NCBI GenBank assembly: GCA_017465905.1
Contig: JAFTVE010000009.1
Span: forward strand, 1-64,000
Direction: 5' to 3'
Length of the DNA stretch: 64,000 nucleotides
Origin: Bacteroidaceae bacterium
Lineage (GTDB): Bacteria; Bacteroidota; Bacteroidia; Bacteroidales; Bacteroidaceae
Part shown: one piece after another, positions 1 through 64,000 of the stretch
Position numbering within the stretch: the stretch's first letter is position 1
Layout of the letters: each line of letters begins with the position of its first letter
The notes under the pieces: model-generated
Seen by the model: the letters and a program-made list of their open reading frames with translations, nothing else
What the model was told of the DNA's origin: nothing
Database searches by the model: none
Translations under genes and position numbers: made by a program

Positions 1-7
1 AACTCAA

Positions 8-2401
8 ATGCTACTACACTACATCAAAATAGCCCTGCGCAACCTGCGCAAATACCCCGCGCAAACCGCCATCTCCGTGCTCGGCCTCGCCGCCGGCTTC
101 GTCTGCCTCTCGCTCTCCGCCCTGTGGATGCACTACGAGAATACTTACGACACCATGCACAAGGACTATGAGCGGATATATACGTTCCAAGATGAACGAT
201 ACAGCAACAGCCGTGGCGAGCAGACACGAGGCAACACTCTGTTGACATCGTCTGTTGCATATAAAGCGTTGTCGCAAGATTTTCCCGAAGTGGAAGCCAT
301 ATGTGCCGTTCAGCAGAATGAACTGATGGATGGAATCCTTGAGGGGATAACGCTTCATGTAATGCATATTGACGAACGTTTCTCTACTGTTTTTGATGTC
401 CCTTTGCAGGAAGGCGACTTGGCTTTCCTTGAGCGAAAGGAAGAAAACCATGTCGCAATCTCAGAACCACTGGCACGGTTGCTTTTCCCCGATGCAACGC
501 ACTATGTGGGGAACAAATTCCATTTGATTAACGATATGGAATTGGTCGTCGACGCTGTTTATGAACCGTTTGACGTGCACAGCCTCTTTGCAGGCTACAA
601 CATGATAATGTACCGAGATTTCAACCCTGAATGGGGATGGAGAGATGCAGTGTTTGCAAAATTGTACAAGGGTGTGGATGTGCAAGCCTTCTCTGATAAA
701 GTATATAATATATGTAAGGAGAACGGTGACTCATTGCACACTGCTACCATCCCCTTGGTACAGGCTCATCGCTACGGTGGCAACTATCTCAGCCTGCGCT
801 ATACACACTTGCAGAACTTTGCCCTATGCAGTGCACTGCTTGTAGTGTGTGCACTCATCAATTTACTCGTACTCTACCTTATCCGCCTGCGTGGCCGTCA
901 GCGTGAGATGGCGCTCCGCATCGTCAGCGGCGCCACCACCCGTAGCCTACTGCTGATGTTTGTGATAGAGTACAGTATGGTACTCATCGCAGCAGTAGCC
1001 ATAGGAGCGCTCGTCATAGAGTGGCTGCGCGAGCCGTTTGCCCGCTTTGCATCCATCGGCTTGGGCGGCTATTACATACAGTTGCAGTCTTTCTACTATA
1101 TGTTGGGAATTGCGGCCGTTTGCCTTGTCGTTAGTCTGGTACCAATAGCCATTGTGCGTCATCGTACATTACATCGCAGCCTTTCGGCTCGTCAGTCGGG
1201 TGGAACGATGCGCAAGGCCAGCCTCTTCATCCAACTCACCACAAGCATAGCCTTCATCTTCTGCACCATTGTCATGCTGCGCCAAGTACACTTCCTCCGC
1301 AACAACAACTGGGGCTACACTATCAAGGGACGCGCAATGATGTATGTACAGGGCACACGCAGTTCGCAAGAGTTTAACATGGAGTTCTTTTCGATGATGG
1401 ACCGACAGATAGCGCACCAGATGATGCAGTTGCCTATGGTAACGAATGCGCGTGACATAGCGCGTACGTTCAATGGAATAGGCGGAACTTCTTTAGATTG
1501 CGGGATAAGCGCTACACCCGATGGAAATCACATTACAGTAGCAATAGAACCGGGATTTTGGGACATCGGTCACCCCGATTATGGCTTTACAGTTGTAGAA
1601 GGCACATTGCCGCGTGAGGAGAACTGGGCTGAGAATCAAATTGTCATCACCGAGAATACGCGCCGTGCCTTAGGTTGGGACAACGCGGTGGGGCGTATGG
1701 TCTATTCTCACGGAGGATATAAGACGGGAGCAAACGAAGTGGTAGCAGTCATCAAGGACATTCACACCGAGTCACTCATGGAGCAACCGGCCAAGTATTA
1801 TTTCTTAAGTCGGCAGGGCTATAACAAGATATATGGAGAAAGAAATGATTGGACAAAGTATGGTTATTACCTTACAATAAGTTATGAGCCCACGATGCGT
1901 AAAGAGTTCGAGGCTGCTATAGATAAGATGATGAGCAAGCAATTCCCTGAGATTATCTATAAGGTGCGCTATCAAGAAGATTTGTTGGCCGACAAGCTCC
2001 GGAGCGAGACCAACCTGATGACAATCCTTGGCATCATCACCGCCGTCTGCATCCTCGTGGCCGTGTTTGGCGTCTACTCCATCGTGACGCTCGCCTGTGC
2101 CCAAAGGCGCAAGGAGATTGCCCTGCGCAAGATTCACGGAGCCACGCTGGCGGACATCCTCTCCATATTTATAAAGGAGTACGGCCTCATCGTCCTTGCC
2201 GCCTCGGCCGTCGCCTTCCCCATAGGCTATATGATAATGAAGGAGTGGGTGGCGCAGTACGTGAAGCAGGCGCCCATCGCCTGGTGGATATACGCCGTCA
2301 TCCTCCTCGCCATCGTCCTGCTCATCGCCCTCTCGGTAGGCTCGCGCGTATGGCGCACCGCACGAGAGAATCCGGCGGAGGTGATAAAGAGGGGGAATTA
2401 G
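8..2401 (+). CDS. MacB/FtsX-type ABC transporter permease
   Basis: A 797-residue inner membrane permease of the FtsX/MacB superfamily, expected to work with a separate ATPase in lipid, peptide or lipoprotein transport or in mechanotransmission. Visible: TM1 at about 19-40, a periplasmic domain to about 265, four TM segments between about 270 and 425, a second periplasmic domain at about 430-668, and three TM segments at about 670-695, 718-745 and 758-780. The cytoplasmic motif RRKEIALRKIHGAT follows TM6 and the C-terminus reads NPAEVIKRGN; both are typical of Bacteroidota FtsX-like permeases. The 8-TM, two-FtsX-domain layout matches the usual length of about 780-800. No ATPase gene lies downstream, so any partner is left of the window. 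The substrate cannot be told from the sequence. Confidence 0.9.
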   Translation: MLLHYIKIALRNLRKYPAQTAISVLGLAAGFVCLSLSALWMHYENTYDTMHKDYERIYTFQDERYSNSRGEQTRGNTLLTSSVAYKALSQDFPEVEAICAVQQNELMDGILEGITLHVMHIDERFSTVFDVPLQEGDLAFLERKEENHVAISEPLARLLFPDATHYVGNKFHLINDMELVVDAVYEPFDVHSLFAGYNMIMYRDFNPEWGWRDAVFAKLYKGVDVQAFSDKVYNICKENGDSLHTATIPLVQAHRYGGNYLSLRYTHLQNFALCSALLVVCALINLLVLYLIRLRGRQREMALRIVSGATTRSLLLMFVIEYSMVLIAAVAIGALVIEWLREPFARFASIGLGGYYIQLQSFYYMLGIAAVCLVVSLVPIAIVRHRTLHRSLSARQSGGTMRKASLFIQLTTSIAFIFCTIVMLRQVHFLRNNNWGYTIKGRAMMYVQGTRSSQEFNMEFFSMMDRQIAHQMMQLPMVTNARDIARTFNGIGGTSLDCGISATPDGNHITVAIEPGFWDIGHPDYGFTVVEGTLPREENWAENQIVITENTRRALGWDNAVGRMVYSHGGYKTGANEVVAVIKDIHTESLMEQPAKYYFLSRQGYNKIYGERNDWTKYGYYLTISYEPTMRKEFEAAIDKMMSKQFPEIIYKVRYQEDLLADKLRSETNLMTILGIITAVCILVAVFGVYSIVTLACAQRRKEIALRKIHGATLADILSIFIKEYGLIVLAASAVAFPIGYMIMKEWVAQYVKQAPIAWWIYAVILLAIVLLIALSVGSRVWRTARENPAEVIKRGN

Positions 2402-2443
2402 GGAACCTCCCCCTGCCCCTCCCAAGGAGGGGTGACTCGTCAT
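2402..2443. repeat. CCTCCCC/GGAGGGG dispersed repeat
   Basis: Directly after the permease stop lies a C-rich/G-rich inverted sequence with CCCCTCCC followed by AAGGAGGGG, then GACTCGTCATCGCGGAA. Similar pieces (CCCCTCCCAA, AAGGAGGGGAA and the complement of TCATCGCGGAA) occur inside the RNase H gene at about 48420-48500, so this is a dispersed repeat rather than part of the gene. Confidence 0.5.
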
Positions 2444-2456
2444 CGCGGAATAAATA

Positions 2457-2485
2457 AAGGGTGAGCCAAATACTGACTCACCCTT
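2457..2485. terminator. Bidirectional hairpin terminator
   Basis: A 9-bp perfect stem (AAGGGTGAG / CTCACCCTT) with an 11-nt loop sits between the convergent permease gene (+) and RNA methyltransferase gene (-). It can serve both strands, although T-runs are short. Confidence 0.6.
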
Positions 2486-2494
2486 GTTGCTTGA

Positions 2495-4096
2495 TTATTT
2501 CTTGTCGCCCCTGCTCTTGTTAGGATTAGGTCTTGAGAATCGTTGAGGGCGCTGGCCACGCTTGTCTCCCATGGGCTTGCCGCCACGGAACTCGCGCTTG
2601 CCACCATCCTGTGGCCTATTTGCCTTGCGCTCGCGGGCTGCCTGCATCTTGGCAAACTCGTGGTGACGCTCGTAAAGGGTGCTGTAGTTGGTGTCCTCCT
2701 CGTAGCGCTCGCGGTCGTTGCGCTCGGCCATCTCGCGCTTGCTGATGGGACGGTCTTCGCCGAAACGACGATTGTCGTCGTTGAACCTGCGACGTTCGCC
2801 GCCAAAGCTGCGCTCTTCGTCGTTGAAACGACGGCGTGGACGCTCCTCCTCGCGCTTCATGCCAAAGGTCTTCGCAGCACGCTCCTCACGTACACGGAGC
2901 GGACGGCGCTCTGTCGCAGGGCGCTCGCTCTTGTCGAGCTCCTCGCCGCTCTCGCGGAACTCCTTGAACTTACCGTCGAACATCTCGTACTTGCGGAACT
3001 CGCAGGGAAGGGCACCGTTGAAGAAGGGGATGATGACCGAGGCCTTCAGCCCAATCTTGTCGAAGCACTCCTTGCGGTAGCTCAATATCCATGCATCGTT
3101 GCCCTTGAAGGCATGCTTGAGTCGCTCGCCGATGGTGCGGTACAGGCCCAAGAGGTCGTCGGTAGTGATGCGCTCGCCATAGGGCGGGTTGGTCACCATG
3201 ATGGCACGCTCGGCAGGCTCCACGAAGTCGGCCATATCGCGGTGCTCAATGGTGATGTCCTTGGAGAGGCCCGCTGCACGCACATTGTTGGTGGCGATAT
3301 TCACCGCCTTCCAGTCGATGTCGTAGCCGTAGATATGGTGGGTAAACTCGCGCTCGGCAGAGTCGTCGTTGTATATCTCGTCGAAAAGCTCCTGGTCGAA
3401 GTCGGCCCACTTCTCGAAAGCAAACTCCTTGCGGAAGACGCCCGGCGCGATGTTGCGGGCGATGAGGGCAGCCTCGATGGGCAGGGTACCCGAACCGCAC
3501 ATGGGGTCTACGAAGTCGCACTCTCCTGTCCAGCCCGTCTGCAAAATCATGCCGGCAGCCAGCACCTCATTGAGCGGAGCCTCCACAGCCTCCTGACGGT
3601 AGCCACGGCGGTGGAGCGACTCACCCGATGAGTCGAGCGACAGGGTGCAGCGATCCTGTGCGATGTGTATGTGGAGCGTGATGTCGGGGTTGGTCACCTG
3701 CACCGAGGGGCGCTTGCCCTCCTTCTCCCGGAAGTAGTCGGCAATGGCATCCTTGACGCGGTAGGCCACAAACTTGGAGTGGCGGAACTCGTCGCTGAAC
3801 ACCACCGAGTCGACAGCAAAGCTGGTGTTCACATCCATATAGTCTTCCCACTTGATGCGCTTCACGATATCATATATCTCGTCGGCATCCTTGGCATTGA
3901 AGTGAAGGATAGGCTTCAAGATGCGGATGGCTGTGCGCAAATGGAAGTTGGCACGGTACATCATGGCCTTGTCACCGGTAAACGATACCATACGGCGACC
4001 TATCTGGATGTCGTTGGCACCCAACTCGGTAAGTTCCTTTGCCAATATCTCCTCCAGTCCCTGGAAAGTCTTGGCGATGAGTTCAAATGTTTTCAA
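2495..4096 (-). CDS. THUMP-domain class I SAM-dependent RNA methyltransferase (RlmL-N type)
   Basis: Predicted 23S rRNA guanine-N2 methyltransferase of the RlmL/YpsC type. From the chosen start: THUMP region at about 40-160, then a Rossmann methyltransferase domain with the SAM motif DPMCGSGTLPIEAAL and the catalytic N6/N2-amino methylase motif TNPPYGER. The last 140 or so residues are a low-complexity, Arg/Glu/Gly-rich tail with repeats such as RRFNDE and RRFNDDNRRFG, probably a disordered RNA-binding extension. The frame stays open upstream to 4291, but a TACCTTTG promoter box for this strand lies at 4135-4142, so translation must start downstream of it. I choose the TTG at 4096 (protein begins LKTFELIAKTFQG, about 533 aa); a TTG at 4120 is the alternative. 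No in-frame ATG is available there. Confidence 0.85.
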   Translation of the reverse strand: MKTFELIAKTFQGLEEILAKELTELGANDIQIGRRMVSFTGDKAMMYRANFHLRTAIRILKPILHFNAKDADEIYDIVKRIKWEDYMDVNTSFAVDSVVFSDEFRHSKFVAYRVKDAIADYFREKEGKRPSVQVTNPDITLHIHIAQDRCTLSLDSSGESLHRRGYRQEAVEAPLNEVLAAGMILQTGWTGECDFVDPMCGSGTLPIEAALIARNIAPGVFRKEFAFEKWADFDQELFDEIYNDDSAEREFTHHIYGYDIDWKAVNIATNNVRAAGLSKDITIEHRDMADFVEPAERAIMVTNPPYGERITTDDLLGLYRTIGERLKHAFKGNDAWILSYRKECFDKIGLKASVIIPFFNGALPCEFRKYEMFDGKFKEFRESGEELDKSERPATERRPLRVREERAAKTFGMKREEERPRRRFNDEERSFGGERRRFNDDNRRFGEDRPISKREMAERNDRERYEEDTNYSTLYERHHEFAKMQAARERKANRPQDGGKREFRGGKPMGDKRGQRPQRFSRPNPNKSRGDKK

Positions 4097-4134
4097 TGTC
4101 GTATCTATTTTGTTGTTCAATTCGAAATTCTGCG

Positions 4135-4142
4135 CAAAGGTA
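4135..4142 (-). promoter_or_regulatory. -7 box (TACCTTTG) of the RNA methyltransferase gene
   Basis: Matches the Bacteroidota TAnnTTTG box on the minus strand. It lies 38 nt upstream of the TTG at 4096 and rules out starts farther upstream. Confidence 0.6.
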
Positions 4143-4270
4143 CAAAAAAACGAGTCATATTGGTAAGTTTTTTGTAGCAAAGGTAATAAAGGCATATAAA
4201 CAAATAACCTATTTGGGGACTCATACGTTAAAAATAGCGAAAAAACATCAGCAAGAAACAAAATATGACG

Positions 4271-4278
4271 TATCTTTG
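4271..4278 (+). promoter_or_regulatory. -7 box (TATCTTTG) of dapB
   Basis: TATCTTTG lies 30 nt upstream of the dapB ATG. It is divergent from the methyltransferase promoter about 130 bp away. Confidence 0.65.
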
Positions 4279-4308
4279 TCACAGATTTCAATAAATACTT
4301 TTATCCCA

Positions 4309-5064
4309 ATGAAAATAGCATTGATAGGCTACGGCAAGATGGGCAAGATGATAGAGCAGATTGCCCTGCAGCGCGGCCATGAGATAGTATGCATCATCGA
4401 CATTGACAATCAGGACGACTTCGGCTCCGAAGCGTTTCGCAGTGCCGATGTAGCCATTGAGTTTACCAATCCGATGGTGGCCTACGACAACTACATGAAG
4501 GCATTTGCAGCCGGAGTAAAGGTGGTGTCGGGAAGCACAGGATGGCTCGAGGAGCATGGCGATGAGGTACGCACGATGTGTACAGAAGGTGGAAAAACAT
4601 TGTTCTGGTCATCAAACTTCAGCCTCGGCGTGGCTGTTTTCTCTGCAGTGAACAAGTACCTGGCCAAGATGATGAACCGCTTCGATGAATATGACGTCAG
4701 CATGAGCGAGACACACCACATACACAAACTCGATGCCCCCAGTGGTACAGCCATCACGCTGGCCGAGGGTATCCTGGAGAACCTCGACCGCAAACAACGC
4801 TGGGTACCGGGCACGCTGCTCGCTGCCGACGGCACACTGAGCGGCACCACCGAGTGTGCCCCCGATGAGCTGCCCGTAAGCTCAATACGCGAGGGTGAGG
4901 TGCCTGGCATACACAGCATACGCTACGACTCCGAAGCCGACAGCATCACCATCACCCACGATGCCAAGAGCCGCCGCGGATTTGCTCTCGGAGCAGTGCT
5001 GGCAGCTGAGTATACAGCCACGCATGAGGGCCTGCTCGGCATGAATGATTTGTTTGATTTCTGA
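4309..5064 (+). CDS. dapB: 4-hydroxy-tetrahydrodipicolinate reductase
   Basis: Reduces 4-hydroxy-tetrahydrodipicolinate with NAD(P)H in the lysine/diaminopimelate pathway, in the cytosol. The 251-residue product has the nucleotide-binding start MKIALIGYGKMGK, the substrate/catalytic motif SETHHIHKLDAPSGTA (His136-His137, Lys140) and the C-terminal DapB domain, at the usual family length for Bacteroidota. The frame is open back to 4087, but the ATG at 4309 follows the promoter box at 4271-4278 and gives the canonical N-terminus. lepB follows after 142 bp and may be co-transcribed, as often seen in Bacteroidales. Confidence 0.95.
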   Translation: MKIALIGYGKMGKMIEQIALQRGHEIVCIIDIDNQDDFGSEAFRSADVAIEFTNPMVAYDNYMKAFAAGVKVVSGSTGWLEEHGDEVRTMCTEGGKTLFWSSNFSLGVAVFSAVNKYLAKMMNRFDEYDVSMSETHHIHKLDAPSGTAITLAEGILENLDRKQRWVPGTLLAADGTLSGTTECAPDELPVSSIREGEVPGIHSIRYDSEADSITITHDAKSRRGFALGAVLAAEYTATHEGLLGMNDLFDF

Positions 5065-5077
5065 ATGTCTCTTTCAT

Positions 5078-5163
5078 GTCATCCTGAACGAACCAACGGT
5101 CGACGCTAAAGTCAATGTGAAGGATCTCATGAGATTCTTCCTCCTGATAGTCGTCAGAATGAC
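5078..5163. repeat. Intergenic inverted-repeat (REP-like) element
   Basis: The gap between dapB and lepB is bounded by GTCATCCTGA (5078-5087) and TCAGAATGAC (5154-5163), with an inner near-palindrome AGGATCTCATGAGATTCTT (5121-5139). It also contains GGTCGACGCTAAAGTCAATG, a fragment of a repeat seen at 20221, 23979 and 48438. It looks like a transcribed hairpin or REP-like element within the dapB-lepB unit. Confidence 0.55.
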
Positions 5164-5206
5164 AAAAAATAATAATCCGATAAATCTGTGTAATCTGTTG
5201 TAAAAT

Positions 5207-6652
5207 ATGAATAGAATTAAGGAAGCCACTCCCAAGCAGTGGATAAAGTTTGGCATAGTACTGGCCCTGTACCTTCTCTTCCTGCTCTGGATCAAGAGCT
5301 GGTGGGGACTTATCGTAGTGCCCTTCATCTTCGACGCTTATATCACTAAGTTCATTCCTTGGACATGGTGGAAGACAGCTAAGAGCGCTACCGTGCGCAG
5401 CATCATGAGCTGGGTCGACGCCATCGTGTTTGCCCTCGTAGCCGTATATTTCGTGCACATCTACTTCTTCCAGAACTACACCATCCCTACCTCATCATTG
5501 GAGAAGTCACTGCTCGTGGGCGACTACCTCTTCGTGAGCAAGGTGTCGTATGGCCCTCGCAAGCCCAACACACCGCTCACCATGCCACTCACGCAACACA
5601 CCATGCCCATCACTGGCGGCAAGAGCTACATAGAGTGGCCCCAATGGCCCTACGAGCGTGTCAAGGGACTGGGCAACGTAGAGCTCAACGACATCGTCGT
5701 GTTCAACTACCCTACCGGCGACACCATCGTGAGCAACCCACAGTTTGCCGCCAATGACTTCTACAAGATGGTGAGCGACATCAGCGTAGAGCTCAACCGT
5801 GGCCACTACCCCGACGTAGATAGTCTCAACGCAGCCGATGAGCGCAAGGCATATGAGCAATTCCTGGCCAAGGGACGTAAGTATATAGCCAGTCATCCCG
5901 AGGTATTCGGCAAGGTCGACTGGCGCCCTGTAGACCGTCGCGAGAACTATGTAAAGCGCTGTGTAGGTATGCCGGGACAGACATTGGAGATCAAGGACAA
6001 GGTCATCTACCTCGACGGCGTGGCCAACAAGGAGCCCGACAACGTGCAGTACAGCTACTACGTGACTACCAAGCGCCCCATCGGCGAGAAGCTGCGTCGC
6101 GAGCTGGGTATCAGCAAGGAGGACTTGGCCAACCACAATGCCAACAGCACCTACTACTACCTGCCACTGACACAGAAGGCCTACGAGATACTGTCAAAGC
6201 GTACCGATATTGTGGAAAAGATAACTCCCGTTGTTGAGGAGCACGGACATGGCCTCTACCCTGTAAACAAGCATACAGGCTGGAGCATCGACAACTACGG
6301 ACCCTTGTGGATTCCCAAGCGTGGAGAAACGATTGCCCTCACGCTCGACAATCTCCCCTTCTACGAGCGCCCCATCGCCGTATATGAGGGCAACGACCTG
6401 CAGGTGCGCGATGGCAAGATATACATCAATGGCAAAGAGGCCACCGAGTATACCTTCACCATGGACTACTACTGGATGCAGGGCGACAACCGTCACAACA
6501 GCCTCGACTCACGCTTCTGGGGCTTCGTACCTGAGGATCACATCGTGGGCAAGCCCATCCTCATCTGGCTATCGCTCGACAAGGACCGCGGCTGGCTGGA
6601 TGGTAAGATCCGTTGGAACCGCCTGTTCCGCATGGTGGAGAGCTACGATTAA
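5207..6652 (+). CDS. lepB: Signal peptidase I
   Basis: Cleaves signal peptides of exported proteins at the inner membrane. Two N-terminal TM segments are visible at about 11-45 and 68-88. They are followed by the catalytic serine motif YTIPTSSLEKSLLVGDYLF (Ser97), the general-base motif YVKRCVGMPGQTLEI (Lys250) and the C-terminal box GDNRHNSLDSRFWGFVP. At 481 residues it is much longer than E. coli LepB (324). The extra length sits between the Ser and Lys boxes (about 150 residues) and between the Lys box and the final box (about 190 residues), a layout known for Bacteroidota LepB. It lies downstream of dapB. Confidence 0.93.
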   Translation: MNRIKEATPKQWIKFGIVLALYLLFLLWIKSWWGLIVVPFIFDAYITKFIPWTWWKTAKSATVRSIMSWVDAIVFALVAVYFVHIYFFQNYTIPTSSLEKSLLVGDYLFVSKVSYGPRKPNTPLTMPLTQHTMPITGGKSYIEWPQWPYERVKGLGNVELNDIVVFNYPTGDTIVSNPQFAANDFYKMVSDISVELNRGHYPDVDSLNAADERKAYEQFLAKGRKYIASHPEVFGKVDWRPVDRRENYVKRCVGMPGQTLEIKDKVIYLDGVANKEPDNVQYSYYVTTKRPIGEKLRRELGISKEDLANHNANSTYYYLPLTQKAYEILSKRTDIVEKITPVVEEHGHGLYPVNKHTGWSIDNYGPLWIPKRGETIALTLDNLPFYERPIAVYEGNDLQVRDGKIYINGKEATEYTFTMDYYWMQGDNRHNSLDSRFWGFVPEDHIVGKPILIWLSLDKDRGWLDGKIRWNRLFRMVESYD

Positions 6653-6677
6653 TTATATAGTAAATAAGCATAATAGC

Positions 6678-6711
6678 GAATGGCAGCGCACCTCACGGTG
6701 TGCTGCCATTC
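6678..6711. terminator. Hairpin downstream of lepB
   Basis: GAATGGCAGC and GCTGCCATTC form a long stem around CACCTCACGGTG. There is no strong T-run after it, so it may be a hairpin-only or bidirectional terminator between convergent lepB and the acyl-CoA synthetase gene. The following 80 bp carries two TAGGTTTAGGTT-like stretches. Confidence 0.5.
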
Positions 6712-6795
6712 TACTTGTCAAGGTTTAGGTTTCAAACAATAATAATCAACAAGCGTTTCTATTCTTAGGTTTAGGTTGTCTTATGGAAAAGAGGA

Positions 6796-8445
6796 TTATC
6801 TCCTTTTGCGTATTTCATAATGCTTCACTTTGCCACTGATTGTCTTGGGGAGTTCATCGACAAATTCCACTACGCGTGGGTATTTGTAGGGGGCTGTGGT
6901 CTCCTTCACATGCAGCTGTATCTCTTTGACCAGTGCCTCGCCAGCCTTGTCGCGATAGTCATCAGTAAGCACGATGGTGGCCTTCACCACCTGTCCGCGT
7001 ATCTCGTCGGGCACACCCGTGATGGCACATTCGAGCACTGCAGGATGCTTCATGAGGGCGCTCTCCACCTCAAATGGCCCGATACGGTAGCCAGAAGACT
7101 TTATCACATCGTCCATGCGGCCTACAAACCAGAAATAGCCATCTCTATCGCGATAGGCAATGTCGCCCGTATGGTACCAGCCATCGCGATTTGCCGTTGC
7201 TGTAAGCGCTGTGTCGCAATAGTACTCCTTGAAGAGACCCAGAGGCTTTCCCACGGCCGTGCGTATGACAATCTCACCCTCCTCGTCGGCGCCAAGCAGC
7301 TTGCCCTCGCTATCCATAATCTCCACATGATATTGCGGACCGCGCACACCCATGGATCCTGGCTTGGGCTTACACCAAGGATAAGTGCCAACGGAAAGCG
7401 TCGTCTCCGTCTGCCCATACCCCTCCATCAGGCGAATGCCTGTGAGACGATACCACTCGTCAAACACACTGGGGTTGAGTGCCTCGCCTGCTACCGTACA
7501 GTAGCGCAAGCTGCTGATGTCGTAGCTAGCCACATCCTCTTTGATGAGGAAGCGGAATACTGTAGGTGGCGCACAGAAAGAGGTGATACGATACTTCTCT
7601 ATCGTACGCAGGATATCGGCAGGAGGGAAACGGCCTTCGTAGTCGTATACAAATACCGTAGCACCTGCTATCCACTGTCCATACAGCTTACCCCAGGCTG
7701 CCTTGCCCCACCCCGTATCGCTCAGCGTCAAGTGCAGCGAATCTTCGCTGAGGTTGTGCCAGTACTTGCCCGTGATAATATGTCCCAACGGATAGGTGAA
7801 GTCGTGGCACACCATCTTGGGCTCGCCTGTGGTGCCCGAAGTGAAATACATCAACATTGTGTCGCTGCACTCATTGCGCTCGGGAGCCACGAAAGGCGCC
7901 GCATTGGCGATACCTTTATGGAAGTCGTTCCATCCCTCGGGGATAATTTCTCCGATGGAAACGAGTCTTTTTAGCGTCGGACAACAATGGAGAACTGCCT
8001 CTACATTGGCAATGATGTCGCTGTCGCCACAGGCTACGATAGCCTTTATGCCTGCCGCATTGCAGCGATACTCTATGTCGTGGCTACGCAGCAGATGAGT
8101 AGCAGGCACCACGACAGCGCCCAGCTTGTGCAGAGCCAGCATGCTGAACCACCACTCACAGCGGCGTTTGAGGATGAGCATCACCACATCGCCTCGCCCG
8201 ATACCGAGGCTTTGGAAGTAGGAGGCGGTACGATCGGAGTATTCCTTCAGGTCGCGGAAGGTGAACAGACGTTCCTTGCCGTCTTCGTTGGTCCATAGCA
8301 ATGCGTTCTTTGTCGGATTCTCTTCGGCCCACGCATCTACCACATCGTAGGCGAAGTTGAAGTGTGCAGGCACACACACCTGATAGTGCTCCATGAAATC
8401 CTCATAGGAATTGAAGTCACATTGCTTTAGAAATCGTTCCAACAT
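6796..8445 (-). CDS. AMP-forming acyl-CoA synthetase
   Basis: A 549-residue ANL-superfamily adenylating enzyme, predicted to make an acyl-adenylate and then an acyl-CoA in the cytosol. Motifs: P-loop-like YFTSGTTGEPK at about 200, the core motif GYGQTETTL, the hinge region YWFVGRMDDVIKSSGYRIGP and the C-terminal adenylation lysine in ISGK (Lys539). Overall it resembles the medium-chain/ACSM-type subgroup more than acetate-specific Acs, but the carboxylate cannot be fixed from sequence. Its promoter box (TATCTTTG) is at 8468-8475. It stands alone, with 145 bp to the next gene on the same strand. Confidence 0.88.
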   Translation of the reverse strand: MLERFLKQCDFNSYEDFMEHYQVCVPAHFNFAYDVVDAWAEENPTKNALLWTNEDGKERLFTFRDLKEYSDRTASYFQSLGIGRGDVVMLILKRRCEWWFSMLALHKLGAVVVPATHLLRSHDIEYRCNAAGIKAIVACGDSDIIANVEAVLHCCPTLKRLVSIGEIIPEGWNDFHKGIANAAPFVAPERNECSDTMLMYFTSGTTGEPKMVCHDFTYPLGHIITGKYWHNLSEDSLHLTLSDTGWGKAAWGKLYGQWIAGATVFVYDYEGRFPPADILRTIEKYRITSFCAPPTVFRFLIKEDVASYDISSLRYCTVAGEALNPSVFDEWYRLTGIRLMEGYGQTETTLSVGTYPWCKPKPGSMGVRGPQYHVEIMDSEGKLLGADEEGEIVIRTAVGKPLGLFKEYYCDTALTATANRDGWYHTGDIAYRDRDGYFWFVGRMDDVIKSSGYRIGPFEVESALMKHPAVLECAITGVPDEIRGQVVKATIVLTDDYRDKAGEALVKEIQLHVKETTAPYKYPRVVEFVDELPKTISGKVKHYEIRKRR

Positions 8446-8467
8446 ATTGCTTTTGCTTTTTCGGCCG

Positions 8468-8475
8468 CAAAGATA
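8468..8475 (-). promoter_or_regulatory. -7 box (TATCTTTG) of the acyl-CoA synthetase gene
   Basis: Canonical TAnnTTTG box on the minus strand, 22 nt upstream of the ATG at 8445. The rest of the 8446-8590 gap shows nothing else I can name. Confidence 0.6.
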
Positions 8476-8590
8476 ATATGCTGGTAAAATAGGCTCCTAT
8501 CCGTTCGTCATCAAACGCAACACCACTGCCCACAAAACGCGTGTCGTTCGTCAAGGGGCTTAGTGGCGAATGGTGCACAATGCAGATTTA

Positions 8591-9907
8591 CTACGACTTA
8601 TCTACGCCATACTCCCTCTTCAGGAATTCGTAGCCGATACGGCAACGAAGGCAGTCGCGACGATCGCAATATTGCTTCTTGAGCTGGATGAGCGCTTGGC
8701 TGTCGGCTGCATTCTTGACAAGCAATCCACAATCGGTCCAGATGCGTATGATATAATTGTTCTCGGCCTTCAACTGTTCGAGCAGGGCAATGGCTTGTTC
8801 GCAATATCGCTCACTGTCCTTACGACGCCCATAGCTGTAGTAGAAGGGTGCGACGGAGTTGATGAGCAGTAGCGTGACTGCCGAGTCGGTGACTCGCTTC
8901 TTCATCGGTGCCGAGGGAGTGGAAGCAAACGTGTAGTGAGTGTCCCAATAGGGCGATGCCTCCACACGCAGTAGTGCTGTGATAGCCGCCTTATCAGTGG
9001 CAGTAAGCAGCTTTGACACACTGATGCGATGCTCATGGTATAGACTAGCCAGCTGGGCCAACCTCACATGAGGGAAGTTTGCCGGACGCATCCCCAGCAG
9101 GCGCCACATCGTAGCCTCCATAGGGTGCAGGCTGAATTTATGTGCAAGAAAAGCATACTCGCGCTTCAATGCCTGGAAATAGGTGTCCTCATGCAGAGCA
9201 TCGTGATAATAGGCTGGTACGGTAGCCTCATCAAGCAACCCAGCCTGCCCGAAGAAGAAAGCCTCTACCTGCAACAAGTTGTCGGCATGCTTGTCGACAG
9301 CACGGAAATCTATCCTTCGTGCCCACTCATCAAATGCCTCTCCATTGGTACCGAAGCCAAAGTTACGGGCAAGGGTGCAAAAGAGCGCATCGTCCCAATT
9401 CTTGTCGTGGGCCTCGTAGCGGGCGGCAATCAGTTCGGCACGCTGGTCGAGCCGCTCGTACAGGAGCGACGACATCCAGCTATGTACAGTCAGGCTACTC
9501 AGGTCGGGGATGATGCGATAGCACGGAGGATAGCGGTCGGCATCAAGCAGCTCACGATAGTTGTCGACAATGTGTTGTGGTACCTGCAGCACCATTTGCG
9601 GTATGGGCGTGCAGTCCGTGCGCATCACCTCACGATCGGCCGTAGCAACCACATGCAGCACCACCGAGTCGTACCGTTTGTCGGTATCATGTCCGTGAAG
9701 GTACCAGTCCGAAGCGTTCACATGAATCTCCACATTGCCCACCCATAGTGTGCCGTCAATCTTCACCTTGGCATTGAAGAAGTCGGGACCGTCATTACGG
9801 TTTTCCATACCGGGGTCAATGACCTCTACATGTCGTCCGCCCGTCGTGGTGAGCGGAGTGAGCGGAAAGAGACGATGCTTCCAAGTATAGTGAAGAAGAG
9901 ACTCCAT
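8591..9907 (-). CDS. DUF2851 family protein
   Basis: A 438-residue soluble protein matching what I know of the Bacteroidota DUF2851 family. The N-terminal signature is LLHYTWKHRLFPLTPLTTTGGRHVEVIDPG, followed by MENRNDGPDFFNAKVKIDGTLWVGNVEIHV; the C-terminus has a Cys cluster (YCDRRDCLRCRIGYEFL). No signal peptide or TM segment is seen. Function is not established. The ENRNDGPDFFNA and GNVEIH stretches recall nuclease-like acidic motifs, but I would not assign activity. It is 113 bp downstream of dusB on the same strand. Confidence 0.8.
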   Translation of the reverse strand: MESLLHYTWKHRLFPLTPLTTTGGRHVEVIDPGMENRNDGPDFFNAKVKIDGTLWVGNVEIHVNASDWYLHGHDTDKRYDSVVLHVVATADREVMRTDCTPIPQMVLQVPQHIVDNYRELLDADRYPPCYRIIPDLSSLTVHSWMSSLLYERLDQRAELIAARYEAHDKNWDDALFCTLARNFGFGTNGEAFDEWARRIDFRAVDKHADNLLQVEAFFFGQAGLLDEATVPAYYHDALHEDTYFQALKREYAFLAHKFSLHPMEATMWRLLGMRPANFPHVRLAQLASLYHEHRISVSKLLTATDKAAITALLRVEASPYWDTHYTFASTPSAPMKKRVTDSAVTLLLINSVAPFYYSYGRRKDSERYCEQAIALLEQLKAENNYIIRIWTDCGLLVKNAADSQALIQLKKQYCDRRDCLRCRIGYEFLKREYGVDKS

Positions 9908-9924
9908 GATATAACTCTCTATTT

Positions 9925-9962
9925 AATGATTTACAATTTAACGATTTACAATTCTACAATTT
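9925..9962. repeat. AT-rich direct repeat (GATTTACAATT)
   Basis: GATTTACAATT occurs twice 15 bp apart, followed by CTACAATTT, between dusB and the DUF2851 gene. This is the simple AT-rich tandem type common in Bacteroidales intergenic regions. Confidence 0.4.
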
Positions 9963-10020
9963 GTATATACGATTCTCTCTTGTGGATTAAACAGTAAATA
10001 GTACATTGCGAAAATGTAAA

Positions 10021-11001
10021 TTAGGCATACTGCTTCTTAATCTGCTCAAATATCTCAAACAAATCCTCTACAGTCTCGGCCCGCAGCATGGCAATGCGCA
10101 GCTGCTTGAAGTCGGGAAGTCCCTTGAAGAGCGGTGTGGCAGCCAAGTGGCGGCGTATGTGCAATATGCCGCGCCGTTCGTCGAGTCGGGCTACGCTCTG
10201 CTTCACCTGATCGCGTAGGATATCCATACGTTCGTCAAAGGTGAGAGGCGGCAAATGCTCACCTGTCTCCAAATAGTGCTTCACCTCACGGAATATCCAG
10301 GGGCGACCAAAGCTGGCGCGGCCTATCATCACGGCATCCACGCCGTAACGGTCGAAACATTCCTTGGCCCTCTCGGGGGTGGTGATGTCGCCATTACCAA
10401 TAATAGGTATATGCATGCGCGGATTGTTCTTCACCTCACCGATGAGTGTCCAGTCGGCCTCTCCCGTATACATCTGAGCACGGGTACGGCCATGGATGGT
10501 GAGCGCCTTGATGCCACAGTCCTGCAGCTGCTCGGCCAGGTCGACGATGATCTTCGAACTCTCGTCCCATCCGAGACGGGTCTTCACCGTGACGGGAGTC
10601 TTCACGGCATTTACTACTGAGCGTACGATGTCGAGCATAAGCGGCACATTCTGCAGCATGCCGGCGCCGGCTCCCTTGCCAGCCACACGCTTCACAGGGC
10701 AGCCGAAGTTGAGGTCTATGATATCGGGCTTCACCGTCTCCACGATGCGTGCCGCCTCGGTCATCGAGTCCACGTCGCGCCCATAAATCTGTATGGCCAC
10801 GGGGCGCTCCTCATCGCTGATGGTGAGCTTTTGCATCGACTTGTTCACCTGACGGATGAGCGCATCGCTCGACACAAATTCCGTATACACAAGATCTGCA
10901 CCAAACTCCTTGCACATCAAACGGAATCCCTGGTCGGTAACATCCTCCATCGGTGCCAACAGCACCGGATATTTTCCTAATTCTATATTATCAATCTTCA
11001 T
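10021..11001 (-). CDS. dusB: tRNA-dihydrouridine synthase
   Basis: FMN-dependent reductase that makes dihydrouridine in tRNA D-loops. The 326-residue product has a TIM-barrel start with LAPMEDVTDQGFR, the catalytic cysteine motif NFGCPVKRVAGKGAGAGML (Cys101), and the phosphate-binding GNGDI and IGRASFGRPWIF motifs, followed by the helical C-terminal domain. Length and motifs fit the DusB group used across Bacteroidota. It begins 24 bp after the MATE gene stop on the same strand, so the two are probably co-transcribed. Confidence 0.93.
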   Translation of the reverse strand: MKIDNIELGKYPVLLAPMEDVTDQGFRLMCKEFGADLVYTEFVSSDALIRQVNKSMQKLTISDEERPVAIQIYGRDVDSMTEAARIVETVKPDIIDLNFGCPVKRVAGKGAGAGMLQNVPLMLDIVRSVVNAVKTPVTVKTRLGWDESSKIIVDLAEQLQDCGIKALTIHGRTRAQMYTGEADWTLIGEVKNNPRMHIPIIGNGDITTPERAKECFDRYGVDAVMIGRASFGRPWIFREVKHYLETGEHLPPLTFDERMDILRDQVKQSVARLDERRGILHIRRHLAATPLFKGLPDFKQLRIAMLRAETVEDLFEIFEQIKKQYA

Positions 11002-11025
11002 CGGAGTATATTATTATTGCATTTT

Positions 11026-12384
11026 TTACGAAAGCATGCGCCTCTTGCGTCGTACATGCCGTATGAGAACAAAGAGAACGATGCATACAGAAGTGAGTCC
11101 CTCGGCCGCAGGAATGGCGAGCCAGGCACCCGGTACGCCCCAGACAAGAGGGAGCACCGCAAAGCAGAGTATGAGGAAGATGTAGCCACGCAGGGCAGTG
11201 AACACGGTGGCCCAAGCACCGCGCTTGATACTCTGGAAGTAGCCTATCATGGTGACGTTGACGGCAAGGAAGAGCAGGTCAATGGCAAAGAGGGGCATAC
11301 CCTTGACAGCAAGGGCGTGGGTGGTGGGGTCGTCCTTCACGAAGAGGCTCACCAGCGGGTCGGTGAGGAAAATGATGAGGGTGGTCATCACCACGCTGCA
11401 CACGATGGCCACGGTAAGCACCAGGCGCAGGGTATGGCGCACACGCTCCCAGCGACGGGCACCATAGTCGTAGCTGATAATGGGCTGGGCCGACTGGGCG
11501 ATGGCATTGTTGATCATGAAGAAGAGCGGACTGCAGTAGCAGGCTATGCTGTAGGCAGCCACGCCGCTCTCGCCGAGCAGACTACCGAAGACATAGTTGC
11601 CCAACACGAGCATGAGCGAGATGGCTACCTCGCCAAGGAAGCCGGAGAGGCCCAACTTCACCTGTTGCCACGTTGTCTGCAGCCATCGCGTACCCCGGCC
11701 GAAGGCAGCTCTCAGGCTACAGAGTTGGATGCGCTTGGTAAAGAAAATCAGGTAGCCCATGATGAGCAGGGCGCCCACAAGGCAGCTGAGCGACGAGGCG
11801 ATGGCAGCTCCCATGATACCCATGTCGAGGGGATAGATGAAGATATAGTCGAGCAGGATGTTGAGCCCGGCACCGATAACCTCGCACCACATGGCAAACT
11901 TGGGTGCTCCGTCGAGGCGGACAAAGAACATACCACCGAACATCACACAACTGGCAGGCATACCCACCGTCACCCACAACATATACTCCTTGACGAGAGG
12001 AAGCAGGCGGTCGGTGCTGCCGAAGAGGTAGGCCATCGTGTCGAGGTTGAGCAGGATGATAGCCGAGAGCAGGGTGACGACGGCCACTGCCACGAGCAGC
12101 GAAGTGGTAATCTCGCGATTGGCCTCCTTCGTCTTACCCTGTGCCAATGAGATGGAGGCACGCACCGAAGCACCTATACCGAACATCAAGGCAATGCCCG
12201 TGACGAGCATAAACACCGGCGCAACAATATTGATGGCTGCCAAGGCATCGCTGCCCACACGCTGCCCTACGAACATGCCGTCGGTAATGTTCATCACCGA
12301 GCCGGAGAACATACCCAGCAGCGTGGGGAAGAACATCTTCGTGAATAGTCGCCCGGGCGACATATGGTCAAAGTCAAGGGACAT
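11026..12384 (-). CDS. MATE family multidrug/metabolite efflux transporter
   Basis: A 452-residue inner membrane antiporter (Na+ or H+ coupled) of the MATE/MOP superfamily with 12 predicted TM segments in two pseudo-repeats. N-terminal FTKMFFPTLLGMFSGSVMNITDGMFVGQRVGSDALAAINI is typical, and the second half repeats the pattern with LSGFLGEVAISLMLVLGNYVFGSLLGESGVAAYSI. The short basic tail (RHVRRKRRMLS) is cytoplasmic. Substrate unknown. It is the first gene of a likely MATE-dusB unit. Confidence 0.9.
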   Translation of the reverse strand: MSLDFDHMSPGRLFTKMFFPTLLGMFSGSVMNITDGMFVGQRVGSDALAAINIVAPVFMLVTGIALMFGIGASVRASISLAQGKTKEANREITTSLLVAVAVVTLLSAIILLNLDTMAYLFGSTDRLLPLVKEYMLWVTVGMPASCVMFGGMFFVRLDGAPKFAMWCEVIGAGLNILLDYIFIYPLDMGIMGAAIASSLSCLVGALLIMGYLIFFTKRIQLCSLRAAFGRGTRWLQTTWQQVKLGLSGFLGEVAISLMLVLGNYVFGSLLGESGVAAYSIACYCSPLFFMINNAIAQSAQPIISYDYGARRWERVRHTLRLVLTVAIVCSVVMTTLIIFLTDPLVSLFVKDDPTTHALAVKGMPLFAIDLLFLAVNVTMIGYFQSIKRGAWATVFTALRGYIFLILCFAVLPLVWGVPGAWLAIPAAEGLTSVCIVLFVLIRHVRRKRRMLS

Positions 12385-12606
12385 CTCTTCTCAATTTAAG
12401 AATCTGTTTTGCAAAACCAACTTGGTAGTCAAAGGGAGTTATAAGGAGTTATCAAGAAGATAAAGACCATAGCAATAGATACCGTCCTTAGGATAGTCTT
12501 CCCATACGAAATGACGGGAGTGCAAGGTACGAGTAAAATGTTTTTTTGCTTTCATGATTGAGAAAAATCTGTTATCTTCGCGTTTCAGTATGCGAAAGTA
12601 CGAAAA

Positions 12607-12667
12607 AACTTACAAACTAAAAAAACTTACAAACATATAAACTTATAAACTTACAAACTTATAAACT
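12607..12667. repeat. Tandem ACTTAYAAA repeats upstream of bcp
   Basis: The leader of bcp contains about six tandem copies of ACTTACAAA or ACTTATAAA with small variations, ending at 12667, 10 nt before the ATG. A weak promoter-like TATCTTCG lies at 12572-12579. The rest of the 12385-12676 gap shows no gene. Confidence 0.6.
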
Positions 12668-12676
12668 CAAAGACAT

Positions 12677-13126
12677 ATGAATATAGGTGACAAGGCTCCC
12701 GAGCGTTTGGGAGTGAATGAGAACGGGCAGGAGGTGCTGCTCAGCAACTATCGCGGCAAGAAGGTAGTACTCTACTTCTACCCCAAGGACAACACATCGG
12801 GCTGCACGGCCGAGGCATGCAGCCTGCGCGACCACTACGGCGAGTTCCGTGCCCGGGGTTACGAAGTGATTGGCGTGAGTGTAGACAGTGCCGCCTCGCA
12901 CCGCAAGTTTATCGACAAGTACGAACTGCCCTTCACCCTGATTGCCGACACCGACAAGGAACTGGTGCAGGCCATGGGCGTGTGGGGCGAGAAGAGCATG
13001 TACGGTCGCAAGTACATGGGCACCTTCCGCACCACCTTCGTAATCGACGAGAACGGCATCATCGAACAGATATATCTGCCTAAGGAGATCAAGACCTCTA
13101 CCCACGCCGAGCAGTTGCTGGAGTAA
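12677..13126 (+). CDS. bcp: Thioredoxin-dependent thiol peroxidase (bacterioferritin comigratory protein)
   Basis: Peroxiredoxin of the Bcp/PrxQ group that reduces hydrogen peroxide and organic hydroperoxides with thioredoxin. The 149-residue product has the peroxidatic motif FYPKDNTSGCTAEACSLRD with peroxidatic Cys43 and resolving Cys48 five residues later (the PrxQ alpha2-type arrangement), and the downstream Arg region GTFRTTFVIDENG. No signal peptide, so cytosolic. It is a single-gene unit, transcribed against the MATE gene and converging on the barrel operon. Confidence 0.95.
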   Translation: MNIGDKAPERLGVNENGQEVLLSNYRGKKVVLYFYPKDNTSGCTAEACSLRDHYGEFRARGYEVIGVSVDSAASHRKFIDKYELPFTLIADTDKELVQAMGVWGEKSMYGRKYMGTFRTTFVIDENGIIEQIYLPKEIKTSTHAEQLLE

Positions 13127-13197
13127 TGAAACAGATGGAGGCGACCCTCACGGGCAGCCTCCATCCTTCTCTGATGTTCTTCAAAAATTACGATTGT

Positions 13198-16077
13198 CTA
13201 TTTCTTCTTCGGTTGCTTATTGAATCGGTACACCACGTGCAGCATGGCGTAGCGCGGCACTACGTTGTGCCATGTCTCCTGTATGCCCTGCGCGTTCACC
13301 GAGTAGCGGATGTTGGAGAGCTGGCCCAGCAGGTCGAAGCCGTCGGCTATGAAGGTGAGGTTACCCTTCAGGATGCTCTTCGATAGGCGTGCGTTCCACA
13401 CCAGATCATCGGTGTTCATCGACTCGTCGGCATAGCCACGGCGGCTATACATGGTGAGGTCGGTGCTGAGGTTCACTCCCCACGGCAGCTCGCTCTTCAA
13501 CGTCAGGCCATAGTCATAGTCGATGGCATGGATGGTGGTGAAGTCCTCGCGGTTGCCTGTGGCGTAGCGGTAGGTGGCATTGGCCTTGAGGTAGACGGTC
13601 GACTGCTCCCACTTGTTTTCAAAGCCCAGGCTTTCACGAAGGTTCACGTTGCGCACCACACTCTTGGGGGCGGCCGTGGAGCCTACGACGCTGATGTAGT
13701 CCACGCTGTTGACATACCCTGCCGTGGTTCCATGCGAGAAGGTCATCGTAGCCGCCTCGTCCAGTGCGCTACTCATCTTATAATAAGCACTTGCCTGCCA
13801 GTTGCCGTTGATATTGGTGGGCGATGAGGTGGTAACGCCAGTTGCCTTGTCGTAGGTGCGGTAGTTGGCGATGCTGTTGCATACGAGCGAACCTTCTACA
13901 CCGGTTTCAAACAATTGTTGGCGTTGCTGCTTGCGTTGCTGGAAATAGAACTTTGCATTATGTCGGTGAGTATTCTTCAGGCTTTCTCCTGTGCGTATAA
14001 TTATATATAACGGATTGGCATCGCTTACATAAGGCACATTATAGGTCAAAGCCGGGGCAGTATTGGTGAAGTTATATATCCACCTGTATTCGCGGCGCGG
14101 TGTCGTATCGGTAAGGTTCTCTATAATCCGATATTCTGCCTGACCTTGCAGCAATGCATCGGTGCGGTAAAGCGTGGTGTCCATACGTCCACGTTGATAG
14201 TCCAGCCGCTCAGTCGCAATGTTCAATGGCAGACGGAAGACAAGGTGCTGCTGACCGTTGTCGCCCTCTATCCATCGTTCAAGTTCAATGGCTGGTGTAT
14301 GGCGATGTGTATGTGCCGTACTGAAGTTACTGTTGTTGATGTCAAGCGCATGGTTCAGTGAATCACGTGTGGAGGGGAGCATGCCCAATGCCTTGTCCTC
14401 GGGACTCCAGTCGGCATACGTATCGAGTCGGTAAAGGGCATTGTCTGTATCACGGAAACTGTAATAATAGGTATATTTAGGACGGAGTATAAAGCTGCGG
14501 TCACCTTTGATGGCATGGTTGTATTCCAATTGTGCCTGTATATTACTGTTGAGTGAAGGCATCTCCCGATATTGGTTGCGCAAGTCGTTGTCCCTGCCGC
14601 TCCCCTCTCCATAATAGAGGCGATAATGTGAGAACTGCTTGGAGCGTGTGCGATTATAGTTACCGTTCATGGTCAGGCGGATATAGTCGGACGTATTGGA
14701 CGGTGTATATGAATAATACAGATTGCCTTTCAGTAGCAGTCTGTCGCGGTCAGTAAGGTTCTGAGTATACAACTTGTTGACAAGCATATCAGACAACACA
14801 CCATCGTAGACAGGGCGGAATATACTGTCGAGCGAGGCTCCACGATAATTCTCTGATGGCTGCTGTGAGTATGTAGCCGAACGGTTTATGCCCGTAATGT
14901 CGTTGTGGAAATACTCCACATTGGGCGTAACTCTAAGAAACCAGTAATTGCCTCTAAGGAACAGGCGAGAGTCAGAAATAAGATGAAACTGCCTGTCACG
15001 GCTCGTGTTGTTGCTGCGCTTATAGGTATTGCCATCTTGGTAGAAGTCGGTGGCAGAGGTGTAGGTTTCATCCTGTTTGTCTTCGTGATATACCTTGAGT
15101 GCACTCTGTACACCCCAATTGTTATCCTTGTCCCACGTGAAGTCAATGCCTCCCGTCTTGATGTCGGTAATTCCTGTAGCTTGCCATGCTGGACTCCAGT
15201 CGCCATTGCTGCCTGGCTGTCGAGTATCGTTGGTGTTGTTGATATTTCCATAAACACCGATACGCATATTGTTGGTAAACATCAGCCCGAACACACGACC
15301 AAGATAATGCTCGCCCGTGCCGTAAGCAACTTCGGCATTGGATATCCATCCTGCAGAGAACTCCTTTTTCAGATTTACATCCACAACCAGAGGTTTCTGA
15401 TGAAAGTCACCGATGACATGTGCGTCTTCGAGTGCCTTTTCATATACCTTTACCTTGTCCACCATATAGGCTGGCAGGTTGCTCAGAGCTACGCTGGCAT
15501 CGCCTCGGAAGAAGTCCTTGCCATTGACCAGCAGACTCTCCACATATCGTCCGTTCACGAGTATCTGGTTGCCTTTCAGCTCCACGCCCGGTAGCTGTTC
15601 GATGAGAGCGTCAAGCATTGAACCGTCGGCCAAACGGAAAGCGTCGGCATTATATACGATGGTATCGCCCCGATACACCATCTTTACCTTCGTCGCCTTC
15701 ACCGTCACCTCACCCAACGTTATGGGCAACTCACTCATGACAATGTTTCCCAGTTGCTTGTACTTGGTCTTGTCATTGCGGAAGTCAAGGTCGATGTATT
15801 GCGTCTTATAGCCCATCATGTGTATCTTGGCTATCATGGCCGAATCGCGTAGTATCTTGAATGAGAAGATACCGCTGTTCTCCATTTTGCCCGTAACGGT
15901 ACAGAACTTCGAGCTGTCGGCATACATCACATCCACATACACAGGCAATCCTTGACGTGTGACGGCATCAATGGCACGACCTTCAATATGAACAATGTCA
16001 AGGTTGGTGTTTTGTGCCATCAATCTAGTCGATAACATCGTCACGACAAGAGCAAGGAATAGTTTGGTTGGTTTCAT
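13198..16077 (-). CDS. Outer membrane beta-barrel protein, TonB-receptor-like (copy 1)
   Basis: A 959-residue secreted protein. Signal peptide MKPTKLFLALVVTMLSTRLMAQ; carboxypeptidase regulatory-like Ig domain at about 30-125 (IEGRAIDAVTRQGLPVYVDV); a plug-like domain at about 135-220 with LPGVELKGNQILVNGRYVESLLVNGKDFFRG; then a large beta-barrel with Tyr/Asn-rich alternating strands ending ...HVVYRFNKQPKKK. The terminal Lys-rich tail is not a usual barrel C-terminal Phe. It resembles Bacteroidota outer membrane beta-barrel family proteins rather than true SusC, and no susD neighbour exists. Third gene of the operon with 19464 and 19016; 59 bp separate it from the preceding stop. Its last 200 or so residues are almost identical to the neighbouring paralog. 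Ligand unknown. Confidence 0.85.
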   Translation of the reverse strand: MKPTKLFLALVVTMLSTRLMAQNTNLDIVHIEGRAIDAVTRQGLPVYVDVMYADSSKFCTVTGKMENSGIFSFKILRDSAMIAKIHMMGYKTQYIDLDFRNDKTKYKQLGNIVMSELPITLGEVTVKATKVKMVYRGDTIVYNADAFRLADGSMLDALIEQLPGVELKGNQILVNGRYVESLLVNGKDFFRGDASVALSNLPAYMVDKVKVYEKALEDAHVIGDFHQKPLVVDVNLKKEFSAGWISNAEVAYGTGEHYLGRVFGLMFTNNMRIGVYGNINNTNDTRQPGSNGDWSPAWQATGITDIKTGGIDFTWDKDNNWGVQSALKVYHEDKQDETYTSATDFYQDGNTYKRSNNTSRDRQFHLISDSRLFLRGNYWFLRVTPNVEYFHNDITGINRSATYSQQPSENYRGASLDSIFRPVYDGVLSDMLVNKLYTQNLTDRDRLLLKGNLYYSYTPSNTSDYIRLTMNGNYNRTRSKQFSHYRLYYGEGSGRDNDLRNQYREMPSLNSNIQAQLEYNHAIKGDRSFILRPKYTYYYSFRDTDNALYRLDTYADWSPEDKALGMLPSTRDSLNHALDINNSNFSTAHTHRHTPAIELERWIEGDNGQQHLVFRLPLNIATERLDYQRGRMDTTLYRTDALLQGQAEYRIIENLTDTTPRREYRWIYNFTNTAPALTYNVPYVSDANPLYIIIRTGESLKNTHRHNAKFYFQQRKQQRQQLFETGVEGSLVCNSIANYRTYDKATGVTTSSPTNINGNWQASAYYKMSSALDEAATMTFSHGTTAGYVNSVDYISVVGSTAAPKSVVRNVNLRESLGFENKWEQSTVYLKANATYRYATGNREDFTTIHAIDYDYGLTLKSELPWGVNLSTDLTMYSRRGYADESMNTDDLVWNARLSKSILKGNLTFIADGFDLLGQLSNIRYSVNAQGIQETWHNVVPRYAMLHVVYRFNKQPKKK

Positions 16078-16136
16078 CGCATTGATTGTTTATGTTGTTA
16101 CACGAATTAGCGAATTATCATAAATTATTATTACTG

Positions 16137-19016
16137 CTATTTCTTCTTCGGTTGCTTATTGAATCGGTACACCACGTGCAGCATGGCGTAGCGTGGCACC
16201 ACGTTGTGCCATGTCTCCTGTATGCCCTGCGCGTTCACCGAGTAGCGGATGTTGGAGAGCTGGCCCAGCAGGTCGAAGCCGTCGGCGATGAAGGTGAGGT
16301 TCCCCTTCAGGATACTCTTCGACAGGCGTGCGTTCCACACCAGATCATTCGTATTCATCGACTCGTCGGCATAGCCACGGCGGCTATACATGGTGAGGTC
16401 GGTGCTGAGGTTGACTCCCCACGGCAGCTCGCTCTTCAACGTCAGGCCATAGTCATAGTCGATGGCATGGATGGTGGTGAAGTCCTCGCGGTTGCCTGTG
16501 GCATAGCGGTAGGTCGCGTTGGCTTTGAGGTAGACGGTCGACTGCTCCCACTTGTTTTCAAAGCCCAGGCTTTCACGAAGGTTCACATTGCGCACCACAC
16601 TCTTGGGATCGGCCGTGGAGCCTACGACGCTGATGTAGTCCACGCTGTTGACATACCCTGCCGTGGTTCCGTGCGAGAAGGTAGTGCGCTCTGCATCATC
16701 GAGCGCACTGCTCATACTGTAATAAGCACTTGCCTGCCAGTTTCCGTTGATATTGGTAGGCCATGAGGTGGTAACGCCCGTGGCCTTGTCATAGGTGCGG
16801 TAGTGGGCGATGGCATTGCGCACAAGCGAGGCGTTGACACCCGCCTGAAGCAATTGATGGCGCTGCTGCTTGCGTTGCTGGAAATAGAATGTCGCACTGT
16901 GGCGGTGGGTACTCTTCAATCCGTCGTTGCGGTTGATGTATATCGACAGCGGATTGGCATCGTTCACGTAAGGAATGTTGTACGAGAGCGAAGGTGCCGA
17001 GTTGGAGAAGTTATAGGTCCACTTGTATTCGTGTCGTGGCACAGAGTCGCCCTTCATGTCGTTTACTATGCGGTATTCAGCACTTCCCTCCAGTCGGGCT
17101 GTGAGGCGACTTACTAGCGTGTCGATGTGGCCTCGCTGATAGTCGAGCTGTTCCGATATGATATTCAGCGGTAGGCGTAACAGATAGTAATGTGAGTTCT
17201 TATCATTGTTTTTCACGCGTTCCAGTTCAATACTCGGTATGTGATGATGGACATACGACACACTGTTGCTACTATTGATTATATCAAGCACATGGTTCAG
17301 CGAGTCGCGTGTGGAAGGGAGCATTCCTAACTCTCTATCCTCGGGGCTCCATCCCTCATACCAATCCAGTCGATATAGGTTACCCAATAAATTGTTTGAG
17401 TTGTATGAATAGATATACTTAGGACGCAAAATAAAATTACGTTCTTGGTTCAATGCATGGTTATAGTCGAACTGTGCCGACAGATTATTTTCCCATTTTT
17501 GAGAATATCCATATTGATTACGATTATCATCGGTTTTTCCGGCTTCATTTCCATAGTGTAGCATACTGTGGCTAAAAGTCTTATCCTCATACGTGTATCG
17601 CTTTCCTCTTACGATAAATACGATATGATCAAGTGTTTGCTCAAATTTCACAGAGCCATACATATACCCTTGCATGCTCAGCTGTTCGCGCTCACTCATT
17701 GATTGATTCTGCACGCTATATGTCATGGCATCGAGCAACGCAGTGCTGTATGCGGGGCGGAATATACTGTCGAGCGATGCACTACGGTAGCTTTCGTTGG
17801 GTTTGGCGTTGAACACAGCCCCTTCGTTCGTATGGGAGATGTCGTTGTGGAAATATTCCCCGGCTGCACGAAAATCAAAGTACCAGTACTTTCCCTTATC
17901 GTACAATCGGTAATCTGATATGATATGCAACTGATTGTCCCTCTCTTTGTTTCGGCTGCGTGAGTAGACATCACCGTCATCATAGAAGTTGGTTGCCGAG
18001 GTTGCAGACTCAGTGTGTTCATCTTCACCATACACTCTCAGATTGGTTTCCACTCCAAAAGTCTCTTCTTTATTGTCCCAGCGGAGGCCAATTCCGCTCA
18101 ACTTCATATCGGTCACGCCTGAAGCTTGCCACGAGGGATTCCATTCTCCTCTTGAACCTGGTTGTCGTGTATCGCTGGTATTGTTTATGTTTCCAAACAT
18201 GGCCAATCGCATTTGGTCGGTGAACAATAGGCCGAACATGCGTCCGAGATACCGATTATTCGTACCATAACCCGCTTCTACATTGGAGACCCATCCAGTC
18301 GAGAATTCCTTCTTTAGGTTCACGTCCACCACCAACGGCTTTTCGCGGAGCGTGCCTGTAATGTAGGCATCCTCGTGCTCCTTTTCGTATACTTTCACCT
18401 TGTTAACCATATAGGCTGGCAGATTCTGCAACGCTACACTGGGATCACCACGGAAAAAGTCCTTACCGTTGACCAACAGGCTTTCCACATACCGACCGTT
18501 CACAAGGATTTGGTTCCCTTTCAGCTCCACACCGGGCAGCTGTTCAATGAGTGCATCCAGCATGGAGCCATCGCTCAATCGGAATGCATCGGCATTGTAA
18601 ATTATGGTATCACCTCGGAACACCATCTTTACTTTAGAAGCCTTTACCACAACTTCATCCAGTTCGAGCGGTTTTTCAACCATTTCAATCTTACCTAAGT
18701 TTTTCAGTTTTGTGGGCTTGATACCTCTAAAATCTAATGTCAGCCAATAGGGCTCATAACCCATCATGTCAAACCTACAGATAATAACTGAATCTATCGG
18801 CAAATTCATACTAAAGTTTCCTTCGTTTCCCAATGCGCCATTAGCAACGACTGTGCTATCTTGCCACATGAGGGTAACATTGGCTGGTAACGGTTTGCGT
18901 ATTACCTTATCTATCACCTTAGCCTCAACAACCATAACTTTCCCATTATAGTCTGTTTGGGAGAATACATTTATCAGGCTAAAGGAAAGCAGAATCAACA
19001 GTAAGGTTCTTTTCAT
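16137..19016 (-). CDS. Outer membrane beta-barrel protein, TonB-receptor-like (copy 2)
   Basis: Paralog of the next gene in the operon and, like it, exactly 959 residues. It has a different signal peptide (MKRTLLLILLSFSLINVFSQ) and a diverged regulatory Ig domain (VIDKVIRKPLPANVTLMW), then the same plug block (LPGVELKGNQILVNGRYVES) and a barrel. Compared with copy 1 the middle of the barrel (about 300-700) diverges strongly, while the last 200 or so residues differ at only about two positions (D/A before PKS and N/D in MNTNDLVW). The DNA there is near-identical too. It starts 16 bp after the stop of the short gene at 19033, so the three are one transcription unit. Role unknown; probably surface uptake or surface assembly. 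Confidence 0.85.
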   Translation of the reverse strand: MKRTLLLILLSFSLINVFSQTDYNGKVMVVEAKVIDKVIRKPLPANVTLMWQDSTVVANGALGNEGNFSMNLPIDSVIICRFDMMGYEPYWLTLDFRGIKPTKLKNLGKIEMVEKPLELDEVVVKASKVKMVFRGDTIIYNADAFRLSDGSMLDALIEQLPGVELKGNQILVNGRYVESLLVNGKDFFRGDPSVALQNLPAYMVNKVKVYEKEHEDAYITGTLREKPLVVDVNLKKEFSTGWVSNVEAGYGTNNRYLGRMFGLLFTDQMRLAMFGNINNTSDTRQPGSRGEWNPSWQASGVTDMKLSGIGLRWDNKEETFGVETNLRVYGEDEHTESATSATNFYDDGDVYSRSRNKERDNQLHIISDYRLYDKGKYWYFDFRAAGEYFHNDISHTNEGAVFNAKPNESYRSASLDSIFRPAYSTALLDAMTYSVQNQSMSEREQLSMQGYMYGSVKFEQTLDHIVFIVRGKRYTYEDKTFSHSMLHYGNEAGKTDDNRNQYGYSQKWENNLSAQFDYNHALNQERNFILRPKYIYSYNSNNLLGNLYRLDWYEGWSPEDRELGMLPSTRDSLNHVLDIINSSNSVSYVHHHIPSIELERVKNNDKNSHYYLLRLPLNIISEQLDYQRGHIDTLVSRLTARLEGSAEYRIVNDMKGDSVPRHEYKWTYNFSNSAPSLSYNIPYVNDANPLSIYINRNDGLKSTHRHSATFYFQQRKQQRHQLLQAGVNASLVRNAIAHYRTYDKATGVTTSWPTNINGNWQASAYYSMSSALDDAERTTFSHGTTAGYVNSVDYISVVGSTADPKSVVRNVNLRESLGFENKWEQSTVYLKANATYRYATGNREDFTTIHAIDYDYGLTLKSELPWGVNLSTDLTMYSRRGYADESMNTNDLVWNARLSKSILKGNLTFIADGFDLLGQLSNIRYSVNAQGIQETWHNVVPRYAMLHVVYRFNKQPKKK

Positions 19017-19032
19017 AAAGAAATCAATTTGC

Positions 19033-19464
19033 TTATTTTATACTATCACAACTGTGAATTCTCTTTATTCCTATATCCCCAAAACTGAATTTGTCAGTCG
19101 CATTACCTAATCCAAAATCGAAATTGGAATCTTGACTTCCTCTCTTAACTTCCTTGTTAATAAAAAGAGTCTCATATCCCTCCTTGCTAAACTTAAAGAT
19201 AAAAAGAGTATTGGTCATCAGATTGAAAGAGAATTTTCCCTCCTCACCTTCAACACTCCATGTAGGCCAAGACGTAAGGACAGCACTATCTGCCGACATG
19301 ATTGTAACATCCACTTTAGGTATAGGAACTTTTGATTTAGCATCTACAATCCTACCTTCAAATGTCATCTTCTCTGTTTTCTGGGAAGAAGCATTTGTCT
19401 GTGCCATCACCCCGGTCGTCAGCATCATTGTGCATAGCGCCACAAATAATCTGTTCTGTTTCAT
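19033..19464 (-). CDS. Short secreted protein: stand-alone regulatory Ig domain, truncated barrel paralog
   Basis: 143 residues: signal peptide MKQNRLFVALCTMMLTTGVMAQT, then a carboxypeptidase-regulatory-like domain (FEGRIVDAKSKVPIPKVDVTIMSADSAVLTSWPTWSVEGEEGKFSFNL...). This is laid out like the first 125 residues of the two downstream barrels, and it then stops (FGDIGIKRIHSCDSIK) where the plug would begin. It is the promoter-proximal gene of the operon. It could be a remnant of a third barrel gene or a functional periplasmic domain protein. The ATG at 19464 is set by the promoter box at 19506-19513. Confidence 0.7.
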   Translation of the reverse strand: MKQNRLFVALCTMMLTTGVMAQTNASSQKTEKMTFEGRIVDAKSKVPIPKVDVTIMSADSAVLTSWPTWSVEGEEGKFSFNLMTNTLFIFKFSKEGYETLFINKEVKRGSQDSNFDFGLGNATDKFSFGDIGIKRIHSCDSIK

Positions 19465-19505
19465 TACTGTGTTTTTATTAGGTTATACGTTTGCTTTTCA
19501 CATGG

Positions 19506-19513
19506 CAAAGGAA
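19506..19513 (-). promoter_or_regulatory. -7 box (TTCCTTTG) of the barrel operon
   Basis: TTCCTTTG on the minus strand, with a TTGG -33 element 20 bp upstream, lies 41 nt before the ATG at 19464. The 11-bp repeat array at 19545-19584 lies immediately upstream. Confidence 0.65.
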
Positions 19514-19544
19514 CGCATAATCCATAGCCACACCAACGAAAAAA

Positions 19545-19584
19545 CGTGGCAAAAGCGTGGCACGAGCGTGACATTTGCGTGACA
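19545..19584 (-). promoter_or_regulatory. Four heptamer direct repeats, 11-bp period (TGYCACG class)
   Basis: On the plus strand the heptamers CGTGGCA (19545, 19556) and CGTGACA (19567, 19578) are spaced exactly 11 bp apart. On the coding strand they read TGTCACG, TGTCACG, TGCCACG, TGCCACG with 4-bp spacers. The proximal heptamer ends 31 bp upstream of the -7 box, just above the -33. Probable activator binding array. Confidence 0.7.
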
Positions 19585-19664
19585 CGAAGGATTCTGACTT
19601 ATTTGATAGTGTAATCATTATAACTTTTTGTCGATAATGCTTGTTAGATAAAAAATCAAATGAG

Positions 19665-19672
19665 TATCTTTG
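19665..19672 (+). promoter_or_regulatory. -7 box (TATCTTTG) of the vapD pair
   Basis: TATCTTTG with a TTG 21 bp upstream, 24 nt before the small ORF at 19697. It is divergent from the barrel operon promoter. Confidence 0.6.
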
Positions 19673-19696
19673 CGATGAAATAATAGAGGAACGAAT

Positions 19697-19876
19697 ATGG
19701 AACCGAAAGTAGGAGATAGAATGAAAGCCAATCCTCAGCTCACAGGCCTGGACAATTGGGTTGAGGGGCAGGTCATCGACGTAGAGCACAATCCCTTTAC
19801 AGGATTGGTGATCTCAATCAAAGACCAATTGGGACGTATATTCTTTGGTCAGGTGAAATATTTCCAAATGGTTTGA
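19697..19876 (+). CDS. Small protein upstream of vapD, possible antitoxin
   Basis: A 59-residue ORF (MEPKVGDRMKANPQLTGLD...) that ends KYFQMV and stops 4 bp before the vapD-like start, so the two are translationally close. The Gly/Val-rich pattern GDRMKANP...WVEGQVIDVEHNPF...LVISIKDQLGRIFFGQ looks like a small beta-barrel (SH3/KOW-like) fold, but I cannot name a family. VapD toxins in Haemophilus pair with a small upstream antitoxin, VapX, so a similar role is inferred from position only. Confidence 0.6.
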   Translation: MEPKVGDRMKANPQLTGLDNWVEGQVIDVEHNPFTGLVISIKDQLGRIFFGQVKYFQMV

Positions 19877-19880
19877 TAGA

Positions 19881-20158
19881 ATGTTTGCCATAGCCTTTGA
19901 TATGAATGTCGGTGATCTCCGTAGCAACTACGGGGAACCATACAATAATGCTTATTATGAAATCAAGACGCTGATGCGCAAATACGATTTCTATAATACG
20001 CAAGGTAGCGTATACCTCACCCAGCACAACGACATGTCGTATCTCTTCCGTGCTATTACGGCCTTGAAGCAGGTGGCTTGGTTTAGAGAATCTGTTCGTG
20101 ACATACGCGCTTCCGTGTAGAAGACTGGTCAGACTTCACCTCCTTTGTGAAAGAATAA
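19881..20158 (+). pseudogene. vapD: VapD-like endoribonuclease toxin, frameshifted near the C-terminus
   Basis: The intact frame 19881-20120 gives 79 residues beginning MFAIAFDMNVGDLRSNYGEP, with the VapD hallmarks YDFYNTQGSVYL and ALKQVAWFRESVRDIRA. VapD proteins are Cas2-fold RNases of about 90-95 residues. Here the frame ends at TAG right after IRAS, but the frame offset by one base continues as RVEDWSDFTSFVKE and stops at 20158, which is the expected VapD C-terminus. One base is missing at about 20111-20114 (GCTTCCGTG instead of GCTTTCCGTG). So this is a recent frameshift, a sequence error, or a truncated product that keeps the core fold. Confidence 0.75.
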
Positions 20159-20188
20159 CACCGATGGAATCGGTGATTTTGCATCCTC

Positions 20189-20686
20189 CTCAGGTGACAA
20201 AAGTTTATTTTTGGGGTGGCAACCGTTAGGTCGACGCCCATAGGGGCTTAAGTCAATGGCAATGCTGCATGGCAGCAATGAAGGCGATGAAGAAACGCAA
20301 ACAATTTAAGTAATTAGCCAATTTTCCTTTGTCCAAATTATAGTTTTTCTTTGTCCAAACTGGAATTTGGAGCCTTGCAAACTGGAGTTTGGAACTGCCC
20401 AAATTGATTTATCATAGGCTTGACAAACTTTTGTCAAGCCTATGATAATTTTTTATCACACCGTTGACAATTTTTTATCACTGCTGTGATAATTTTTTGT
20501 CAAGCCTATGAAAAATCTTGACAAAACTTTTTCATGGGGTTTTTGCTTATGAAAATAGTCCGAGCTATCGTTACAGTCCTCTGCCAATATAAAGGTTGGT
20601 TTGCTTGGCAGAACTCAAATTCAGTTGACTCTGCTCTCGCTACACTACGCCACTGCCACCCCAAAAATAAACTTTTTCCACCTGCA
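20189..20686. mobile_element. MITE-like element, copy 1
   Basis: Bounded by inverted repeats of about 31 bp: left 20191-20221, right 20654-20684, sharing AAAAGTTTATTTTTGGGGTG (right end read as its complement). No ORF of a transposase. It encloses nine tandem 22-bp units (20329-20526). A second copy lies at 60818-61179. Just inside the left end is a dispersed repeat (20221-20259) containing GGTCGACGCCCATAGGGGC. Non-autonomous transposon-like element is the best description; the mobilising enzyme is unknown. Confidence 0.65.
20329..20526. repeat. Nine tandem 22-bp imperfect palindromes
   Basis: Units start at 20329, 20351, 20373, 20395, 20417, 20439, 20461, 20483 and 20505, each exactly 22 bp. 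Most have a 14-18 bp imperfect dyad core such as TCCAAACTGGAATTTGGA, TGACAAACTTTTGTCA, TGATAATTTTTTATCA and TGATAATTTTTTGTCA. The units vary in sequence but hold register, and the same order is found in copy 2. Confidence 0.75.
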
Positions 20687-20740
20687 GAAAGCCCCATTCA
20701 CACGTTCGGGACTCAAAAATCGCCGATTTCATCGGAGTTC

Positions 20741-20768
20741 TGCACTCTGCCAGGCCAAAAATAAAAAT
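20741..20768. repeat. 28-bp repeat beside MITE copy 1
   Basis: A 28-bp sequence containing CTGCCAGGCCAAAAATAAAA recurs at 23083-23110 with one mismatch. Its core resembles the MITE end (TGCCACCCCAAAAATAAA), so it may be a related or older end. It lies just past the end of the acyltransferase gene. Confidence 0.55.
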
Positions 20769-20771
20769 CGA

Positions 20772-21797
20772 TTACTCCTTATCCACCCCCATCACACCCA
20801 ACACCAACAGCCGTGCGACTCCATGGCGCCTGCTCCACCGCGCCAGCAAAAGACATTCAGTTGTAATGGCAACTCCACCAATGAACACTCCCCACACACC
20901 AAGCGAAGGGAGCAGGTGGCACACTCTGGAGATAAGGATGAATATCAATGTTTGGAAATAATATATACCTAAAGAGCTCTCCCCTGCATCCTTTACAAAT
21001 CTGATGACACGCTTGGCCGAGCATCTCTTATACACTCCGTACAGCAAGGGGAGAATCCATCCCAAGGCGAAGAAGGCTATCAACTGGCGCATTGCAGTGT
21101 GCAGCACACTGCCCAACATTCCCCAACTCCACACATCGGCAAGCAGCGTACGGGCGGCATATAGTGCACCGACATACAACACCAGCATACTTGCTGATAT
21201 TCTCATACGTCTCTTCCCTGCATATATCCGATTAAGGGTGTGCTTGCCCGTCATATACCCCACAACGAGGAACGGATAGAGAAACGTGTAACGTGCCGGG
21301 ATATAGCTGCTGTCGGGTATAAAGTATATCAAGACACCTGCCAACACATACATCCACACCTTGTCGCCCATACGTCGGATGAGCAGCAGCAACAACTGGT
21401 TGTAGAGCAATGCCCACAGGAACCAAAGATTGCCGACAATGGTACTGAACAAATCCTTCGCACATCCTATTATATCAAACGTTGGATGTACGGACCACTT
21501 GATAGCGAAGGCCAGCACGCCGAAGCTCAAAATGGGGAGTCCCAACTGCCGCAAGCGCCTCTTGGCCACTTCCAGCTCCGTCCGATGGGTCAATGTCTGC
21601 TGCAGGAGGTAACCGCTGACAGCCATGAACAGCGGCATATGGAACGTGTAGATAAACTTGAATATGGGATTGCAGTAGTATGCCCCTTGCAAGAAATACT
21701 CCGCGCCATAGCAGTATTGGATGGCATGTCCCACGAGCACCAATAGGATAGCCACTCCTTTGATGAAGTCAATATAATCATTTCTTTTCATATACAA
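20772..21797 (-). CDS. Acyltransferase family 3 membrane protein (copy A)
   Basis: A 341-residue integral membrane O-acyltransferase (acyltransferase 3/NolL-OatA membrane domain type) with about 10 TM segments. Hallmarks: N-terminal RNDYIDFIKGVAILLVLVGHAI with the conserved His in TM1, FIYTFHMPLFMAVSGYLL and FLWALLYNQLLLLLIRR. No C-terminal SGNH domain. Likely transfers acetyl or another acyl group to a cell-surface glycan. An in-frame ATG at 21791 (MKRNDY) is an equally good start. It begins 21 bp after the stop of the upstream paralog and is probably in one operon with it. The exact acceptor cannot be seen. Confidence 0.88.
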   Translation of the reverse strand: MYMKRNDYIDFIKGVAILLVLVGHAIQYCYGAEYFLQGAYYCNPIFKFIYTFHMPLFMAVSGYLLQQTLTHRTELEVAKRRLRQLGLPILSFGVLAFAIKWSVHPTFDIIGCAKDLFSTIVGNLWFLWALLYNQLLLLLIRRMGDKVWMYVLAGVLIYFIPDSSYIPARYTFLYPFLVVGYMTGKHTLNRIYAGKRRMRISASMLVLYVGALYAARTLLADVWSWGMLGSVLHTAMRQLIAFFALGWILPLLYGVYKRCSAKRVIRFVKDAGESSLGIYYFQTLIFILISRVCHLLPSLGVWGVFIGGVAITTECLLLARWSRRHGVARLLVLGVMGVDKE

Positions 21798-21818
21798 TCG
21801 AATTATTACAACCAGAAA

Positions 21819-22811
21819 TCATATCCCCACCCAAGCGTTTGGTACCCAACGAATACGGTCGGCAATCCAAGCGATAGAGTAGCTGACAAGGAATGAAAGT
21901 AGCGTAATTGCCAACGGACGTATCCATAGCGGACACCAGTCCCACACGTCAAGCATACAGAGCATCCCCACCAGCGGCACATGCACGAAATAGATGACAT
22001 AAGTGTAGCGCCCCGAGGAGGTGACAAACGATGTGAACCTGTCAGGAACTGCACACGACTTGAGGAGTAGGAACAAGCTGATTATGGCCAATGTATGCAC
22101 AAGTGCGGTATTGGCACCATTCATCATCCCCCACACATTGAGGATATAGGCCAGCACGAAGCCAACGAGCCCGAAGCGACGGTTGGCACGCTCATCGGTA
22201 AGATAGCGCACACAGTAGTGCCCACATAGGAAAAAGCCCATATACATGAAGGCCGAGGCATTATAATAATGGATAGAGCCAAACTGAGGATAGTAGACCC
22301 GCAGTGCGAGCCACGCAAACCAAAGCACCAGACCATATTGGGTGAGCCGCCTCCCACGAGGAGTAGAGAGAACATGCTGCATAAATGGAGTCAGCAGATA
22401 GAGCCCTATCAATACGAATATATACCAATACGACGGATTGATTTTGCCCGAGAGCAGATAGGGAACATAATGCAACAAAGCCTCCTTTGCGGAATGCACG
22501 TCAGTATACTTATGCATCACTGCCGAGATGATATAAACTAGTGTGCCCCACAGCAGATAGGGAACGAACAGGCGCTTTAGCCGTCGTGACAGGAATTGCG
22601 CTATCGGTAAGGGCTTGCCTCCGAGCATCAATGCTCCCGATAGCATAAAGAATAGCGGGACTCCCATCACCACCAGTTCTTGATAAATGTAGCGGACATC
22701 GCCGGCGACAGGCTCATCGAGTCGCAAGCCACTCCACGCATGCTGTGTGATGACCAGCAGTATGGCTGCCATGCGAATCAGATCAAGAAAAACGACACGT
22801 TGTGTTTTCAT
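21819..22811 (-). CDS. Acyltransferase family 3 membrane protein (copy B)
   Basis: 330 residues, about 10 TM segments, with the family signature RVVFLDLIRMAAILLVITQHAWSG (catalytic-type His in TM1) and the second block MGVPLFFMLSGALML. The frame is open to 22829, but a TAATTTTG promoter box occupies 22827-22834, so the ATG at 22811 (MKTQRVVF) is chosen. First gene of the acyltransferase pair; its promoter carries a four-heptamer array at 22867-22906. It is only distantly similar to copy A, so this is not a recent duplication. Role inferred: surface polysaccharide O-acylation. Confidence 0.87.
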   Translation of the reverse strand: MKTQRVVFLDLIRMAAILLVITQHAWSGLRLDEPVAGDVRYIYQELVVMGVPLFFMLSGALMLGGKPLPIAQFLSRRLKRLFVPYLLWGTLVYIISAVMHKYTDVHSAKEALLHYVPYLLSGKINPSYWYIFVLIGLYLLTPFMQHVLSTPRGRRLTQYGLVLWFAWLALRVYYPQFGSIHYYNASAFMYMGFFLCGHYCVRYLTDERANRRFGLVGFVLAYILNVWGMMNGANTALVHTLAIISLFLLLKSCAVPDRFTSFVTSSGRYTYVIYFVHVPLVGMLCMLDVWDWCPLWIRPLAITLLSFLVSYSIAWIADRIRWVPNAWVGI

Positions 22812-22826
22812 TTGTGCTTTTTCCGA

Positions 22827-22834
22827 CAAAATTA
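22827..22834 (-). promoter_or_regulatory. -7 box (TAATTTTG) of the acyltransferase pair
   Basis: TAATTTTG lies 15 nt upstream of the ATG at 22811. No clear -33 TTG is present at 19-21 bp, fitting dependence on an activator bound to the array upstream. Confidence 0.6.
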
Positions 22835-22866
22835 TAGGAACTTACTGAGTGCTGTCTGTACCAGGA

Positions 22867-22906
22867 TATTGCAATTACATTGCAGCGATATTGTAAATGT
22901 ATTGCA
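22867..22906 (-). promoter_or_regulatory. Four heptamer direct repeats, 11-bp period (TGCAATA class)
   Basis: Plus-strand heptamers TATTGCA (22867), CATTGCA (22878), TATTGTA (22889) and TATTGCA (22900) are spaced exactly 11 bp. On the coding strand they read TGCAATA, TACAATA, TGCAATG, TGCAATA. The proximal heptamer ends 32 bp upstream of the -7 box, the same geometry as the arrays at 19545 and 26849. Confidence 0.7.
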
Positions 22907-22909
22907 TGA

Positions 22910-22945
22910 GGGGCTGCACCGTAATTTAGTCCACGGTACAGCCCC
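22910..22945. terminator. Hairpin (GGGGCTG / CAGCCCC)
   Basis: A stem with GGGGCTG and ACCGT on one arm and ACGGT and CAGCCCC on the other, single-base bulges, 10-nt loop. It sits between the thioredoxin lipoprotein gene and the acyltransferase promoter array. Confidence 0.5.
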
Positions 22946-22976
22946 ATTCAGGTCAATTGTATAGTTCTAAAATAAT

Positions 22977-23006
22977 GTGCCCCACCAGACTTGTCTGATG
23001 GGGCAC
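22977..23006. terminator. Hairpin (GTGCCCCA / TGGGGCAC)
   Basis: Strong stem GTGCCCCA plus CAGAC paired with the complementary arm around a short loop. Downstream on the minus strand is an A/T-rich stretch (ATTATTTTAG). Probable terminator for the genes ending at 23136. Confidence 0.6.
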
Positions 23007-23082
23007 GGGTTGTATGCAGATATAAAAAACTCAATCGCTACATAAATACATATTGCATGCCTACATATCGGTGGCGCTCCGT

Positions 23083-23110
23083 TGCACTTTGCCAGGCCAA
23101 AAATAAAAAT
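23083..23110. repeat. 28-bp repeat, second copy
   Basis: One mismatch to 20741-20768, same orientation, again just beyond the 3' end of a minus-strand gene. It is 25 bp from the end of the thioredoxin lipoprotein gene. Confidence 0.55.
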
Positions 23111-23135
23111 AGTTTGCACGGAATAAGGAGGGCTT

Positions 23136-23864
23136 TTATCTCTTTATCGCTTTCAATATATTCTCTCTTTGAACTGGAGATGTGCCCACCTCTATGAGGA
23201 TGATTCTGCCTTCCTCATCAAGCACCACAGTAAAAGGATAGCTGCTTACACCCACTTGTCCTATGAGTTCTTCATCGTTGACCAACTGATGAAAACGGAA
23301 CTTGTTGTCCTTGACAACCTGTTTGATTTTCTCGGCACTTTCGAATGTCACAGCCAGGAACGTCACATCACGGTGCTTTCTTACCCAACGGCCCAGCTCT
23401 GGCATTTCCTTTATGCAAGGGCCGCACCCAGTAAACCAGAAGTTGATGACCGCCTTCCTGCCCATCAAGTCCTTGTTGCTCCACTCACGGCCATTCATGT
23501 CGCGAAGAGTAAAGCGCGGAAACGTATCTCCTACACTGACATTCATCGTTGGAGCCAAGATGGTAGTATGAAACCTACGGGCATTAGCAGCCCTTTTCAA
23601 TATGTCTTCCCCATTCTTTATCTTTTCTGTCGGGATAGCATATTTCTTTGCGGCTTCTGACAATTGCGGGTAATCAAGTATGGTGATTTTGCCCCAAACG
23701 GAATCTTCCAACATCGCCATCTCTACAACGCTTCCAGGGGGTACCTGCTCAGGCTTCTCGTAGAAGAACATGCCATTGGTAATCTTTAATGTTTTGTGTT
23801 GAGTTGAACACGATGAACAAAGCACCGCCACGGCAAGGGCGAGAAGTAGTTTGGTTGGTTTCAT
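23136..23864 (-). CDS. TlpA-like thioredoxin-fold lipoprotein (short)
   Basis: 242 residues. Lipoprotein-type signal MKPTKLLLALAVAVLCSSC, a variable N-terminal part to about 110, then a thioredoxin/AhpC-TSA-like domain with the redox motif FTGCGPCIKEMPEL (Cys147-Cys150), the cis-Pro region VGVSSYPFTVVLDEEGRI and a C-terminal helix. Expected periplasmic or outer-membrane-anchored thiol-disulfide reductase. The N-terminal leader is almost the same as in two other genes here. It lies 165 bp downstream of the longer TlpA-like gene; I see no clear TAnnTTTG in that gap, so co-transcription is likely. Confidence 0.85.
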   Translation of the reverse strand: MKPTKLLLALAVAVLCSSCSTQHKTLKITNGMFFYEKPEQVPPGSVVEMAMLEDSVWGKITILDYPQLSEAAKKYAIPTEKIKNGEDILKRAANARRFHTTILAPTMNVSVGDTFPRFTLRDMNGREWSNKDLMGRKAVINFWFTGCGPCIKEMPELGRWVRKHRDVTFLAVTFESAEKIKQVVKDNKFRFHQLVNDEELIGQVGVSSYPFTVVLDEEGRIILIEVGTSPVQRENILKAIKR

Positions 23865-24029
23865 TGTATTGGTTATTGTATGTTGTTACACGATTTATTT
23901 ATGGCTAATTTATGGGCAATTCACGAGAATTCGTGTCTAAGAAAATAAAGGCATGAATTGCCATGTAATTGGCCACGAAACGAGTTCGCCGCCCGCAGGG
24001 GCCAAAGGCAATTTCAAGGAATTATTGTT

Positions 24030-25247
24030 TTATTCCCATCCCAATTCTTCAGTACTTCGGCTAATCATCCCTTTAGCATACCCTCTATCTACTTTGCGTA
24101 CAATATGGTTTTCGTCAAGGTAGAAGAATACAGGTACTCCGCGATTAGTACCGACATAAGCGTTTAGCACAGCATCTTCGCCAAGCAGCATCGGGTAGCT
24201 TATCTTGTGATGGGCAGCATAGTCGCGCAGACTCTGTGCACTTTTTCCCCATGATTCAATAGATACTATGTTATAGCGTTTGCTCAGCTCTACCAGTTCG
24301 GGATAGGCCTGTGCGCAAGGACCACAGCCAAGGCCCGTCAGGTTGATAATCGTAGGTTTGCCACGCAAGGAGCTTAGCGCCACCGACTTCCCGTTCATAT
24401 CTTTCAATGTCCACTCAGGAGCGGCCTTGCCTATAAGCTGTTCGTTCTGCCGGGCCTCTTTGTCCATATCCCTCCTGCCGACATAATGTACCTTGTAGCT
24501 CCCATGCAGAAGTATGAGGTCTGTTGCAACGATGGGAGAGGTCGTAACCTCCTCACTCCATTCTGCATGATGGCAAGTGACATCCTGCACGTTATGGCTC
24601 ATCTCCCTCAAATATCTATAAGGCATAGCATCTCCCTTGCGAATCCATAGCGTGTAGTAGGAGTAAGCATCCTCCTCGCTGAGGGCAAAAGGGTTCTCTG
24701 GCATCTTGTAGGCACGTCCGAAGAACTCCACCTGCCTGTCTTCGTAGATGGAGAGCTTATAGATAAAGTCTTCATCCGTTTCCTCCACGTCAAGGTTGAT
24801 ACTGTCTGTGGTAGTCAGCATATAACGGATGAGACTCTTTACATAGCTGAAGAAGGGGGGATGATACATGCGGAACGGGAGTGCCTGACTCTTTGCATCC
24901 AGGAAGTCCTCTACAACTATCCGCTTCTCGTCGTGATTGAAAGAGGCGAGATTTATACCGTCGTATACACTGAATATCCAGCCATCCTCACCGTAGCGTA
25001 GGGCTGATGCTCCGATAGTCGTATCTTGTGGATTGTCTTGTTCTACAAACCTATTGCGTCGGATGCTGCTCCAATCCTTCTCATAAGGCGCCTTCACCTT
25101 CTCTTCTATCTCGTATCCTGCCACCTTGATACGTTCAACCGTCTCTAACGCATGCTTGAGGCAATCTTCCGATTGTTGCTTCTTCGGTGTACACGCCCCC
25201 AGCAGCACCGCTGCGGCAAGGGCAAGGAATAGTTTGGTTGGTTTCAT
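24030..25247 (-). CDS. TlpA-like thioredoxin-fold lipoprotein (long)
   Basis: 405 residues from the ATG at 25247. Signal MKPTKLFLALAAAVLLGACTPKK with lipobox LGAC (Cys19); an unassigned domain at about 25-275 rich in charged and aromatic residues; then a thioredoxin domain with LTGLGCGPCAQAYPEL (Cys308-Cys311) and the cis-Pro region NRGVPVFFYLDENH. The frame is open to 25358, but the promoter box at 25284-25291 excludes that start. Periplasmic disulfide exchange is the likely activity; the long N-terminal domain may bind the partner. It is followed by a shorter TlpA-like gene and preceded by the regulator gene at 26753. Confidence 0.83.
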   Translation of the reverse strand: MKPTKLFLALAAAVLLGACTPKKQQSEDCLKHALETVERIKVAGYEIEEKVKAPYEKDWSSIRRNRFVEQDNPQDTTIGASALRYGEDGWIFSVYDGINLASFNHDEKRIVVEDFLDAKSQALPFRMYHPPFFSYVKSLIRYMLTTTDSINLDVEETDEDFIYKLSIYEDRQVEFFGRAYKMPENPFALSEEDAYSYYTLWIRKGDAMPYRYLREMSHNVQDVTCHHAEWSEEVTTSPIVATDLILLHGSYKVHYVGRRDMDKEARQNEQLIGKAAPEWTLKDMNGKSVALSSLRGKPTIINLTGLGCGPCAQAYPELVELSKRYNIVSIESWGKSAQSLRDYAAHHKISYPMLLGEDAVLNAYVGTNRGVPVFFYLDENHIVRKVDRGYAKGMISRSTEELGWE

Positions 25248-25283
25248 TGTGGTTTGATTATTAATCCTTCTTGTAACGACAAG

Positions 25284-25291
25284 CAAAGGAA
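25284..25291 (-). promoter_or_regulatory. -7 box (TTCCTTTG) of the TlpA-like genes
   Basis: TTCCTTTG with TTG 20 bp upstream on the minus strand, 36 nt before the ATG at 25247. Confidence 0.55.
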
Positions 25292-25421
25292 AGCAATAAA
25301 TCCCGTTCGTACAACTTAACGTTACAAAAAGTGAAACGAGATGCCCAACTTTAACCATTATTATTAGTTGTAGATGAGGGCCACGTCCAATGGTCAGGTG
25401 GTCTCACCCTGAACCATGCAC

Positions 25422-26753
25422 CTATCCCTTACCGCCGAATATCACATCGCAGAAGTCGGTGGGGAGTTTCTTCTTGATGCGGTCTTTGCGCTTGCGGATG
25501 GTGCCGGGAGTGGTGTGCCCGATATAGGCAATGACATTGTTGCTATAGCCAAGGTAGGTGCAGAAGCAGCAGATGAGCTCTTGGTCGTTGAGTTCGGCGT
25601 TCTCGATGAGCGTGGCACAAGCCTCCTTGAATGCGGCGAACAGCGAACTCTCCACGTCGCGTGTGGCCTCGAAGGCCATATCGTAGAGCTCCTTCTCCTT
25701 TATCTGCATCGTGTTGAGGTCGTCGTAGCTGGTGGTGTGTTCGAAGGCACGGCGACCATCGGCAAGGCTGCGGCGCAGTATCAGTGACTCGGGCAAGGCA
25801 AAGGTTTCGCCACGCTCCTCTTCGGTGAGTTGGGGCTGAGGTTCCTCGGTCTCCTGCTGTGGAGTGTCCCCATATTCGTATACCCTCGGCGGCCTCTTCT
25901 TATTCTTATATATATACCACGCGGTGAAGAGCATGGCGATGATAAGCAGCACGATTATTCTGATTGCAAAAGGCGATAGGCCTGATGGAGCCTCTTTTGT
26001 TGTGGCTTGCTGAGTGGCAGCAGGAGTCTTTGCTCCCGGGCATGCGCAGTCCTTAGATTTCTTGGACTGGGCGATGGTGCGCTCCATCTCGGCCTTGAAG
26101 GCCGAGGCCGACTGAGGAGAATGAACGTCGAGGCCACGAATCTGTTCCAAGGGGATGACAGCTGCCTCCTCGAAGCGCTGTTGGTAATAGGCTGCCGAGT
26201 CGGGGATTTGTCGGTTATGATAGATGTGCTTCAGCACGTAAGCCACGATATAGTCCGTCCAGTTCTGTCGCACGGGGAAGCTCATTGCCTTGTGGCAATA
26301 GTGGATGGCCGAGTCAATCTCGCCGTAGTGCCACAGGTCGTCGCCCTTGTGGGCATAGTATTGTGCCAAGTTGATGTCATTGCCTACGCCAGCCTTGGCA
26401 TACTCGATGCAGCGGTTGATATACATCAGCGCCTTGGCATAGTTGGTACGTCCGTAAGCACCGTACGACTCAATATTATGCAACATATAAAGTGCCTTTA
26501 CGCGTAGGGAATCGGTGGAATCATCGCGCACCACCACATTGGCAAAGTGGTATTCGGCTTCAGACAGGCTCCGCTTGTCCTTCTTGTCCTTATTAAACCT
26601 ACCGTGTGCACGATAGGCGAGTTCCAGCTCCTGATAGGCAGTGAGCTCGATATACACCTTCTTGGGGGCTTGCACCTCCTCCTTATCCTTCTTGCTGCAG
26701 GCCGCAAGACCAACTAAGGTCATCGACAACACGATATACAAGATACGCTTCAT
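25422..26753 (-). CDS. Membrane-spanning regulator: lipoprotein signal, TPR-like sensor, TM, cytoplasmic HTH (A)
   Basis: 443 residues. Signal MKRILYIVLSMTLVGLAAC with lipobox LAAC (Cys19); helical, TPR-like periplasmic part at about 35-230 (ALMYINRCIEYAK, AQYYAHKGDDLWHYGEIDSAIHYC); one TM at about 261-281; then an acidic linker and a cytoplasmic C-terminal domain at about 385-435 (ELICCFCTYLGYSNNVIAYIGHTTPGTIRKRKDRIKKKLP) that looks like a LuxR/sigma-region-4-type helix-turn-helix. It is homologous in its C-terminus to the protein at 58342. Its own promoter has three heptamer repeats of the same class as the barrel operon. Role inferred: a one-component envelope-sensing transcription regulator. 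I cannot name an established family member. Confidence 0.72.
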   Translation of the reverse strand: MKRILYIVLSMTLVGLAACSKKDKEEVQAPKKVYIELTAYQELELAYRAHGRFNKDKKDKRSLSEAEYHFANVVVRDDSTDSLRVKALYMLHNIESYGAYGRTNYAKALMYINRCIEYAKAGVGNDINLAQYYAHKGDDLWHYGEIDSAIHYCHKAMSFPVRQNWTDYIVAYVLKHIYHNRQIPDSAAYYQQRFEEAAVIPLEQIRGLDVHSPQSASAFKAEMERTIAQSKKSKDCACPGAKTPAATQQATTKEAPSGLSPFAIRIIVLLIIAMLFTAWYIYKNKKRPPRVYEYGDTPQQETEEPQPQLTEEERGETFALPESLILRRSLADGRRAFEHTTSYDDLNTMQIKEKELYDMAFEATRDVESSLFAAFKEACATLIENAELNDQELICCFCTYLGYSNNVIAYIGHTTPGTIRKRKDRIKKKLPTDFCDVIFGGKG

Positions 26754-26808
26754 ATATAAGAATCTGTTTTTAAGGTTATCGCCAACATGTTTTTGTAGTT
26801 ACTCTGTG

Positions 26809-26816
26809 CAAATGTA
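26809..26816 (-). promoter_or_regulatory. -7 box (TACATTTG) of regulator A
   Basis: TACATTTG with a TTGG -33 element 20 bp upstream, 55 nt before the ATG at 26753. The -33/-7 pair is spaced as in the barrel operon promoter. Confidence 0.65.
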
Positions 26817-26848
26817 CTGTTTTCATCGCTACGCACCAAGAAAACAGG

Positions 26849-26877
26849 TGTGACAAAAGCGTGGCAAAAACGTGGCA
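26849..26877 (-). promoter_or_regulatory. Three heptamer direct repeats, 11-bp period (TGYCACR class)
   Basis: Plus-strand heptamers TGTGACA (26849), CGTGGCA (26860) and CGTGGCA (26871), exactly 11 bp apart. The coding strand reads TGCCACG, TGCCACG, TGTCACA. The proximal copy ends 32 bp upstream of the -7 box. Same heptamer class as at 19545-19584, suggesting a shared regulator and possible autoregulation. Confidence 0.7.
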
Positions 26878-26924
26878 AGGGAGAAACCACCCCTATTTCC
26901 TTTCGTTCCGTGCAAGCAAAACAG

Positions 26925-26968
26925 AAACCGCCTTTTCACGGAAAAGTCCGATGGAAAGGCGGTTTTTT
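26925..26968. terminator. Rho-independent terminator of the beta-galactosidase region
   Basis: AAACCGCCTTTTC pairs with GAAAGGCGGTTT around a 16-nt loop and is followed by a T-run on the plus strand and A/T on the minus. Pieces of the same sequence (GATGAAAAGGCGGTTTTT) recur at 35069 and, more weakly, at 39080. Confidence 0.65.
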
Positions 26969-26988
26969 GCTATTTCAATACATCTGTA

Positions 26989-29900
26989 CTACTCGGCCAA
27001 GATGCCCAGTTCGGCACCTGAGGCGAAGTCGTTGCCTGCCTGTGAGCTGAGTGCGGTGAAGCGGATGTAGCGAGCCTTCACGGGCTTGTCGAGCATCACG
27101 CGCTTGAGCTTGTTGTCGTTGGCAAAGGCACCTTCGGCTACGGGCTCACTCCATGTCTTGGCATCGTCAGATACTTGCAAGCGGTAGTTCTTGATGTTGC
27201 CGTTAGGACTGTCCTGACGGGGCAGGTAGGTGAAGCCGGTGATGGTCTTCACTTCGCCGGCATCGAGATCTACCCAGTGGGGGTACTTGGCCACGGTCAC
27301 CGAGTACATGGTGTGCCAGATGGTGTTGGCATCGTTGTCCACGAGGTGGCGTGCATTGCCCTCGCCCGACTCCTCGCTACTGGTGAAGATAACCTCGGTA
27401 TTGATCTTCTCAATCTTGGCGAAGGTCATGGTCACCTTGAGCTCGGGCTTCTCCTTATAATAAGCGGTGATGGTACCTCCATCGCGGAAGGGGATGGGCT
27501 CGGTATACTTCACGGCCTTAACCTTACGGCCAGTGCCAATCTTGTACATCACGGTAGCACCCTCGATGCCACTCTCGATGGCGATGTCGCCATTCTTCTG
27601 CTGGGTCATGAGCAGGGGCTTGTCGCCTGCGGTAGCCACATTGGCACCACGCTCGGCACCCGCAGGACGAATGATGAATCCCATGCGTGTGGGAGCACCG
27701 AAGGCACGGTCGTGCACGAGCGGACCGCCCTGACCGCATGAGTTACCACCCAAACCTGTCACCACTGCGTCTACGGTGAGGTATGTCACGTCGCTCTTGG
27801 GCAAGAGGTGAGGATGAGTAGTCATGGTGAGGTCCATAGCGCTATTGCTTGTTACGCCTACGGCATAGGGGTTCTCGTTCACTACGAGCATACCCTTACC
27901 GGCCTTATTGGTGAGCGATGCCCAGCGGGTCTCCTCGTGGTTACCCATCTGCATGGGCTTGGGCCAATTGGTGAACTGCTCAGCTACGGTAGATGAGAAC
28001 TGCTCGATGAATGAGCCTGTCTTGCGGTCGTTGTAGTTGTCGACGGGTCCACGTCCGTAGTATTTGAAGCGGTCGTATGTGGCAGGTACCTGCATCATAT
28101 AACCTAGGCGTGCAAGCACGAGTGAGGGGTTATTAGATGTGATAGCTGACTGCAGTTCGATTGATCCGTCGGGATATACGGTCCACACCTGGTTGGTGGT
28201 GAACTTGAAGTCGTTCTCACCGAAGGGGAGCTGGGTTTGCTCCACGAGCTCGTGGATACCGCTGTCGTAACGACCATTCTTGCTGTTGAGGCGTGCACCA
28301 TTGGGAGCCTGTGACACAACGGTGAAGGTGAGCACTACGGATCCGTCCTTATTAAGAATGGTGTTGGCATCGACAGCCTTGTGCTGCAGGTTGTGCAAAC
28401 CATTCTGGAACCAGGGCTGGTAGCACCAGTTGTCGTTGCTCACGAAGGCACGGAAGGCATTGAGGCGAGGACCACCTCCTGCAGCGATGACTACATCGTC
28501 ACCATAGGTGAGCTGGTGGATAGTACCCTGAGCCATATCGAACTGTACCTCGAAGCCGTTGCCCTTGATGGTTCTGATATTATTCTCGTTCATCTCGCCC
28601 TGCAACTTGTCGCCAGTGGCTACGGTGTTGATAGCAGGCTTCTCACCTGCAGCCTTCACAGCAAGCTGCTCCTCAAACTGGGGATAGCCCTGCTTTGCCC
28701 AAGGCATATCCTTGCCGAGGAGGAACTGTACCTTCACGAAGTACTCGCCATCGGCGTCGAGTGATGCGAAGTCGTAGGGGAGGCGGTAGGAAGCCTTCTG
28801 GCGGGGCTGGAGTGCCATGCGCGGACCCTGCACGGGCTGGTTCTGCTGGATGCACTTGCCATCCTTCCAGAGCGACCATACGATTTCGTAATCGTTGAGC
28901 GGAGTGTAGTAGTTCTTGTTGAAGATCTCTACCATGCCCTTTTCGGCGTCAAGCATCTTCACACCAACGTACTGGTACACCTTCTTTACCTCCCAGTACT
29001 GGGGCTTGGGCTCGCGGTCACCGAAGATGATACCGTTCATCACGAACTGGCCATCGTTGGGGGTGTCGCCGAAGTTACCACCGTAGGCAAGGTAGCGTGT
29101 GCCGTCCTTCTCATAGTTATACATGGATTGGTCTACCCAGTCCCAGATAGCACCACCACAGAAGAAATTGGTGCTCTCGATAGCCTCCCAGTAGTCGATG
29201 AGGTTACCTACGGCATTACCCATCGAGTGGGCATATTCTGATACGTGGAACGGATACTTGATGCCATACTTACCGGTCACAGCACCACGCATCCAACCGA
29301 TTGAGGGGTACTGGTTTGAACCCATATCCACGATGTCGTTGTTGCGCTCATACTGCACGGGGCGTGTAGCGTCGAATGCCTTGAGGGCGTCGTAGGCAGC
29401 CACGAAGTTCTTACCGGGGCCAGCCTCATTACCGAGTGACCATATCACCACACAAGCATTGTTGACGGTGGCGTGAGCCATCTCCATCACACGGGCTACG
29501 TGAGCCTTCTTCCACTCTTCGGGGTGAGAGAGCGATGCATCGCCGTAGTAGTACTCGTGGCTCTCGATGTTGGCCTCATCCTCGAGGTAGATACCGTACT
29601 TGTCGCAGAGGAAGTACCAGTAGGGATCGCAGGGATAGTGTGAGTTACGCACATGGTTAATGTTGGCACGCTTCATCAGCATCACCTCTTCCTCCTGCAT
29701 CTCGCGAGTGATGGCGTGACCCACTGCAGGGTGGCTCTCGTGGCGGTTAACGCCTTTGAGCTTCACGGGCTTACCATTTATATAATAGTAGCGGCCAGCC
29801 AAGCCAAACTCATCATCCTCGGCTTTGGTGTCCTTAATCTCCACCTCGCGGAAACCAACGATGGTAGATACGGTCTCAAGGGTGCGTCCCTTCTTGTCGA

Positions 29901-31026
29901 GCAGTTCTACTACGAGAGTGTAACGGTAGGGAGCCTCGGCAGTCCACTTTCGGGGATTCGCTATGCCATACTCCCAAGTTACCACACCCGTGCCACCATG
30001 CTTTTCCAACAAGCTTAGTACGCCCGAACTACTTCCTTGATTAATCTCCCCATTTTCGTCAGAATATAGGTCATGCTGATAGAGCGTATAGCGCATACCC
30101 AAGTTCTTGACATTCTTCTTTGAAGTATTAACAAGTTCAGCGGTAATGTTGAGAACACCTGCTTCGTAGTTCTCATCCAAATCGGGCTTCACCACGAGGT
30201 CGCGGATGCGCACCTGAGGACGGCTATGCAGTGCCACGGTGCGGAAGATACCGGGGAGGCGGAACATATCCTGTGCCTCAAGGAACGAAGCGTCGCTGGA
30301 GCGGTATACCTCTACGGCTACGGTGTTGGGGCCATCGTGCAGGTACTTGGTGATGTTGAACTCGGCATTGTTGCGTGAGTTCTTTGAGAAACCTACATAC
30401 TGGCCATTGATCCAGAGGTAGAAGAACGAGTCCACACCGTCGAAGGTGATGAACACCTCGCGGCCCTCCCAGTCGGCGGGCACCTCGAACGTGCGGAGGT
30501 ATGAGCCCACCTCGTTGCGGTGGTTATAGGTGGTCCAGTGTGTGGGCGGAGTACGCATCACACCACCCTTCCAGTCGCCCACAGCCACGCGGTGCTGGAA
30601 GATGACGGGCTGGTTCACATAGATGGGTGTACCATACTTCTGCGAGCCATCCTTCTGGATACCGGCGATGTTCCATGATGAGGGTACGGCGAGGTCGTCC
30701 CAAGCGGTGGCATCGAAGCCAGGCTGGAAGAAGTCCTTCGGACGCTCATCGGGGTTGGGTGCCCAGTGGAACTTCCATGTACCGTTCAGTGACTGCCAGT
30801 ACTTGCTGTTCTCGGGGAGGAACTTGCGGGCGCTCTCCACGCTCTCGAACGAGAAGAAATAGGCGTGGGGCTGCTCCTTGTTGAGCGACAGCTCTTCTAC
30901 TGACTCCCACTCCTTGCCGGTGGGCGCGGCTTGATTACCATAAAGGAAACCTTCGAGGGCGGGCGATTGTGCCGCCAAGTGCATGCAGGTACATCCTGCT
31001 GCGATTACGGAAAGAAATCTTTTCAT
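26989..31026 (-). CDS. Secreted GH2 beta-galactosidase with C-terminal discoidin-like domain
   Basis: 1345 residues. Signal peptide MKRFLSVIAAGCTCMHLAAQ, then the five-domain GH2/LacZ layout: sugar-binding (about 75-275), Ig-like, TIM barrel (about 400-690), second Ig-like, and Bgal small chain (about 800-1085). Acid/base Glu534 is in WSLGNEAGPG and nucleophile Glu597 in HVSEYAHSMGN. Beyond the usual end there is a chitobiase-like linker and an F5/8-type C (discoidin) carbohydrate-binding domain at about 1200-1345 (VDLDAGEVKTITGFTYLPRQ...NYRLQVSDDAKTW). Hydrolyses terminal beta-galactosides, probably from host glycans or plant galactan, in the periplasm or at the surface. Promoter element at 31065-31117. 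Not part of a visible polysaccharide utilization locus. Confidence 0.93.
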   Translation of the reverse strand: MKRFLSVIAAGCTCMHLAAQSPALEGFLYGNQAAPTGKEWESVEELSLNKEQPHAYFFSFESVESARKFLPENSKYWQSLNGTWKFHWAPNPDERPKDFFQPGFDATAWDDLAVPSSWNIAGIQKDGSQKYGTPIYVNQPVIFQHRVAVGDWKGGVMRTPPTHWTTYNHRNEVGSYLRTFEVPADWEGREVFITFDGVDSFFYLWINGQYVGFSKNSRNNAEFNITKYLHDGPNTVAVEVYRSSDASFLEAQDMFRLPGIFRTVALHSRPQVRIRDLVVKPDLDENYEAGVLNITAELVNTSKKNVKNLGMRYTLYQHDLYSDENGEINQGSSSGVLSLLEKHGGTGVVTWEYGIANPRKWTAEAPYRYTLVVELLDKKGRTLETVSTIVGFREVEIKDTKAEDDEFGLAGRYYYINGKPVKLKGVNRHESHPAVGHAITREMQEEEVMLMKRANINHVRNSHYPCDPYWYFLCDKYGIYLEDEANIESHEYYYGDASLSHPEEWKKAHVARVMEMAHATVNNACVVIWSLGNEAGPGKNFVAAYDALKAFDATRPVQYERNNDIVDMGSNQYPSIGWMRGAVTGKYGIKYPFHVSEYAHSMGNAVGNLIDYWEAIESTNFFCGGAIWDWVDQSMYNYEKDGTRYLAYGGNFGDTPNDGQFVMNGIIFGDREPKPQYWEVKKVYQYVGVKMLDAEKGMVEIFNKNYYTPLNDYEIVWSLWKDGKCIQQNQPVQGPRMALQPRQKASYRLPYDFASLDADGEYFVKVQFLLGKDMPWAKQGYPQFEEQLAVKAAGEKPAINTVATGDKLQGEMNENNIRTIKGNGFEVQFDMAQGTIHQLTYGDDVVIAAGGGPRLNAFRAFVSNDNWCYQPWFQNGLHNLQHKAVDANTILNKDGSVVLTFTVVSQAPNGARLNSKNGRYDSGIHELVEQTQLPFGENDFKFTTNQVWTVYPDGSIELQSAITSNNPSLVLARLGYMMQVPATYDRFKYYGRGPVDNYNDRKTGSFIEQFSSTVAEQFTNWPKPMQMGNHEETRWASLTNKAGKGMLVVNENPYAVGVTSNSAMDLTMTTHPHLLPKSDVTYLTVDAVVTGLGGNSCGQGGPLVHDRAFGAPTRMGFIIRPAGAERGANVATAGDKPLLMTQQKNGDIAIESGIEGATVMYKIGTGRKVKAVKYTEPIPFRDGGTITAYYKEKPELKVTMTFAKIEKINTEVIFTSSEESGEGNARHLVDNDANTIWHTMYSVTVAKYPHWVDLDAGEVKTITGFTYLPRQDSPNGNIKNYRLQVSDDAKTWSEPVAEGAFANDNKLKRVMLDKPVKARYIRFTALSSQAGNDFASGAELGILAE

Positions 31027-31064
31027 GATATTGTTAATAAATGTTTGTATTTGCGCAATTTGCT

Positions 31065-31117
31065 ACAAAATTAGTGCAAGCCGAGAGAAAACGCAAATTT
31101 ATTTGTAGTTTTCCGAG
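31065..31117 (-). promoter_or_regulatory. 53-bp promoter element shared with argS
   Basis: Contains the -7 box TAATTTTG (31066-31073, minus strand) and a TTTG -33 element 20 bp upstream. The 53 bp are identical, but for one base, to 46227-46279 in inverted orientation, upstream of argS. Identity extends well past the two boxes. Confidence 0.7.
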
Positions 31118-31206
31118 CCGATGCCTAATTTCAAGCTGTGAAGCAGATTAAAATTAGTACAAAATTTCGGTTTTGCGAAGACAATGCAAGATTACTCGTA
31201 TTGTTG

Positions 31207-31245
31207 AGCGTGAGAAATATTAAAACAAGTTTTATATTTCGCTCA
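31207..31245 (+). promoter_or_regulatory. Inverted repeat upstream of the M16 protease promoter
   Basis: GTGAGAAATATTAAAAC pairs with GTTTTATATTTCGCTCAC. It ends 9 bp before the -7 box TACTTTTG at 31254-31261. The LytTR gene promoter has a similar arrangement at 38071-38095. Candidate operator or hairpin. Confidence 0.5.
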
Positions 31246-31253
31246 CTTTTACG

Positions 31254-31261
31254 TACTTTTG
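31254..31261 (+). promoter_or_regulatory. -7 box (TACTTTTG) of the M16 protease gene
   Basis: Canonical box 27 nt upstream of the ATG at 31289. Confidence 0.65.
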
Positions 31262-31288
31262 TCCCCCAAACAACAAATATTAATAGGT

Positions 31289-34198
31289 ATGAAAAAGTTT
31301 TTATTTTCTATGCTGTCCGTAGTAGCCGCCACGCTGATGCTCTCATCATGTGCTGGCAAGCGCAGCTACGAGACAGTCGACGGCGACCCCATGCAGAGCC
31401 GTATCTACACATTGGACAATGGGTTGAAGGTGTACCTCACCGTAAATAAGGAGACTCCGCGCATACAGACCTACATCCCCGTGCGTGTGGGTGGCAAGAA
31501 CGACCCCGCCGAGACTACCGGCCTTGCCCACTACTTCGAGCACCTGATGTTCAAGGGCACCGAGAACTTCGGCACACAGAACTACGCCGAGGAGAAGCCC
31601 CTGCTCGACCAGATTGAGGCACTCTTCGAGGTGTACCGCACCAAGACCGACGAGGCCGAGCGCACCGCCATCTACCGCCAGATCGACAGCCTCTCCTACG
31701 AGGCATCCAAGCTCTCCATCCCCAACGAGTATGACAAGCTGATGGCTGCCATCGGTGCCGACGGCACCAACGCCTACACCAGCTTCGATGTCACCTGCTA
31801 CATCGAGGATATCCCCTCCAACCAGCTGGAAAACTGGGCAAAGATTCAGGCCGACCGCTTCAAGCACAACGTCATCCGCGGTTTCCATACCGAGCTGGAG
31901 ACCGTATATGAGGAGAAGAACATGAGCCTCACCCGCGATAGCCGCAAGCTCACCGAGGCCATGTTCTCGGCACTGTTTACCCACCACCCCTACGGCACAC
32001 AGACCGTGCTGGGCACACAGGAGCACCTCAAGAACCCCTCCATCACCAACATCAAAAACTATTATAAGAAATGGTATGTGCCCAACAATATGGCGATCTG
32101 TATGTCGGGCGACTTCGACTTCGATGAGGCGATGGACATCATCGAGAAGTACTTCGGCGATATGCAGCCCAACCCCGAGCTGCAGATGATGAGCTTCGAG
32201 CCCGAGGCCGAGATCACCGAGCCCATCGTGCGCGAGGTGTGGGGCCTGGAGTCAGAGCGCGTAGCCCTCGCATGGCGCTTCCCCGGTGCTGCTTCCGACG
32301 AGGCACTCATGCTGAGCGTCATCAGCTCCATCATGAGCAACGGCCAGGCAGGTCTCATCGACCTTAACCTCATGCAGGAGCAGAAGCTGCTCTCGGCCTA
32401 TGCCTTCCCCTACGACCAGACCGACTACACGGCCTACTTCATGCAGGGCTCTCCCAAGCAGGGACAGTCGCTCGATGAGGTGAAGGAGCTGCTGCTCGCT
32501 CAGATCGACGCCCTGCGCCGTGGCGATTGGGATGAGTCGCTGCTCGCTGCCGGCATCGCCAACTACAAGCTACAGGTGCAGCAGATGCTCGAGGACAACA
32601 GCTCGCGTGCCGACCTCTTCGTCACCAGCTTCGTCAACGGACAGCCTTGGGCCGATATGGTACACCGCGTAGAGCGCATGGAGCAGATCACCAAGGCCGA
32701 TGTCGTGGCCTTTGCCAATGCCCACCTCAAGGACAACAACTACGCCATCGTCTACAAGCGTCAGGGGCAGGATCTCGGCGTGAAGAAGATTGCCAAGCCC
32801 GCCATCACACCTATCTTCATGAACCGCGACACCACCAGCGCCTTCCTCCGCGAGGTGCAGGCATCGGTAGTGGCTCCCATCGAGCCCGTCTTCGTGGACT
32901 TCGAGAAAGACATGAGCCGCGGCACCGTAGGCAACCTTCCCTTATTATATAAGAAGAACGAGATGAACGACATCTTCTCTCTCCAGTACATCTTCGACTT
33001 CGGTGCCAACGAGATGAAGGCACTCTCTACCGCTCGCGACTACCTCGACTACCTGGGCACATCAGACATGACAGCCGCCCAGATCAAGCAGGCCTTCTAC
33101 AACCTCGCCTGCAGCTACTACATCAGTGTAGGCAATACACAGGCCACCATCAGTCTCAGCGGTCTGTCTGAGAATATGGCCGAGGCCATCGCCCTGCTCG
33201 AGAAGGTCATCGCCGACGCACTGCCCAACCAGGCTGCTTACGACAACCTCGTGGCCGACATCCTCAAGTCACGTGCCAATGGCAAGGCCAACCAGAACAC
33301 CAACTTCACCCGCCTGCGCCAGTACGGCATCTACGGTCCCGTCAATCCCTCGAAGAACATCCTCAGCGAGAGCGAGCTCCGCAGCATGAAGCCCGAGGCA
33401 CTCATCGCCACCATCGCCCAGCTCCCCACCTATGAGCACCGCGTGCTCTACTACGGCCCCATGGCCATGGAAGAGGTGTCGGCTACCGTGGCCGGCTTGC
33501 ACAAGGTACCCGCTGAGCTGAAGGCTATGGCAAAGAACGAGGCCTTCCAGTACCAGCGTGCCGATGAGAACATCGTCTACATAGCCCCCTACGACGCCAA
33601 CCAGATATACATGTCGGCCGTGTCAAACCAGGGCGAGCAGTATGATGTGTCAAAGACACCCATCATCACCCTCTACAACGAGTACTTCGGTGGTGGCATG
33701 AACAGCATCGTGTTCCAGGAGATGCGCGAGGCCCGCGGCCTCGCCTACAGCGCTTCGGCCCGCATGATAGAGCCTTGGCGCACTGAGGATCCCGCCTACT
33801 ACTGGACCTACATCGCCACGCAGAACGACAAGATGATCGATGCGCTCACAGCCTTCGACGAGATTATCAACAATATGCCCGTGAGCGAGAAAGCCTTCGA
33901 CATTGCCAAGGAGGCCCTCATCAGCCGCCTGCGCACCGAGCGCATCACACGCGACCGCGTGCTCACCTACTACCTCGACCAGGAGGAGCTGGGCCTCACT
34001 GAGGACACCCGCCGCCAGCTCTACGAAGCCGTGCAGGGCATGACCCTCGCCGATGTGGTAGCCTACCAGCAGGCCAACGTCAAGGACCGCAAGTACATCA
34101 CCTGCATCCTCGGTCGCGAAGCCGACCTCGACATGAAGTCATTGGAGAAGTGGGGCAAGATTATCCGTCTCACCCCGGAAGACATCTTCGGGTATTGA
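31289..34198 (+). CDS. M16 family zinc metallopeptidase lipoprotein (PqqL/insulinase type)
   Basis: 969 residues from the ATG at 31289, giving lipoprotein signal MKKFLFSMLSVVAATLMLSSC (Cys21). Four M16 lobes: the first carries the inverted zinc motif HYFEH (His81, Glu84, His85) within TTGLAHYFEHLMFKGT, with the distal Glu in ELETVYEEKNM; the second half has the inactive paired domain with EYFGGGMNSIVFQEMREARGLAYS. Degrades peptides in the periplasm or at the outer membrane. The patatin-like gene starts 2 bp after its stop, so translation is probably coupled. Confidence 0.92.
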   Translation: MKKFLFSMLSVVAATLMLSSCAGKRSYETVDGDPMQSRIYTLDNGLKVYLTVNKETPRIQTYIPVRVGGKNDPAETTGLAHYFEHLMFKGTENFGTQNYAEEKPLLDQIEALFEVYRTKTDEAERTAIYRQIDSLSYEASKLSIPNEYDKLMAAIGADGTNAYTSFDVTCYIEDIPSNQLENWAKIQADRFKHNVIRGFHTELETVYEEKNMSLTRDSRKLTEAMFSALFTHHPYGTQTVLGTQEHLKNPSITNIKNYYKKWYVPNNMAICMSGDFDFDEAMDIIEKYFGDMQPNPELQMMSFEPEAEITEPIVREVWGLESERVALAWRFPGAASDEALMLSVISSIMSNGQAGLIDLNLMQEQKLLSAYAFPYDQTDYTAYFMQGSPKQGQSLDEVKELLLAQIDALRRGDWDESLLAAGIANYKLQVQQMLEDNSSRADLFVTSFVNGQPWADMVHRVERMEQITKADVVAFANAHLKDNNYAIVYKRQGQDLGVKKIAKPAITPIFMNRDTTSAFLREVQASVVAPIEPVFVDFEKDMSRGTVGNLPLLYKKNEMNDIFSLQYIFDFGANEMKALSTARDYLDYLGTSDMTAAQIKQAFYNLACSYYISVGNTQATISLSGLSENMAEAIALLEKVIADALPNQAAYDNLVADILKSRANGKANQNTNFTRLRQYGIYGPVNPSKNILSESELRSMKPEALIATIAQLPTYEHRVLYYGPMAMEEVSATVAGLHKVPAELKAMAKNEAFQYQRADENIVYIAPYDANQIYMSAVSNQGEQYDVSKTPIITLYNEYFGGGMNSIVFQEMREARGLAYSASARMIEPWRTEDPAYYWTYIATQNDKMIDALTAFDEIINNMPVSEKAFDIAKEALISRLRTERITRDRVLTYYLDQEELGLTEDTRRQLYEAVQGMTLADVVAYQQANVKDRKYITCILGREADLDMKSLEKWGKIIRLTPEDIFGY

Positions 34199-34200
34199 CC

Positions 34201-35037
34201 ATGACAGATAAGTTTAGACATACAGCCCTTGTGCTTGAAGGTGGCGGCATGCGCGGAGTATTCACGAGCGGTGTGCTCGACTGGATGCTCGACCATGCCA
34301 TCACCTTCCCCTACCTCGTAGGAGTATCGGCAGGTTCGAGCAATGCACTGTCGTTCGCCTCACAACAACGTGGTCGTGCCAAGTACACTTTTGCCGACCT
34401 GCAGGCCGAGCGTCATTACCTCGGCGTAGGCAACCTCTTCCGTCACCGCAGCATCATGGATATGGATCTCCTCTATCATGAGTTGCCCGAAACATTATGG
34501 CCCTACGACTATGCCGCCTACCGCGACAACCCCATGCGAGTGGAGAGCGTAGCTACAGACTGCCTCACTGGCGGAGCCGTATACCTCGAAGAAAAGGAGA
34601 ATACTGAGCGCATCATCAATATCGTGCGTGCCTCCTCCAGTCTACCCTTTGCATGCCCCATAGCTCATGTCGATGGACGTCCCATGCTCGATGGCGGCAT
34701 TGCCGACTCCATCCCCCTGCAGCATGCCTTTGAGCAGGGCTACGAGAAAGCCATAGTAGTGCTCACTCGCCATCGAGGCTACCGCAAGGATGAGAAGCCA
34801 CCCCGCATACCATCGTTCATCTATAGCCGCTATCCCAAGTTGCGCGAGGCTCTGCGTACCCGTGGCAAGCGCTACAATAACCAGCTCGCCTGGGTAGAAC
34901 AGTTGGAGGACGAAGGACGCATCACCGTCATCCGCCCAGCCCACCCTGTCGACGTGGCACGCATCGAAACCAATATGGACAAGATGAATGCCCTCTACCA
35001 CCATGGTTTCGAGATGGCCGAGAAGATACTGGGATAA
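34201..35037 (+). CDS. Patatin-like phospholipase (YjjU type)
   Basis: 278 residues. Ser-Asp dyad enzyme with the oxyanion loop LEGGGMRGVFTSGVLD, the nucleophile elbow GVSAGSSNA (Ser43) and the catalytic Asp in MLDGGIADSIPL. Resembles the E. coli YjjU/RssA-like bacterial patatins with a C-terminal extension (VDVARIETNMDKMNALYHHG). No signal peptide; probably cytosolic or membrane-associated lipid acyl hydrolase. Start at ATG 34201, 2 bp after the M16 stop; the frame is open farther up but that overlaps the protease. Confidence 0.88.
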   Translation: MTDKFRHTALVLEGGGMRGVFTSGVLDWMLDHAITFPYLVGVSAGSSNALSFASQQRGRAKYTFADLQAERHYLGVGNLFRHRSIMDMDLLYHELPETLWPYDYAAYRDNPMRVESVATDCLTGGAVYLEEKENTERIINIVRASSSLPFACPIAHVDGRPMLDGGIADSIPLQHAFEQGYEKAIVVLTRHRGYRKDEKPPRIPSFIYSRYPKLREALRTRGKRYNNQLAWVEQLEDEGRITVIRPAHPVDVARIETNMDKMNALYHHGFEMAEKILG

Positions 35038-35090
35038 AGAAGAGGAGTACCTTCATCTGGGAAAAGCACGATGAAAAGGCGGTTTTTAGA

Positions 35091-35123
35091 ACAAAAAGGA
35101 CGCATCAAGATGCGTCCTTTTGT
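35091..35123. terminator. Bidirectional rho-independent terminator
   Basis: ACAAAAAGGACGCAT and ATGCGTCCTTTTGT form a stem with a 4-nt loop, A-rich on the left and T-rich on the right, between convergent patatin (+) and fabZ (-) genes. Confidence 0.75.
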
Positions 35124-35146
35124 TGTGATTATGGTAAATCTAAACC

Positions 35147-35581
35147 TTAAATAAGGGCAAACGAGAGGTTGCCACGGCAACAAAGCTTACCATCGACCTT
35201 GGCCTCTGCCTTGGCAAAGACAATAGCCTGACGACGATCTGTGATAGTGGAGCGGATGACAATGGTGTCACCTGGACGAACCTGATGCTTGAAGCGCACG
35301 TTGTCGATACCTGTGTATAGAGGGCGCTTGCTCTTGATCTCGTCGCCAAGGAGTAGCGCACACGACTGAGCCATCATCTCGCATAGGATGACACCTGGTA
35401 CCACGGGGTAGTCGGGGAAGTGACCCTGGATGAAAAACTCGTCGCCACGCACCTTATAGGTTGCCACAGCATAGTGTTGCTCAGTGCCGTCGGCAGCTGT
35501 CTCGGTCTCTACCACAATGGAGTCGACAAGCAACATCGGCTCGCGATGAGGAAGATAGGTCTTGATTTCTTCTCTGTCCAT
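35147..35581 (-). CDS. fabZ: 3-hydroxyacyl-ACP dehydratase, FabZ-like
   Basis: 144-residue hot-dog fold enzyme that dehydrates 3-hydroxyacyl-ACP in type II fatty acid synthesis. The active site is in GHFPDYPVVPGVILCEMMAQ, with His54 and Glu68. N-terminal YLPHREPMLLVDSI is the FabZ signature. Downstream of fabF by 15 bp, so fabH-fabF-fabZ form a minus-strand cluster. Bacteroidota often have more than one FabZ; this one may serve a dedicated lipid, but that is not shown here. Confidence 0.88.
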   Translation of the reverse strand: MDREEIKTYLPHREPMLLVDSIVVETETAADGTEQHYAVATYKVRGDEFFIQGHFPDYPVVPGVILCEMMAQSCALLLGDEIKSKRPLYTGIDNVRFKHQVRPGDTIVIRSTITDRRQAIVFAKAEAKVDGKLCCRGNLSFALI

Positions 35582-35596
35582 ATTGTTTTAGCAAAC

Positions 35597-36841
35597 TCAA
35601 TTCATCTTCTTCAATACCACACAGGCATTGTGCCCCCCGAAGCCCAGAGAGTTGGATGCAGCCATGGTCACATCGGCCTCAACAGCCTTGTTGGGCACGT
35701 AGTTGAGGTCGCACTCGGGGTCGGGCTCCTTGTAATTGATAGTAGGAGGCACGATGCCATGCTTCACGGCCAAGGCGGTGGCGATGAGTTCTATACCACC
35801 AGCAGCACCGAGCATGTGACCTGTCATCGACTTGGTGGAGCTGATAAGTGCCTTGCGGGCATCCTCTTCGCCAAGGGCAAGCTTGATGGCGTAGGTCTCG
35901 GTCTTGTCGTTGAGCGGAGTGCTGGTACCGTGTGCATTGATATAGAGGGTCTCGTCAGAGGTGTAGCCAGCCTCATCGAGTGCCATGCGGATAGCCTTCG
36001 AAGCTGGTATACCGTCGGGGCGCGGAGCAGTGTAGTGGTGGGCATCGCAGGTGTTGCCATAGCCAACGACCTCGGCATAGATGGTAGCGCCACGCTTCAC
36101 GGCATGCTCATACTCTTCAAATACCAGTATACCGGCACCTTCGGCCATGGTAAAGCCACTGCGACGGGCATCGAATGGCGTGCAGGCATCTTCCAAGGTC
36201 TCGGCATTGGTGAGCGCACGGCTATTGGCAAAGCCACCGATTGCCAGAGGGTGTACGGCAGCCTCGGAGCCACCGGTAATGATGGCATCGGCAAGACCAT
36301 ACTTGATGGCACGGAATGCCTCACCGGCTGAGTGGGTACCTGTAGCACAGGCAGTCACGATGGGCAGACAGGGGCCTTGGGCATTATGACGGATAGCGAT
36401 ATTGCCCGAAGCAATATTGGCAATCATTGTAGGTACAAACAGGGGAGAGATGCGGCGTGCTCCTTCATTGAGTAGTTTTTCGGTCTCGCGCACGAAAGTG
36501 TTGATGCCGCCGATACCCGAGCCTACGTATACGCCGAAGCGATCGGGCTCGATATTCTCGCCGCTCACCAGACCACTGTCCTTCACTGCCTGATTGGCTG
36601 CAGCCATAGCATACTGGCAAAAGAGATCCATCTTGCGTACATCGGCACGCTCAAGGCCGTTGGCCATAGGATCGAAATCCTTCACTTGAGCTACAATGCG
36701 CACAGGGAGGTCCACATCGTCATATCCTTGGATAAAGTTCAAGCCACTCTTACCTTCTTTCAGACTGTTCCAAAAGTCGGCAACTGTGTTTCCCACAGGG
36801 CTGATGGTGCCCAAGCCAGTAATTACAACTCTTCTTTCCAT
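35597..36841 (-). CDS. fabF: 3-oxoacyl-ACP synthase II
   Basis: 414-residue condensing enzyme that elongates acyl-ACP with malonyl-ACP. Cys-His-His triad: Cys165 in VTACATGTHSAG, His in INAHGTSTPLND and His in SMTGHMLGAAGG. Thiolase-fold length and start (RRVVITGLGTISPVGNTV) are canonical. fabH is 53 bp upstream, fabZ 15 bp downstream. No acpP gene lies between them, unlike the common acpP-fabF pairing. Confidence 0.94.
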   Translation of the reverse strand: MERRVVITGLGTISPVGNTVADFWNSLKEGKSGLNFIQGYDDVDLPVRIVAQVKDFDPMANGLERADVRKMDLFCQYAMAAANQAVKDSGLVSGENIEPDRFGVYVGSGIGGINTFVRETEKLLNEGARRISPLFVPTMIANIASGNIAIRHNAQGPCLPIVTACATGTHSAGEAFRAIKYGLADAIITGGSEAAVHPLAIGGFANSRALTNAETLEDACTPFDARRSGFTMAEGAGILVFEEYEHAVKRGATIYAEVVGYGNTCDAHHYTAPRPDGIPASKAIRMALDEAGYTSDETLYINAHGTSTPLNDKTETYAIKLALGEEDARKALISSTKSMTGHMLGAAGGIELIATALAVKHGIVPPTINYKEPDPECDLNYVPNKAVEADVTMAASNSLGFGGHNACVVLKKMN

Positions 36842-36894
36842 GTTATATCTTATTCTGTTTTTCTTAATACTTGTTAATAACGTTGCAAATATAG

Positions 36895-37848
36895 TTATTT
36901 ATTCCATTCGATGATACACGCACCCGTGGTAAATCCTGCACCAAAAGCACTAAACGCGAGCAAATCGCCATTTTTTAACTTTCCTTCACGGTTCAACTCA
37001 TCGAGCAGCATGGGAATACTTGCCGATGAGGTGTTGCCATACTTGTCCATATTGACAGGGAACTTTGCCGTATCCATATTGAACCGATGACGGATGAAAT
37101 CATTGATTCGGAAGTTTGCCTGATGGAGCACGTAGTAGGTGATGTCATTCTTGTCCAACCCTGCATCACTGAGCACAGCCAAGAGGTCGCGCAATGAGCA
37201 TGTGACAGCAGTCTTGAATACCTCTTGCCCTGCCATGTAGAGGGGAATATGCTCTTCTTCCTTGGTAATGAAAGGGGTGGGTTCGAGCTTGCGCTTGTAG
37301 TGCAACACATCAAGGTTGCTCTTCGACGACACTTTGATGGCTCGCAGCCCATCGCCACGTGTCACTACCATAGCACCGGCACCATCGCCAAAGAGCACGC
37401 AGGTGCTGCGGTCATTCCAGTCGACCATGCGGGTGGGTTCCTCGGCTGCCATCACCAAGATATTAGCAGCGCGGCCTGACTGCAGCAGTGCCTCAGCAAA
37501 GTCAATGGCATAGATGAAACCCGAGCAGGCTGCATTGAGGTCTACGCAAGGGCACGATGCACCTATCTTGCCTTCTACGATGCTCGCTACAGACGGTGTG
37601 ACATATTCGGACACTACATTAGAACAGATGATATAGTCAATATCCGCCGCTTTCATGCCCGCATCATCCAATGCTTTTTGGGCAGCCTCGGCAGCGAGAT
37701 CCTCAAGATTCTCGTCAGTGATGATTTGCCGTGTGCAGATACCTGTGCGCTCACGAATCCACTCATCACTGGTGTCCATTATCTTCGACAGGTCGTCATT
37801 TGTCAAGGTGTGCTTAGGATGTGCACTACCGGTTCCAATTATTCTCAT
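36895..37848 (-). CDS. fabH: 3-oxoacyl-ACP synthase III
   Basis: 317-residue initiation condensing enzyme joining an acyl-CoA primer and malonyl-ACP. Catalytic Cys108 is in NAACSGFIYAID, the His is in VLHQANFRI and the Asn in KYGNTSSASIP, all present. Starts MRIIGTGSAHPKHTLTNDDL. First gene of the fabH-fabF-fabZ cluster; promoter box TACTTTTG at 37872-37879. Confidence 0.94.
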   Translation of the reverse strand: MRIIGTGSAHPKHTLTNDDLSKIMDTSDEWIRERTGICTRQIITDENLEDLAAEAAQKALDDAGMKAADIDYIICSNVVSEYVTPSVASIVEGKIGASCPCVDLNAACSGFIYAIDFAEALLQSGRAANILVMAAEEPTRMVDWNDRSTCVLFGDGAGAMVVTRGDGLRAIKVSSKSNLDVLHYKRKLEPTPFITKEEEHIPLYMAGQEVFKTAVTCSLRDLLAVLSDAGLDKNDITYYVLHQANFRINDFIRHRFNMDTAKFPVNMDKYGNTSSASIPMLLDELNREGKLKNGDLLAFSAFGAGFTTGACIIEWNK

Positions 37849-37871
37849 ACGAAATGCTTAAAAAATTCGGT

Positions 37872-37879
37872 GCAAAAGT
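37872..37879 (-). promoter_or_regulatory. -7 box (TACTTTTG) of fabH
   Basis: Minus-strand TAnnTTTG box 23 nt upstream of the fabH ATG. The region 37880-38030 between the divergent promoters shows no gene. Confidence 0.6.
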
Positions 37880-38032
37880 ACACAATCCCTCCCACCCACT
37901 CAACAAAAGGGGTGCGGATGTGGCAGGAGACGGGCTCCATAGGGACAAAATGCGTGAATTGAGGGGTAAAGGGGCGAAATCCATATAGGGGTGAAAATCC
38001 CCCTAAATCTGCATTTATTCATTCCTTTTTCG

Positions 38033-38040
38033 TACTTTTG
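38033..38040 (+). promoter_or_regulatory. Distal -7 box (TACTTTTG) of the LytTR gene
   Basis: A TACTTTTG box 110 nt upstream of the ATG at 38151. Together with the proximal box at 38104 it suggests two start sites. Confidence 0.45.
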
Positions 38041-38070
38041 CAGTAAGGCATGAAGATTATTGCACTCGCT

Positions 38071-38095
38071 GAGAATAAAACTTGTTTATTCGCTC
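38071..38095 (+). promoter_or_regulatory. Inverted repeat upstream of the proximal LytTR gene promoter
   Basis: GAGAATAAA and TTTATTCGCTC form an inverted repeat that ends 8 bp before the -7 box TATCTTTG. It matches the arrangement in front of the M16 gene (31207-31245), including CGCTC and the CGTA run-in to the box. Confidence 0.5.
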
Positions 38096-38103
38096 GTTTT
38101 TCG

Positions 38104-38111
38104 TATCTTTG
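38104..38111 (+). promoter_or_regulatory. Proximal -7 box (TATCTTTG) of the LytTR gene
   Basis: Canonical box 39 nt upstream of the ATG at 38151. Confidence 0.6.
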
Positions 38112-38150
38112 CCCAATATTTACAACAAATCCAACCAAAATGTGCAAACT

Positions 38151-39053
38151 ATGGAACTAAATAAGAAAGCACCACGATACCTTCTTGAGAGCCGTACGCT
38201 GACCGGTTCGGTCATCTTCATTGTGCTCTTTTCTATCCTTTTCATGATTATATATGGCCCCTACTCCTCCACTTCATGGCTCACACTGATGTTTCAGGAG
38301 CAAGAGAGCAGCGAGGTCTACAGTGGTTTCCGCATGGTAATGGCCTCGGTGGCCTTCTATCTTGTGGCCATCGCCTTCCTCATATTAAGCAAGGTGTTGC
38401 TTCATCAAGTACATCGCAGACATCCGATTACCAATGGACAGCTGATGCTGTGGGTCGGAGGCGAAGTAGTGATGGAATCATTCATTTATACAGTTTTCAC
38501 CGAACTTTTTGTCATCACCAACCCCAATATATTCCTATCAATCCTCGGGCGTTCCATATTGGTATTGGCCTTTATCCTCATCGTGCCGTATGTAATATGT
38601 GTACTCTATGCCACTACCCGCTACCAGCGCCTTCTGCTTGACCGCATAGGCATGAATATGGTGAATGACAAGACCGACAATACCGATCCCAAACTCATCC
38701 ACCTCGTGGACAGCACAGGGAAACTAAAGATGAGCATCAGTATCGACAGCCTCTATTATGTGGAGTCGCAGGATAACTACGTGAAGATATACTACGAAGC
38801 CGATGGCAAGCTATGCAACTATATGCTGCGCAGCACAACCAAAGCCATCGAGAACAAGTTTGGCGAGTACCTCATCCGCTGCCACCGTGGCTATATCGTC
38901 AACAAGAACAAGATAAAAATATTCCGTAACGACCGTGATGGTATGTACATCAAGCTCACGCACGATGGCATCAAGCAGATACCCGTATCAAAGTCATACT
39001 CATCGAACATCCAGCGCGTATTAGCTCACAACGCCGAAAAGGAGGAGGCTTGA
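38151..39053 (+). CDS. Membrane-embedded LytTR DNA-binding regulator
   Basis: 300 residues. Four predicted TM segments at about 17-36, 64-85, 98-123 and 130-155, then a cytoplasmic linker and a LytTR DNA-binding domain at about 183-295 (IDSLYYVESQDNYVKIYY, ENKFGEYLIRCHRGYIVNKNKI, IPVSKSYSSNIQRVL). No receiver domain, so it is a one-component membrane regulator rather than a LytR/AlgR response regulator. The ATG at 38151 is chosen because the -7 box at 38104-38111 excludes the earlier in-frame ATG at 38082. No cognate operator is proven in the window. Confidence 0.88.
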   Translation: MELNKKAPRYLLESRTLTGSVIFIVLFSILFMIIYGPYSSTSWLTLMFQEQESSEVYSGFRMVMASVAFYLVAIAFLILSKVLLHQVHRRHPITNGQLMLWVGGEVVMESFIYTVFTELFVITNPNIFLSILGRSILVLAFILIVPYVICVLYATTRYQRLLLDRIGMNMVNDKTDNTDPKLIHLVDSTGKLKMSISIDSLYYVESQDNYVKIYYEADGKLCNYMLRSTTKAIENKFGEYLIRCHRGYIVNKNKIKIFRNDRDGMYIKLTHDGIKQIPVSKSYSSNIQRVLAHNAEKEEA

Positions 39054-39179
39054 ATCGGTGCAGACTATTAGAAAACATCCGATGAAAAGGGAGTTTTCTT
39101 CCCTAATCCAATAAACAAAGCACTACACGATGGAGACTCCAACATGTAGCGCTTAATTCATTTTCTTAAAGACAGATTC

Positions 39180-39755
39180 TTAATAGTTCTCGGCCTTCAC
39201 CTCAAAATAACCTTTGGGATGCAGGCAAGCAGGACAGCGATCGGGAGCCTTTTTCCCTGTAAAAGTATATCCACACTTGCGGCATTGCCAAGTTACGGGT
39301 TCAGGGCGGTGAAACACATGTTCACGCTCCATATTCTCCAACAAGCGTCGATAACGTTCCTCATGCTGCTGCTCGGCAACACAGATAGCGCGGTACATGA
39401 TGGCTATCTCCTTGAAGCCTTCATCTTCGGCAATGTCTGCATACGAGGGATACATATCGTACCACTCCTCGTGCTCGCCCTCTGCTGCAGCACGCAGATT
39501 GTCCATTGTCGTCTGTATCTCACCTGCAGGGTAGGCAGCACGCACCTCTACCATACCCCCTTCGAGGAAACGGAACATACGTTCAGCATGCATCTTCTCT
39601 TGATCAGCGGTCTCAAGGAAGATGGCAGCAATCTGTTCGAAGCCTTCGCGACGGGCCTCTTCAGCAAAATAGGTATAACGCATACGTGCCTGCGACTCAC
39701 CAGCAAATGAGGTAAGCAGATTCTTCTCGGTCAATGTACCTTTCACACTTTTCAT
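39180..39755 (-). CDS. rbr: Rubrerythrin
   Basis: 191-residue di-iron peroxidase that reduces hydrogen peroxide in anaerobes. N-terminal ferritin-like four-helix bundle with the ExxH iron motifs (ESQARMRYTYFAEEARREGFEQIA, ADQEKMHAERMF, AICVAEQQHEERY) and a C-terminal rubredoxin-like zinc/iron-binding domain with two CxxC pairs (CRKCGYTF...CPAC). Cytosolic. Typical of an anaerobic Bacteroidales oxidative-stress defence. Single-gene unit. The 39054-39179 gap before it holds only an imperfect inverted repeat near 39119-39156. Confidence 0.95.
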   Translation of the reverse strand: MKSVKGTLTEKNLLTSFAGESQARMRYTYFAEEARREGFEQIAAIFLETADQEKMHAERMFRFLEGGMVEVRAAYPAGEIQTTMDNLRAAAEGEHEEWYDMYPSYADIAEDEGFKEIAIMYRAICVAEQQHEERYRRLLENMEREHVFHRPEPVTWQCRKCGYTFTGKKAPDRCPACLHPKGYFEVKAENY

Positions 39756-39839
39756 ACGGATTCTCTTTTAGGTTTATGATGATACCCGAAAGAACACACA
39801 AAAGCCCGAAAAGGTTTACCGAAAAAATCAGACAGCTTC

Positions 39840-40619
39840 TCAATAAGAGGCCGTAGCCTTGACGCCTCGCGCAACCAAGCGTTCGACGATAGCATCAAGC
39901 TCTTCGCGTGTGGCTTTCATGAGACCCGACGATGGTGTTTCCCTATCTATAGTATATATCATCACTTCACGCGGTGCTATACTCACTACTGCATCTATCC
40001 ATGGATCCACATAGTGCGAAGTGGTATTGTCGACCGATACGCCCTCAGCATCAACGCCCTTCATGAACATCGTCTGCACTACGCATCGCCCCTCAAAATT
40101 GCGCATACAGGCTATCAGCTCATCCACATCGTAACGTCCAACAGGACGGTCCACCCGGGCAATGTATGCCGCATCTACCGTGTCGAGCTTCACGATATTG
40201 TTATCGACCAGCTTCAGAGCCTCGAACACCTCCTTTCGATTGATGCGCGTAGCATTAGTAAGTACGCTTACCTTGGCATTCGGGAAATAACGGTCGCGCA
40301 AAAACAACGTATCTCCAATAATTGAAGCGAATTCCGGATGCGCAGTAGGTTCTCCATTGCCTGCAAATGTCAGAACATCAGGAGTCATACCCTCACGCTG
40401 CATCTGCATGAGCTTTGCCTCCAAAGCCTCAGTCACCTCTTGGCGTGTAGGAAGCTTCGAGTGTGGCCTGCGGTCGGCATTGAAGCCACATTCGCAATAG
40501 ATACAATCAAATGTACAAACTTTTCCATCACCAGGCAACAAGTTGATACCCAGCGACACGCCCAATCGACGACTCTTTATAGGTCCAAATATTGGCGAAG
40601 GATATATTACGGTAGACAT
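39840..40619 (-). CDS. Radical SAM protein
   Basis: 259 residues with a radical SAM core: CTFDCIYC gives the CxxxCxxC cluster ligands Cys35, Cys39 and Cys42, followed by TFAGNGEPTAHPEF (GGE-like SAM motif) and VSVLTNATRI. N-terminal SPIFGPIKSRRLGVSLGINLLPG is a known signature of a conserved bacterial and archaeal radical SAM group near wybutosine/anaerobic-activase-like proteins. The reaction is unknown. No neighbouring substrate gene. Promoter box TACATTTG at 40652-40659. Confidence 0.88.
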   Translation of the reverse strand: MSTVIYPSPIFGPIKSRRLGVSLGINLLPGDGKVCTFDCIYCECGFNADRRPHSKLPTRQEVTEALEAKLMQMQREGMTPDVLTFAGNGEPTAHPEFASIIGDTLFLRDRYFPNAKVSVLTNATRINRKEVFEALKLVDNNIVKLDTVDAAYIARVDRPVGRYDVDELIACMRNFEGRCVVQTMFMKGVDAEGVSVDNTTSHYVDPWIDAVVSIAPREVMIYTIDRETPSSGLMKATREELDAIVERLVARGVKATASY

Positions 40620-40651
40620 ATTCCTTATAGTATATAATTATTATTTCTCTG

Positions 40652-40659
40652 CAAATGTA
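40652..40659 (-). promoter_or_regulatory. -7 box (TACATTTG) of the radical SAM gene
   Basis: Minus-strand box 32 nt upstream of the ATG at 40619. Confidence 0.55.
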
Positions 40660-40743
40660 CAAAATTTACATTACATATCAGAATCTATCACAAATAAAGA
40701 CTTTTTATGGTTCTTCTTACGAAAAAGTAATTGCCCCATTTCC

Positions 40744-42165
40744 TTAATAAACTCCTGCTGTACAAATGGCAGTGCACACTTTGTCTTGCCAGGCACGGGC
40801 TTGAGATAGCTTGAGTACCTGCTGGTTCATGATGACGAAGGCGAGGGTATGTCCGTTAGTGGCACGGGCATAGCCGGCAAGGGTGCTTACTCCCGTCATG
40901 CTACCTGTTTTGGCCACAATGCGTCCTCGCATAGTCTTGCCACTCATGCGATTCTTGAGAGTGCCGTCGGTGCCACTGTGGGGCAGAGATGAGGTAAGCA
41001 AGTTGTATATTTCAGGTTGACTGTGGGCGTAGCGTAGCACATTGAGCAGGAGACGGGCATTTATCATGTTGTAGCTTGAGAGGCCGCTGCCGTCTACGAT
41101 TTTGTGGGGAGATGGCCGTGTAGTGTGGTCACTATACGATGTGTGGATAGATGCGAGCAGGGAATCTATCCGTACTACTCCGTCAGAAGCGGTAGCATAG
41201 GGCTTGCCACTGGCGGCAGCGAGATGATAGAGCAGGGCTTCGGCATTGAGATTGTCGCTTTCCTTGAGAGCCTCATGCACGACTTCACTGATGGGGCACT
41301 CGATGGATGCAATGGGGCGTGCATCGGGTGGGCAGAGAGCATAGCCGAAGGTGCTGGCACCTATACCGCTGCGCAGCATCCGTTCGGTGAAGAGGGCAAA
41401 AAAGTGCTGGTCAGAGGTTTGCATGCTCAGTTTACGGGTGCGTGGCTGTGTTACATTTCCCGTGATAGTGATGCGATTGCTGCCATGTTGCCAGTCACGT
41501 GTGATGCGTAACGGACCTACCGATTCGTTGTGGCATAGGGTGCGGTTGTCAATCTCATACCACGAGGAGGCGGGAGTGCACACAACAGTAGCTGTGCTGT
41601 CCTTCATCGTAGGTCTGACGCTTATCTCCACACATCCCTTCTCGAGCAGCAGGGGCGAGTAGTAGGGTTGGAAGGAGGCAGGTGCATCGTCCCAGCACCA
41701 GCCACTCCCCCAATAGGTGGTGTCGGCCATACTGACATCGGCCAGCACAGAGCCTGTAATGCTGCGTATACCAGCATGAGGAATGGCCGCAATCAAAGCG
41801 TCGAGGTCTGCTTCCGTGAACTCGGGATCGAAGCCGCCCACAACGTAGAGGTCGCCATGCAAGATGCTGTCGGCCCCCAGGAGGCCTGTGACACGCAGCT
41901 CTGTGCGCAGTGTATAGTCGGTTCCCAATCGGCTTAGTGCAGCTACCGCGGTTATCACCTTCTCCACTGAAGCTGGGCGGCATAGCTTGTCGGCACGGTG
42001 CTCATAGAGCATACGATCGGCAGTGAGGTCATATACCGCTACCGAGGCATCTGCTGTGTGGAGAAGGGCATCGCCCAGCAGGACGTCGATGCGGGTAGTG
42101 AGGCTCTGGGCATTCACAAGAATCGATACGCACAGAGCGGCAATAATGAGGGTATAGCGTCGCAT
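40744..42165 (-). CDS. dacB: D-alanyl-D-alanine carboxypeptidase/endopeptidase (PBP4, S13)
   Basis: 473 residues, signal peptide MRRYTLIIAALCVSILVNAQ. Class C low-molecular-mass penicillin-binding protein that trims or cleaves peptidoglycan cross-links in the periplasm. Motifs: SxxK at Ser66-Lys69 (RPASVEKVITA), SxN in GSGLSSYNMI and KTG in AKTGSMTGVSTLAG. The large insertion between SxxK and SxN fits S13 peptidases. Confidence 0.93.
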   Translation of the reverse strand: MRRYTLIIAALCVSILVNAQSLTTRIDVLLGDALLHTADASVAVYDLTADRMLYEHRADKLCRPASVEKVITAVAALSRLGTDYTLRTELRVTGLLGADSILHGDLYVVGGFDPEFTEADLDALIAAIPHAGIRSITGSVLADVSMADTTYWGSGWCWDDAPASFQPYYSPLLLEKGCVEISVRPTMKDSTATVVCTPASSWYEIDNRTLCHNESVGPLRITRDWQHGSNRITITGNVTQPRTRKLSMQTSDQHFFALFTERMLRSGIGASTFGYALCPPDARPIASIECPISEVVHEALKESDNLNAEALLYHLAAASGKPYATASDGVVRIDSLLASIHTSYSDHTTRPSPHKIVDGSGLSSYNMINARLLLNVLRYAHSQPEIYNLLTSSLPHSGTDGTLKNRMSGKTMRGRIVAKTGSMTGVSTLAGYARATNGHTLAFVIMNQQVLKLSQARAWQDKVCTAICTAGVY

Positions 42166-42276
42166 TGGTTCTCAATTTTGCCGATAAAGTTACGACAATA
42201 TATTCGAATTTTCAGAAAAAGCAGATTCAAAAACATATTAGCGTTAATTTTAAAACAAATTCTGAAATTCTTTACT

Positions 42277-42284
42277 TACCTTTG
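42277..42284 (+). promoter_or_regulatory. -7 box (TACCTTTG) of nadB
   Basis: Canonical box 26 nt upstream of the nadB ATG. Confidence 0.65.
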
Positions 42285-42310
42285 CGGTGTGAACCCCAAT
42301 AAAGACGACA

Positions 42311-43876
42311 ATGGTACACAAGTATGATTTTCTCGTTATCGGCTCAGGACTGGCTGGAATGAGTTTCGCGCTCAAGGTAGCGCACAAAGGTAAGGTTGCA
42401 CTCATCTGCAAGGCAGGATTGGAAGAGGCCAATACCTATTATGCACAGGGCGGTATCGCCTCGGTCACAGACCTCACGGTGGACAACTTTGACAAGCACA
42501 TTGAAGACACGATGATAGCGGGCGACCACATCAGCGACCCTGCTGCAGTAGAGAAAGTCGTCAAGGGTGCTCCGGCACAGATTGAGGAACTGATACGCTG
42601 GGGAGTCAATTTCGACAAGAAGGAGAACGGCGACTTTGACCTCCATAAAGAGGGCGGACACTCCGAGTTCCGCATCCTTCATCATAAGGACAATACGGGC
42701 GCCGAGATACAGACTTCGCTCATCGAGGCCGTGAAGGCACATCCCAACATAACGGTGCTGACCAACCACTTTGCCGTAGAGATTATCACGCAACACCACA
42801 TGGGCATCATCGTCACTCGCCACACCTCTGGCATCCGTTGCTATGGAGCTTATGTGCTCAACGAAGACACAGGCGTGGTTGACACCTACCTTTCCAAAGT
42901 CACCGTAATGGCTACTGGCGGTTGCGAGGCTGTTTATCGCCAGACGACCAATCCACTCGTAGCTACGGGCGACGGCATCGCTATGGTATACCGTGCAAAG
43001 GGAGTAGTGAAGGATATGGAGTTCATCCAGTTCCACCCTACGGCACTGTTCCACCCCGGCGACCGCCCCTCATACCTCATCACCGAGGCTATGCGCGGCT
43101 ATGGAGGTGTGCTCCGCACCAAGGATGGTAAGGAGTTCATGCAGAAGTACGACCCCCGTCTCTCACTCGCTCCGCGCGATATCGTGGCTCGTGCCATCGA
43201 CAATGAGATGAAGACACGCGGCGACGAACACGTATACCTCGACGTCACCCACAAAGACCCTGAGGAGACGAAAGCGCACTTCCCCAACATCTACAAGAAA
43301 TGCCTCTCCATAGGCATCGACATCACCAAGGACTATATCCCCGTAGCTCCTGCAGCCCACTATCTGTGTGGAGGAATCAAAGTAGACCTCGACGGACAGA
43401 GCAGCATACGCCGCCTCTATGCCATCGGTGAATGTTCATGCACAGGCTTGCACGGCGGCAACCGCTTAGCGTCAAACTCACTTATCGAAGCCATCGTATA
43501 TGCTGATGCAGCAGCCAAGCATGCCCTGAGCGTGCTTGAACGCTACGACTTCAATGAAGATATCCCCGAATGGAACGATGAGGGCACCATCAGCACAGAG
43601 GAGCGCGTGCTCATAACACAGAGCATGAAGGAGGTGAACCAAATCATGGAAGCCTACGTCGGTATCGTACGAAGCAACACCCGCCTCACCCGAGCATGGA
43701 ACCGCCTCGACATCCTCTACGAAGAGACCGAGGCCCTCTTCAAGCGCAGTAAGGCCACACGCGAGCTGTGCGAGCTTCGCAACATGATCAACGTCGGCTA
43801 CCTCATCACCCGTCAGGCTATGGAGCGCAAGGAGAGCCGCGGCCTGCACTACACGATAGACTATCCGAGGAAATAG
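42311..43876 (+). CDS. nadB: L-aspartate oxidase
   Basis: 521-residue FAD flavoprotein that oxidises L-aspartate to iminoaspartate, first step of de novo NAD synthesis. Starts with the dinucleotide-binding motif DFLVIGSGLAGMSFALKVA; has the succinate dehydrogenase/fumarate reductase family active-site block GGHSEFRILHHKDNTGAEI, the FAD-binding HGGNRLASNSLIEA and a helical C-terminal domain. nadA and nadC are not adjacent. Confidence 0.94.
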   Translation: MVHKYDFLVIGSGLAGMSFALKVAHKGKVALICKAGLEEANTYYAQGGIASVTDLTVDNFDKHIEDTMIAGDHISDPAAVEKVVKGAPAQIEELIRWGVNFDKKENGDFDLHKEGGHSEFRILHHKDNTGAEIQTSLIEAVKAHPNITVLTNHFAVEIITQHHMGIIVTRHTSGIRCYGAYVLNEDTGVVDTYLSKVTVMATGGCEAVYRQTTNPLVATGDGIAMVYRAKGVVKDMEFIQFHPTALFHPGDRPSYLITEAMRGYGGVLRTKDGKEFMQKYDPRLSLAPRDIVARAIDNEMKTRGDEHVYLDVTHKDPEETKAHFPNIYKKCLSIGIDITKDYIPVAPAAHYLCGGIKVDLDGQSSIRRLYAIGECSCTGLHGGNRLASNSLIEAIVYADAAAKHALSVLERYDFNEDIPEWNDEGTISTEERVLITQSMKEVNQIMEAYVGIVRSNTRLTRAWNRLDILYEETEALFKRSKATRELCELRNMINVGYLITRQAMERKESRGLHYTIDYPRK

Positions 43877-43962
43877 AATAAGACAGACTTATAGCACGGA
43901 AGAGCACGATAAAGGGATATGCCAAGGAGGAGATTTTCCAATAATATAAAACTGAAATGATG

Positions 43963-43992
43963 ATGGCGACTGCTCAATGGAGTGGTCGCCAT
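43963..43992. terminator. Hairpin downstream of nadB
   Basis: ATGGCGAC pairs with GTCGCCAT, 14-nt loop, without a clear T-run. The gap 43877-44102 otherwise holds only the recG promoter. Confidence 0.4.
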
Positions 43993-44082
43993 TGCTATGA
44001 GAGACAGATGACGCTGGAGCAGCTTTCGCACTATTGCCGAAAGAAATCTGACGCGCTTGTCGGCAAAGTCAACATTTATGAG

Positions 44083-44090
44083 TATTTTTG
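44083..44090 (+). promoter_or_regulatory. -7 box (TATTTTTG) of recG
   Basis: TAnnTTTG box 12 nt upstream of the ATG at 44103. It overlaps the earlier in-frame ATG at 44088, which is therefore unlikely to be used. Confidence 0.55.
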
Positions 44091-44102
44091 CAGTACAAAA
44101 GA

Positions 44103-46202
44103 ATGTACGACCTCACAACGCGCGACATACAGTACTTGCAGGGTGTGGGCCCGCAACGGGCAGCCCTGTTGGCCAAGGAGCTGGGCATCGGCTCCATGCA
44201 CGACCTGCTGTATAACTTCCCCTACAAGTATGTAGACCGCAGCCGACTTTACTACATCCACGAGATAGACGGCAATATGCCCTACATACAGCTCAAGGGC
44301 AAGATACTGCGCTACGAGACCGTGGGCACGGGGCGCAAGATGCGCTTGGTGGCCCACTTCTCGGACGGCACAGGGGTGATAGACTTAGTATGGTTCAACG
44401 GTGCCAAGTTTATCCCCAAGAGCTATCCCGTGGGGGTGGAGTACATCGTATTCGGCAAGCCTACAATGTTTGGCGACCGCATCAACGTGGCGCATCCCGA
44501 TATTGACAAGGCCTCGGAGCTGTCGCTTTCCTCGATGGGCCTGCAGCCCTACTACAACACTACGGAGCGCATGAAGCGCAGCGGGCTCAACAGCAATGCC
44601 ATACAGAAGATTGTGGGCAACCTCTTTGCCCTGCTCGAACGTATGCCCATAACCGAGACCTTGCCCGCCTCGTTCGTGCAGGAGCATCACCTGATGCCGC
44701 TACCCGAGGCGCTTCATGCGATACACTTCCCCAAGGAGCCCGAGCAGCTGCGCCGGGCACAGTACAGGCTCAAGTTTGAGGAGCTCTTCTATGTGCAGCT
44801 CAGCATACTGCGCTACTGCAAGGATCGCCGCCGCAAGTACCGTGGGCTGTGCTTCACCAAGGTGGGCGAGCTGTTCAACGAGTTCTATGCCAAGAAGCTC
44901 CCCTTCGAGCTGACGGGTGCGCAGAAGCGGGTCATCCGCGAGATGCGGCACGACATGAACAGTGGCCGACAGATGAACCGCCTCCTGCAGGGCGATGTGG
45001 GTAGCGGCAAGACACTGGTGGCGCTCATGACATCGCTCATCGCTATCGGCAACGGCTACCAGGCTTGCATCATGGCGCCCACGGAGATACTGGCCGAACA
45101 GCACTATGCCACGCTGTCGTCGATGCTCGAGGGGCTGCCCGTGCGTGTGGCCCTGCTCACGGGTAGTGTGAAGGGCAAGCGGCGCAAGGAGGTACTCGAT
45201 GGCTTGCTCACAGGCGACATACACCTGCTGGTGGCTACCCATGCGGTGCTCGAGGATACGGTGCAGTTCTCGGCACTGGGCTTTGTGGTCATCGATGAGC
45301 AGCACCGCTTCGGCGTGGCGCAGCGTGCCAAGCTGTGGTCGAAGAATGCCTATGCACCGCATGTGTTGGTGATGACGGCCACGCCCATACCGCGTACCCT
45401 GGCCATGACGCTCTATGGCGACCTTGACGTGAGCATCATCGACGAGTTGCCGCCCGGGCGCAAACCCATACAGACGATACACCAGTATGGCAACCGCCAG
45501 GCACAGCTATATCAGTTCATGGCTGGGCAGATAGCCGAGGGCCGGCAGGTGTACGTGGTGTACCCGCTCATCAAGGAGAGCGAGAAGATTGACCTCAAGA
45601 ACCTCGAGGAGGGCTATGCACAGGTGTGTGAGGCTTTCCCCCACTGCCAGGTGAGCATGGTGCACGGCAAGATGAAGCCTGCCGAGAAGGATGCCGAGAT
45701 GCAGCGATTTCTCCGCCGCGAGACACAGATCATGGTGGCCACCACGGTGATAGAGGTGGGTGTGAACGTGCCCAACGCCTCGGTGATGGTGATAGAGAAT
45801 GCCGAGCGATTTGGCCTGTCGCAACTGCACCAGCTACGTGGCCGCGTGGGACGCGGGGCCGACCAGTCGTACTGCATCCTGGTGACCTCGGTGAAGCTCT
45901 CGGAGGAGAGCAAGAAACGTCTCGAGATCATGGTGCGCACCAACGACGGATTCGAGATTGCCGAGGCCGACCTCAAGCTGCGCGGCCCGGGCGACCTCGA
46001 GGGCACGCAACAGAGCGGTATCGCCTTCGACCTCAAGATTGCCAATATAGCCCGCGACGGACAACTGCTGGGGCATGTGCGCAGCATTGCCGAGCGCATC
46101 ACCGATGAGGACCCCGATGGCTCGCGACCCGAGAATGCGGTGATGTGGCAGCAACTGGAGCGACTGCGCAAGACGAATGTCAACTGGTCAGCAATCTCGT
46201 AG
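44103..46202 (+). CDS. recG: ATP-dependent DNA helicase RecG
   Basis: 699-residue branch-migration helicase acting on stalled forks and Holliday junctions. N-terminal wedge/OB region (DIQYLQGVGPQRAALLAKELG, helix-hairpin-helix-like), then the SF2 motor with Walker A GDVGSGKTLVAL, DEQHRFG (DExH box), TATPIPRTLAM and motif VI QLHQLRGRVGRG. Start chosen at 44103 (MYDLTTRD). Length matches the RecG norm. Confidence 0.95.
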   Translation: MYDLTTRDIQYLQGVGPQRAALLAKELGIGSMHDLLYNFPYKYVDRSRLYYIHEIDGNMPYIQLKGKILRYETVGTGRKMRLVAHFSDGTGVIDLVWFNGAKFIPKSYPVGVEYIVFGKPTMFGDRINVAHPDIDKASELSLSSMGLQPYYNTTERMKRSGLNSNAIQKIVGNLFALLERMPITETLPASFVQEHHLMPLPEALHAIHFPKEPEQLRRAQYRLKFEELFYVQLSILRYCKDRRRKYRGLCFTKVGELFNEFYAKKLPFELTGAQKRVIREMRHDMNSGRQMNRLLQGDVGSGKTLVALMTSLIAIGNGYQACIMAPTEILAEQHYATLSSMLEGLPVRVALLTGSVKGKRRKEVLDGLLTGDIHLLVATHAVLEDTVQFSALGFVVIDEQHRFGVAQRAKLWSKNAYAPHVLVMTATPIPRTLAMTLYGDLDVSIIDELPPGRKPIQTIHQYGNRQAQLYQFMAGQIAEGRQVYVVYPLIKESEKIDLKNLEEGYAQVCEAFPHCQVSMVHGKMKPAEKDAEMQRFLRRETQIMVATTVIEVGVNVPNASVMVIENAERFGLSQLHQLRGRVGRGADQSYCILVTSVKLSEESKKRLEIMVRTNDGFEIAEADLKLRGPGDLEGTQQSGIAFDLKIANIARDGQLLGHVRSIAERITDEDPDGSRPENAVMWQQLERLRKTNVNWSAIS

Positions 46203-46226
46203 GGACAAGAAGAAATTAGGCGGCAC

Positions 46227-46279
46227 CTCGGAAAACTGCAAATAAATTTGCGTTTTCTCTCGGCTTGCACTAATTTTGT
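46227..46279 (+). promoter_or_regulatory. 53-bp promoter element shared with the beta-galactosidase gene
   Basis: Contains -33 TTTG and, 20 bp later, -7 TAATTTTG (46271-46278), 31 nt upstream of the argS ATG. The 53 bp are the inverted counterpart of 31065-31117 with one mismatch. Confidence 0.7.
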
Positions 46280-46309
46280 GCATTCATAAGTAAGATAACA
46301 CTATATAAT

Positions 46310-48094
46310 ATGATAGAAGAGAAACTGGTTAAGAGTATCGTGGAGGCGATACAAGCATTGTATGGAGCAACGGTAGGACCTGCTCAAGTACAGCTGCAAA
46401 AGACAAAGAAAGAGTTTGAGGGTCATCTGACACTCGTCGTATTCCCCTTCTTGCGTGCCTCACGCAAAGGCCCCGAGCAGACGGCTCAGGAGATAGGCGA
46501 GTACCTGGCCGCACACGAGTCCATGGTACAGACGTTTAATGTTATCAAGGGATTCCTTAACATCACCATTGCCGCTTCGGCATGGGTGGAGCTACTCGGC
46601 ACAATTGACAACGATGCCAAGTATGGCCTGCAGACACCTACCGACGAGTCACCACTCGTAATGATTGAGTACTCGTCGCCCAACACCAACAAACCCCTCC
46701 ACCTGGGCCATGTGCGCAACAACCTCTTGGGATATGCGCTCGCCAATATCATGGAGGCCAACGGCAACCGCGTGGTGAAGACCAACATCGTGAACGACCG
46801 CGGCATACATATATGCAAGTCAATGCTGGCATGGCAGAAGTATGGCGAGGGCGAGACTCCCGAGACATCGGGCAAGAAGGGCGACCACCTCATCGGCGAC
46901 TACTACGTGGCCTTCGACAAGCACTACAAGGCTGAGGTAGCCGAGATTATGGAGCGCGAGAGCTGCACCAAGGAGGAGGCAGAGGCCAAGTCACCCCTGA
47001 TGGCTGAGGCACGCGAGATGCTCGTGAAGTGGGAAGCCGGCGACACTGCAGTGCGCGGCCTGTGGCAGATGATGAACGAGTGGGTATATGCCGGATTCGA
47101 CGAGACATACAAGATGATGGGCGTAGACTTCGACAAGATTTACTACGAATCACAAACCTATCTCGAAGGCAAAGAGAAAGTGATGGAGGGTCTGGAGAAG
47201 GGCTTCTTCTTCCGCAAGGAAGATGGCTCCGTATGGGCCGACCTCACCGGTGAAGGACTCGACCACAAGCTCCTGCTCCGTAGCGACGGCACATCGGTAT
47301 ACATGACACAGGACATCGGTACTGCCAAGCTGCGCTTCCAGGACTACCCCATCAACAAGATGATCTACGTAGTGGGCAATGAGCAGAACTACCACTTTCA
47401 GGTGCTCTCCATCCTGCTCGACAAGCTCGGCTTCGACTGGGGCAAGGACCTCGTACACTTCTCGTACGGTATGGTAGAGCTCCCCGAAGGTAAGATGAAG
47501 AGCCGCGAAGGCACCGTAGTGGATGCCGATGACCTCATGGCCGAGATGATAGCCACCGCACGCGACACTTCCAAGGAGCTGGGTAAGCTCGACGGACTCA
47601 CCGCCGAGGAGGCCGAGGACATCGCCCGCATCGTGGGCCTCGGTGCACTCAAGTACTTCATCCTCAAGGTAGATGCCCGCAAGAACATGACCTTCAACCC
47701 CAAAGAGTCTATCGACTTCAACGGCAATACAGGCCCCTTCATCCAGTACACCTATGCCCGCATCCAGTCTATCCTGCGCAAGGCGCAAGATGTTCAATTG
47801 ACAATTGACAATGCACAATTGACAATTAATGAAAAGGAGATGGCATTGATCCAGAAGCTGGCCGAGTTCCCCGCCGTAGTGAAGGAGGCAGGCGTAAGCT
47901 ACACTCCCTCGGTAATAGCCAACTACGTATATGACCTCGTGAAGGAGTTCAACCAGTTCTACCACGACTACAGCATCCTGCGTGAGGAGAACGAAGCCGT
48001 GAAGCGCTTCCGCCTTGTGCTCTCGGCCAACGTAGCCAAGATTATCCGCTTGGGTATGGGACTACTCGGCATTGAAGTGCCCGACAGAATGTAA
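46310..48094 (+). CDS. argS: Arginyl-tRNA synthetase
   Basis: 594-residue class I synthetase charging tRNA-Arg. N-terminal Add-1 domain, HIGH-type motif PNTNKPLHLGHVRNN, catalytic core, KMSKS-type segment GKMKSREGTVVDADDL and C-terminal anticodon-binding helices ending LGIEVPDRM. At residues 494-510 the variable loop before the anticodon domain reads DVQLTIDNAQLTINEK. It is encoded by a short intergenic-type repeat (CAATTGACAATTGACAATG) in frame. Confidence 0.95.
   Translation: MIEEKLVKSIVEAIQALYGATVGPAQVQLQKTKKEFEGHLTLVVFPFLRASRKGPEQTAQEIGEYLAAHESMVQTFNVIKGFLNITIAASAWVELLGTIDNDAKYGLQTPTDESPLVMIEYSSPNTNKPLHLGHVRNNLLGYALANIMEANGNRVVKTNIVNDRGIHICKSMLAWQKYGEGETPETSGKKGDHLIGDYYVAFDKHYKAEVAEIMERESCTKEEAEAKSPLMAEAREMLVKWEAGDTAVRGLWQMMNEWVYAGFDETYKMMGVDFDKIYYESQTYLEGKEKVMEGLEKGFFFRKEDGSVWADLTGEGLDHKLLLRSDGTSVYMTQDIGTAKLRFQDYPINKMIYVVGNEQNYHFQVLSILLDKLGFDWGKDLVHFSYGMVELPEGKMKSREGTVVDADDLMAEMIATARDTSKELGKLDGLTAEEAEDIARIVGLGALKYFILKVDARKNMTFNPKESIDFNGNTGPFIQYTYARIQSILRKAQDVQLTIDNAQLTINEKEMALIQKLAEFPAVVKEAGVSYTPSVIANYVYDLVKEFNQFYHDYSILREENEAVKRFRLVLSANVAKIIRLGMGLLGIEVPDRM
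47794..47837 (+). repeat. CAATTGACAATT-type repeat inside argS
   Basis: Tandem CAATTGACAATTGACAATG and CACAATTGACAATTAATG, a kind of simple repeat usually intergenic in Bacteroidales, here read in frame as QLTIDNAQLTIN. Confidence 0.6.
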
Positions 48095-48128
48095 GACAAT
48101 CAGGAATCAGGAGTAATCGCTTCGCTCA

Positions 48129-48200
48129 GGAGTTCTGACAATAGTACTGCACACTGAAACCAAGAAAAGAAACATCAGCCAATGGTATTGTCTGAACTCC
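48129..48200. repeat. Inverted repeat between argS and the RNase H gene
   Basis: GGAGTTCTGACAATAGTAC (48129-48147) pairs with GGTATTGTCTGAACTCC (48184-48200), 36-nt spacer; further copies of TCTGAACTCC and TTCTGAACTCCTG follow to 48217. Possible hairpin in the transcript or a dispersed repeat. Confidence 0.5.
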
Positions 48201-48229
48201 CGACTTCTGAACTCCTGAACTTCTAAAAA

Positions 48230-48934
48230 ATGAGCAAGAAAAAAAAGTTCTACGTCGTTTGGAGCGGTCTCAACCCCGGCATATATCATAGCTGGGATGA
48301 CTGTCAGGCACAAATCAAAAGTGTCAAGGGCGCAGTATACAAATCTTTCGATTCTAAGGAGGAGGCCGAGCGTGCCTACGCCTCACCAGCGTATGAGTAT
48401 GTAAAGAGAAAAAAGGAAGCCTCCCCTACCCCCTCCCAACCGAAGGTCGATGCCTGTAGGGGCCAAAGTCAAGGAGGGGAATCTGGTTCCGCGATGACTG
48501 AAAGTTCCCTCTTCAAGATGGGGATGGGGAATACCCCCCTTTACGCCCTCGCCGTAGATGCCGCCTGCAGTGGCAACCCTGGTCCTATGGAGTATCGTGG
48601 TGTATATCTTGGCGACGGCAAGGAGATATTCCACTTCGGCCCCGTGTATGGCACAAACAACATCGGAGAGTTTCTCGCCATCGTACATGCACTGGCATTA
48701 CTCAATCAACGGGGTCTCAAGATGACCATCTACAGCGACAGTCGCACCGCCATCAGCTGGGTACGCAAGAAGTGCTGCAAGACACAACTCGAACGCACAG
48801 CCGAGACCGAAGCGCTGTTTCAGCTTATTGAACGCGCCGAAGCATGGCTCAAGGCACACCGCGTCACCAATCCTATCGTGAAATGGGAAACCGACAAATG
48901 GGGCGAAGTTCCCGCAGATTTCGGCAGGAAATAG
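48230..48934 (+). CDS. rnhA: Ribonuclease H with N-terminal viroplasmin-type domain
   Basis: 234 residues. N-terminal RNase H1/caulimovirus-VI-type RNA-DNA hybrid-binding domain at about 6-50 (FYVVWSGLNPGIYHSWDDCQAQ), a low-complexity linker at about 62-100, then an RNase H fold at about 103-230 with acidic residues in LAVDAACSGNPGP, NIGEFLAIVHAL and IYSDSRTAISW, ending PADFGRK. Degrades the RNA of RNA-DNA hybrids. The linker is encoded by dispersed-repeat DNA (CCCCTCCC, CTGTAGGGGCCAAAGTCAA). Confidence 0.88.
   Translation: MSKKKKFYVVWSGLNPGIYHSWDDCQAQIKSVKGAVYKSFDSKEEAERAYASPAYEYVKRKKEASPTPSQPKVDACRGQSQGGESGSAMTESSLFKMGMGNTPLYALAVDAACSGNPGPMEYRGVYLGDGKEIFHFGPVYGTNNIGEFLAIVHALALLNQRGLKMTIYSDSRTAISWVRKKCCKTQLERTAETEALFQLIERAEAWLKAHRVTNPIVKWETDKWGEVPADFGRK
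48438..48473. repeat. GGTCGAYGCC-AGGGGC-AAGTCAA dispersed repeat inside RNase H
   Basis: Contains GGTCGATGCCTGTAGGGGCC then AAAGTCAA. Relatives at 20221-20259 (in MITE copy 1), about 23979-24010 (between genes) and 5091-5117 (short form). In frame here within the interdomain linker. Confidence 0.55.
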
Positions 48935-48966
48935 TAAAAAAGGAATATCCTCTGTTATGTTTTTAT

Positions 48967-49006
48967 AAAAAACAGTCGTAGCATACAATGCCTACGACTT
49001 TTTTTA
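48967..49006 (+). terminator. Rho-independent terminator after RNase H
   Basis: AGTCGTAG pairs with CTACGACT, A-run before and T-run after. Confidence 0.75.
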
Positions 49007-49058
49007 TTACCTTTACGACATCAAACCTTGAAATAAAGAAAGATAAGAATACCGTATT

Positions 49059-49871
49059 ATGAACGAACTTTTCAACATCAAAGACCGCGTAGTCGTCCTA
49101 ACGGGCGGCACAGGTGTGTTGGGCAAGGCTATTGCCCTGTATCTGGCCAAGCAAGGCGCTAAAGTTGTGGTAATGGGCCGCCGCGTAGAGGCTGGCGAGG
49201 CCATCGTGAAGCAAATCCGCGAAGAGGGCGGTGAAGGCATGTTCCTCGTGACCGATGTGATGAACCAGACCATAGTGGAGCAGAACCTTGCCGATGTACT
49301 GGCGCAGTATGGTCGCGTGGATGCGTTGCTCAATGCAGCTGGAGGCAACATGCCCGGTGCAACGATAGCCCCCACGGGTACCTTCTTCGACCTCAAGCCC
49401 GAAGAGTTCCAGCGCGTGCTCGACCTCAACCTCACTGGTACCGTCATACCCACTCAGGTATTCCTGCGCCCTATGGTAGAGCAGGGCAAGGGATGTGTGG
49501 TTAACTTTTCCTCTATGGCAGCCTTCCGCCCCATGACCCGTGTGTGTGGCTATGCAGCAGCCAAGGCAGGCATCAGCAACTTCACTGCCTATATGGCAAC
49601 TGAGGTGGCCTCAAAGTTTGGAGAAGGTATCCGTGTCAATGCCATTGCACCAGGCTTCTTCCTCACCGAGCAAAACCGTACGCTACTCACCAATGAGGAC
49701 GGTTCGTATACACAGCGTGGTACCGATGTGATACGCCAAACCCCCTTCAAGCGCTTCGGACGTCCCGAAGAGCTGTGCGGCACCATCCACTACCTCATCA
49801 GCGATGCATCAGCCTTCGTGACAGGTACCGTAGCTGTAGTCGATGGCGGCTTCAATGTGTTTGCCATGTAA
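49059..49871 (+). CDS. SDR family oxidoreductase, probable D-mannonate/fructuronate-type
   Basis: 270-residue short-chain dehydrogenase. NAD(P)-binding TGGTGVLGKAIA, NAAGG (structural), catalytic Ser in NFSSMAAF, and YxxxK in YAAAK; C-terminal GTVAVVDGGFN. The sequence resembles the Bacteroidota SDRs annotated as D-mannonate oxidoreductase (fructuronate reductase), but uxuA is not next to it, so the substrate remains a guess. Single-gene unit with a terminator on each side; a weak promoter box TACCTTTA is at 49008-49015. Confidence 0.82.
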   Translation: MNELFNIKDRVVVLTGGTGVLGKAIALYLAKQGAKVVVMGRRVEAGEAIVKQIREEGGEGMFLVTDVMNQTIVEQNLADVLAQYGRVDALLNAAGGNMPGATIAPTGTFFDLKPEEFQRVLDLNLTGTVIPTQVFLRPMVEQGKGCVVNFSSMAAFRPMTRVCGYAAAKAGISNFTAYMATEVASKFGEGIRVNAIAPGFFLTEQNRTLLTNEDGSYTQRGTDVIRQTPFKRFGRPEELCGTIHYLISDASAFVTGTVAVVDGGFNVFAM

Positions 49872-49890
49872 ATTCCCACCAATATAATAA

Positions 49891-49930
49891 ATAAGAGACG
49901 TGCTATCTAGTATGATGGCACGTCTCTTAT
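49891..49930. terminator. Bidirectional terminator
   Basis: ATAAGAGACGTGC and GCACGTCTCTTAT form a perfect 13-bp stem between convergent genes (SDR + and GH43-like -), with T's on the right side. Confidence 0.75.
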
Positions 49931-49948
49931 TTTCATATAACAGTTCGT

Positions 49949-51028
49949 TTACTTCTGTTCTGCAAGCTTAGCCCGGCGCTTTGTTTCCTTTGTAGACCAG
50001 CGTTGCAAGCGTTTATACTCTTTCTTGGTGAGGCGCATGAATGAGCCGTGCTGCGGACCTGTGACACCTTCTATATTCACGGGGTCAGAGAAGTTGCGCA
50101 GGTACTTGTCGGCCTTGCAGATGCGGTAGTTCTTAGGCTTTGACGAGTATTCGATGTAGGCTACACGCCAAGTGTCGTCGCCCATGAGCTGGAAAGCTGA
50201 AGAGCCTTCACACTTCTTGCGTCCCTCGAAATCAACGTAGTCATCCTCAATGGGTTCTCCCCAAGGACCATGCAGTGAAGAGGCTGTAGCGGTGTATATA
50301 CCCGGCTTGCCACCCTCCTTCTTGATAAGCATATGGTAGAGACCGTCGCTCTCCAAGTAGTTGATGTCGGCATCAATGGTGGCATAGCCCCAGTCGAAGA
50401 GGAGCTGCGGTTTGGTGAGGCGAGTGAACGACTTGTCGGCATAGGAGTAATACATGCGGTCATACTGCTCCTCCTCACGGTTGAGCATGGAGTAGTAAAT
50501 CATATAGCCACCCTTTTCTCCATCGGGCCACTGATAATCGGGATTCCAGAATATCTGTGGTGCCCAAACTCGGTCAATAGTACTGAAATCTCTGTACACG
50601 TCCGGTGCTTCGGGATTACAGAAGATTGCTGGGCCTTGTCGGAAGTCAAAGGTAACAGATTCCCAATGGATGAGGTCGCGACTGCGTAGGAGGTCAATGC
50701 CATAGTTGTCCCACACCTTTGACTTGCGCACACACATATCCGTGGTCACCATCACGTATCCTTTGCCATTATAGGAGCGAGCGATGAAAGCATCGCGGGT
50801 GCCTCCCTCTATACGGGCATGTTCCTCGGGGTCAAAGATAGGGTCGCCACCAATGACATCTTCGTAATGATAACCGTCACGACTAAGGGCATAGGCGGTA
50901 TATTCGCCACGATCGCTCATATGGCAATAAAGGTATCCATAGTTTCCTTTCTGAAGGTTCTGTGCCTGCACACCTGTGCTAAGAGCAAGGAGCAGAGCTC
51001 CAATAAGAGTTGTTCTTCTCATGGTCAA
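49949..51028 (-). CDS. Secreted glycoside hydrolase, GH43-like beta-propeller
   Basis: 359 residues with a signal peptide (MRRTTLIGALLLALSTGVQAQ). The pattern of short blades (YLYCHMSDRGEYTAYALSRDG, IEGGTRDAFIARSYNGKGYVMVTTD, LLRSRDLIHWE, RVWAPQIFWNPDYQWPDG, EGSSAFQL) is that of five-bladed propeller arabinofuranosidase/xylosidase-like proteins of GH43. WAPQIFWN and the RD and EGS acidic spots fit the catalytic triad regions. Substrate not determined. An ATG at 51022 is an alternative start. 14 bp after the alkaline phosphatase stop; likely co-transcribed. Confidence 0.8.
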   Translation of the reverse strand: MTMRRTTLIGALLLALSTGVQAQNLQKGNYGYLYCHMSDRGEYTAYALSRDGYHYEDVIGGDPIFDPEEHARIEGGTRDAFIARSYNGKGYVMVTTDMCVRKSKVWDNYGIDLLRSRDLIHWESVTFDFRQGPAIFCNPEAPDVYRDFSTIDRVWAPQIFWNPDYQWPDGEKGGYMIYYSMLNREEEQYDRMYYSYADKSFTRLTKPQLLFDWGYATIDADINYLESDGLYHMLIKKEGGKPGIYTATASSLHGPWGEPIEDDYVDFEGRKKCEGSSAFQLMGDDTWRVAYIEYSSKPKNYRICKADKYLRNFSDPVNIEGVTGPQHGSFMRLTKKEYKRLQRWSTKETKRRAKLAEQK

Positions 51029-51042
51029 AATGCTTTTGATTA

Positions 51043-52467
51043 TTATTTAGCCTTATCATAGCCTGCTATGGCAGCTATTCGTTTGGGGATATCGGTATTG
51101 TCCATCTGCCCGGTAAACTGTTCGGCTCCATTGCCAATGGCAAAGATGGGAACGTAGGCCGCTGTATGCGATCCTACAGGCCATGACACCATGGCTATAC
51201 GGTCGAGGATGCGCACTGCCAATGCAGAGATGGGTTCATCACGATAGTAGAGGCTCTCGGCCATCTTCACATTCTTCTCGCCAGTAAATGAGCGCTCAAA
51301 CTCGTTGCGAAGAGCCTGCTCGTCACGTTCGCGGAGCTGTACAGTATCCCAAAATCCGAAGTTCTCCTTCAAGGCATCCTTCATCTGCTCCCAAGTGACA
51401 TTATCCTTTGTCTCATGACGCATGCGGTTAACGATACGTGAAAAACCTGCCTGGCTCACCTTCTGAGCCTGCAAAGCGCCGAAGCGCAGTTCATATGATC
51501 CATTACCAAGGGTGAACCCGCCAGTCTCATGGTCGGCACTGATGACAATGAGTGTCTCCTTCGGGTGTTGCTTGTAGAACTCGTAAGCTACGCGGATAGC
51601 ATTGTCGAAGTCTACCGTTTCATGCAACGCAGCAGCGGCATCGTTGGCATGGCAAGCATAGTCAATCTTGCCACCCTCAACCATGAGGAAGAAACCCTTC
51701 TTATGACGCTTATCGTAGAGATGGTCAATGGCAGCAGTAGTAATCTGTGTGAGCGTAAGGTCACCCTCACGGGCATCAATGGCATAGGGAAGCGTATTCT
51801 CCACAGCTCCATGCTTCTGTATGAGCAGAACCTTATCAGCCTCAGCCGCCTTTGTCTCATACTCGTCGTAGCCGCGAACAATGGTATATCCAGCTTCACT
51901 GATAAGGTCATAAAGCTGCGGAGCTGTATGGTTGTGAGGATTGACATTCTCGGCCAGATCGCCTCCAGCAAAGAAGTCGAAGCCCGAGGTCGCCAGTTGG
52001 GTACCTATTTCATAGTAGTCGTTACGACTTCTTTGATGTGCATAGAACGAAGCCGGAGTGGCATGATTGACGGTCACACTAGTTGTGATACCTACCTTGG
52101 CGCCATAGCGATGGGCCATCTCGGCTATGCTGGTCACGGGAGTAGCCTCATCGGCAGCCATACCGATGACCCCATTGTTGGTTTTATGCCCAGTAGCCAA
52201 TGCAGTACCTCCGGCTGCCGAATCGGTTACATCAGAACTGGCCGAGTATGAGGTGGCTATACCCGTGTAAGGGAACTGGGCAAAACAAAGGGGTGTGATA
52301 CCCAATTCGCCCTCGCATGAGCGGAGATAATACTGGGTAGCAACGACCTGATTGAGTCCCATACCGTCGCCAATAAAGAAGAATACATACTTGGGAGCCT
52401 TGGCAAAGCCCATCAGACAACAGCACAAGCAAAGTGCTATGACTGATATAAATCTATTATTTTTCAT
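51043..52467 (-). CDS. phoA: Alkaline phosphatase
   Basis: 474 residues, signal peptide MKNNRFISVIALCLCCCLMGFAKA. Metal-dependent phosphomonoesterase of the periplasm: Asp in FFIGDGMG, nucleophile Ser83 in SSDVTDSAAGG, and metal-binding DHETGG and KIDYACHANDA (His) motifs. Lacks the extra disulfide-rich insert of E. coli PhoA. Follows argC by 31 bp on the same strand, so it may ride on the argR-argC transcript. Confidence 0.92.
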   Translation of the reverse strand: MKNNRFISVIALCLCCCLMGFAKAPKYVFFFIGDGMGLNQVVATQYYLRSCEGELGITPLCFAQFPYTGIATSYSASSDVTDSAAGGTALATGHKTNNGVIGMAADEATPVTSIAEMAHRYGAKVGITTSVTVNHATPASFYAHQRSRNDYYEIGTQLATSGFDFFAGGDLAENVNPHNHTAPQLYDLISEAGYTIVRGYDEYETKAAEADKVLLIQKHGAVENTLPYAIDAREGDLTLTQITTAAIDHLYDKRHKKGFFLMVEGGKIDYACHANDAAAALHETVDFDNAIRVAYEFYKQHPKETLIVISADHETGGFTLGNGSYELRFGALQAQKVSQAGFSRIVNRMRHETKDNVTWEQMKDALKENFGFWDTVQLRERDEQALRNEFERSFTGEKNVKMAESLYYRDEPISALAVRILDRIAMVSWPVGSHTAAYVPIFAIGNGAEQFTGQMDNTDIPKRIAAIAGYDKAK

Positions 52468-52498
52468 AAGTTGTGATTGGTAACTGATAATACCTTTA

Positions 52499-53467
52499 TT
52501 AATATGCTGTCGCTTTTAGGTTGAGGCCAGTAGTCTCTTCGAGATTGAAGAGCAGATTCATGTTGTGTACCGCTTGACCACTAGTGCCCTTGAGCAGATT
52601 GTCAATACAGGAGGTAATAAGCAACATGTCGCCGTGCTTCTCCAGATGGATGAGGCACTTGTTGGTGTTGACGACCTGCTTCAGGTCTATGTTGTCAGGA
52701 GTAATGTGAGTAAACGAGTCCTCGGCATAGTAGTCGGTATACAGCTGATTAAGTTCCTCGATGGAGACCTTGTTCTTCACCATGATGGTACAGAAGATAC
52801 CACGTGTAAAATTACCGCGATAGGGCACGAAATGGATAGCCGAGCTGAAGCTACTCTGCAACTGGTTCAGCGATTCGCGAATCTCCGGCAAATGCTGGTG
52901 GGTAAAGGGCTTGTAAATACTTACATTATTGTTGCGCCAGCTGAAGTGAGTCATCGATGAGGGTTTGTGTCCTGTGCCTGTACTACCGATAATGGCATGC
53001 ACATAGATATCGTCGCCCAACATGAGATTCTTGGCAAGTGGCAGCAAACCGAGAGTGACGCAGGTGGCAAAGTTACCCGGATTGGCCACATAGCGACTGC
53101 TGCAGATGGCACGGCGGTTCAACTCAGGGAGTCCATAGATGAAGTCGTTGCCCTCATCCTTGAGGCGGAAGGCACGGGAGAAGTCTATAATTTTCAGTTT
53201 CTCGGGTATCTTGTTCGTTTCCATAAACTGCCGGCTCTCCTCAGCATCGGTGCAGAGAAAGAGCAGGTCAATCTTGTCCAGCTCAGGCTCTTCGGCAAAC
53301 TGCAATTCTGTTTCGCCATAAAGTCCTCGATGCACCTCATGGATATATTGACCGCTATTACCTCGGCCAGTAATGAACACCAATAGTACATCGGGATGAT
53401 TGAGCAGAAGACGGATAAGTTCACCACCCGTAAATCCCGCTCCTTCTATGATTCCAGTCTTTATCAT
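52499..53467 (-). CDS. argC: ArgC-like N-acyl-gamma-glutamyl-phosphate reductase, catalytic Cys replaced by Asn
   Basis: 322 residues matching ArgC over its full length: NAD(P)-binding IIEGAGFTGGELIRLLLNHPD, FIYGLPELNRR, the catalytic-loop region VANPGNFATCVTLGL, HFSWRNNN and the C-terminal INLKQVV-like block DNIDLKQVVNTNKCLIHLEKHGD. In ArgC/Asd-type enzymes the nucleophile is the Cys of NPGC; here the codon at 53072-53074 is AAC (Asn132). The next Cys is Cys136. Also Gly to Glu in the nucleotide-binding loop (IIEGAG). It follows argR by 35 bp. The rest of the usual Bacteroides arg operon (argG, argD) is absent. Activity is doubtful. Confidence 0.82.
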   Translation of the reverse strand: MIKTGIIEGAGFTGGELIRLLLNHPDVLLVFITGRGNSGQYIHEVHRGLYGETELQFAEEPELDKIDLLFLCTDAEESRQFMETNKIPEKLKIIDFSRAFRLKDEGNDFIYGLPELNRRAICSSRYVANPGNFATCVTLGLLPLAKNLMLGDDIYVHAIIGSTGTGHKPSSMTHFSWRNNNVSIYKPFTHQHLPEIRESLNQLQSSFSSAIHFVPYRGNFTRGIFCTIMVKNKVSIEELNQLYTDYYAEDSFTHITPDNIDLKQVVNTNKCLIHLEKHGDMLLITSCIDNLLKGTSGQAVHNMNLLFNLEETTGLNLKATAY

Positions 53468-53502
53468 ATTGTGTTGTCGTGATTGTTTGTTCGTTGCAAT
53501 TC

Positions 53503-53982
53503 TTACATTTCCATTCCAGGAATGATGGGGCTCAGATGTGCCAACACCTCCTCGTGACTGCAGCCCTCCTTGATAACAAGTAAAATGGTGTCATCACCAG
53601 CAACTGTAGCCAGCACACTCGGCAGTTCATGTTCGTCAATGTCGTATGCAACACCTCCGGCATAGCCTGGACGAGTCTTTATAACAGCAATATTGGCCGA
53701 AAAACTGATGGAGACAAAGCCGTTGCGCACCTGCTGTTCGCGAACAGCTTTTCCCTTAGTAATACGCTTGTAGAGCGGATTACTGGGCAATATATATACA
53801 TAGGAGCCGTCTACAGCCGTCGTCTTAGCCACTTTCAGTTGCTTCAAGTCGCGTGACAATGTAGCCTGCGTAAGGTCGAAACCTTGCGCATAAAGGCGCT
53901 TCAACAATTCATCCTGACTCCCAATACGCTCATTGGCTATGATAAGGCGGATAGCATTCAGTCTGTTCAGTTTATTCTTCAT
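53503..53982 (-). CDS. argR: Arginine repressor
   Basis: 159 residues. N-terminal winged helix (RLNAIRLIIANERIGSQDELLKRL, SRDLKQLKV) and C-terminal arginine-binding/oligomerization domain with VAGDDTILLVIKEG. Start at 53982 (MKNKLNRLN) preferred over 54006 because the -7 box TATCTTTG at 54019-54026 leaves a usable leader. Controls arginine genes, here only argC. Confidence 0.93.
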   Translation of the reverse strand: MKNKLNRLNAIRLIIANERIGSQDELLKRLYAQGFDLTQATLSRDLKQLKVAKTTAVDGSYVYILPSNPLYKRITKGKAVREQQVRNGFVSISFSANIAVIKTRPGYAGGVAYDIDEHELPSVLATVAGDDTILLVIKEGCSHEEVLAHLSPIIPGMEM

Positions 53983-54018
53983 TCCGATACGGTATTGACA
54001 TATCAACTTCTAAGAGCA

Positions 54019-54026
54019 CAAAGATA
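54019..54026 (-). promoter_or_regulatory. -7 box (TATCTTTG) of argR-argC
   Basis: Minus-strand box 36 nt upstream of the chosen argR ATG. Confidence 0.6.
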
Positions 54027-54129
54027 AAAGTTTATTTATAGATATGCAAAAATGTAATAATTTTTCAAATTATTTGGTTCAAAAGACTGAAAAAACGCGA
54101 AAAATCATGGCAGAACAAGAAAAACAAAT

Positions 54130-54137
54130 TATATTTG
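54130..54137 (+). promoter_or_regulatory. -7 box (TATATTTG) of rhaBAT
   Basis: TATATTTG 41 nt upstream of the rhaB ATG; divergent to argR. Confidence 0.55.
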
Positions 54138-54178
54138 CTTGCTAAAACATTAAATCTAATCACCTAAACGTAGATTAT

Positions 54179-55651
54179 ATGGAACAAACACATTTCTTCG
54201 CGGTAGACCTCGGTGCCACGAGTGGACGCACCATTTTGGGTACGCTCTCCGAGGCTGGCCTTGAGCTACGCGAACTCACCCGCTTCCCCAATCATATCAT
54301 TGAGACTGGCGGACACTTCTTCTGGGACATCTATGCCCTATACAACGAAATCATCGGCGGTCTTAAAGTAGTGGCCCGCGAAGGTATTGAAATTACTTCG
54401 GTAGGTATCGATACCTGGGGCGTCGACTTCGCCTTCATTGGCAAGGACGGCGGTCTGCTGCGCAACCCCTACTGCTACCGCGACCCCCATACGGTAGGGA
54501 TGATGGAAGAGTACTTCAAACAAGTGCCCAAGGAGCACGTATATGACCTTACGGGCATCCAGTTCATGAACTTCAACTCGCTTTTCCAGCTCTACACCCT
54601 GCACCGTGCAGGCGACAGTGCCTTGGAAGCAGCCGACAAGATTCTCTTCGTGCCCGATGCTCTTTCCTATATGCTGACAGGCGAGAAGGTGACAGAGTAT
54701 ACCATTGCATCGACCTCACAGATACTCAACCCTCGCACCAAGCAGATGGAGCAGGAGTTGCTCGACGTGTGTGGTGTACGTGCCGAGCAGTTTGGGCGCT
54801 TCGTATTCCCCGGCGAGCAGATCGGTGTGCTCAGCGAGGAGATACAGCGCCAGACAGGCCTTGGCGCCATCCCTGTGATTGCCGTAGCCGGTCACGATAC
54901 CGCATCGGCCGTAGCTGCCGTGCCAGCCATGAGCGAGCGCTTCGCCTACTTGAGCTCAGGCACTTGGTCGCTGATGGGTATCGAGGTGAAAGACGCCATC
55001 ATCAACGCCGAGAGCTTCGACAAGAATTTCACCAACGAAGGCGGCGTAGAAGGTACTACCCGCTTCCTGAAGAATATCTGTGGTATGTGGCTCCTGGAGC
55101 GCTGCCGCAAGGAATGGACAGAGGACTACTCATACAGTGCACTCATCGATGCAGCCCTGGCAGTACCCGCCTTCCGCAGCATCATCAACCCCGATGCGCC
55201 CTGCTTCGCTAACCCCACCTCCATGATTGAGGCTATCAAGCAGTACTGCCGCGAGACCTCACAGCCCGTGCCCGAGACCTATGGCGAGCTCACCCGCTGC
55301 ATCTTCGACAGCTTGGCCCTGCGCTACCGTCAGGTGTTCGGCTATCTGCAACAGATGGCTCCGTTCCCCATCGAGGCACTGCATGTTATCGGTGGCGGCT
55401 CGCGCAACAACCTTCTCAACCAGTTCACCTGCAACGCCGTAGGCGTACCCGTAGTAGCTGGTCCGAGCGAATGCACTGCTATCGGCAACATCATGCTGCA
55501 GGCCAAGGCTGCAGGCATCGTGGAGGATATCGCAGCCATGCGTCGCCTCATCGCGGCTTCTATAGAGACCGCCACCTTCACTCCCGAAGATGCCGAGGCT
55601 TGGGAGAAGGGATATGAGCAGTATCTGAAGGTGTATAGAGAAGACATTTAG
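54179..55651 (+). CDS. rhaB: L-rhamnulokinase
   Basis: 490-residue FGGY-family kinase, phosphorylates L-rhamnulose at O-1. Phosphate-1 motif DLGATSGR, GIDTWGVDF, GHDTASAVAAVPA and the adenosine motif GGGSRNNLLNQ are present. First gene of rhaB-rhaA-rhaT; 38 bp to rhaA. Confidence 0.95.
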   Translation: MEQTHFFAVDLGATSGRTILGTLSEAGLELRELTRFPNHIIETGGHFFWDIYALYNEIIGGLKVVAREGIEITSVGIDTWGVDFAFIGKDGGLLRNPYCYRDPHTVGMMEEYFKQVPKEHVYDLTGIQFMNFNSLFQLYTLHRAGDSALEAADKILFVPDALSYMLTGEKVTEYTIASTSQILNPRTKQMEQELLDVCGVRAEQFGRFVFPGEQIGVLSEEIQRQTGLGAIPVIAVAGHDTASAVAAVPAMSERFAYLSSGTWSLMGIEVKDAIINAESFDKNFTNEGGVEGTTRFLKNICGMWLLERCRKEWTEDYSYSALIDAALAVPAFRSIINPDAPCFANPTSMIEAIKQYCRETSQPVPETYGELTRCIFDSLALRYRQVFGYLQQMAPFPIEALHVIGGGSRNNLLNQFTCNAVGVPVVAGPSECTAIGNIMLQAKAAGIVEDIAAMRRLIAASIETATFTPEDAEAWEKGYEQYLKVYREDI

Positions 55652-55689
55652 ACCAAGAATGAATAACAACTTTTAAAAATAGAATCAAT

Positions 55690-56943
55690 ATGAAAGAAGA
55701 ACTTATTTTGAAATCGTATGAGATTGCAAAGGAGCGCTACGCAGCTCTTGGTATTGACACAGACAAGGTGTTGGAACAGTTGCAGGACTTCCACCTCAGC
55801 ATGCACTGCTGGCAGGCCGATGATGTGAAGGGCTTTGAAGTACAGGCAGGTGCTCTCTCTGGCGGTATCCAGTCTACCGGCGACTTCCCCGGTGCAGCAC
55901 GCAACATCGACGAGCTCCGTCAGGATGTGCTGAAGGCAAAGTCACTCATCCCCGGTACTCACCGTCTGAACCTCCACGAGATCTATGGCGACTTCCAGGG
56001 CAAGGTAGTAGACCGCGACGAAGTATCTGTAGAGCATTTCCAGAGCTGGATTGACTGGGGTAAGGAGCACGACACCAAGCTCGACTTCAACTCCACCTCT
56101 TTCTCACATCCGAAGAGCGGTAACCTCTCACTCTCTAACCCCGACAAGGGCATCCGCGACTTCTGGATCGAGCATAGCAAGCGCTGCCGCGACATCGCCA
56201 ATGCGATGGGTGAGGCACAGGGCGACCCCTGTATCATGAACCTCTGGGTACACGACGGCTGCAAGGACGTAAGCGTAAACCACGCTCTCTACCGCAACTT
56301 GCTGAAGCAGTCACTCGATGAGATCTTCGCCAAGGAACAGCCCATGATGAAGGATTGTATCGAGGGTAAGGTATTCGGTATCGGTCTCGAGAGCTTCACC
56401 GTAGGTTCACACGATTTCTACACCGCATACGCAGCCAAGAACGACAAGATCCTGACCATCGACACCGGCCACTATCATCCCACCGAGAGCCCTGCCGACA
56501 AGGTGAGCGCCGTACTTCCCTTCGTGAAGGAACTCATGCTCCACGTATCACGTCCCGTACGTTGGGATTCTGACCACGTGACCATCATGGACGACCCCAC
56601 ACAGGAACTCTTCTTCGAAATCGTACGTGCCGGTGCTCTTGACCGCGTACACTACGGCCTCGACTTCTTCGACGGCTCAATCAACCGTATAGGTGCTTAT
56701 GTTATCGGTTCACGCTCGGCACAGAAGTGCATGCTCCGCGCATTGCTCGAACCGAAGGAGTTGCTCGCTCAGTACGAACTCGCAGGCGAAGGTTACAAGC
56801 TCCTCGGCGTTATGGAAGAGCAGAAGGCTATGCCTTGGCAGGCAGTATACGACATGTTCTGCTTGAAGAACAATGTGCCCGTAGGCGACGCCTTCATCGC
56901 AGAGATTGCCAAGTACGAGGCTGAGGTAACAAGCAAGAGATAA
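55690..56943 (+). CDS. rhaA: L-rhamnose isomerase
   Basis: 417-residue TIM-barrel metalloenzyme that converts L-rhamnose to L-rhamnulose. LNLHEIYGDF, NLWVHDGCKD, GLESFTVGSHDFYTAYAAKNDK and DTGHYHPTE carry the metal and substrate ligands. 108 bp to rhaT, bridged by a perfect 16-bp inverted repeat. Confidence 0.96.
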   Translation: MKEELILKSYEIAKERYAALGIDTDKVLEQLQDFHLSMHCWQADDVKGFEVQAGALSGGIQSTGDFPGAARNIDELRQDVLKAKSLIPGTHRLNLHEIYGDFQGKVVDRDEVSVEHFQSWIDWGKEHDTKLDFNSTSFSHPKSGNLSLSNPDKGIRDFWIEHSKRCRDIANAMGEAQGDPCIMNLWVHDGCKDVSVNHALYRNLLKQSLDEIFAKEQPMMKDCIEGKVFGIGLESFTVGSHDFYTAYAAKNDKILTIDTGHYHPTESPADKVSAVLPFVKELMLHVSRPVRWDSDHVTIMDDPTQELFFEIVRAGALDRVHYGLDFFDGSINRIGAYVIGSRSAQKCMLRALLEPKELLAQYELAGEGYKLLGVMEEQKAMPWQAVYDMFCLKNNVPVGDAFIAEIAKYEAEVTSKR

Positions 56944-56960
56944 ATGGAATTCTAAACTGT

Positions 56961-57032
56961 GAATTATGAATTATGAGCGGAGACGACACCGAATCATCTG
57001 CGGGTGGCTCTCTGTTTCATAATTCATAATTC
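56961..57032. repeat. 16-bp perfect inverted repeat between rhaA and rhaT
   Basis: GAATTATGAATTATGA at 56961-56976 and its exact complement at 57017-57032, 40-nt spacer. Likely a hairpin in the rha transcript (mRNA processing or a dispersed repeat). Confidence 0.6.
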
Positions 57033-57051
57033 AATTTTCATCATTATTCAC

Positions 57052-58089
57052 ATGAACATTCTAATCGGACTATTAATCATTGCCGTCGGCGCTTTCTGCC
57101 AGTCGAGTTGCTACGTCCCCATCAATAAGATCAAGAAATGGTCGTGGGAGTCGTACTGGATTGTGCAGGGCGTGTTCGCATGGCTTGTATTCCCGCTCTT
57201 GGGTGCGCTCCTCGCTGTGCCCAGCGGACATAGCTTGGGCGAGCTGTTCGGTGCAGCCCCCTCGTTCAACATCTGGATGACCGTGCTCTTCGGCGTGCTG
57301 TGGGGCGTGGGTGGTCTCACCTTCGGTCTCTCGATGCGCTACCTCGGCGTTGCGCTGGGCCAGTCTATTGCCCTAGGTACTTGCGCAGGTCTCGGCACCA
57401 TCATGGGCCCCGTACTGCTCAATGCCTTCTTCCCCGAACTCAACGCCCTGCAGTCGCTCACCTTCGCCGTTATCATGGGCGTGGTGGTGACCCTGCTCGG
57501 TATCTCTATTATTGGTATTGCCGGTTCCATGAAGTCGGCCTCACTCTCCGAGGAGGAGAAGAAGGCGGCTGTCAAGGACTTCAACTTCCCCAAGGGCCTT
57601 GCCATCGCACTGTTGGCAGGTTTCATGAGTGGCTGCTTCAACGTAGGCCTTGAGTTTGGTAAGGATATCCACTTCGGTGAGCTCACCGACCCCATGTTCC
57701 GCACCCTGCCCGCTACGTTGCTCGTCACCATGGGTGGTTTCGTCACCAATGCCATCTACTGCTTCTATCAGAATCAGAAGAACAAGACCTGGAGCGACTA
57801 TAAGATGGGCTCCGTATGGGGCAACAACCTCCTATTCTGCGCCCTGGCCGGTATCCTCTGGTACAGCCAGTTCTTCGGTCTCTCCCTGGGTCGTAGCTTC
57901 TTCGAGGCTGGTGGCACTATGGACACCCTCGCCTTCTGCATCCTGATGGCCTTGAACGTCACCTTCTCCAACGTGTGGGGTATCATCCTCAAGGAGTGGA
58001 AGGGTTGCTCACGCAAGACCATCGTGGTGCTCATCATCGGCATCGTGGTACTGATAGCCTCATCATTCCTGCCGCAGTTCATCGGATAA
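57052..58089 (+). CDS. rhaT: L-rhamnose/H+ symporter
   Basis: 345-residue inner membrane transporter with 10 TM segments of the DMT/RhaT group. MNILIGLLIIAVGAFCQSSCYVPINKIKKWSWE is the RhaT start. Third gene of rhaB-rhaA-rhaT. Neither rhaD (aldolase) nor an AraC-type regulator follows, so the rest of the pathway is elsewhere. Confidence 0.93.
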   Translation: MNILIGLLIIAVGAFCQSSCYVPINKIKKWSWESYWIVQGVFAWLVFPLLGALLAVPSGHSLGELFGAAPSFNIWMTVLFGVLWGVGGLTFGLSMRYLGVALGQSIALGTCAGLGTIMGPVLLNAFFPELNALQSLTFAVIMGVVVTLLGISIIGIAGSMKSASLSEEEKKAAVKDFNFPKGLAIALLAGFMSGCFNVGLEFGKDIHFGELTDPMFRTLPATLLVTMGGFVTNAIYCFYQNQKNKTWSDYKMGSVWGNNLLFCALAGILWYSQFFGLSLGRSFFEAGGTMDTLAFCILMALNVTFSNVWGIILKEWKGCSRKTIVVLIIGIVVLIASSFLPQFIG

Positions 58090-58118
58090 GGAATCGGTCA
58101 AAAAAGATAATCCAATCA

Positions 58119-58152
58119 AGAGGGTGCGTCAACTGGCGCACCCTCTTTTTCT
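58119..58152 (+). terminator. Rho-independent terminator of rhaBAT
   Basis: AGAGGGTGCG pairs with CGCACCCTCT, 8-nt loop, followed by a T-run. Confidence 0.8.
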
Positions 58153-58251
58153 TCATCCGCACCATTCTTAAAGGAATGCAATAGCTGCTTGGCACATGGA
58201 GAGCATGCTTTATCCTCTTCACAAACGGTTGAATCTATTAGCATTACGAAT

Positions 58252-58269
58252 TGTAAGTTTTTTGTAAGT
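58252..58269 (+). promoter_or_regulatory. Two heptamer direct repeats, 11-bp period (TGTAAGT class)
   Basis: TGTAAGT at 58252 and 58263, exactly 11 bp apart. The second ends 32 bp upstream of the -7 box TATATTTG (58302-58309). Confidence 0.6.
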
Positions 58270-58301
58270 CCCTTTTTGATGCTATATTGTGCGATAAAGT
58301 G

Positions 58302-58309
58302 TATATTTG
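58302..58309 (+). promoter_or_regulatory. -7 box (TATATTTG) of regulator B
   Basis: TAnnTTTG box 32 nt upstream of the ATG at 58342; no strong -33 at 19-21 bp. Confidence 0.6.
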
Positions 58310-58341
58310 CATTGCATTAACAAGACAGAACTTTACAGACG

Positions 58342-59640
58342 ATGAATACACCCACAAGATATCTCCTATTATTATTGGTGTCGATGGTATCGATGTCGGC
58401 TTTTGCTTGGCTCGATGGCGACAGCTTCTATCCCCGCTTGGCACGCGAAGACTGGCTTACAGCTCAAGACAAGGAGACGCTGCTCGATGATATGTCGCAC
58501 AATGCCGACATCCTTGTCATCGACGGCGTGGAGTACATGACAGCCTACTCGCCACTCGAACTTATCCGCGGCCAGAGACGTTATTATGAAATGTATGACG
58601 GACTGCTCTCTTCGTGGGAAGGGCTCAACTTCACCGCTTTCTGGGGCGATGAGGCCAATAAGCAACGTAACTCTTGGAAGTGTCGCCTGCAAGTCGTTGA
58701 TGATAGCCTTTGCTTGATGGAGATAAAGTATATAGAATGGCTGCGTATCCATGATTCGAAAGCGCATAAGGGTCGCTTTGCCGACACTCTTGCCGTGCCT
58801 CAAGATGCGATATGGATGCGTATGGAGGAGTTTACCGACTGCCGTTTCGTTGACGGGCGCATGTTCCTGCCCATTGTTTCGGGCACCGTGTTTGCCAAGC
58901 AGCGCAACCTCGCTCCGCGCCCCAAAGAGTGGAGTTCTGCCAACAAGAGCCCCGAAGACATGCGCACCTATCTGCGCTGGGTCGAGGAGCCTGTATATAG
59001 AATAGTCTTCGAGGAGGGACGCATGGTGTCGATGGAAGCGATGAACGAACCGATTACTGCCGAGGAGCATCGCGCCTTTGTCATTCGTACGGCACTGACA
59101 GCCATAGTCATCGTACTGTTGGTGGCTATCCTCTTCGTGCTACGTGACTATCGCCGCAAGCGCCACTATCTGCATATGTACGAGGCATTGCAGAAGAATC
59201 AGGCACAGCTCGTTACCGCCCAGGAGTTGTCGGAGGAGGAACCCGAGAAGCGACCCTTGACACGCGAGGAGGTCGTGGCCCTGTATCGTGACAACTTTGC
59301 CCTCAGCCGCGAGCAGTTCCGTCTCAGTGGTTGGCCGCAACGGTTGGAGAAGATGAGCGCCACGCTTCAGGCAGATATTCCGATGCTGGGTGCCGATGAG
59401 CGCGGGCGCCTGTCAAAGGCGCTCGACGAGTGCTTCATACAGGTGAATGTGAACCTGCGCAGCGAAGGCCGCCTGACCAACGATGATGTGCGCTGCTGCT
59501 TGCTGGCCATGCTCGGGTGCCCGCTTTCGGTGATAGGAGCCTGCCTCGGCAGTTCGCCCGAAGCAGTACAGACCCGCAAAAGCCGCCTCAAGGACAAACT
59601 GCCGAAGGATGTGTTTGAGTGGGTGTTTGCGAAGAATTGA
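58342..59640 (+). CDS. Membrane-spanning regulator: signal peptide, periplasmic domain, TM, cytoplasmic HTH (B)
   Basis: 432 residues. Signal peptide to about 22 (MNTPTRYLLLLLVSMVSMSAFA), a periplasmic domain with no recognised family (about 23-248), TM at about 250-268, a cytoplasmic helical linker, and a C-terminal domain at about 379-425 (DDVRCCLLAMLGCPLSVIGACLGSSPEAVQTRKSRLKDKLP) that aligns with the C-terminus of the protein at 26753: CC, LG, VI, RKxRxKxKLP and D are common. The sensor halves are unrelated. Followed by a lipoprotein gene after 23 bp, likely co-transcribed. Own promoter has the TGTAAGT pair. Confidence 0.72.
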   Translation: MNTPTRYLLLLLVSMVSMSAFAWLDGDSFYPRLAREDWLTAQDKETLLDDMSHNADILVIDGVEYMTAYSPLELIRGQRRYYEMYDGLLSSWEGLNFTAFWGDEANKQRNSWKCRLQVVDDSLCLMEIKYIEWLRIHDSKAHKGRFADTLAVPQDAIWMRMEEFTDCRFVDGRMFLPIVSGTVFAKQRNLAPRPKEWSSANKSPEDMRTYLRWVEEPVYRIVFEEGRMVSMEAMNEPITAEEHRAFVIRTALTAIVIVLLVAILFVLRDYRRKRHYLHMYEALQKNQAQLVTAQELSEEEPEKRPLTREEVVALYRDNFALSREQFRLSGWPQRLEKMSATLQADIPMLGADERGRLSKALDECFIQVNVNLRSEGRLTNDDVRCCLLAMLGCPLSVIGACLGSSPEAVQTRKSRLKDKLPKDVFEWVFAKN

Positions 59641-59663
59641 AATAAACATATAACTACATAAAG

Positions 59664-60794
59664 ATGAAAAAAACATTATTCTGCATCGCCGCACTCGCAT
59701 TGGCACTCAGCATGGCCAGCTGCGGCAACAAGGAAGGCGCAGCCAAGGAAGGTGCCAAGAAGGAAAATGCGAAGAAGGCAACCGCCAAGAAGGCCACTTC
59801 GAAGAAGAAGAAAAGCCTGCTGATGCCCAACGCCAGCGGCCTCCCCTACGAGATGTTGGTAGTGATGGACGATGACCAATGGGACCGTCCCTTGGGCCGT
59901 GCCGTGTTCAACGTACTCGACAGCGACGTGCCTGGACTTCCCCAGTCGGAGCGCTCGTTCCGCATCTCACGCGTTGAGCCCGACGGCTTCAACAGCAACA
60001 TGTTCAAGATTATGCGCAACGTCATCAAGGTGGATATTCAGAACATCTACACCCAGCCCAAGTTCAAGTTTGCCCGCAACGTGTATTCCTATCCGCAGAT
60101 GATCATGACCCTGCAGGCACCCGACGAGGAGAGCCTGACCGAATACATCAACAACAACCAGCAGTCCATCATCGACTTCTTCACCAAGGCCGAGATGAAC
60201 CGCGAGATTGAGAACCTCCGCGAGCGCCACAATCCCGAAGTGTCGCGCCTGGCCGAGGAGATACTCGATGTCGACATATGGGTGCCTTGGGAGCTCAACA
60301 AGTTCAAGAAGGGCAAGGATTTCCTGTGGGCCTCGACGAACGTGGGTAAGAAGGATATGAACCTCGTGCTCTATTCCTACCCCTACACCGATAAGAACAC
60401 CTTTACGCTTGACTACTTCCTCCAGAAGCGCGACTCGGTGATGAAAGCCAATATTCCCGGTGGCCCCAAGGGAAGCTACATGACTACCAATCACGACTAT
60501 GTATACGTGGAGGATGGCACCGTGCGTGGCAAGTATGCACAGATTGCCCGTGGCCTCTGGCGCATCCAGGGAGACCGTATGGGAGGCCCTTTCGTGTCGC
60601 ACTCCCGAGTGGATGAGGCGAATGGCCGTGTTGTCGTAGCCGAAGCCTTCATCTACGCTCCCGAATCGCTCAAGCGCGACCTCCTGCGCCGTATGGAAGC
60701 AGCCCTCTACACCTTGCAGCTTCCCCAGCAGGAGGGCGTGAACAATATCTCCTACGAACTGGATGAAATTGTAATAGAGCCGGAGATAAAGTAA
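59664..60794 (+). CDS. DUF4837-like lipoprotein
   Basis: 376 residues. Lipoprotein signal MKKTLFCIAALALALSMASC (Cys20), a Lys/Ala-rich linker at about 22-50 (KKATAKKATSKKKK), then a conserved region that matches Bacteroidota DUF4837: LPYEMLVVMDDDQWDRPLGRAVFNVLDSDVPGLPQSERSFRISR. Function not known. Probably in one transcript with the regulator at 58342; its 3' end is close to MITE copy 2. Confidence 0.8.
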   Translation: MKKTLFCIAALALALSMASCGNKEGAAKEGAKKENAKKATAKKATSKKKKSLLMPNASGLPYEMLVVMDDDQWDRPLGRAVFNVLDSDVPGLPQSERSFRISRVEPDGFNSNMFKIMRNVIKVDIQNIYTQPKFKFARNVYSYPQMIMTLQAPDEESLTEYINNNQQSIIDFFTKAEMNREIENLRERHNPEVSRLAEEILDVDIWVPWELNKFKKGKDFLWASTNVGKKDMNLVLYSYPYTDKNTFTLDYFLQKRDSVMKANIPGGPKGSYMTTNHDYVYVEDGTVRGKYAQIARGLWRIQGDRMGGPFVSHSRVDEANGRVVVAEAFIYAPESLKRDLLRRMEAALYTLQLPQQEGVNNISYELDEIVIEPEIK

Positions 60795-60817
60795 TGTTAT
60801 CTCTGCTACGCCTTCTC

Positions 60818-61179
60818 TGCAGGTGAAAAAAGTTTATTTTTGGGGTGGCAGTGGCAGAGAGCCGCTTCAGTTTTTCTTTATCCAAACTGGAGTTTGGGAC
60901 TATGCAAATTACTGTTTGGAGCCTTACAAACTGCAGTTTTTAACTAACAAAAACGAATTTTCACAGGCTTGATAAAATATTTTCAAGCCTGTGAAAATTT
61001 TTTGTCATCATAGTGATAATTTTTTGTCAAGCCTATGAAAAAACTTGACAAAACTGTTTCGTAGGGAAAAACGAAGTGAAATTACCGGGAAAACACTATA
61101 GACTTCAAGGATAAAGTCTGACTCAACTCCAGCTTTTCCATGCCACTGCCACCCCAAAAATAAACTTTTTTCACCTGCA
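60818..61179. mobile_element. MITE-like element, copy 2
   Basis: 362 bp with perfect 39-bp terminal inverted repeats (60818-60856 and 61141-61179; outer end TGCAGGTGAAAAAAGTTTAT). No ORF of a transposase. Contains the same array of 22-bp units as copy 1 (20189-20686). The right-hand flank also shows similarity to the right flank of copy 1 (GATTTCATCG), so the unit may be larger than the TIRs. It begins 24 bp after the DUF4837-like gene. Confidence 0.7.
60856..61053. repeat. Nine 22-bp units in MITE copy 2
   Basis: Units start at 60856, 60878, 60900, 60922, 60944, 60966, 60988, 61010 and 61032. They are the same order and register as in copy 1, with imperfect dyad cores such as TCCAAACTGGAGTTTGGGA and TGATAATTTTTTGTCA. 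Confidence 0.7.
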
Positions 61180-61241
61180 AAAGGGTTTCTTTTGCCTATC
61201 AGATATGCAAAAAATGCAGATTTCATCGTAGTCTGGCAAAT

Positions 61242-61259
61242 TGTAACTATTTTGTAAGT
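61242..61259 (+). promoter_or_regulatory. Two heptamer direct repeats, 11-bp period (TGTAAST class)
   Basis: TGTAACT at 61242 and TGTAAGT at 61253. The second ends 31 bp upstream of the -7 box. Confidence 0.6.
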
Positions 61260-61290
61260 CGCAATAGTAGGATATTATTACGCGAATGTA

Positions 61291-61298
61291 TATCTTTG
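61291..61298 (+). promoter_or_regulatory. -7 box (TATCTTTG) of the DUF4488-like gene
   Basis: Canonical box 46 nt before the ATG. No TTG at the -33 position, which fits activator dependence. Confidence 0.65.
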
Positions 61299-61344
61299 CA
61301 GCGTGAAAAGATATACACAACTTGTTGAACTTTAAAACGATATT

Positions 61345-61782
61345 ATGAGAAGAATTTTATTGGTATTGGTAGCCCTGTTCATAGGGTTTGGCAGCGTGAG
61401 TGCGAAGAAACGTAAGGAAGTAAAGAGCGACCTTGTGGGAGTGTGGCAACAAGCCGGAACTATGGACGGGAAGCTACAAGCAAGGCCTATATTGAAAATC
61501 ATCGATGCTGACGGAACGTTCTCTACGATGTTTGTCTACAGTGGTAATTCAAGCGGTAGAATGACTCAAATAGGAACGTACAAAATCATGAACGACAGCA
61601 TTTATAAAGAAACCATTACGAACCATTTTATCCGTAGTCAAGAGGGGACGACTGTGCCTATCAAATACCGCTTTGCTGATGATGGCAAGGAGGTGCTTAT
61701 CCTCGAATTTGAAAATGGAGCAGGCAAGTCCGTATTCCGTGAAATGTGGCTGCGTATTTCTGCGAAGGCTATTGCTAAATAA
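61345..61782 (+). CDS. Small secreted protein, DUF4488-like
   Basis: 145 residues with signal peptide MRRILLVLVALFIGFGSVSA, then a lipocalin-like pattern: LVGVWQQAGTMDGKL, LKIIDADGTFSTMFVYSG, GTYKIMNDSIYKE and a C-terminal FREMWLRI. Resembles the Bacteroidota DUF4488 family (about 140 residues). Function unknown. Its promoter shares the heptamer class of regulator B at 58342. Confidence 0.7.
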   Translation: MRRILLVLVALFIGFGSVSAKKRKEVKSDLVGVWQQAGTMDGKLQARPILKIIDADGTFSTMFVYSGNSSGRMTQIGTYKIMNDSIYKETITNHFIRSQEGTTVPIKYRFADDGKEVLILEFENGAGKSVFREMWLRISAKAIAK

Positions 61783-61818
61783 ATTAACTGTCGCCCTTAT
61801 AAGGGCGACAGTTAATTT
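61781..61818. terminator. Perfect 38-bp palindrome, bidirectional terminator
   Basis: AAATTAACTGTCGCCCTTA pairs perfectly with its complement, no loop in the dsDNA sense. It lies between convergent genes (61345 + and 61882 -). Confidence 0.8.
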
Positions 61819-61881
61819 GGAATAGTCCTACGCCGCGTTCAATAGTTTTCCACTCCAAATGTCGGATGACCAACTTTACCG

Positions 61882-62601
61882 CTAGAACGTCAGCTTGAAG
61901 TTCATGCCGGCTGAGAATTCAGGCTTACTCCCCTGCAAGTATTGTGGACGCTCATAAGCAATCGAGGGTTGCATGCCGAAAGCGCAACGGTCGTTGAGTT
62001 GGTACATTACATAGCCATTCTCGGCATTGATGCGGTTCGAGGACCTCACGGCATCAACGATGGAGTGGATCCAGTTGGCATAGATGGTAATTGTTCCGCC
62101 TATCATCAAAACAACACCCATATTTGCCCAAAAATCGCTAACATCAGGCATTGGTTCATAGAGTTCACCATTCGGGCCTTCTTGCAATTGTATATCACTA
62201 AAAGGTGCCAATATGGCGACACCTCCCAGCAATGCCGCAAATCCTCCCACCTGAGTTCCCAGGTCAATCCATCCCTTACGTTCTTCGCCATTATAGAATT
62301 GTCCTAAGCCCGGCATAATATACGACATGACACCCGCTGCCAACGGAGATTGCTTTTTAATGGCTGTTCTTCCATAATACATCGGCTTCTCCTTGGTGAA
62401 TTTCTCCACATCGACGAAGTCGTATATGAATACGCAACCATCAGGTGTCATAATCTTCACCATTTCGCCCGGCACCATCTCGATGATGTCGCCACGGATG
62501 ATAGAACCGTTTTTCAGATAAACGACGTCCTGTAGACTGGTTTGTGCGAAGCAAAACGAGGCCGATAACACAATTGTCAAAACTAATAAGAATCTTTTCA
62601 T
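61882..62601 (-). CDS. Small envelope protein with two hydrophobic segments (paralog 1)
   Basis: 239 residues. Signal peptide MKRFLLVLTIVLSASFCFAQ; a small SH3-like block DVVYLKNGSIIRGDIIEMVPGEMVKIMTPDGCVFIYDFVDVE; then PLAAGVMSYIMPGLGQFYNGEERKGWIDLG (Bacteroidota membrane-protein motif, cf. DUF5683-type) and two hydrophobic stretches at about 120-135 and 165-185; C-terminus FSAGMNFKLTF ends in Phe as in outer membrane proteins. Function unknown. It starts 12 bp after the stop of its paralog; paralogs agree closely at both ends. Confidence 0.7.
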   Translation of the reverse strand: MKRFLLVLTIVLSASFCFAQTSLQDVVYLKNGSIIRGDIIEMVPGEMVKIMTPDGCVFIYDFVDVEKFTKEKPMYYGRTAIKKQSPLAAGVMSYIMPGLGQFYNGEERKGWIDLGTQVGGFAALLGGVAILAPFSDIQLQEGPNGELYEPMPDVSDFWANMGVVLMIGGTITIYANWIHSIVDAVRSSNRINAENGYVMYQLNDRCAFGMQPSIAYERPQYLQGSKPEFSAGMNFKLTF

Positions 62602-62613
62602 GGTTGTATTTCA

Positions 62614-63294
62614 TTAGAAGGTTAACTTAAATTTCATTCCTGCTGACAGTTCGGGTTTTGCCCCTTGCATATATTGTGGATATTCGTAAGCGACCATAGG
62701 CTGCATACCGAAGGCGCAATGACTCCCTATAGGGAGCATAACATAGCCATTCTCTATATTGACACGTTTGGCCGACTTTACTGCATCTATTACCGAACAC
62801 ACCGTATTGGTAGCCATCAAGGCAAGGCCTCCGACCGCCAGAACTGCTCCTACAGCATAACCCGCTTTTTCTGCAAAACCATACCAAACGGTGGCTGAGG
62901 CTGACAGCAGACCACCTCCAGCGGCCATTGCTCCCCAGCAACCAAGATGTGTAAGCAAATCAATCTTACCGTCGTGTCGCTCTCCTATATAATATTGCCC
63001 CGCACCTGGCACCATGAATGAGAGCAGTCCGGAGAGGAAGACAAACTTTTCTTCTTGCACCTTTCCTCGATTACGCATTTCCTCTTGCGTAATCCGTTCA
63101 ACTTCATCCATATCCCATACGAACAAACAGCCATCGACGGTCATAATCTTTACCGTCTCGCCAGACACCATCTCGATAATCTCGCCACGAATGATTGAGC
63201 CGTTCTTCAAGTAAACGACGTCCTGCATGTTGCCCTGCGCAAATGCAAATGTCATGCCCATGAGGCATACGAGGAAAAGAATTGTGCGTTTCAT
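62614..63294 (-). CDS. Small envelope protein with two hydrophobic segments (paralog 2)
   Basis: 226 residues. Signal MKRTILFLVCLMGMTFAFAQ, DVVYLKNGSIIRGEIIEMVSGETVKIMTVDGCLFVWDMDEVE, PGAGQYYIGERHDGKIDLLTHLG and the end LSAGMKFKLTF. Paralog of the downstream gene with the same N- and C-terminal blocks and a diverged middle. 18 bp downstream of the gene at the edge; likely one operon. Confidence 0.7.
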   Translation of the reverse strand: MKRTILFLVCLMGMTFAFAQGNMQDVVYLKNGSIIRGEIIEMVSGETVKIMTVDGCLFVWDMDEVERITQEEMRNRGKVQEEKFVFLSGLLSFMVPGAGQYYIGERHDGKIDLLTHLGCWGAMAAGGGLLSASATVWYGFAEKAGYAVGAVLAVGGLALMATNTVCSVIDAVKSAKRVNIENGYVMLPIGSHCAFGMQPMVAYEYPQYMQGAKPELSAGMKFKLTF

Positions 63295-63312
63295 AGTCGT
63301 TAGTTTTTATTC

Positions 63313-64000
63313 TTATAAATAATAGTTGATGCCTAAAGAGATGCCATATTCGCTACATTTTGCAGAACTTTTGTCCTGATATCCGCTTCTCTTGGTTACT
63401 CCCCAATCATGAAGATGAAGGCGTGTTGTCAATCCCCAATGCTGACGTATACGATATTCGTATTCTATTGCAGCGTATATTACTGCACGCCTACCCGATA
63501 TATGCTGCACGGCTTCGGATGACGTGGACTTCAGAAAGATATTCTCCCACTGGCAACCTATGCCATAGGACATCGACATGAACTGTTTCTTATTCTTGTG
63601 GTCAGTGTTTATTGACAAGAAAATGGGTATAATACTGTGGCTATTCGATTGCAGTGCATCGCAATTGACATAGCGACCACTATAGAGGATGCCATAACCT
63701 TTGTATGTATAGCTTGCCTGAAGATTTAAGGCATTGGCAAGTTCACTACAATAAGCCTCCTCCGTCTCTTTTGGCTGAATCAGATTAGAATATCCAGCGC
63801 TAAGATAGAATTTGTGCGGTGGGAACAACCTCCTCATCTCCTCCTTCTCGGCCTGCTTCCTGGCCTCCTCCTGCTCTCGGTACTCCCTTATAGCCGTATT
63901 CAGCGGATGCTCCCTACCGGGTTTCAGTATAGTATCGGGCTGCAGCAAGATATACCCATACATCACGTGCTGGGGACTGCCCAGCCAATGGGGCTTGTAA
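63313..64000 (-). CDS. Envelope beta-rich protein, 5' end beyond the window
   Basis: The frame is open without a stop to the right edge (about 229 residues visible, beginning YKPHWLGSPQHV), so the start is outside. A helical Glu/Arg-rich segment (EYREQEEARKQAEKEEMRR) is followed by beta-strand-rich sequence ending ISLGINYYL, typical of a small outer membrane barrel. No family recognised. Probably the first visible gene of a 3-gene unit with the two paralogs. Confidence 0.6.
   Translation of the reverse strand, partial: YKPHWLGSPQHVMYGYILLQPDTILKPGREHPLNTAIREYREQEEARKQAEKEEMRRLFPPHKFYLSAGYSNLIQPKETEEAYCSELANALNLQASYTYKGYGILYSGRYVNCDALQSNSHSIIPIFLSINTDHKNKKQFMSMSYGIGCQWENIFLKSTSSEAVQHISGRRAVIYAAIEYEYRIRQHWGLTTRLHLHDWGVTKRSGYQDKSSAKCSEYGISLGINYYL

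Follow-up and report, generated by a model that had tools for sequence, protein, structure and literature searches.

Five promoters in the window, by which we mean the whole stretch of 64,000 nucleotides, carry heptamers repeated head-to-tail upstream of the -7 box. The genes and features at these promoters are as follows.

13198..16077, minus strand: 959-aa paralogue of the 16137..19016 protein, 65% identical, probably in the same operon
16137..19016, minus strand: 959-aa probable outer-membrane barrel protein, judged by its appearance; no Pfam family
19033..19464, minus strand: 143-aa protein, first gene of the operon, with a signal peptide by eye and CarboxypepD_reg matches below the curated cut-off
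19506..19513, minus strand: -7 box TTCCTTTG, non-consensus, promoter of 19464
19545..19584, minus strand: candidate A-class operator, four heptamers (TGTCACG TGTCACG TGCCACG TGCCACG) at period 11, ending 31 bp above the -7 box
20772-21797: second acyltransferase-3 gene, behind 21819..22829
21819..22829, minus strand: acyltransferase-3 gene under the C operator; the first-pass annotation puts its start at 22811
22827..22834, minus strand: -7 box TAATTTTG under the C-class operator
22867..22906, minus strand: candidate C-class operator, four heptamers (TGCAATA TACAATA TGCAATG TGCAATA), ending 32 bp above the box
23136-23864: another AhpC/TSA protein
24030..25358, minus strand: AhpC/TSA protein downstream of the A regulator
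25422..26753, minus strand: predicted A-class regulator, LuxR/GerE-like helix-turn-helix at the C-terminus
26809..26816, minus strand: -7 box TACATTTG, promoter of 26753
26849..26877, minus strand: candidate A-class operator, three heptamers (TGCCACG TGCCACG TGTCACA), ending 32 bp above the box
58252..58269, plus strand: candidate B-class operator, TGTAAGT twice, ending 32 bp above the box
58302..58309, plus strand: -7 box TATATTTG, promoter of 58342
58342..59640, plus strand: predicted B-class regulator, membrane helix at about 243-271 by hydropathy
59664..60794, plus strand: DUF4837 protein, probably transcribed together with the B regulator that precedes it
61242..61259, plus strand: candidate B-class operator, TGTAACT TGTAAGT, ending 31 bp above the box
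61291..61298, plus strand: -7 box TATCTTTG, promoter of 61345
61345..61782, plus strand: DUF4488 protein under the B operator

The arrays with period 11 that the first-pass annotation had described were found at all five promoters, ending 31 or 32 bp upstream of the -7 box; a check of the coordinates recovered the claimed copy numbers and distances. A small correction concerns the second heptamer copy at the 22811 promoter, which reads TACAATA. The geometry is constant while the words vary, as had been proposed, but the words fall into three classes rather than one per promoter: TGYCACG (19464 and 26753), TGTAAG/C (58342 and 61345) and TGCAATA (22811). A further small correction is that the 19464 box, TTCCTTTG, is one base off TAnnTTTG. 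The same variant is present at the barrel promoters of the genomes G002, G011 and G013 and at a barrel promoter on contig C48.

The noncoding DNA of the window was represented by 31 stretches that we delimited ourselves (6068 bp), with a spurious open reading frame over the 19464 promoter set aside. Heptamer pairs at period 11 with at least 6/7 identical bases were found at 47 positions, compared with a mean of 11.7 and a maximum of 33 in 300 shuffles; these position counts are not independent, because positions inside one array overlap. Pairs with 7/7 identical bases numbered 9 and triples also 9, against shuffle maxima of 6 and 1, respectively. The shuffle comparison proposed in the first-pass annotation thus came out in favor of its claim, with the period-11 pairs above all 300 shuffles. 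The shuffles cover period 11 only; periods 8 and 22 gave 48 and 103 pair positions, as high as or above period 11, and we read these counts as largely reflecting local tandem repeats. Only 4 of the 25 perfect TAnnTTTG boxes on the two strands of the noncoding set have an array at a distance of 31-32 bp, and the claim that the other promoter boxes are without arrays therefore holds.

Two of the five array genes, 25422-26753 and 58342-59640, encode membrane-anchored proteins with a putative LuxR/GerE-like helix-turn-helix at the C-terminus. The former has a lipoprotein-like signal (by eye), an exported part and one membrane helix at about 255-282 according to hydropathy. The exported part of the latter is different, and the C-terminal parts of the two proteins are homologous (E=7e-11 in a single comparison). 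This regulator family has 17 matches in the genome, 16 of which were examined after a 71-aa fragment (C48:212278) had been dropped. Together with 62 of the 75 matches from other genomes of the genus, 13 being left out, they form a set of 78 members, of which 71 have an inner membrane helix as predicted by a hydropathy script. One member-filtering step set aside duplicates and five members in which the helix-turn-helix was not terminal or the protein was truncated, leaving 69. Family matches were obtained in 14 of 15 genomes of the same genus versus none of 10 genomes of other families (E<=1e-12).

The family is hardly described by Pfam and NCBIfam. We consider its fold LuxR/GerE-like on the basis of weak profile matches: the closest solved relative is EvgA, over its C-terminal stretch (weak, E=0.0026), and the Pfam GerE model matches 2 of 15 C-terminal domains (weak, best E=1.4e-4). 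The scan of these 15 domains at E<=0.5 matched 17 Pfam families, and the sigma-70 ECF model also matches one domain (E=9.4e-4). The NCBIfam model NF053779 (BT3442 family) matches the C-terminal domain of 8 of the 15 members (best E=2.4e-12); its curated cut-off of 940 bits applies to the whole protein and was not reached, the full-length window regulators having no match at E<=10.

An array at the promoter of the regulator gene itself or of the next gene was found for 46 of the 78 members, or 45 once G013:C30, with in-register copies only 4/7 alike, is dropped as spurious. The array-bearing members are 10 of 16 in this genome and, before that removal, 36 of 62 in the relatives, across 12 genomes that are not independent of each other. 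Own-promoter arrays at period 11 are present in 32 of 75 members (the 78 minus two truncated ones and one of 114 aa), and the control periods 8, 9, 10, 12, 13 and 14 gave 0, 0, 3, 1, 0 and 0 of 75. Pairs identical at 7/7 bases occur at 21 of these 75 promoters versus none of 140 sample promoters, of which 5 have a 6/7 pair. The sample promoters come from the starts of 20 contigs and possibly understate the background, because the contigs were chosen for the absence of family or pattern matches. In all 51 arrays the distance to the box is 31 bp (15 arrays) or 32 bp (36 arrays), in a search that allowed 30-35 bp and favored TG frames. The other 33 of the 78 members have no array in the windows searched, and some of these are truncated, possibly operon-internal or preceded by an imperfect box.

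Among the non-family genes in the same loci, 20 of 166 have arrays, 13 of them in loci having a next-gene array (candidate targets). No clear TTTG was seen when a conserved -33 TTTG was sought at the array promoters; about 21-28 bp above the box they have a T-rich stretch with some G, a signal that exceeds the one in 62 sample promoters. Distant homologues in other families of the order were sampled as 42 of 72 matches: 2 of the 42 have own-promoter arrays and one a next-gene array, none of them 7/7 identical, and one 7/7 next-gene pair was found at period 14. This is the background level, and we therefore confine our claim to the genus.

The heptamers take the form of TG followed by five variable bases that track the helix-turn-helix sequence of the regulator. 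The distance between helix-turn-helix sequences correlates with the distance between the five bases (r=0.61, 34 distinct sequences, 0/5000 permutations), also at the level of 70% clusters (r=0.40, n=14, five bases, 14/5000 permutations). With all seven bases and before G013:C30 was dropped, the values were r=0.69 (n=46, 0/5000) and r=0.31 (n=15, 61/20000). TGTCACG and TGCAGCG were each found with two different clusters of the 14. The ten array-bearing regulators of this genome have up to eight words at their promoters, two of which are less regular; TGTCACT, one of the eight, is one base from TGTCACG. The TGYCACG word is common to 25422-26753 and two paralogues.

Searches with pattern pairs showed that unrelated genes carry the same word as one regulator. 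TGCAAT pairs gave 11 matches, spread over 7 places, and none with the reversed pattern as control; four of the places surround a regulator on contig C4 and one is at position 22868 of the window. TGYCAC pairs gave 16 matches at 11 places (control 0), TTGTAA pairs 7 (control 2), TGTTAC pairs 6 at 4 places (control 1) and TGCAGC pairs 2 (control 0). The sites of the A and B patterns are spread across several contigs. Some pattern matches, for example C5:1583, have no visible promoter. The TGCAATA word thus seems to belong to a regulator elsewhere in the genome, and G000:C4 is the predicted cognate of the 22811 operator.

Arrays are also present at some of the homologous target loci. Four-copy A-class arrays were detected by script before barrel homologues in G002, G011 and G013, or 3 of 24 barrel loci, a count limited by the many barrel genes that lie behind other genes and by the script sometimes picking another open reading frame. 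Three of 8 acyltransferase loci have arrays according to the script, the window's own included; the C-class array is kept in G013 and G007 and was not found by script at five more diverged loci. In G007, 2 of 43 bases of the TGCAATA array have changed, and 10 of the 25 bases below it. Arrays were likewise seen at 3 of 8 DUF4488 loci, again with the window's own counted and a fourth script match being a neighboring regulator gene. The B-class array of 61345 is also present at the G007 orthologue and at a paralogue on C12, and was not found by script at the remaining homologous loci, at some of which another open reading frame was taken. The TGTAAGT word of 58342 recurs at the orthologous regulator genes of G002, G007, G011 and G013.

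The arrays, their spacing, their position at genes of the family and the covariation of heptamer with helix-turn-helix are observed; from these we infer that the regulators bind directly, with a protomer on each heptamer, that they activate and do not repress, and that they signal through the membrane. We consider it likely that the arrays are the operators of an expanded and autoregulated family of one-component activators that are tethered to the membrane and use a modular code of heptamers, with each regulator probably reading a variant of its own. Such a regulator would consist of an exported sensor at the N-terminus (TPR-like by eye, or of another type), a single membrane helix and, in the cytoplasm, a LuxR/GerE-like helix-turn-helix. 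Each helix-turn-helix would read one heptamer, TG plus the five variable bases, and two to four or more protomers would be arranged head-to-tail on one DNA face, one helix turn apart and separated by a T-rich spacer. An array that stops 31 or 32 bp short of the -7 box would place its proximal protomer just upstream of the -33, from where it could touch RNA polymerase and activate. Many members may regulate the gene that encodes them, the one after it, or the two together. The product of 25422-26753 would read TGYCACG at its own promoter and at the 19464 operon, that of 58342-59640 would read TGTAAG/C at its own promoter and at 61345, and the third member, on contig C4, would read TGCAATA at 22811. 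The first-pass ideas of a single protein family bound head-to-tail on one DNA face above the -33, and of several specificity classes side by side in one locus, are consistent with this model.

We also considered the possibility that the family binds the arrays as repressors, keeping its own genes and the targets shut until a signal arrives. Autoregulation is often negative, but the core promoter stays free, as the arrays stop 31-32 bp short of the -7 box, and the A-class barrel promoters found have the weakened box TTCCTTTG, which would suit activation; repression is therefore unlikely in our view. Another hypothesis is that the membrane proteins sense and signal, while the arrays are read by a soluble DNA-binding protein, a partner encoded at another site. 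Membrane-tethered regulators can act through partners, and the spread of the A and B sites over several contigs could be taken to agree with this, but a single common partner would give one word and the five variable bases track the family's own helix-turn-helix, which makes a partner very unlikely. We give practically no credit to the idea that AT-rich promoters produced the arrays by chance or as noise from simple repeats: single 6/7 pairs do occur in the sample promoters, and in the noncoding DNA of the window high counts are also reached at periods 8 and 22, but the counts in shuffles, at other periods and in sample promoters are far lower and already contradict it. The words, moreover, recur at unrelated genes, and the one array checked in a relative is kept while the adjoining bases change.

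The first-pass annotation had named PhoB/OmpR as the precedent, and binding by response regulators of the OmpR family would be suggested by the 7+4 direct repeats, which have the geometry of the PHO box, and by the A word TGTCACG, which resembles the E. coli motif CTGTCAT (both as given in the accessible part of PMC4415409). The genome (2.84 Mb) has four matches to PF00486 that exceed the cut-off, two being strong at 85.6 and 67.1 bits and the other two marginal at 29.4 and 28.6 bits, and further genes of this type may be missing because it is about 80% complete. Close to the start of L001, one of the strong genes, lies a period-11 pair identical at 6/7 bases, with no perfect box. We nevertheless regard OmpR-type binders as highly improbable and rejected them: there are too many words, up to eight at the family genes of one genome, these words track the helix-turn-helix of the membrane family, and the promoters of the two strong OmpR-type genes lack an array upstream of a perfect box. 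The arrays lie at membrane-family genes, and PF00486 is absent among the Pfam matches of 15 of their C-terminal domains (E<=0.5), as is a receiver domain among those of the two window regulators (E<=10).

Our preferred reading of membrane-tethered activators links the regulator family in one step to its candidate operators, regulators and target genes, and it predicts which genes, some for probable envelope proteins, are under each membrane sensor. With words that vary at five positions and track the helix-turn-helix, the array set could be of use in deciphering DNA specificity. Our literature search for an 11-bp tandem operator in the Bacteroidota recognized none, with the subscription literature mostly beyond reach. 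Tandem TAACTGA heptamers in Beggiatoaceae and some Bacteroidetes were considered and rejected as the same element, since the available part of the report, on one strain, proposes them as post-transcriptional sites near start codons (PMC4679880). BT_3442 is described as a multi-domain TPR protein in the sole paper found, the accessible text of which gives no operator or regulatory role for it (PMC2954219).

The family may be related to the NarL/FixJ-LuxR (GerE) domains, its best profile match to a solved structure being the weak one to the C-terminal stretch of EvgA (E=0.0026). NarL/FixJ-LuxR regulators are soluble, and for LuxR-type domains the more frequent mode is a dimer on an inverted repeat. 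PhoB is a soluble, phosphorylated response regulator with a winged helix, and the SARPs, from Streptomyces, are likewise soluble and have an OmpR-like winged helix. Neither the SARP-type winged helix nor BTAD was among the Pfam matches of the two regulators of the window and of the 15 C-terminal domains. SusR, whose ligand maltose is bound in the periplasm, has a putative helix-turn-helix at its C-terminus; SusR-like regulators, likewise from the Bacteroidota, have predicted motifs that are direct repeats whose similarity follows that of the regulators, but by the published description, as far as available, the two predicted sites are 67 or 77 bp apart (PMC3878776), whereas here at least two sites are 11 bp apart. 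The PHO box bound by PhoB/OmpR proteins has the same head-to-tail 7-bp units, 4-bp spacers and period of 11 (PMC4415409, in part), whereas the arrays studied here are found at genes of membrane-anchored proteins with a putative LuxR/GerE-like domain and come in several words per genome. The operators of SARPs such as PimR share the two or three direct heptamer repeats, the 4-bp spacers and a sequence that depends on the regulator, and SARPs usually overlap the -35 element (PMC3367932, accessible portion). It is fairly probable that a LuxR/GerE-like domain on membrane-tethered proteins has adopted the head-to-tail reading, with units one turn apart, of PhoB and the SARPs, and that one bacterial genus has multiplied it into many parallel lines from sensor to promoter that amount to a readable code between protein and DNA, each line with a five-letter word after a fixed TG.

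Heptamers at an exact period of 11 bp, repeated in tandem with 4-bp spacers, are present at all five window promoters for which the first-pass annotation had reported them, and every array ends, at its last base, 31 or 32 bp above the start of the -7 box (consensus TAnnTTTG; the -7/-33 consensus was taken from excerpts of PMC7366714 and PMC12632263). When aligned on the box, the arrays share a common frame of TG followed by five bases, and their words (the heptamer sequence of one array) form three classes:

Class A, TGYCACG (TGTCACA once): promoters 19464(-) and 26753(-)
Class B, TGTAAG or TGTAAC: promoters 58342(+) and 61345(+)
Class C, TGCAATA: promoter 22811(-)

One copy in the 22811 array, TACAATA, is degenerate, and the box at 19464, TTCCTTTG, differs from the consensus by one base. 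The 31 noncoding stretches of the window (6068 bp) hold more period-11 pairs, more 7/7 pairs and more triples than any of 300 dinucleotide shuffles. Arrays at the 31-32 bp distance stand above 4 of the 25 perfect TAnnTTTG boxes in the noncoding stretches.

Pair counts in the noncoding DNA of the window were 48 for period 8, 103 for period 22 and 47 for period 11. Tandem Repeats Finder detected local 8-, 16- and 22-bp arrays, which we take as the main source of the high period-8 and period-22 counts; an intergenic 8/16-bp tandem repeat of AAACTTAC at 12603-12671 is probably one source of the signal at periods 8 and 16. Separately, an intergenic element is present in two copies (20200-20690 and 60830-61175); it is MITE-like, with CTGCAGGTGAAAAAAGTTTATTTTTGGGGTGGCA-like inverted ends (by eye) and internal units of about 22 bp around GTCAAGCCTATGA. 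An Rfam search of the window returned no match.

Two of the five array-bearing genes of the window, 25422-26753 (predicted regulator A) and 58342-59640 (predicted regulator B), encode one kind of protein: the N-terminal part is exported (by eye), a single membrane helix follows (hydropathy script), and a helix-turn-helix lies at the C-terminus. A single comparison of the two shows homology between the C-terminal parts (E=7e-11) and no comparable match over the rest. A profile built from five C-terminal domains gave 17 matches in the source genome (2.84 Mb, about 80% complete), in which the OmpR-type domain PF00486 has four matches over the cut-off, two strong and two barely over. Neither full-length window regulator had a convincing family match in Pfam or NCBIfam. 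Judged from sequence, the C-terminal domain appears LuxR/GerE-like: among solved structures, a 15-member domain profile found EvgA (E=0.0026), and of the 15 domains 8 are matched by the NCBIfam BT3442 family (best 2.4e-12), 2 by Pfam GerE and 1 by a sigma-70 ECF model (9.4e-4). Two similar proteins with a single membrane helix and PF00486 just over the cut-off (L003 730-1788 and L004 688-1791) are possibly another kind of membrane-bound regulator.

The arrays are associated with this membrane-anchored family. Its profile matched 14 of 15 same-genus genomes and 0 of 10 genomes of other families (E<=1e-12), and 78 members were examined (16 of 17 in the source genome, 62 of 75 in relatives). The upstream region was usable in 75 members; at their own promoters, 32 of these carry a period-11 pair that stands 30-34 bp above a perfect box, and 21 a 7/7 pair; the same test with periods 8, 9, 10, 12, 13 and 14 gave 0, 0, 3, 1, 0 and 0. 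At 140 sample promoters of the source genome (20 stretches, 356 kb, upstream region of 100 bp or more), period 11 was found at 5, comparable with 7, 4 and 3 for periods 12, 10 and 9, and a 7/7 period-11 pair at none; the stretches were contig starts picked for absence of family or pattern matches, and the true background may therefore be somewhat higher. Non-family genes in the regulator loci have arrays in 20 of 166 cases, 13 of them in loci with an array at the gene that follows the regulator.

Counting the promoter of the regulator or of the next gene, 46 of the 78 members bear an array (10/16 in the source genome, 36/62 in relatives, from 12 relative genomes); since the genomes are related and often incomplete, counts across them are not independent, and the single-genome count and the cluster test below are the safer figures. 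Closer inspection showed one of the 46 to be spurious; without it, 45 regulators with 51 arrays remain, and 33 of the 78 members lack an array in the searched windows. The distance to the box is 31 bp for 15 arrays and 32 bp for 36 (search window 30-35 bp, with a frame choice that favoured TG).

The ten array-bearing regulators of the source genome carry as many as eight words; two (C48:5406, C8:86702) are less regular, and one, TGTCACT, is a single base from class A. Words found genus-wide include TGTCACG, TGTCACT, TGTCTTG, TGTAAGT, TGTAACT, TGCAATA and TGTTACG, and further TGTTGCG, TGCAGCG, TGTAGCG, TGGAACG, TGTTGGA and TGAGAAA. Sequence comparison indicates that the word follows the helix-turn-helix of the regulator. 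Distances between words, computed on the five variable bases only, correlate with helix-turn-helix distances over 34 distinct sequences (r=0.61, 0/5000 permutations) and over 14 clusters at 70% identity (r=0.40, 14/5000); at cluster level, the value is r=0.38 (46/5000) for the recognition-helix half alone and r=0.23 (176/5000) for the other half. TGTCACG occurs with two clusters, as does TGCAGCG. Shared promoter descent alone is insufficient to account for the link, because unrelated genes share one word.

Such sharing is seen across the source genome. TGCAAT pairs occur 11 times at seven places (reversed pattern 0), four of which surround the regulator on contig C4, whose own promoter bears the word at the usual distance, and one of which is the acyltransferase promoter of the window. 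TGYCAC pairs number 16, spread over 11 places (control 0), including the promoters of three regulator paralogues and of four operons or genes for probable barrel proteins of 959-1003 aa. Pairs of TTGTAA, TGTTAC and TGCAGC number 7, 6 and 2 against 2, 1 and 0 in controls. A TGTTACG pair, the word of the C11 regulator, lies just past the window end (G000:C44:64387-64403). In the relative G007, 2 of the 43 bases of the TGCAATA array are changed, against 10 of the next 25. At the homologous loci checked, an array was often not visible at the promoters of homologues of the window target genes. Probable barrel paralogues of 920-1040 aa form a large set, with 12 match rows in the source genome, and some lie behind A-class operators and beside A-class regulators:

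Source-genome contigs C44, C48, C30, C3, C54, C15, C7 and C8: probable barrel paralogues

The arrays lie just above the -33 region and leave the core promoter free, as would be expected of an activator site. Between array and box the DNA is T-rich, more markedly so than in 62 sample promoters, and A-class barrel promoters of three other genomes combine four copies with a weak TTCCTTTG box. Regulator protomers would bind head-to-tail, one per heptamer, the proximal one touching RNA polymerase, and the exported part would serve as the sensor of an envelope signal. On contig C12, the second gene downstream of a B-class operator encodes a protein homologous to the sensor of regulator B (34% over 191 residues, E=1e-29):

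L030 5155-6192: that second gene; its product has the sensor domain of regulator B and a TonB-like C-terminus (by eye)

This homology may hint at feedback by the product; a sensor comparison with another B-operator gene gave nothing convincing.

Distant homologues occur widely in the order, in 39 of 98 other high-completeness genomes, but among the 42 of 72 matches examined arrays do not exceed background level (at the own promoter in 2, at the next gene in 1, and in no case 7/7); we therefore claim the operator system for this genus only. A literature search for 11-bp tandem operators in Bacteroidota did not find a description of it. The SusR-like regulators of Bacteroides resemble the present family in plan, with predicted sites 67 or 77 bp apart (PMC3878776). 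In geometry the arrays agree with the PHO box (PMC4415409) and with SARP operators (PMC3367932), as described in excerpts of both papers. The PhoB/OmpR precedent invoked in the first-pass annotation holds for the geometry but is not supported for the protein, which belongs to neither the PhoB nor the SARP type.
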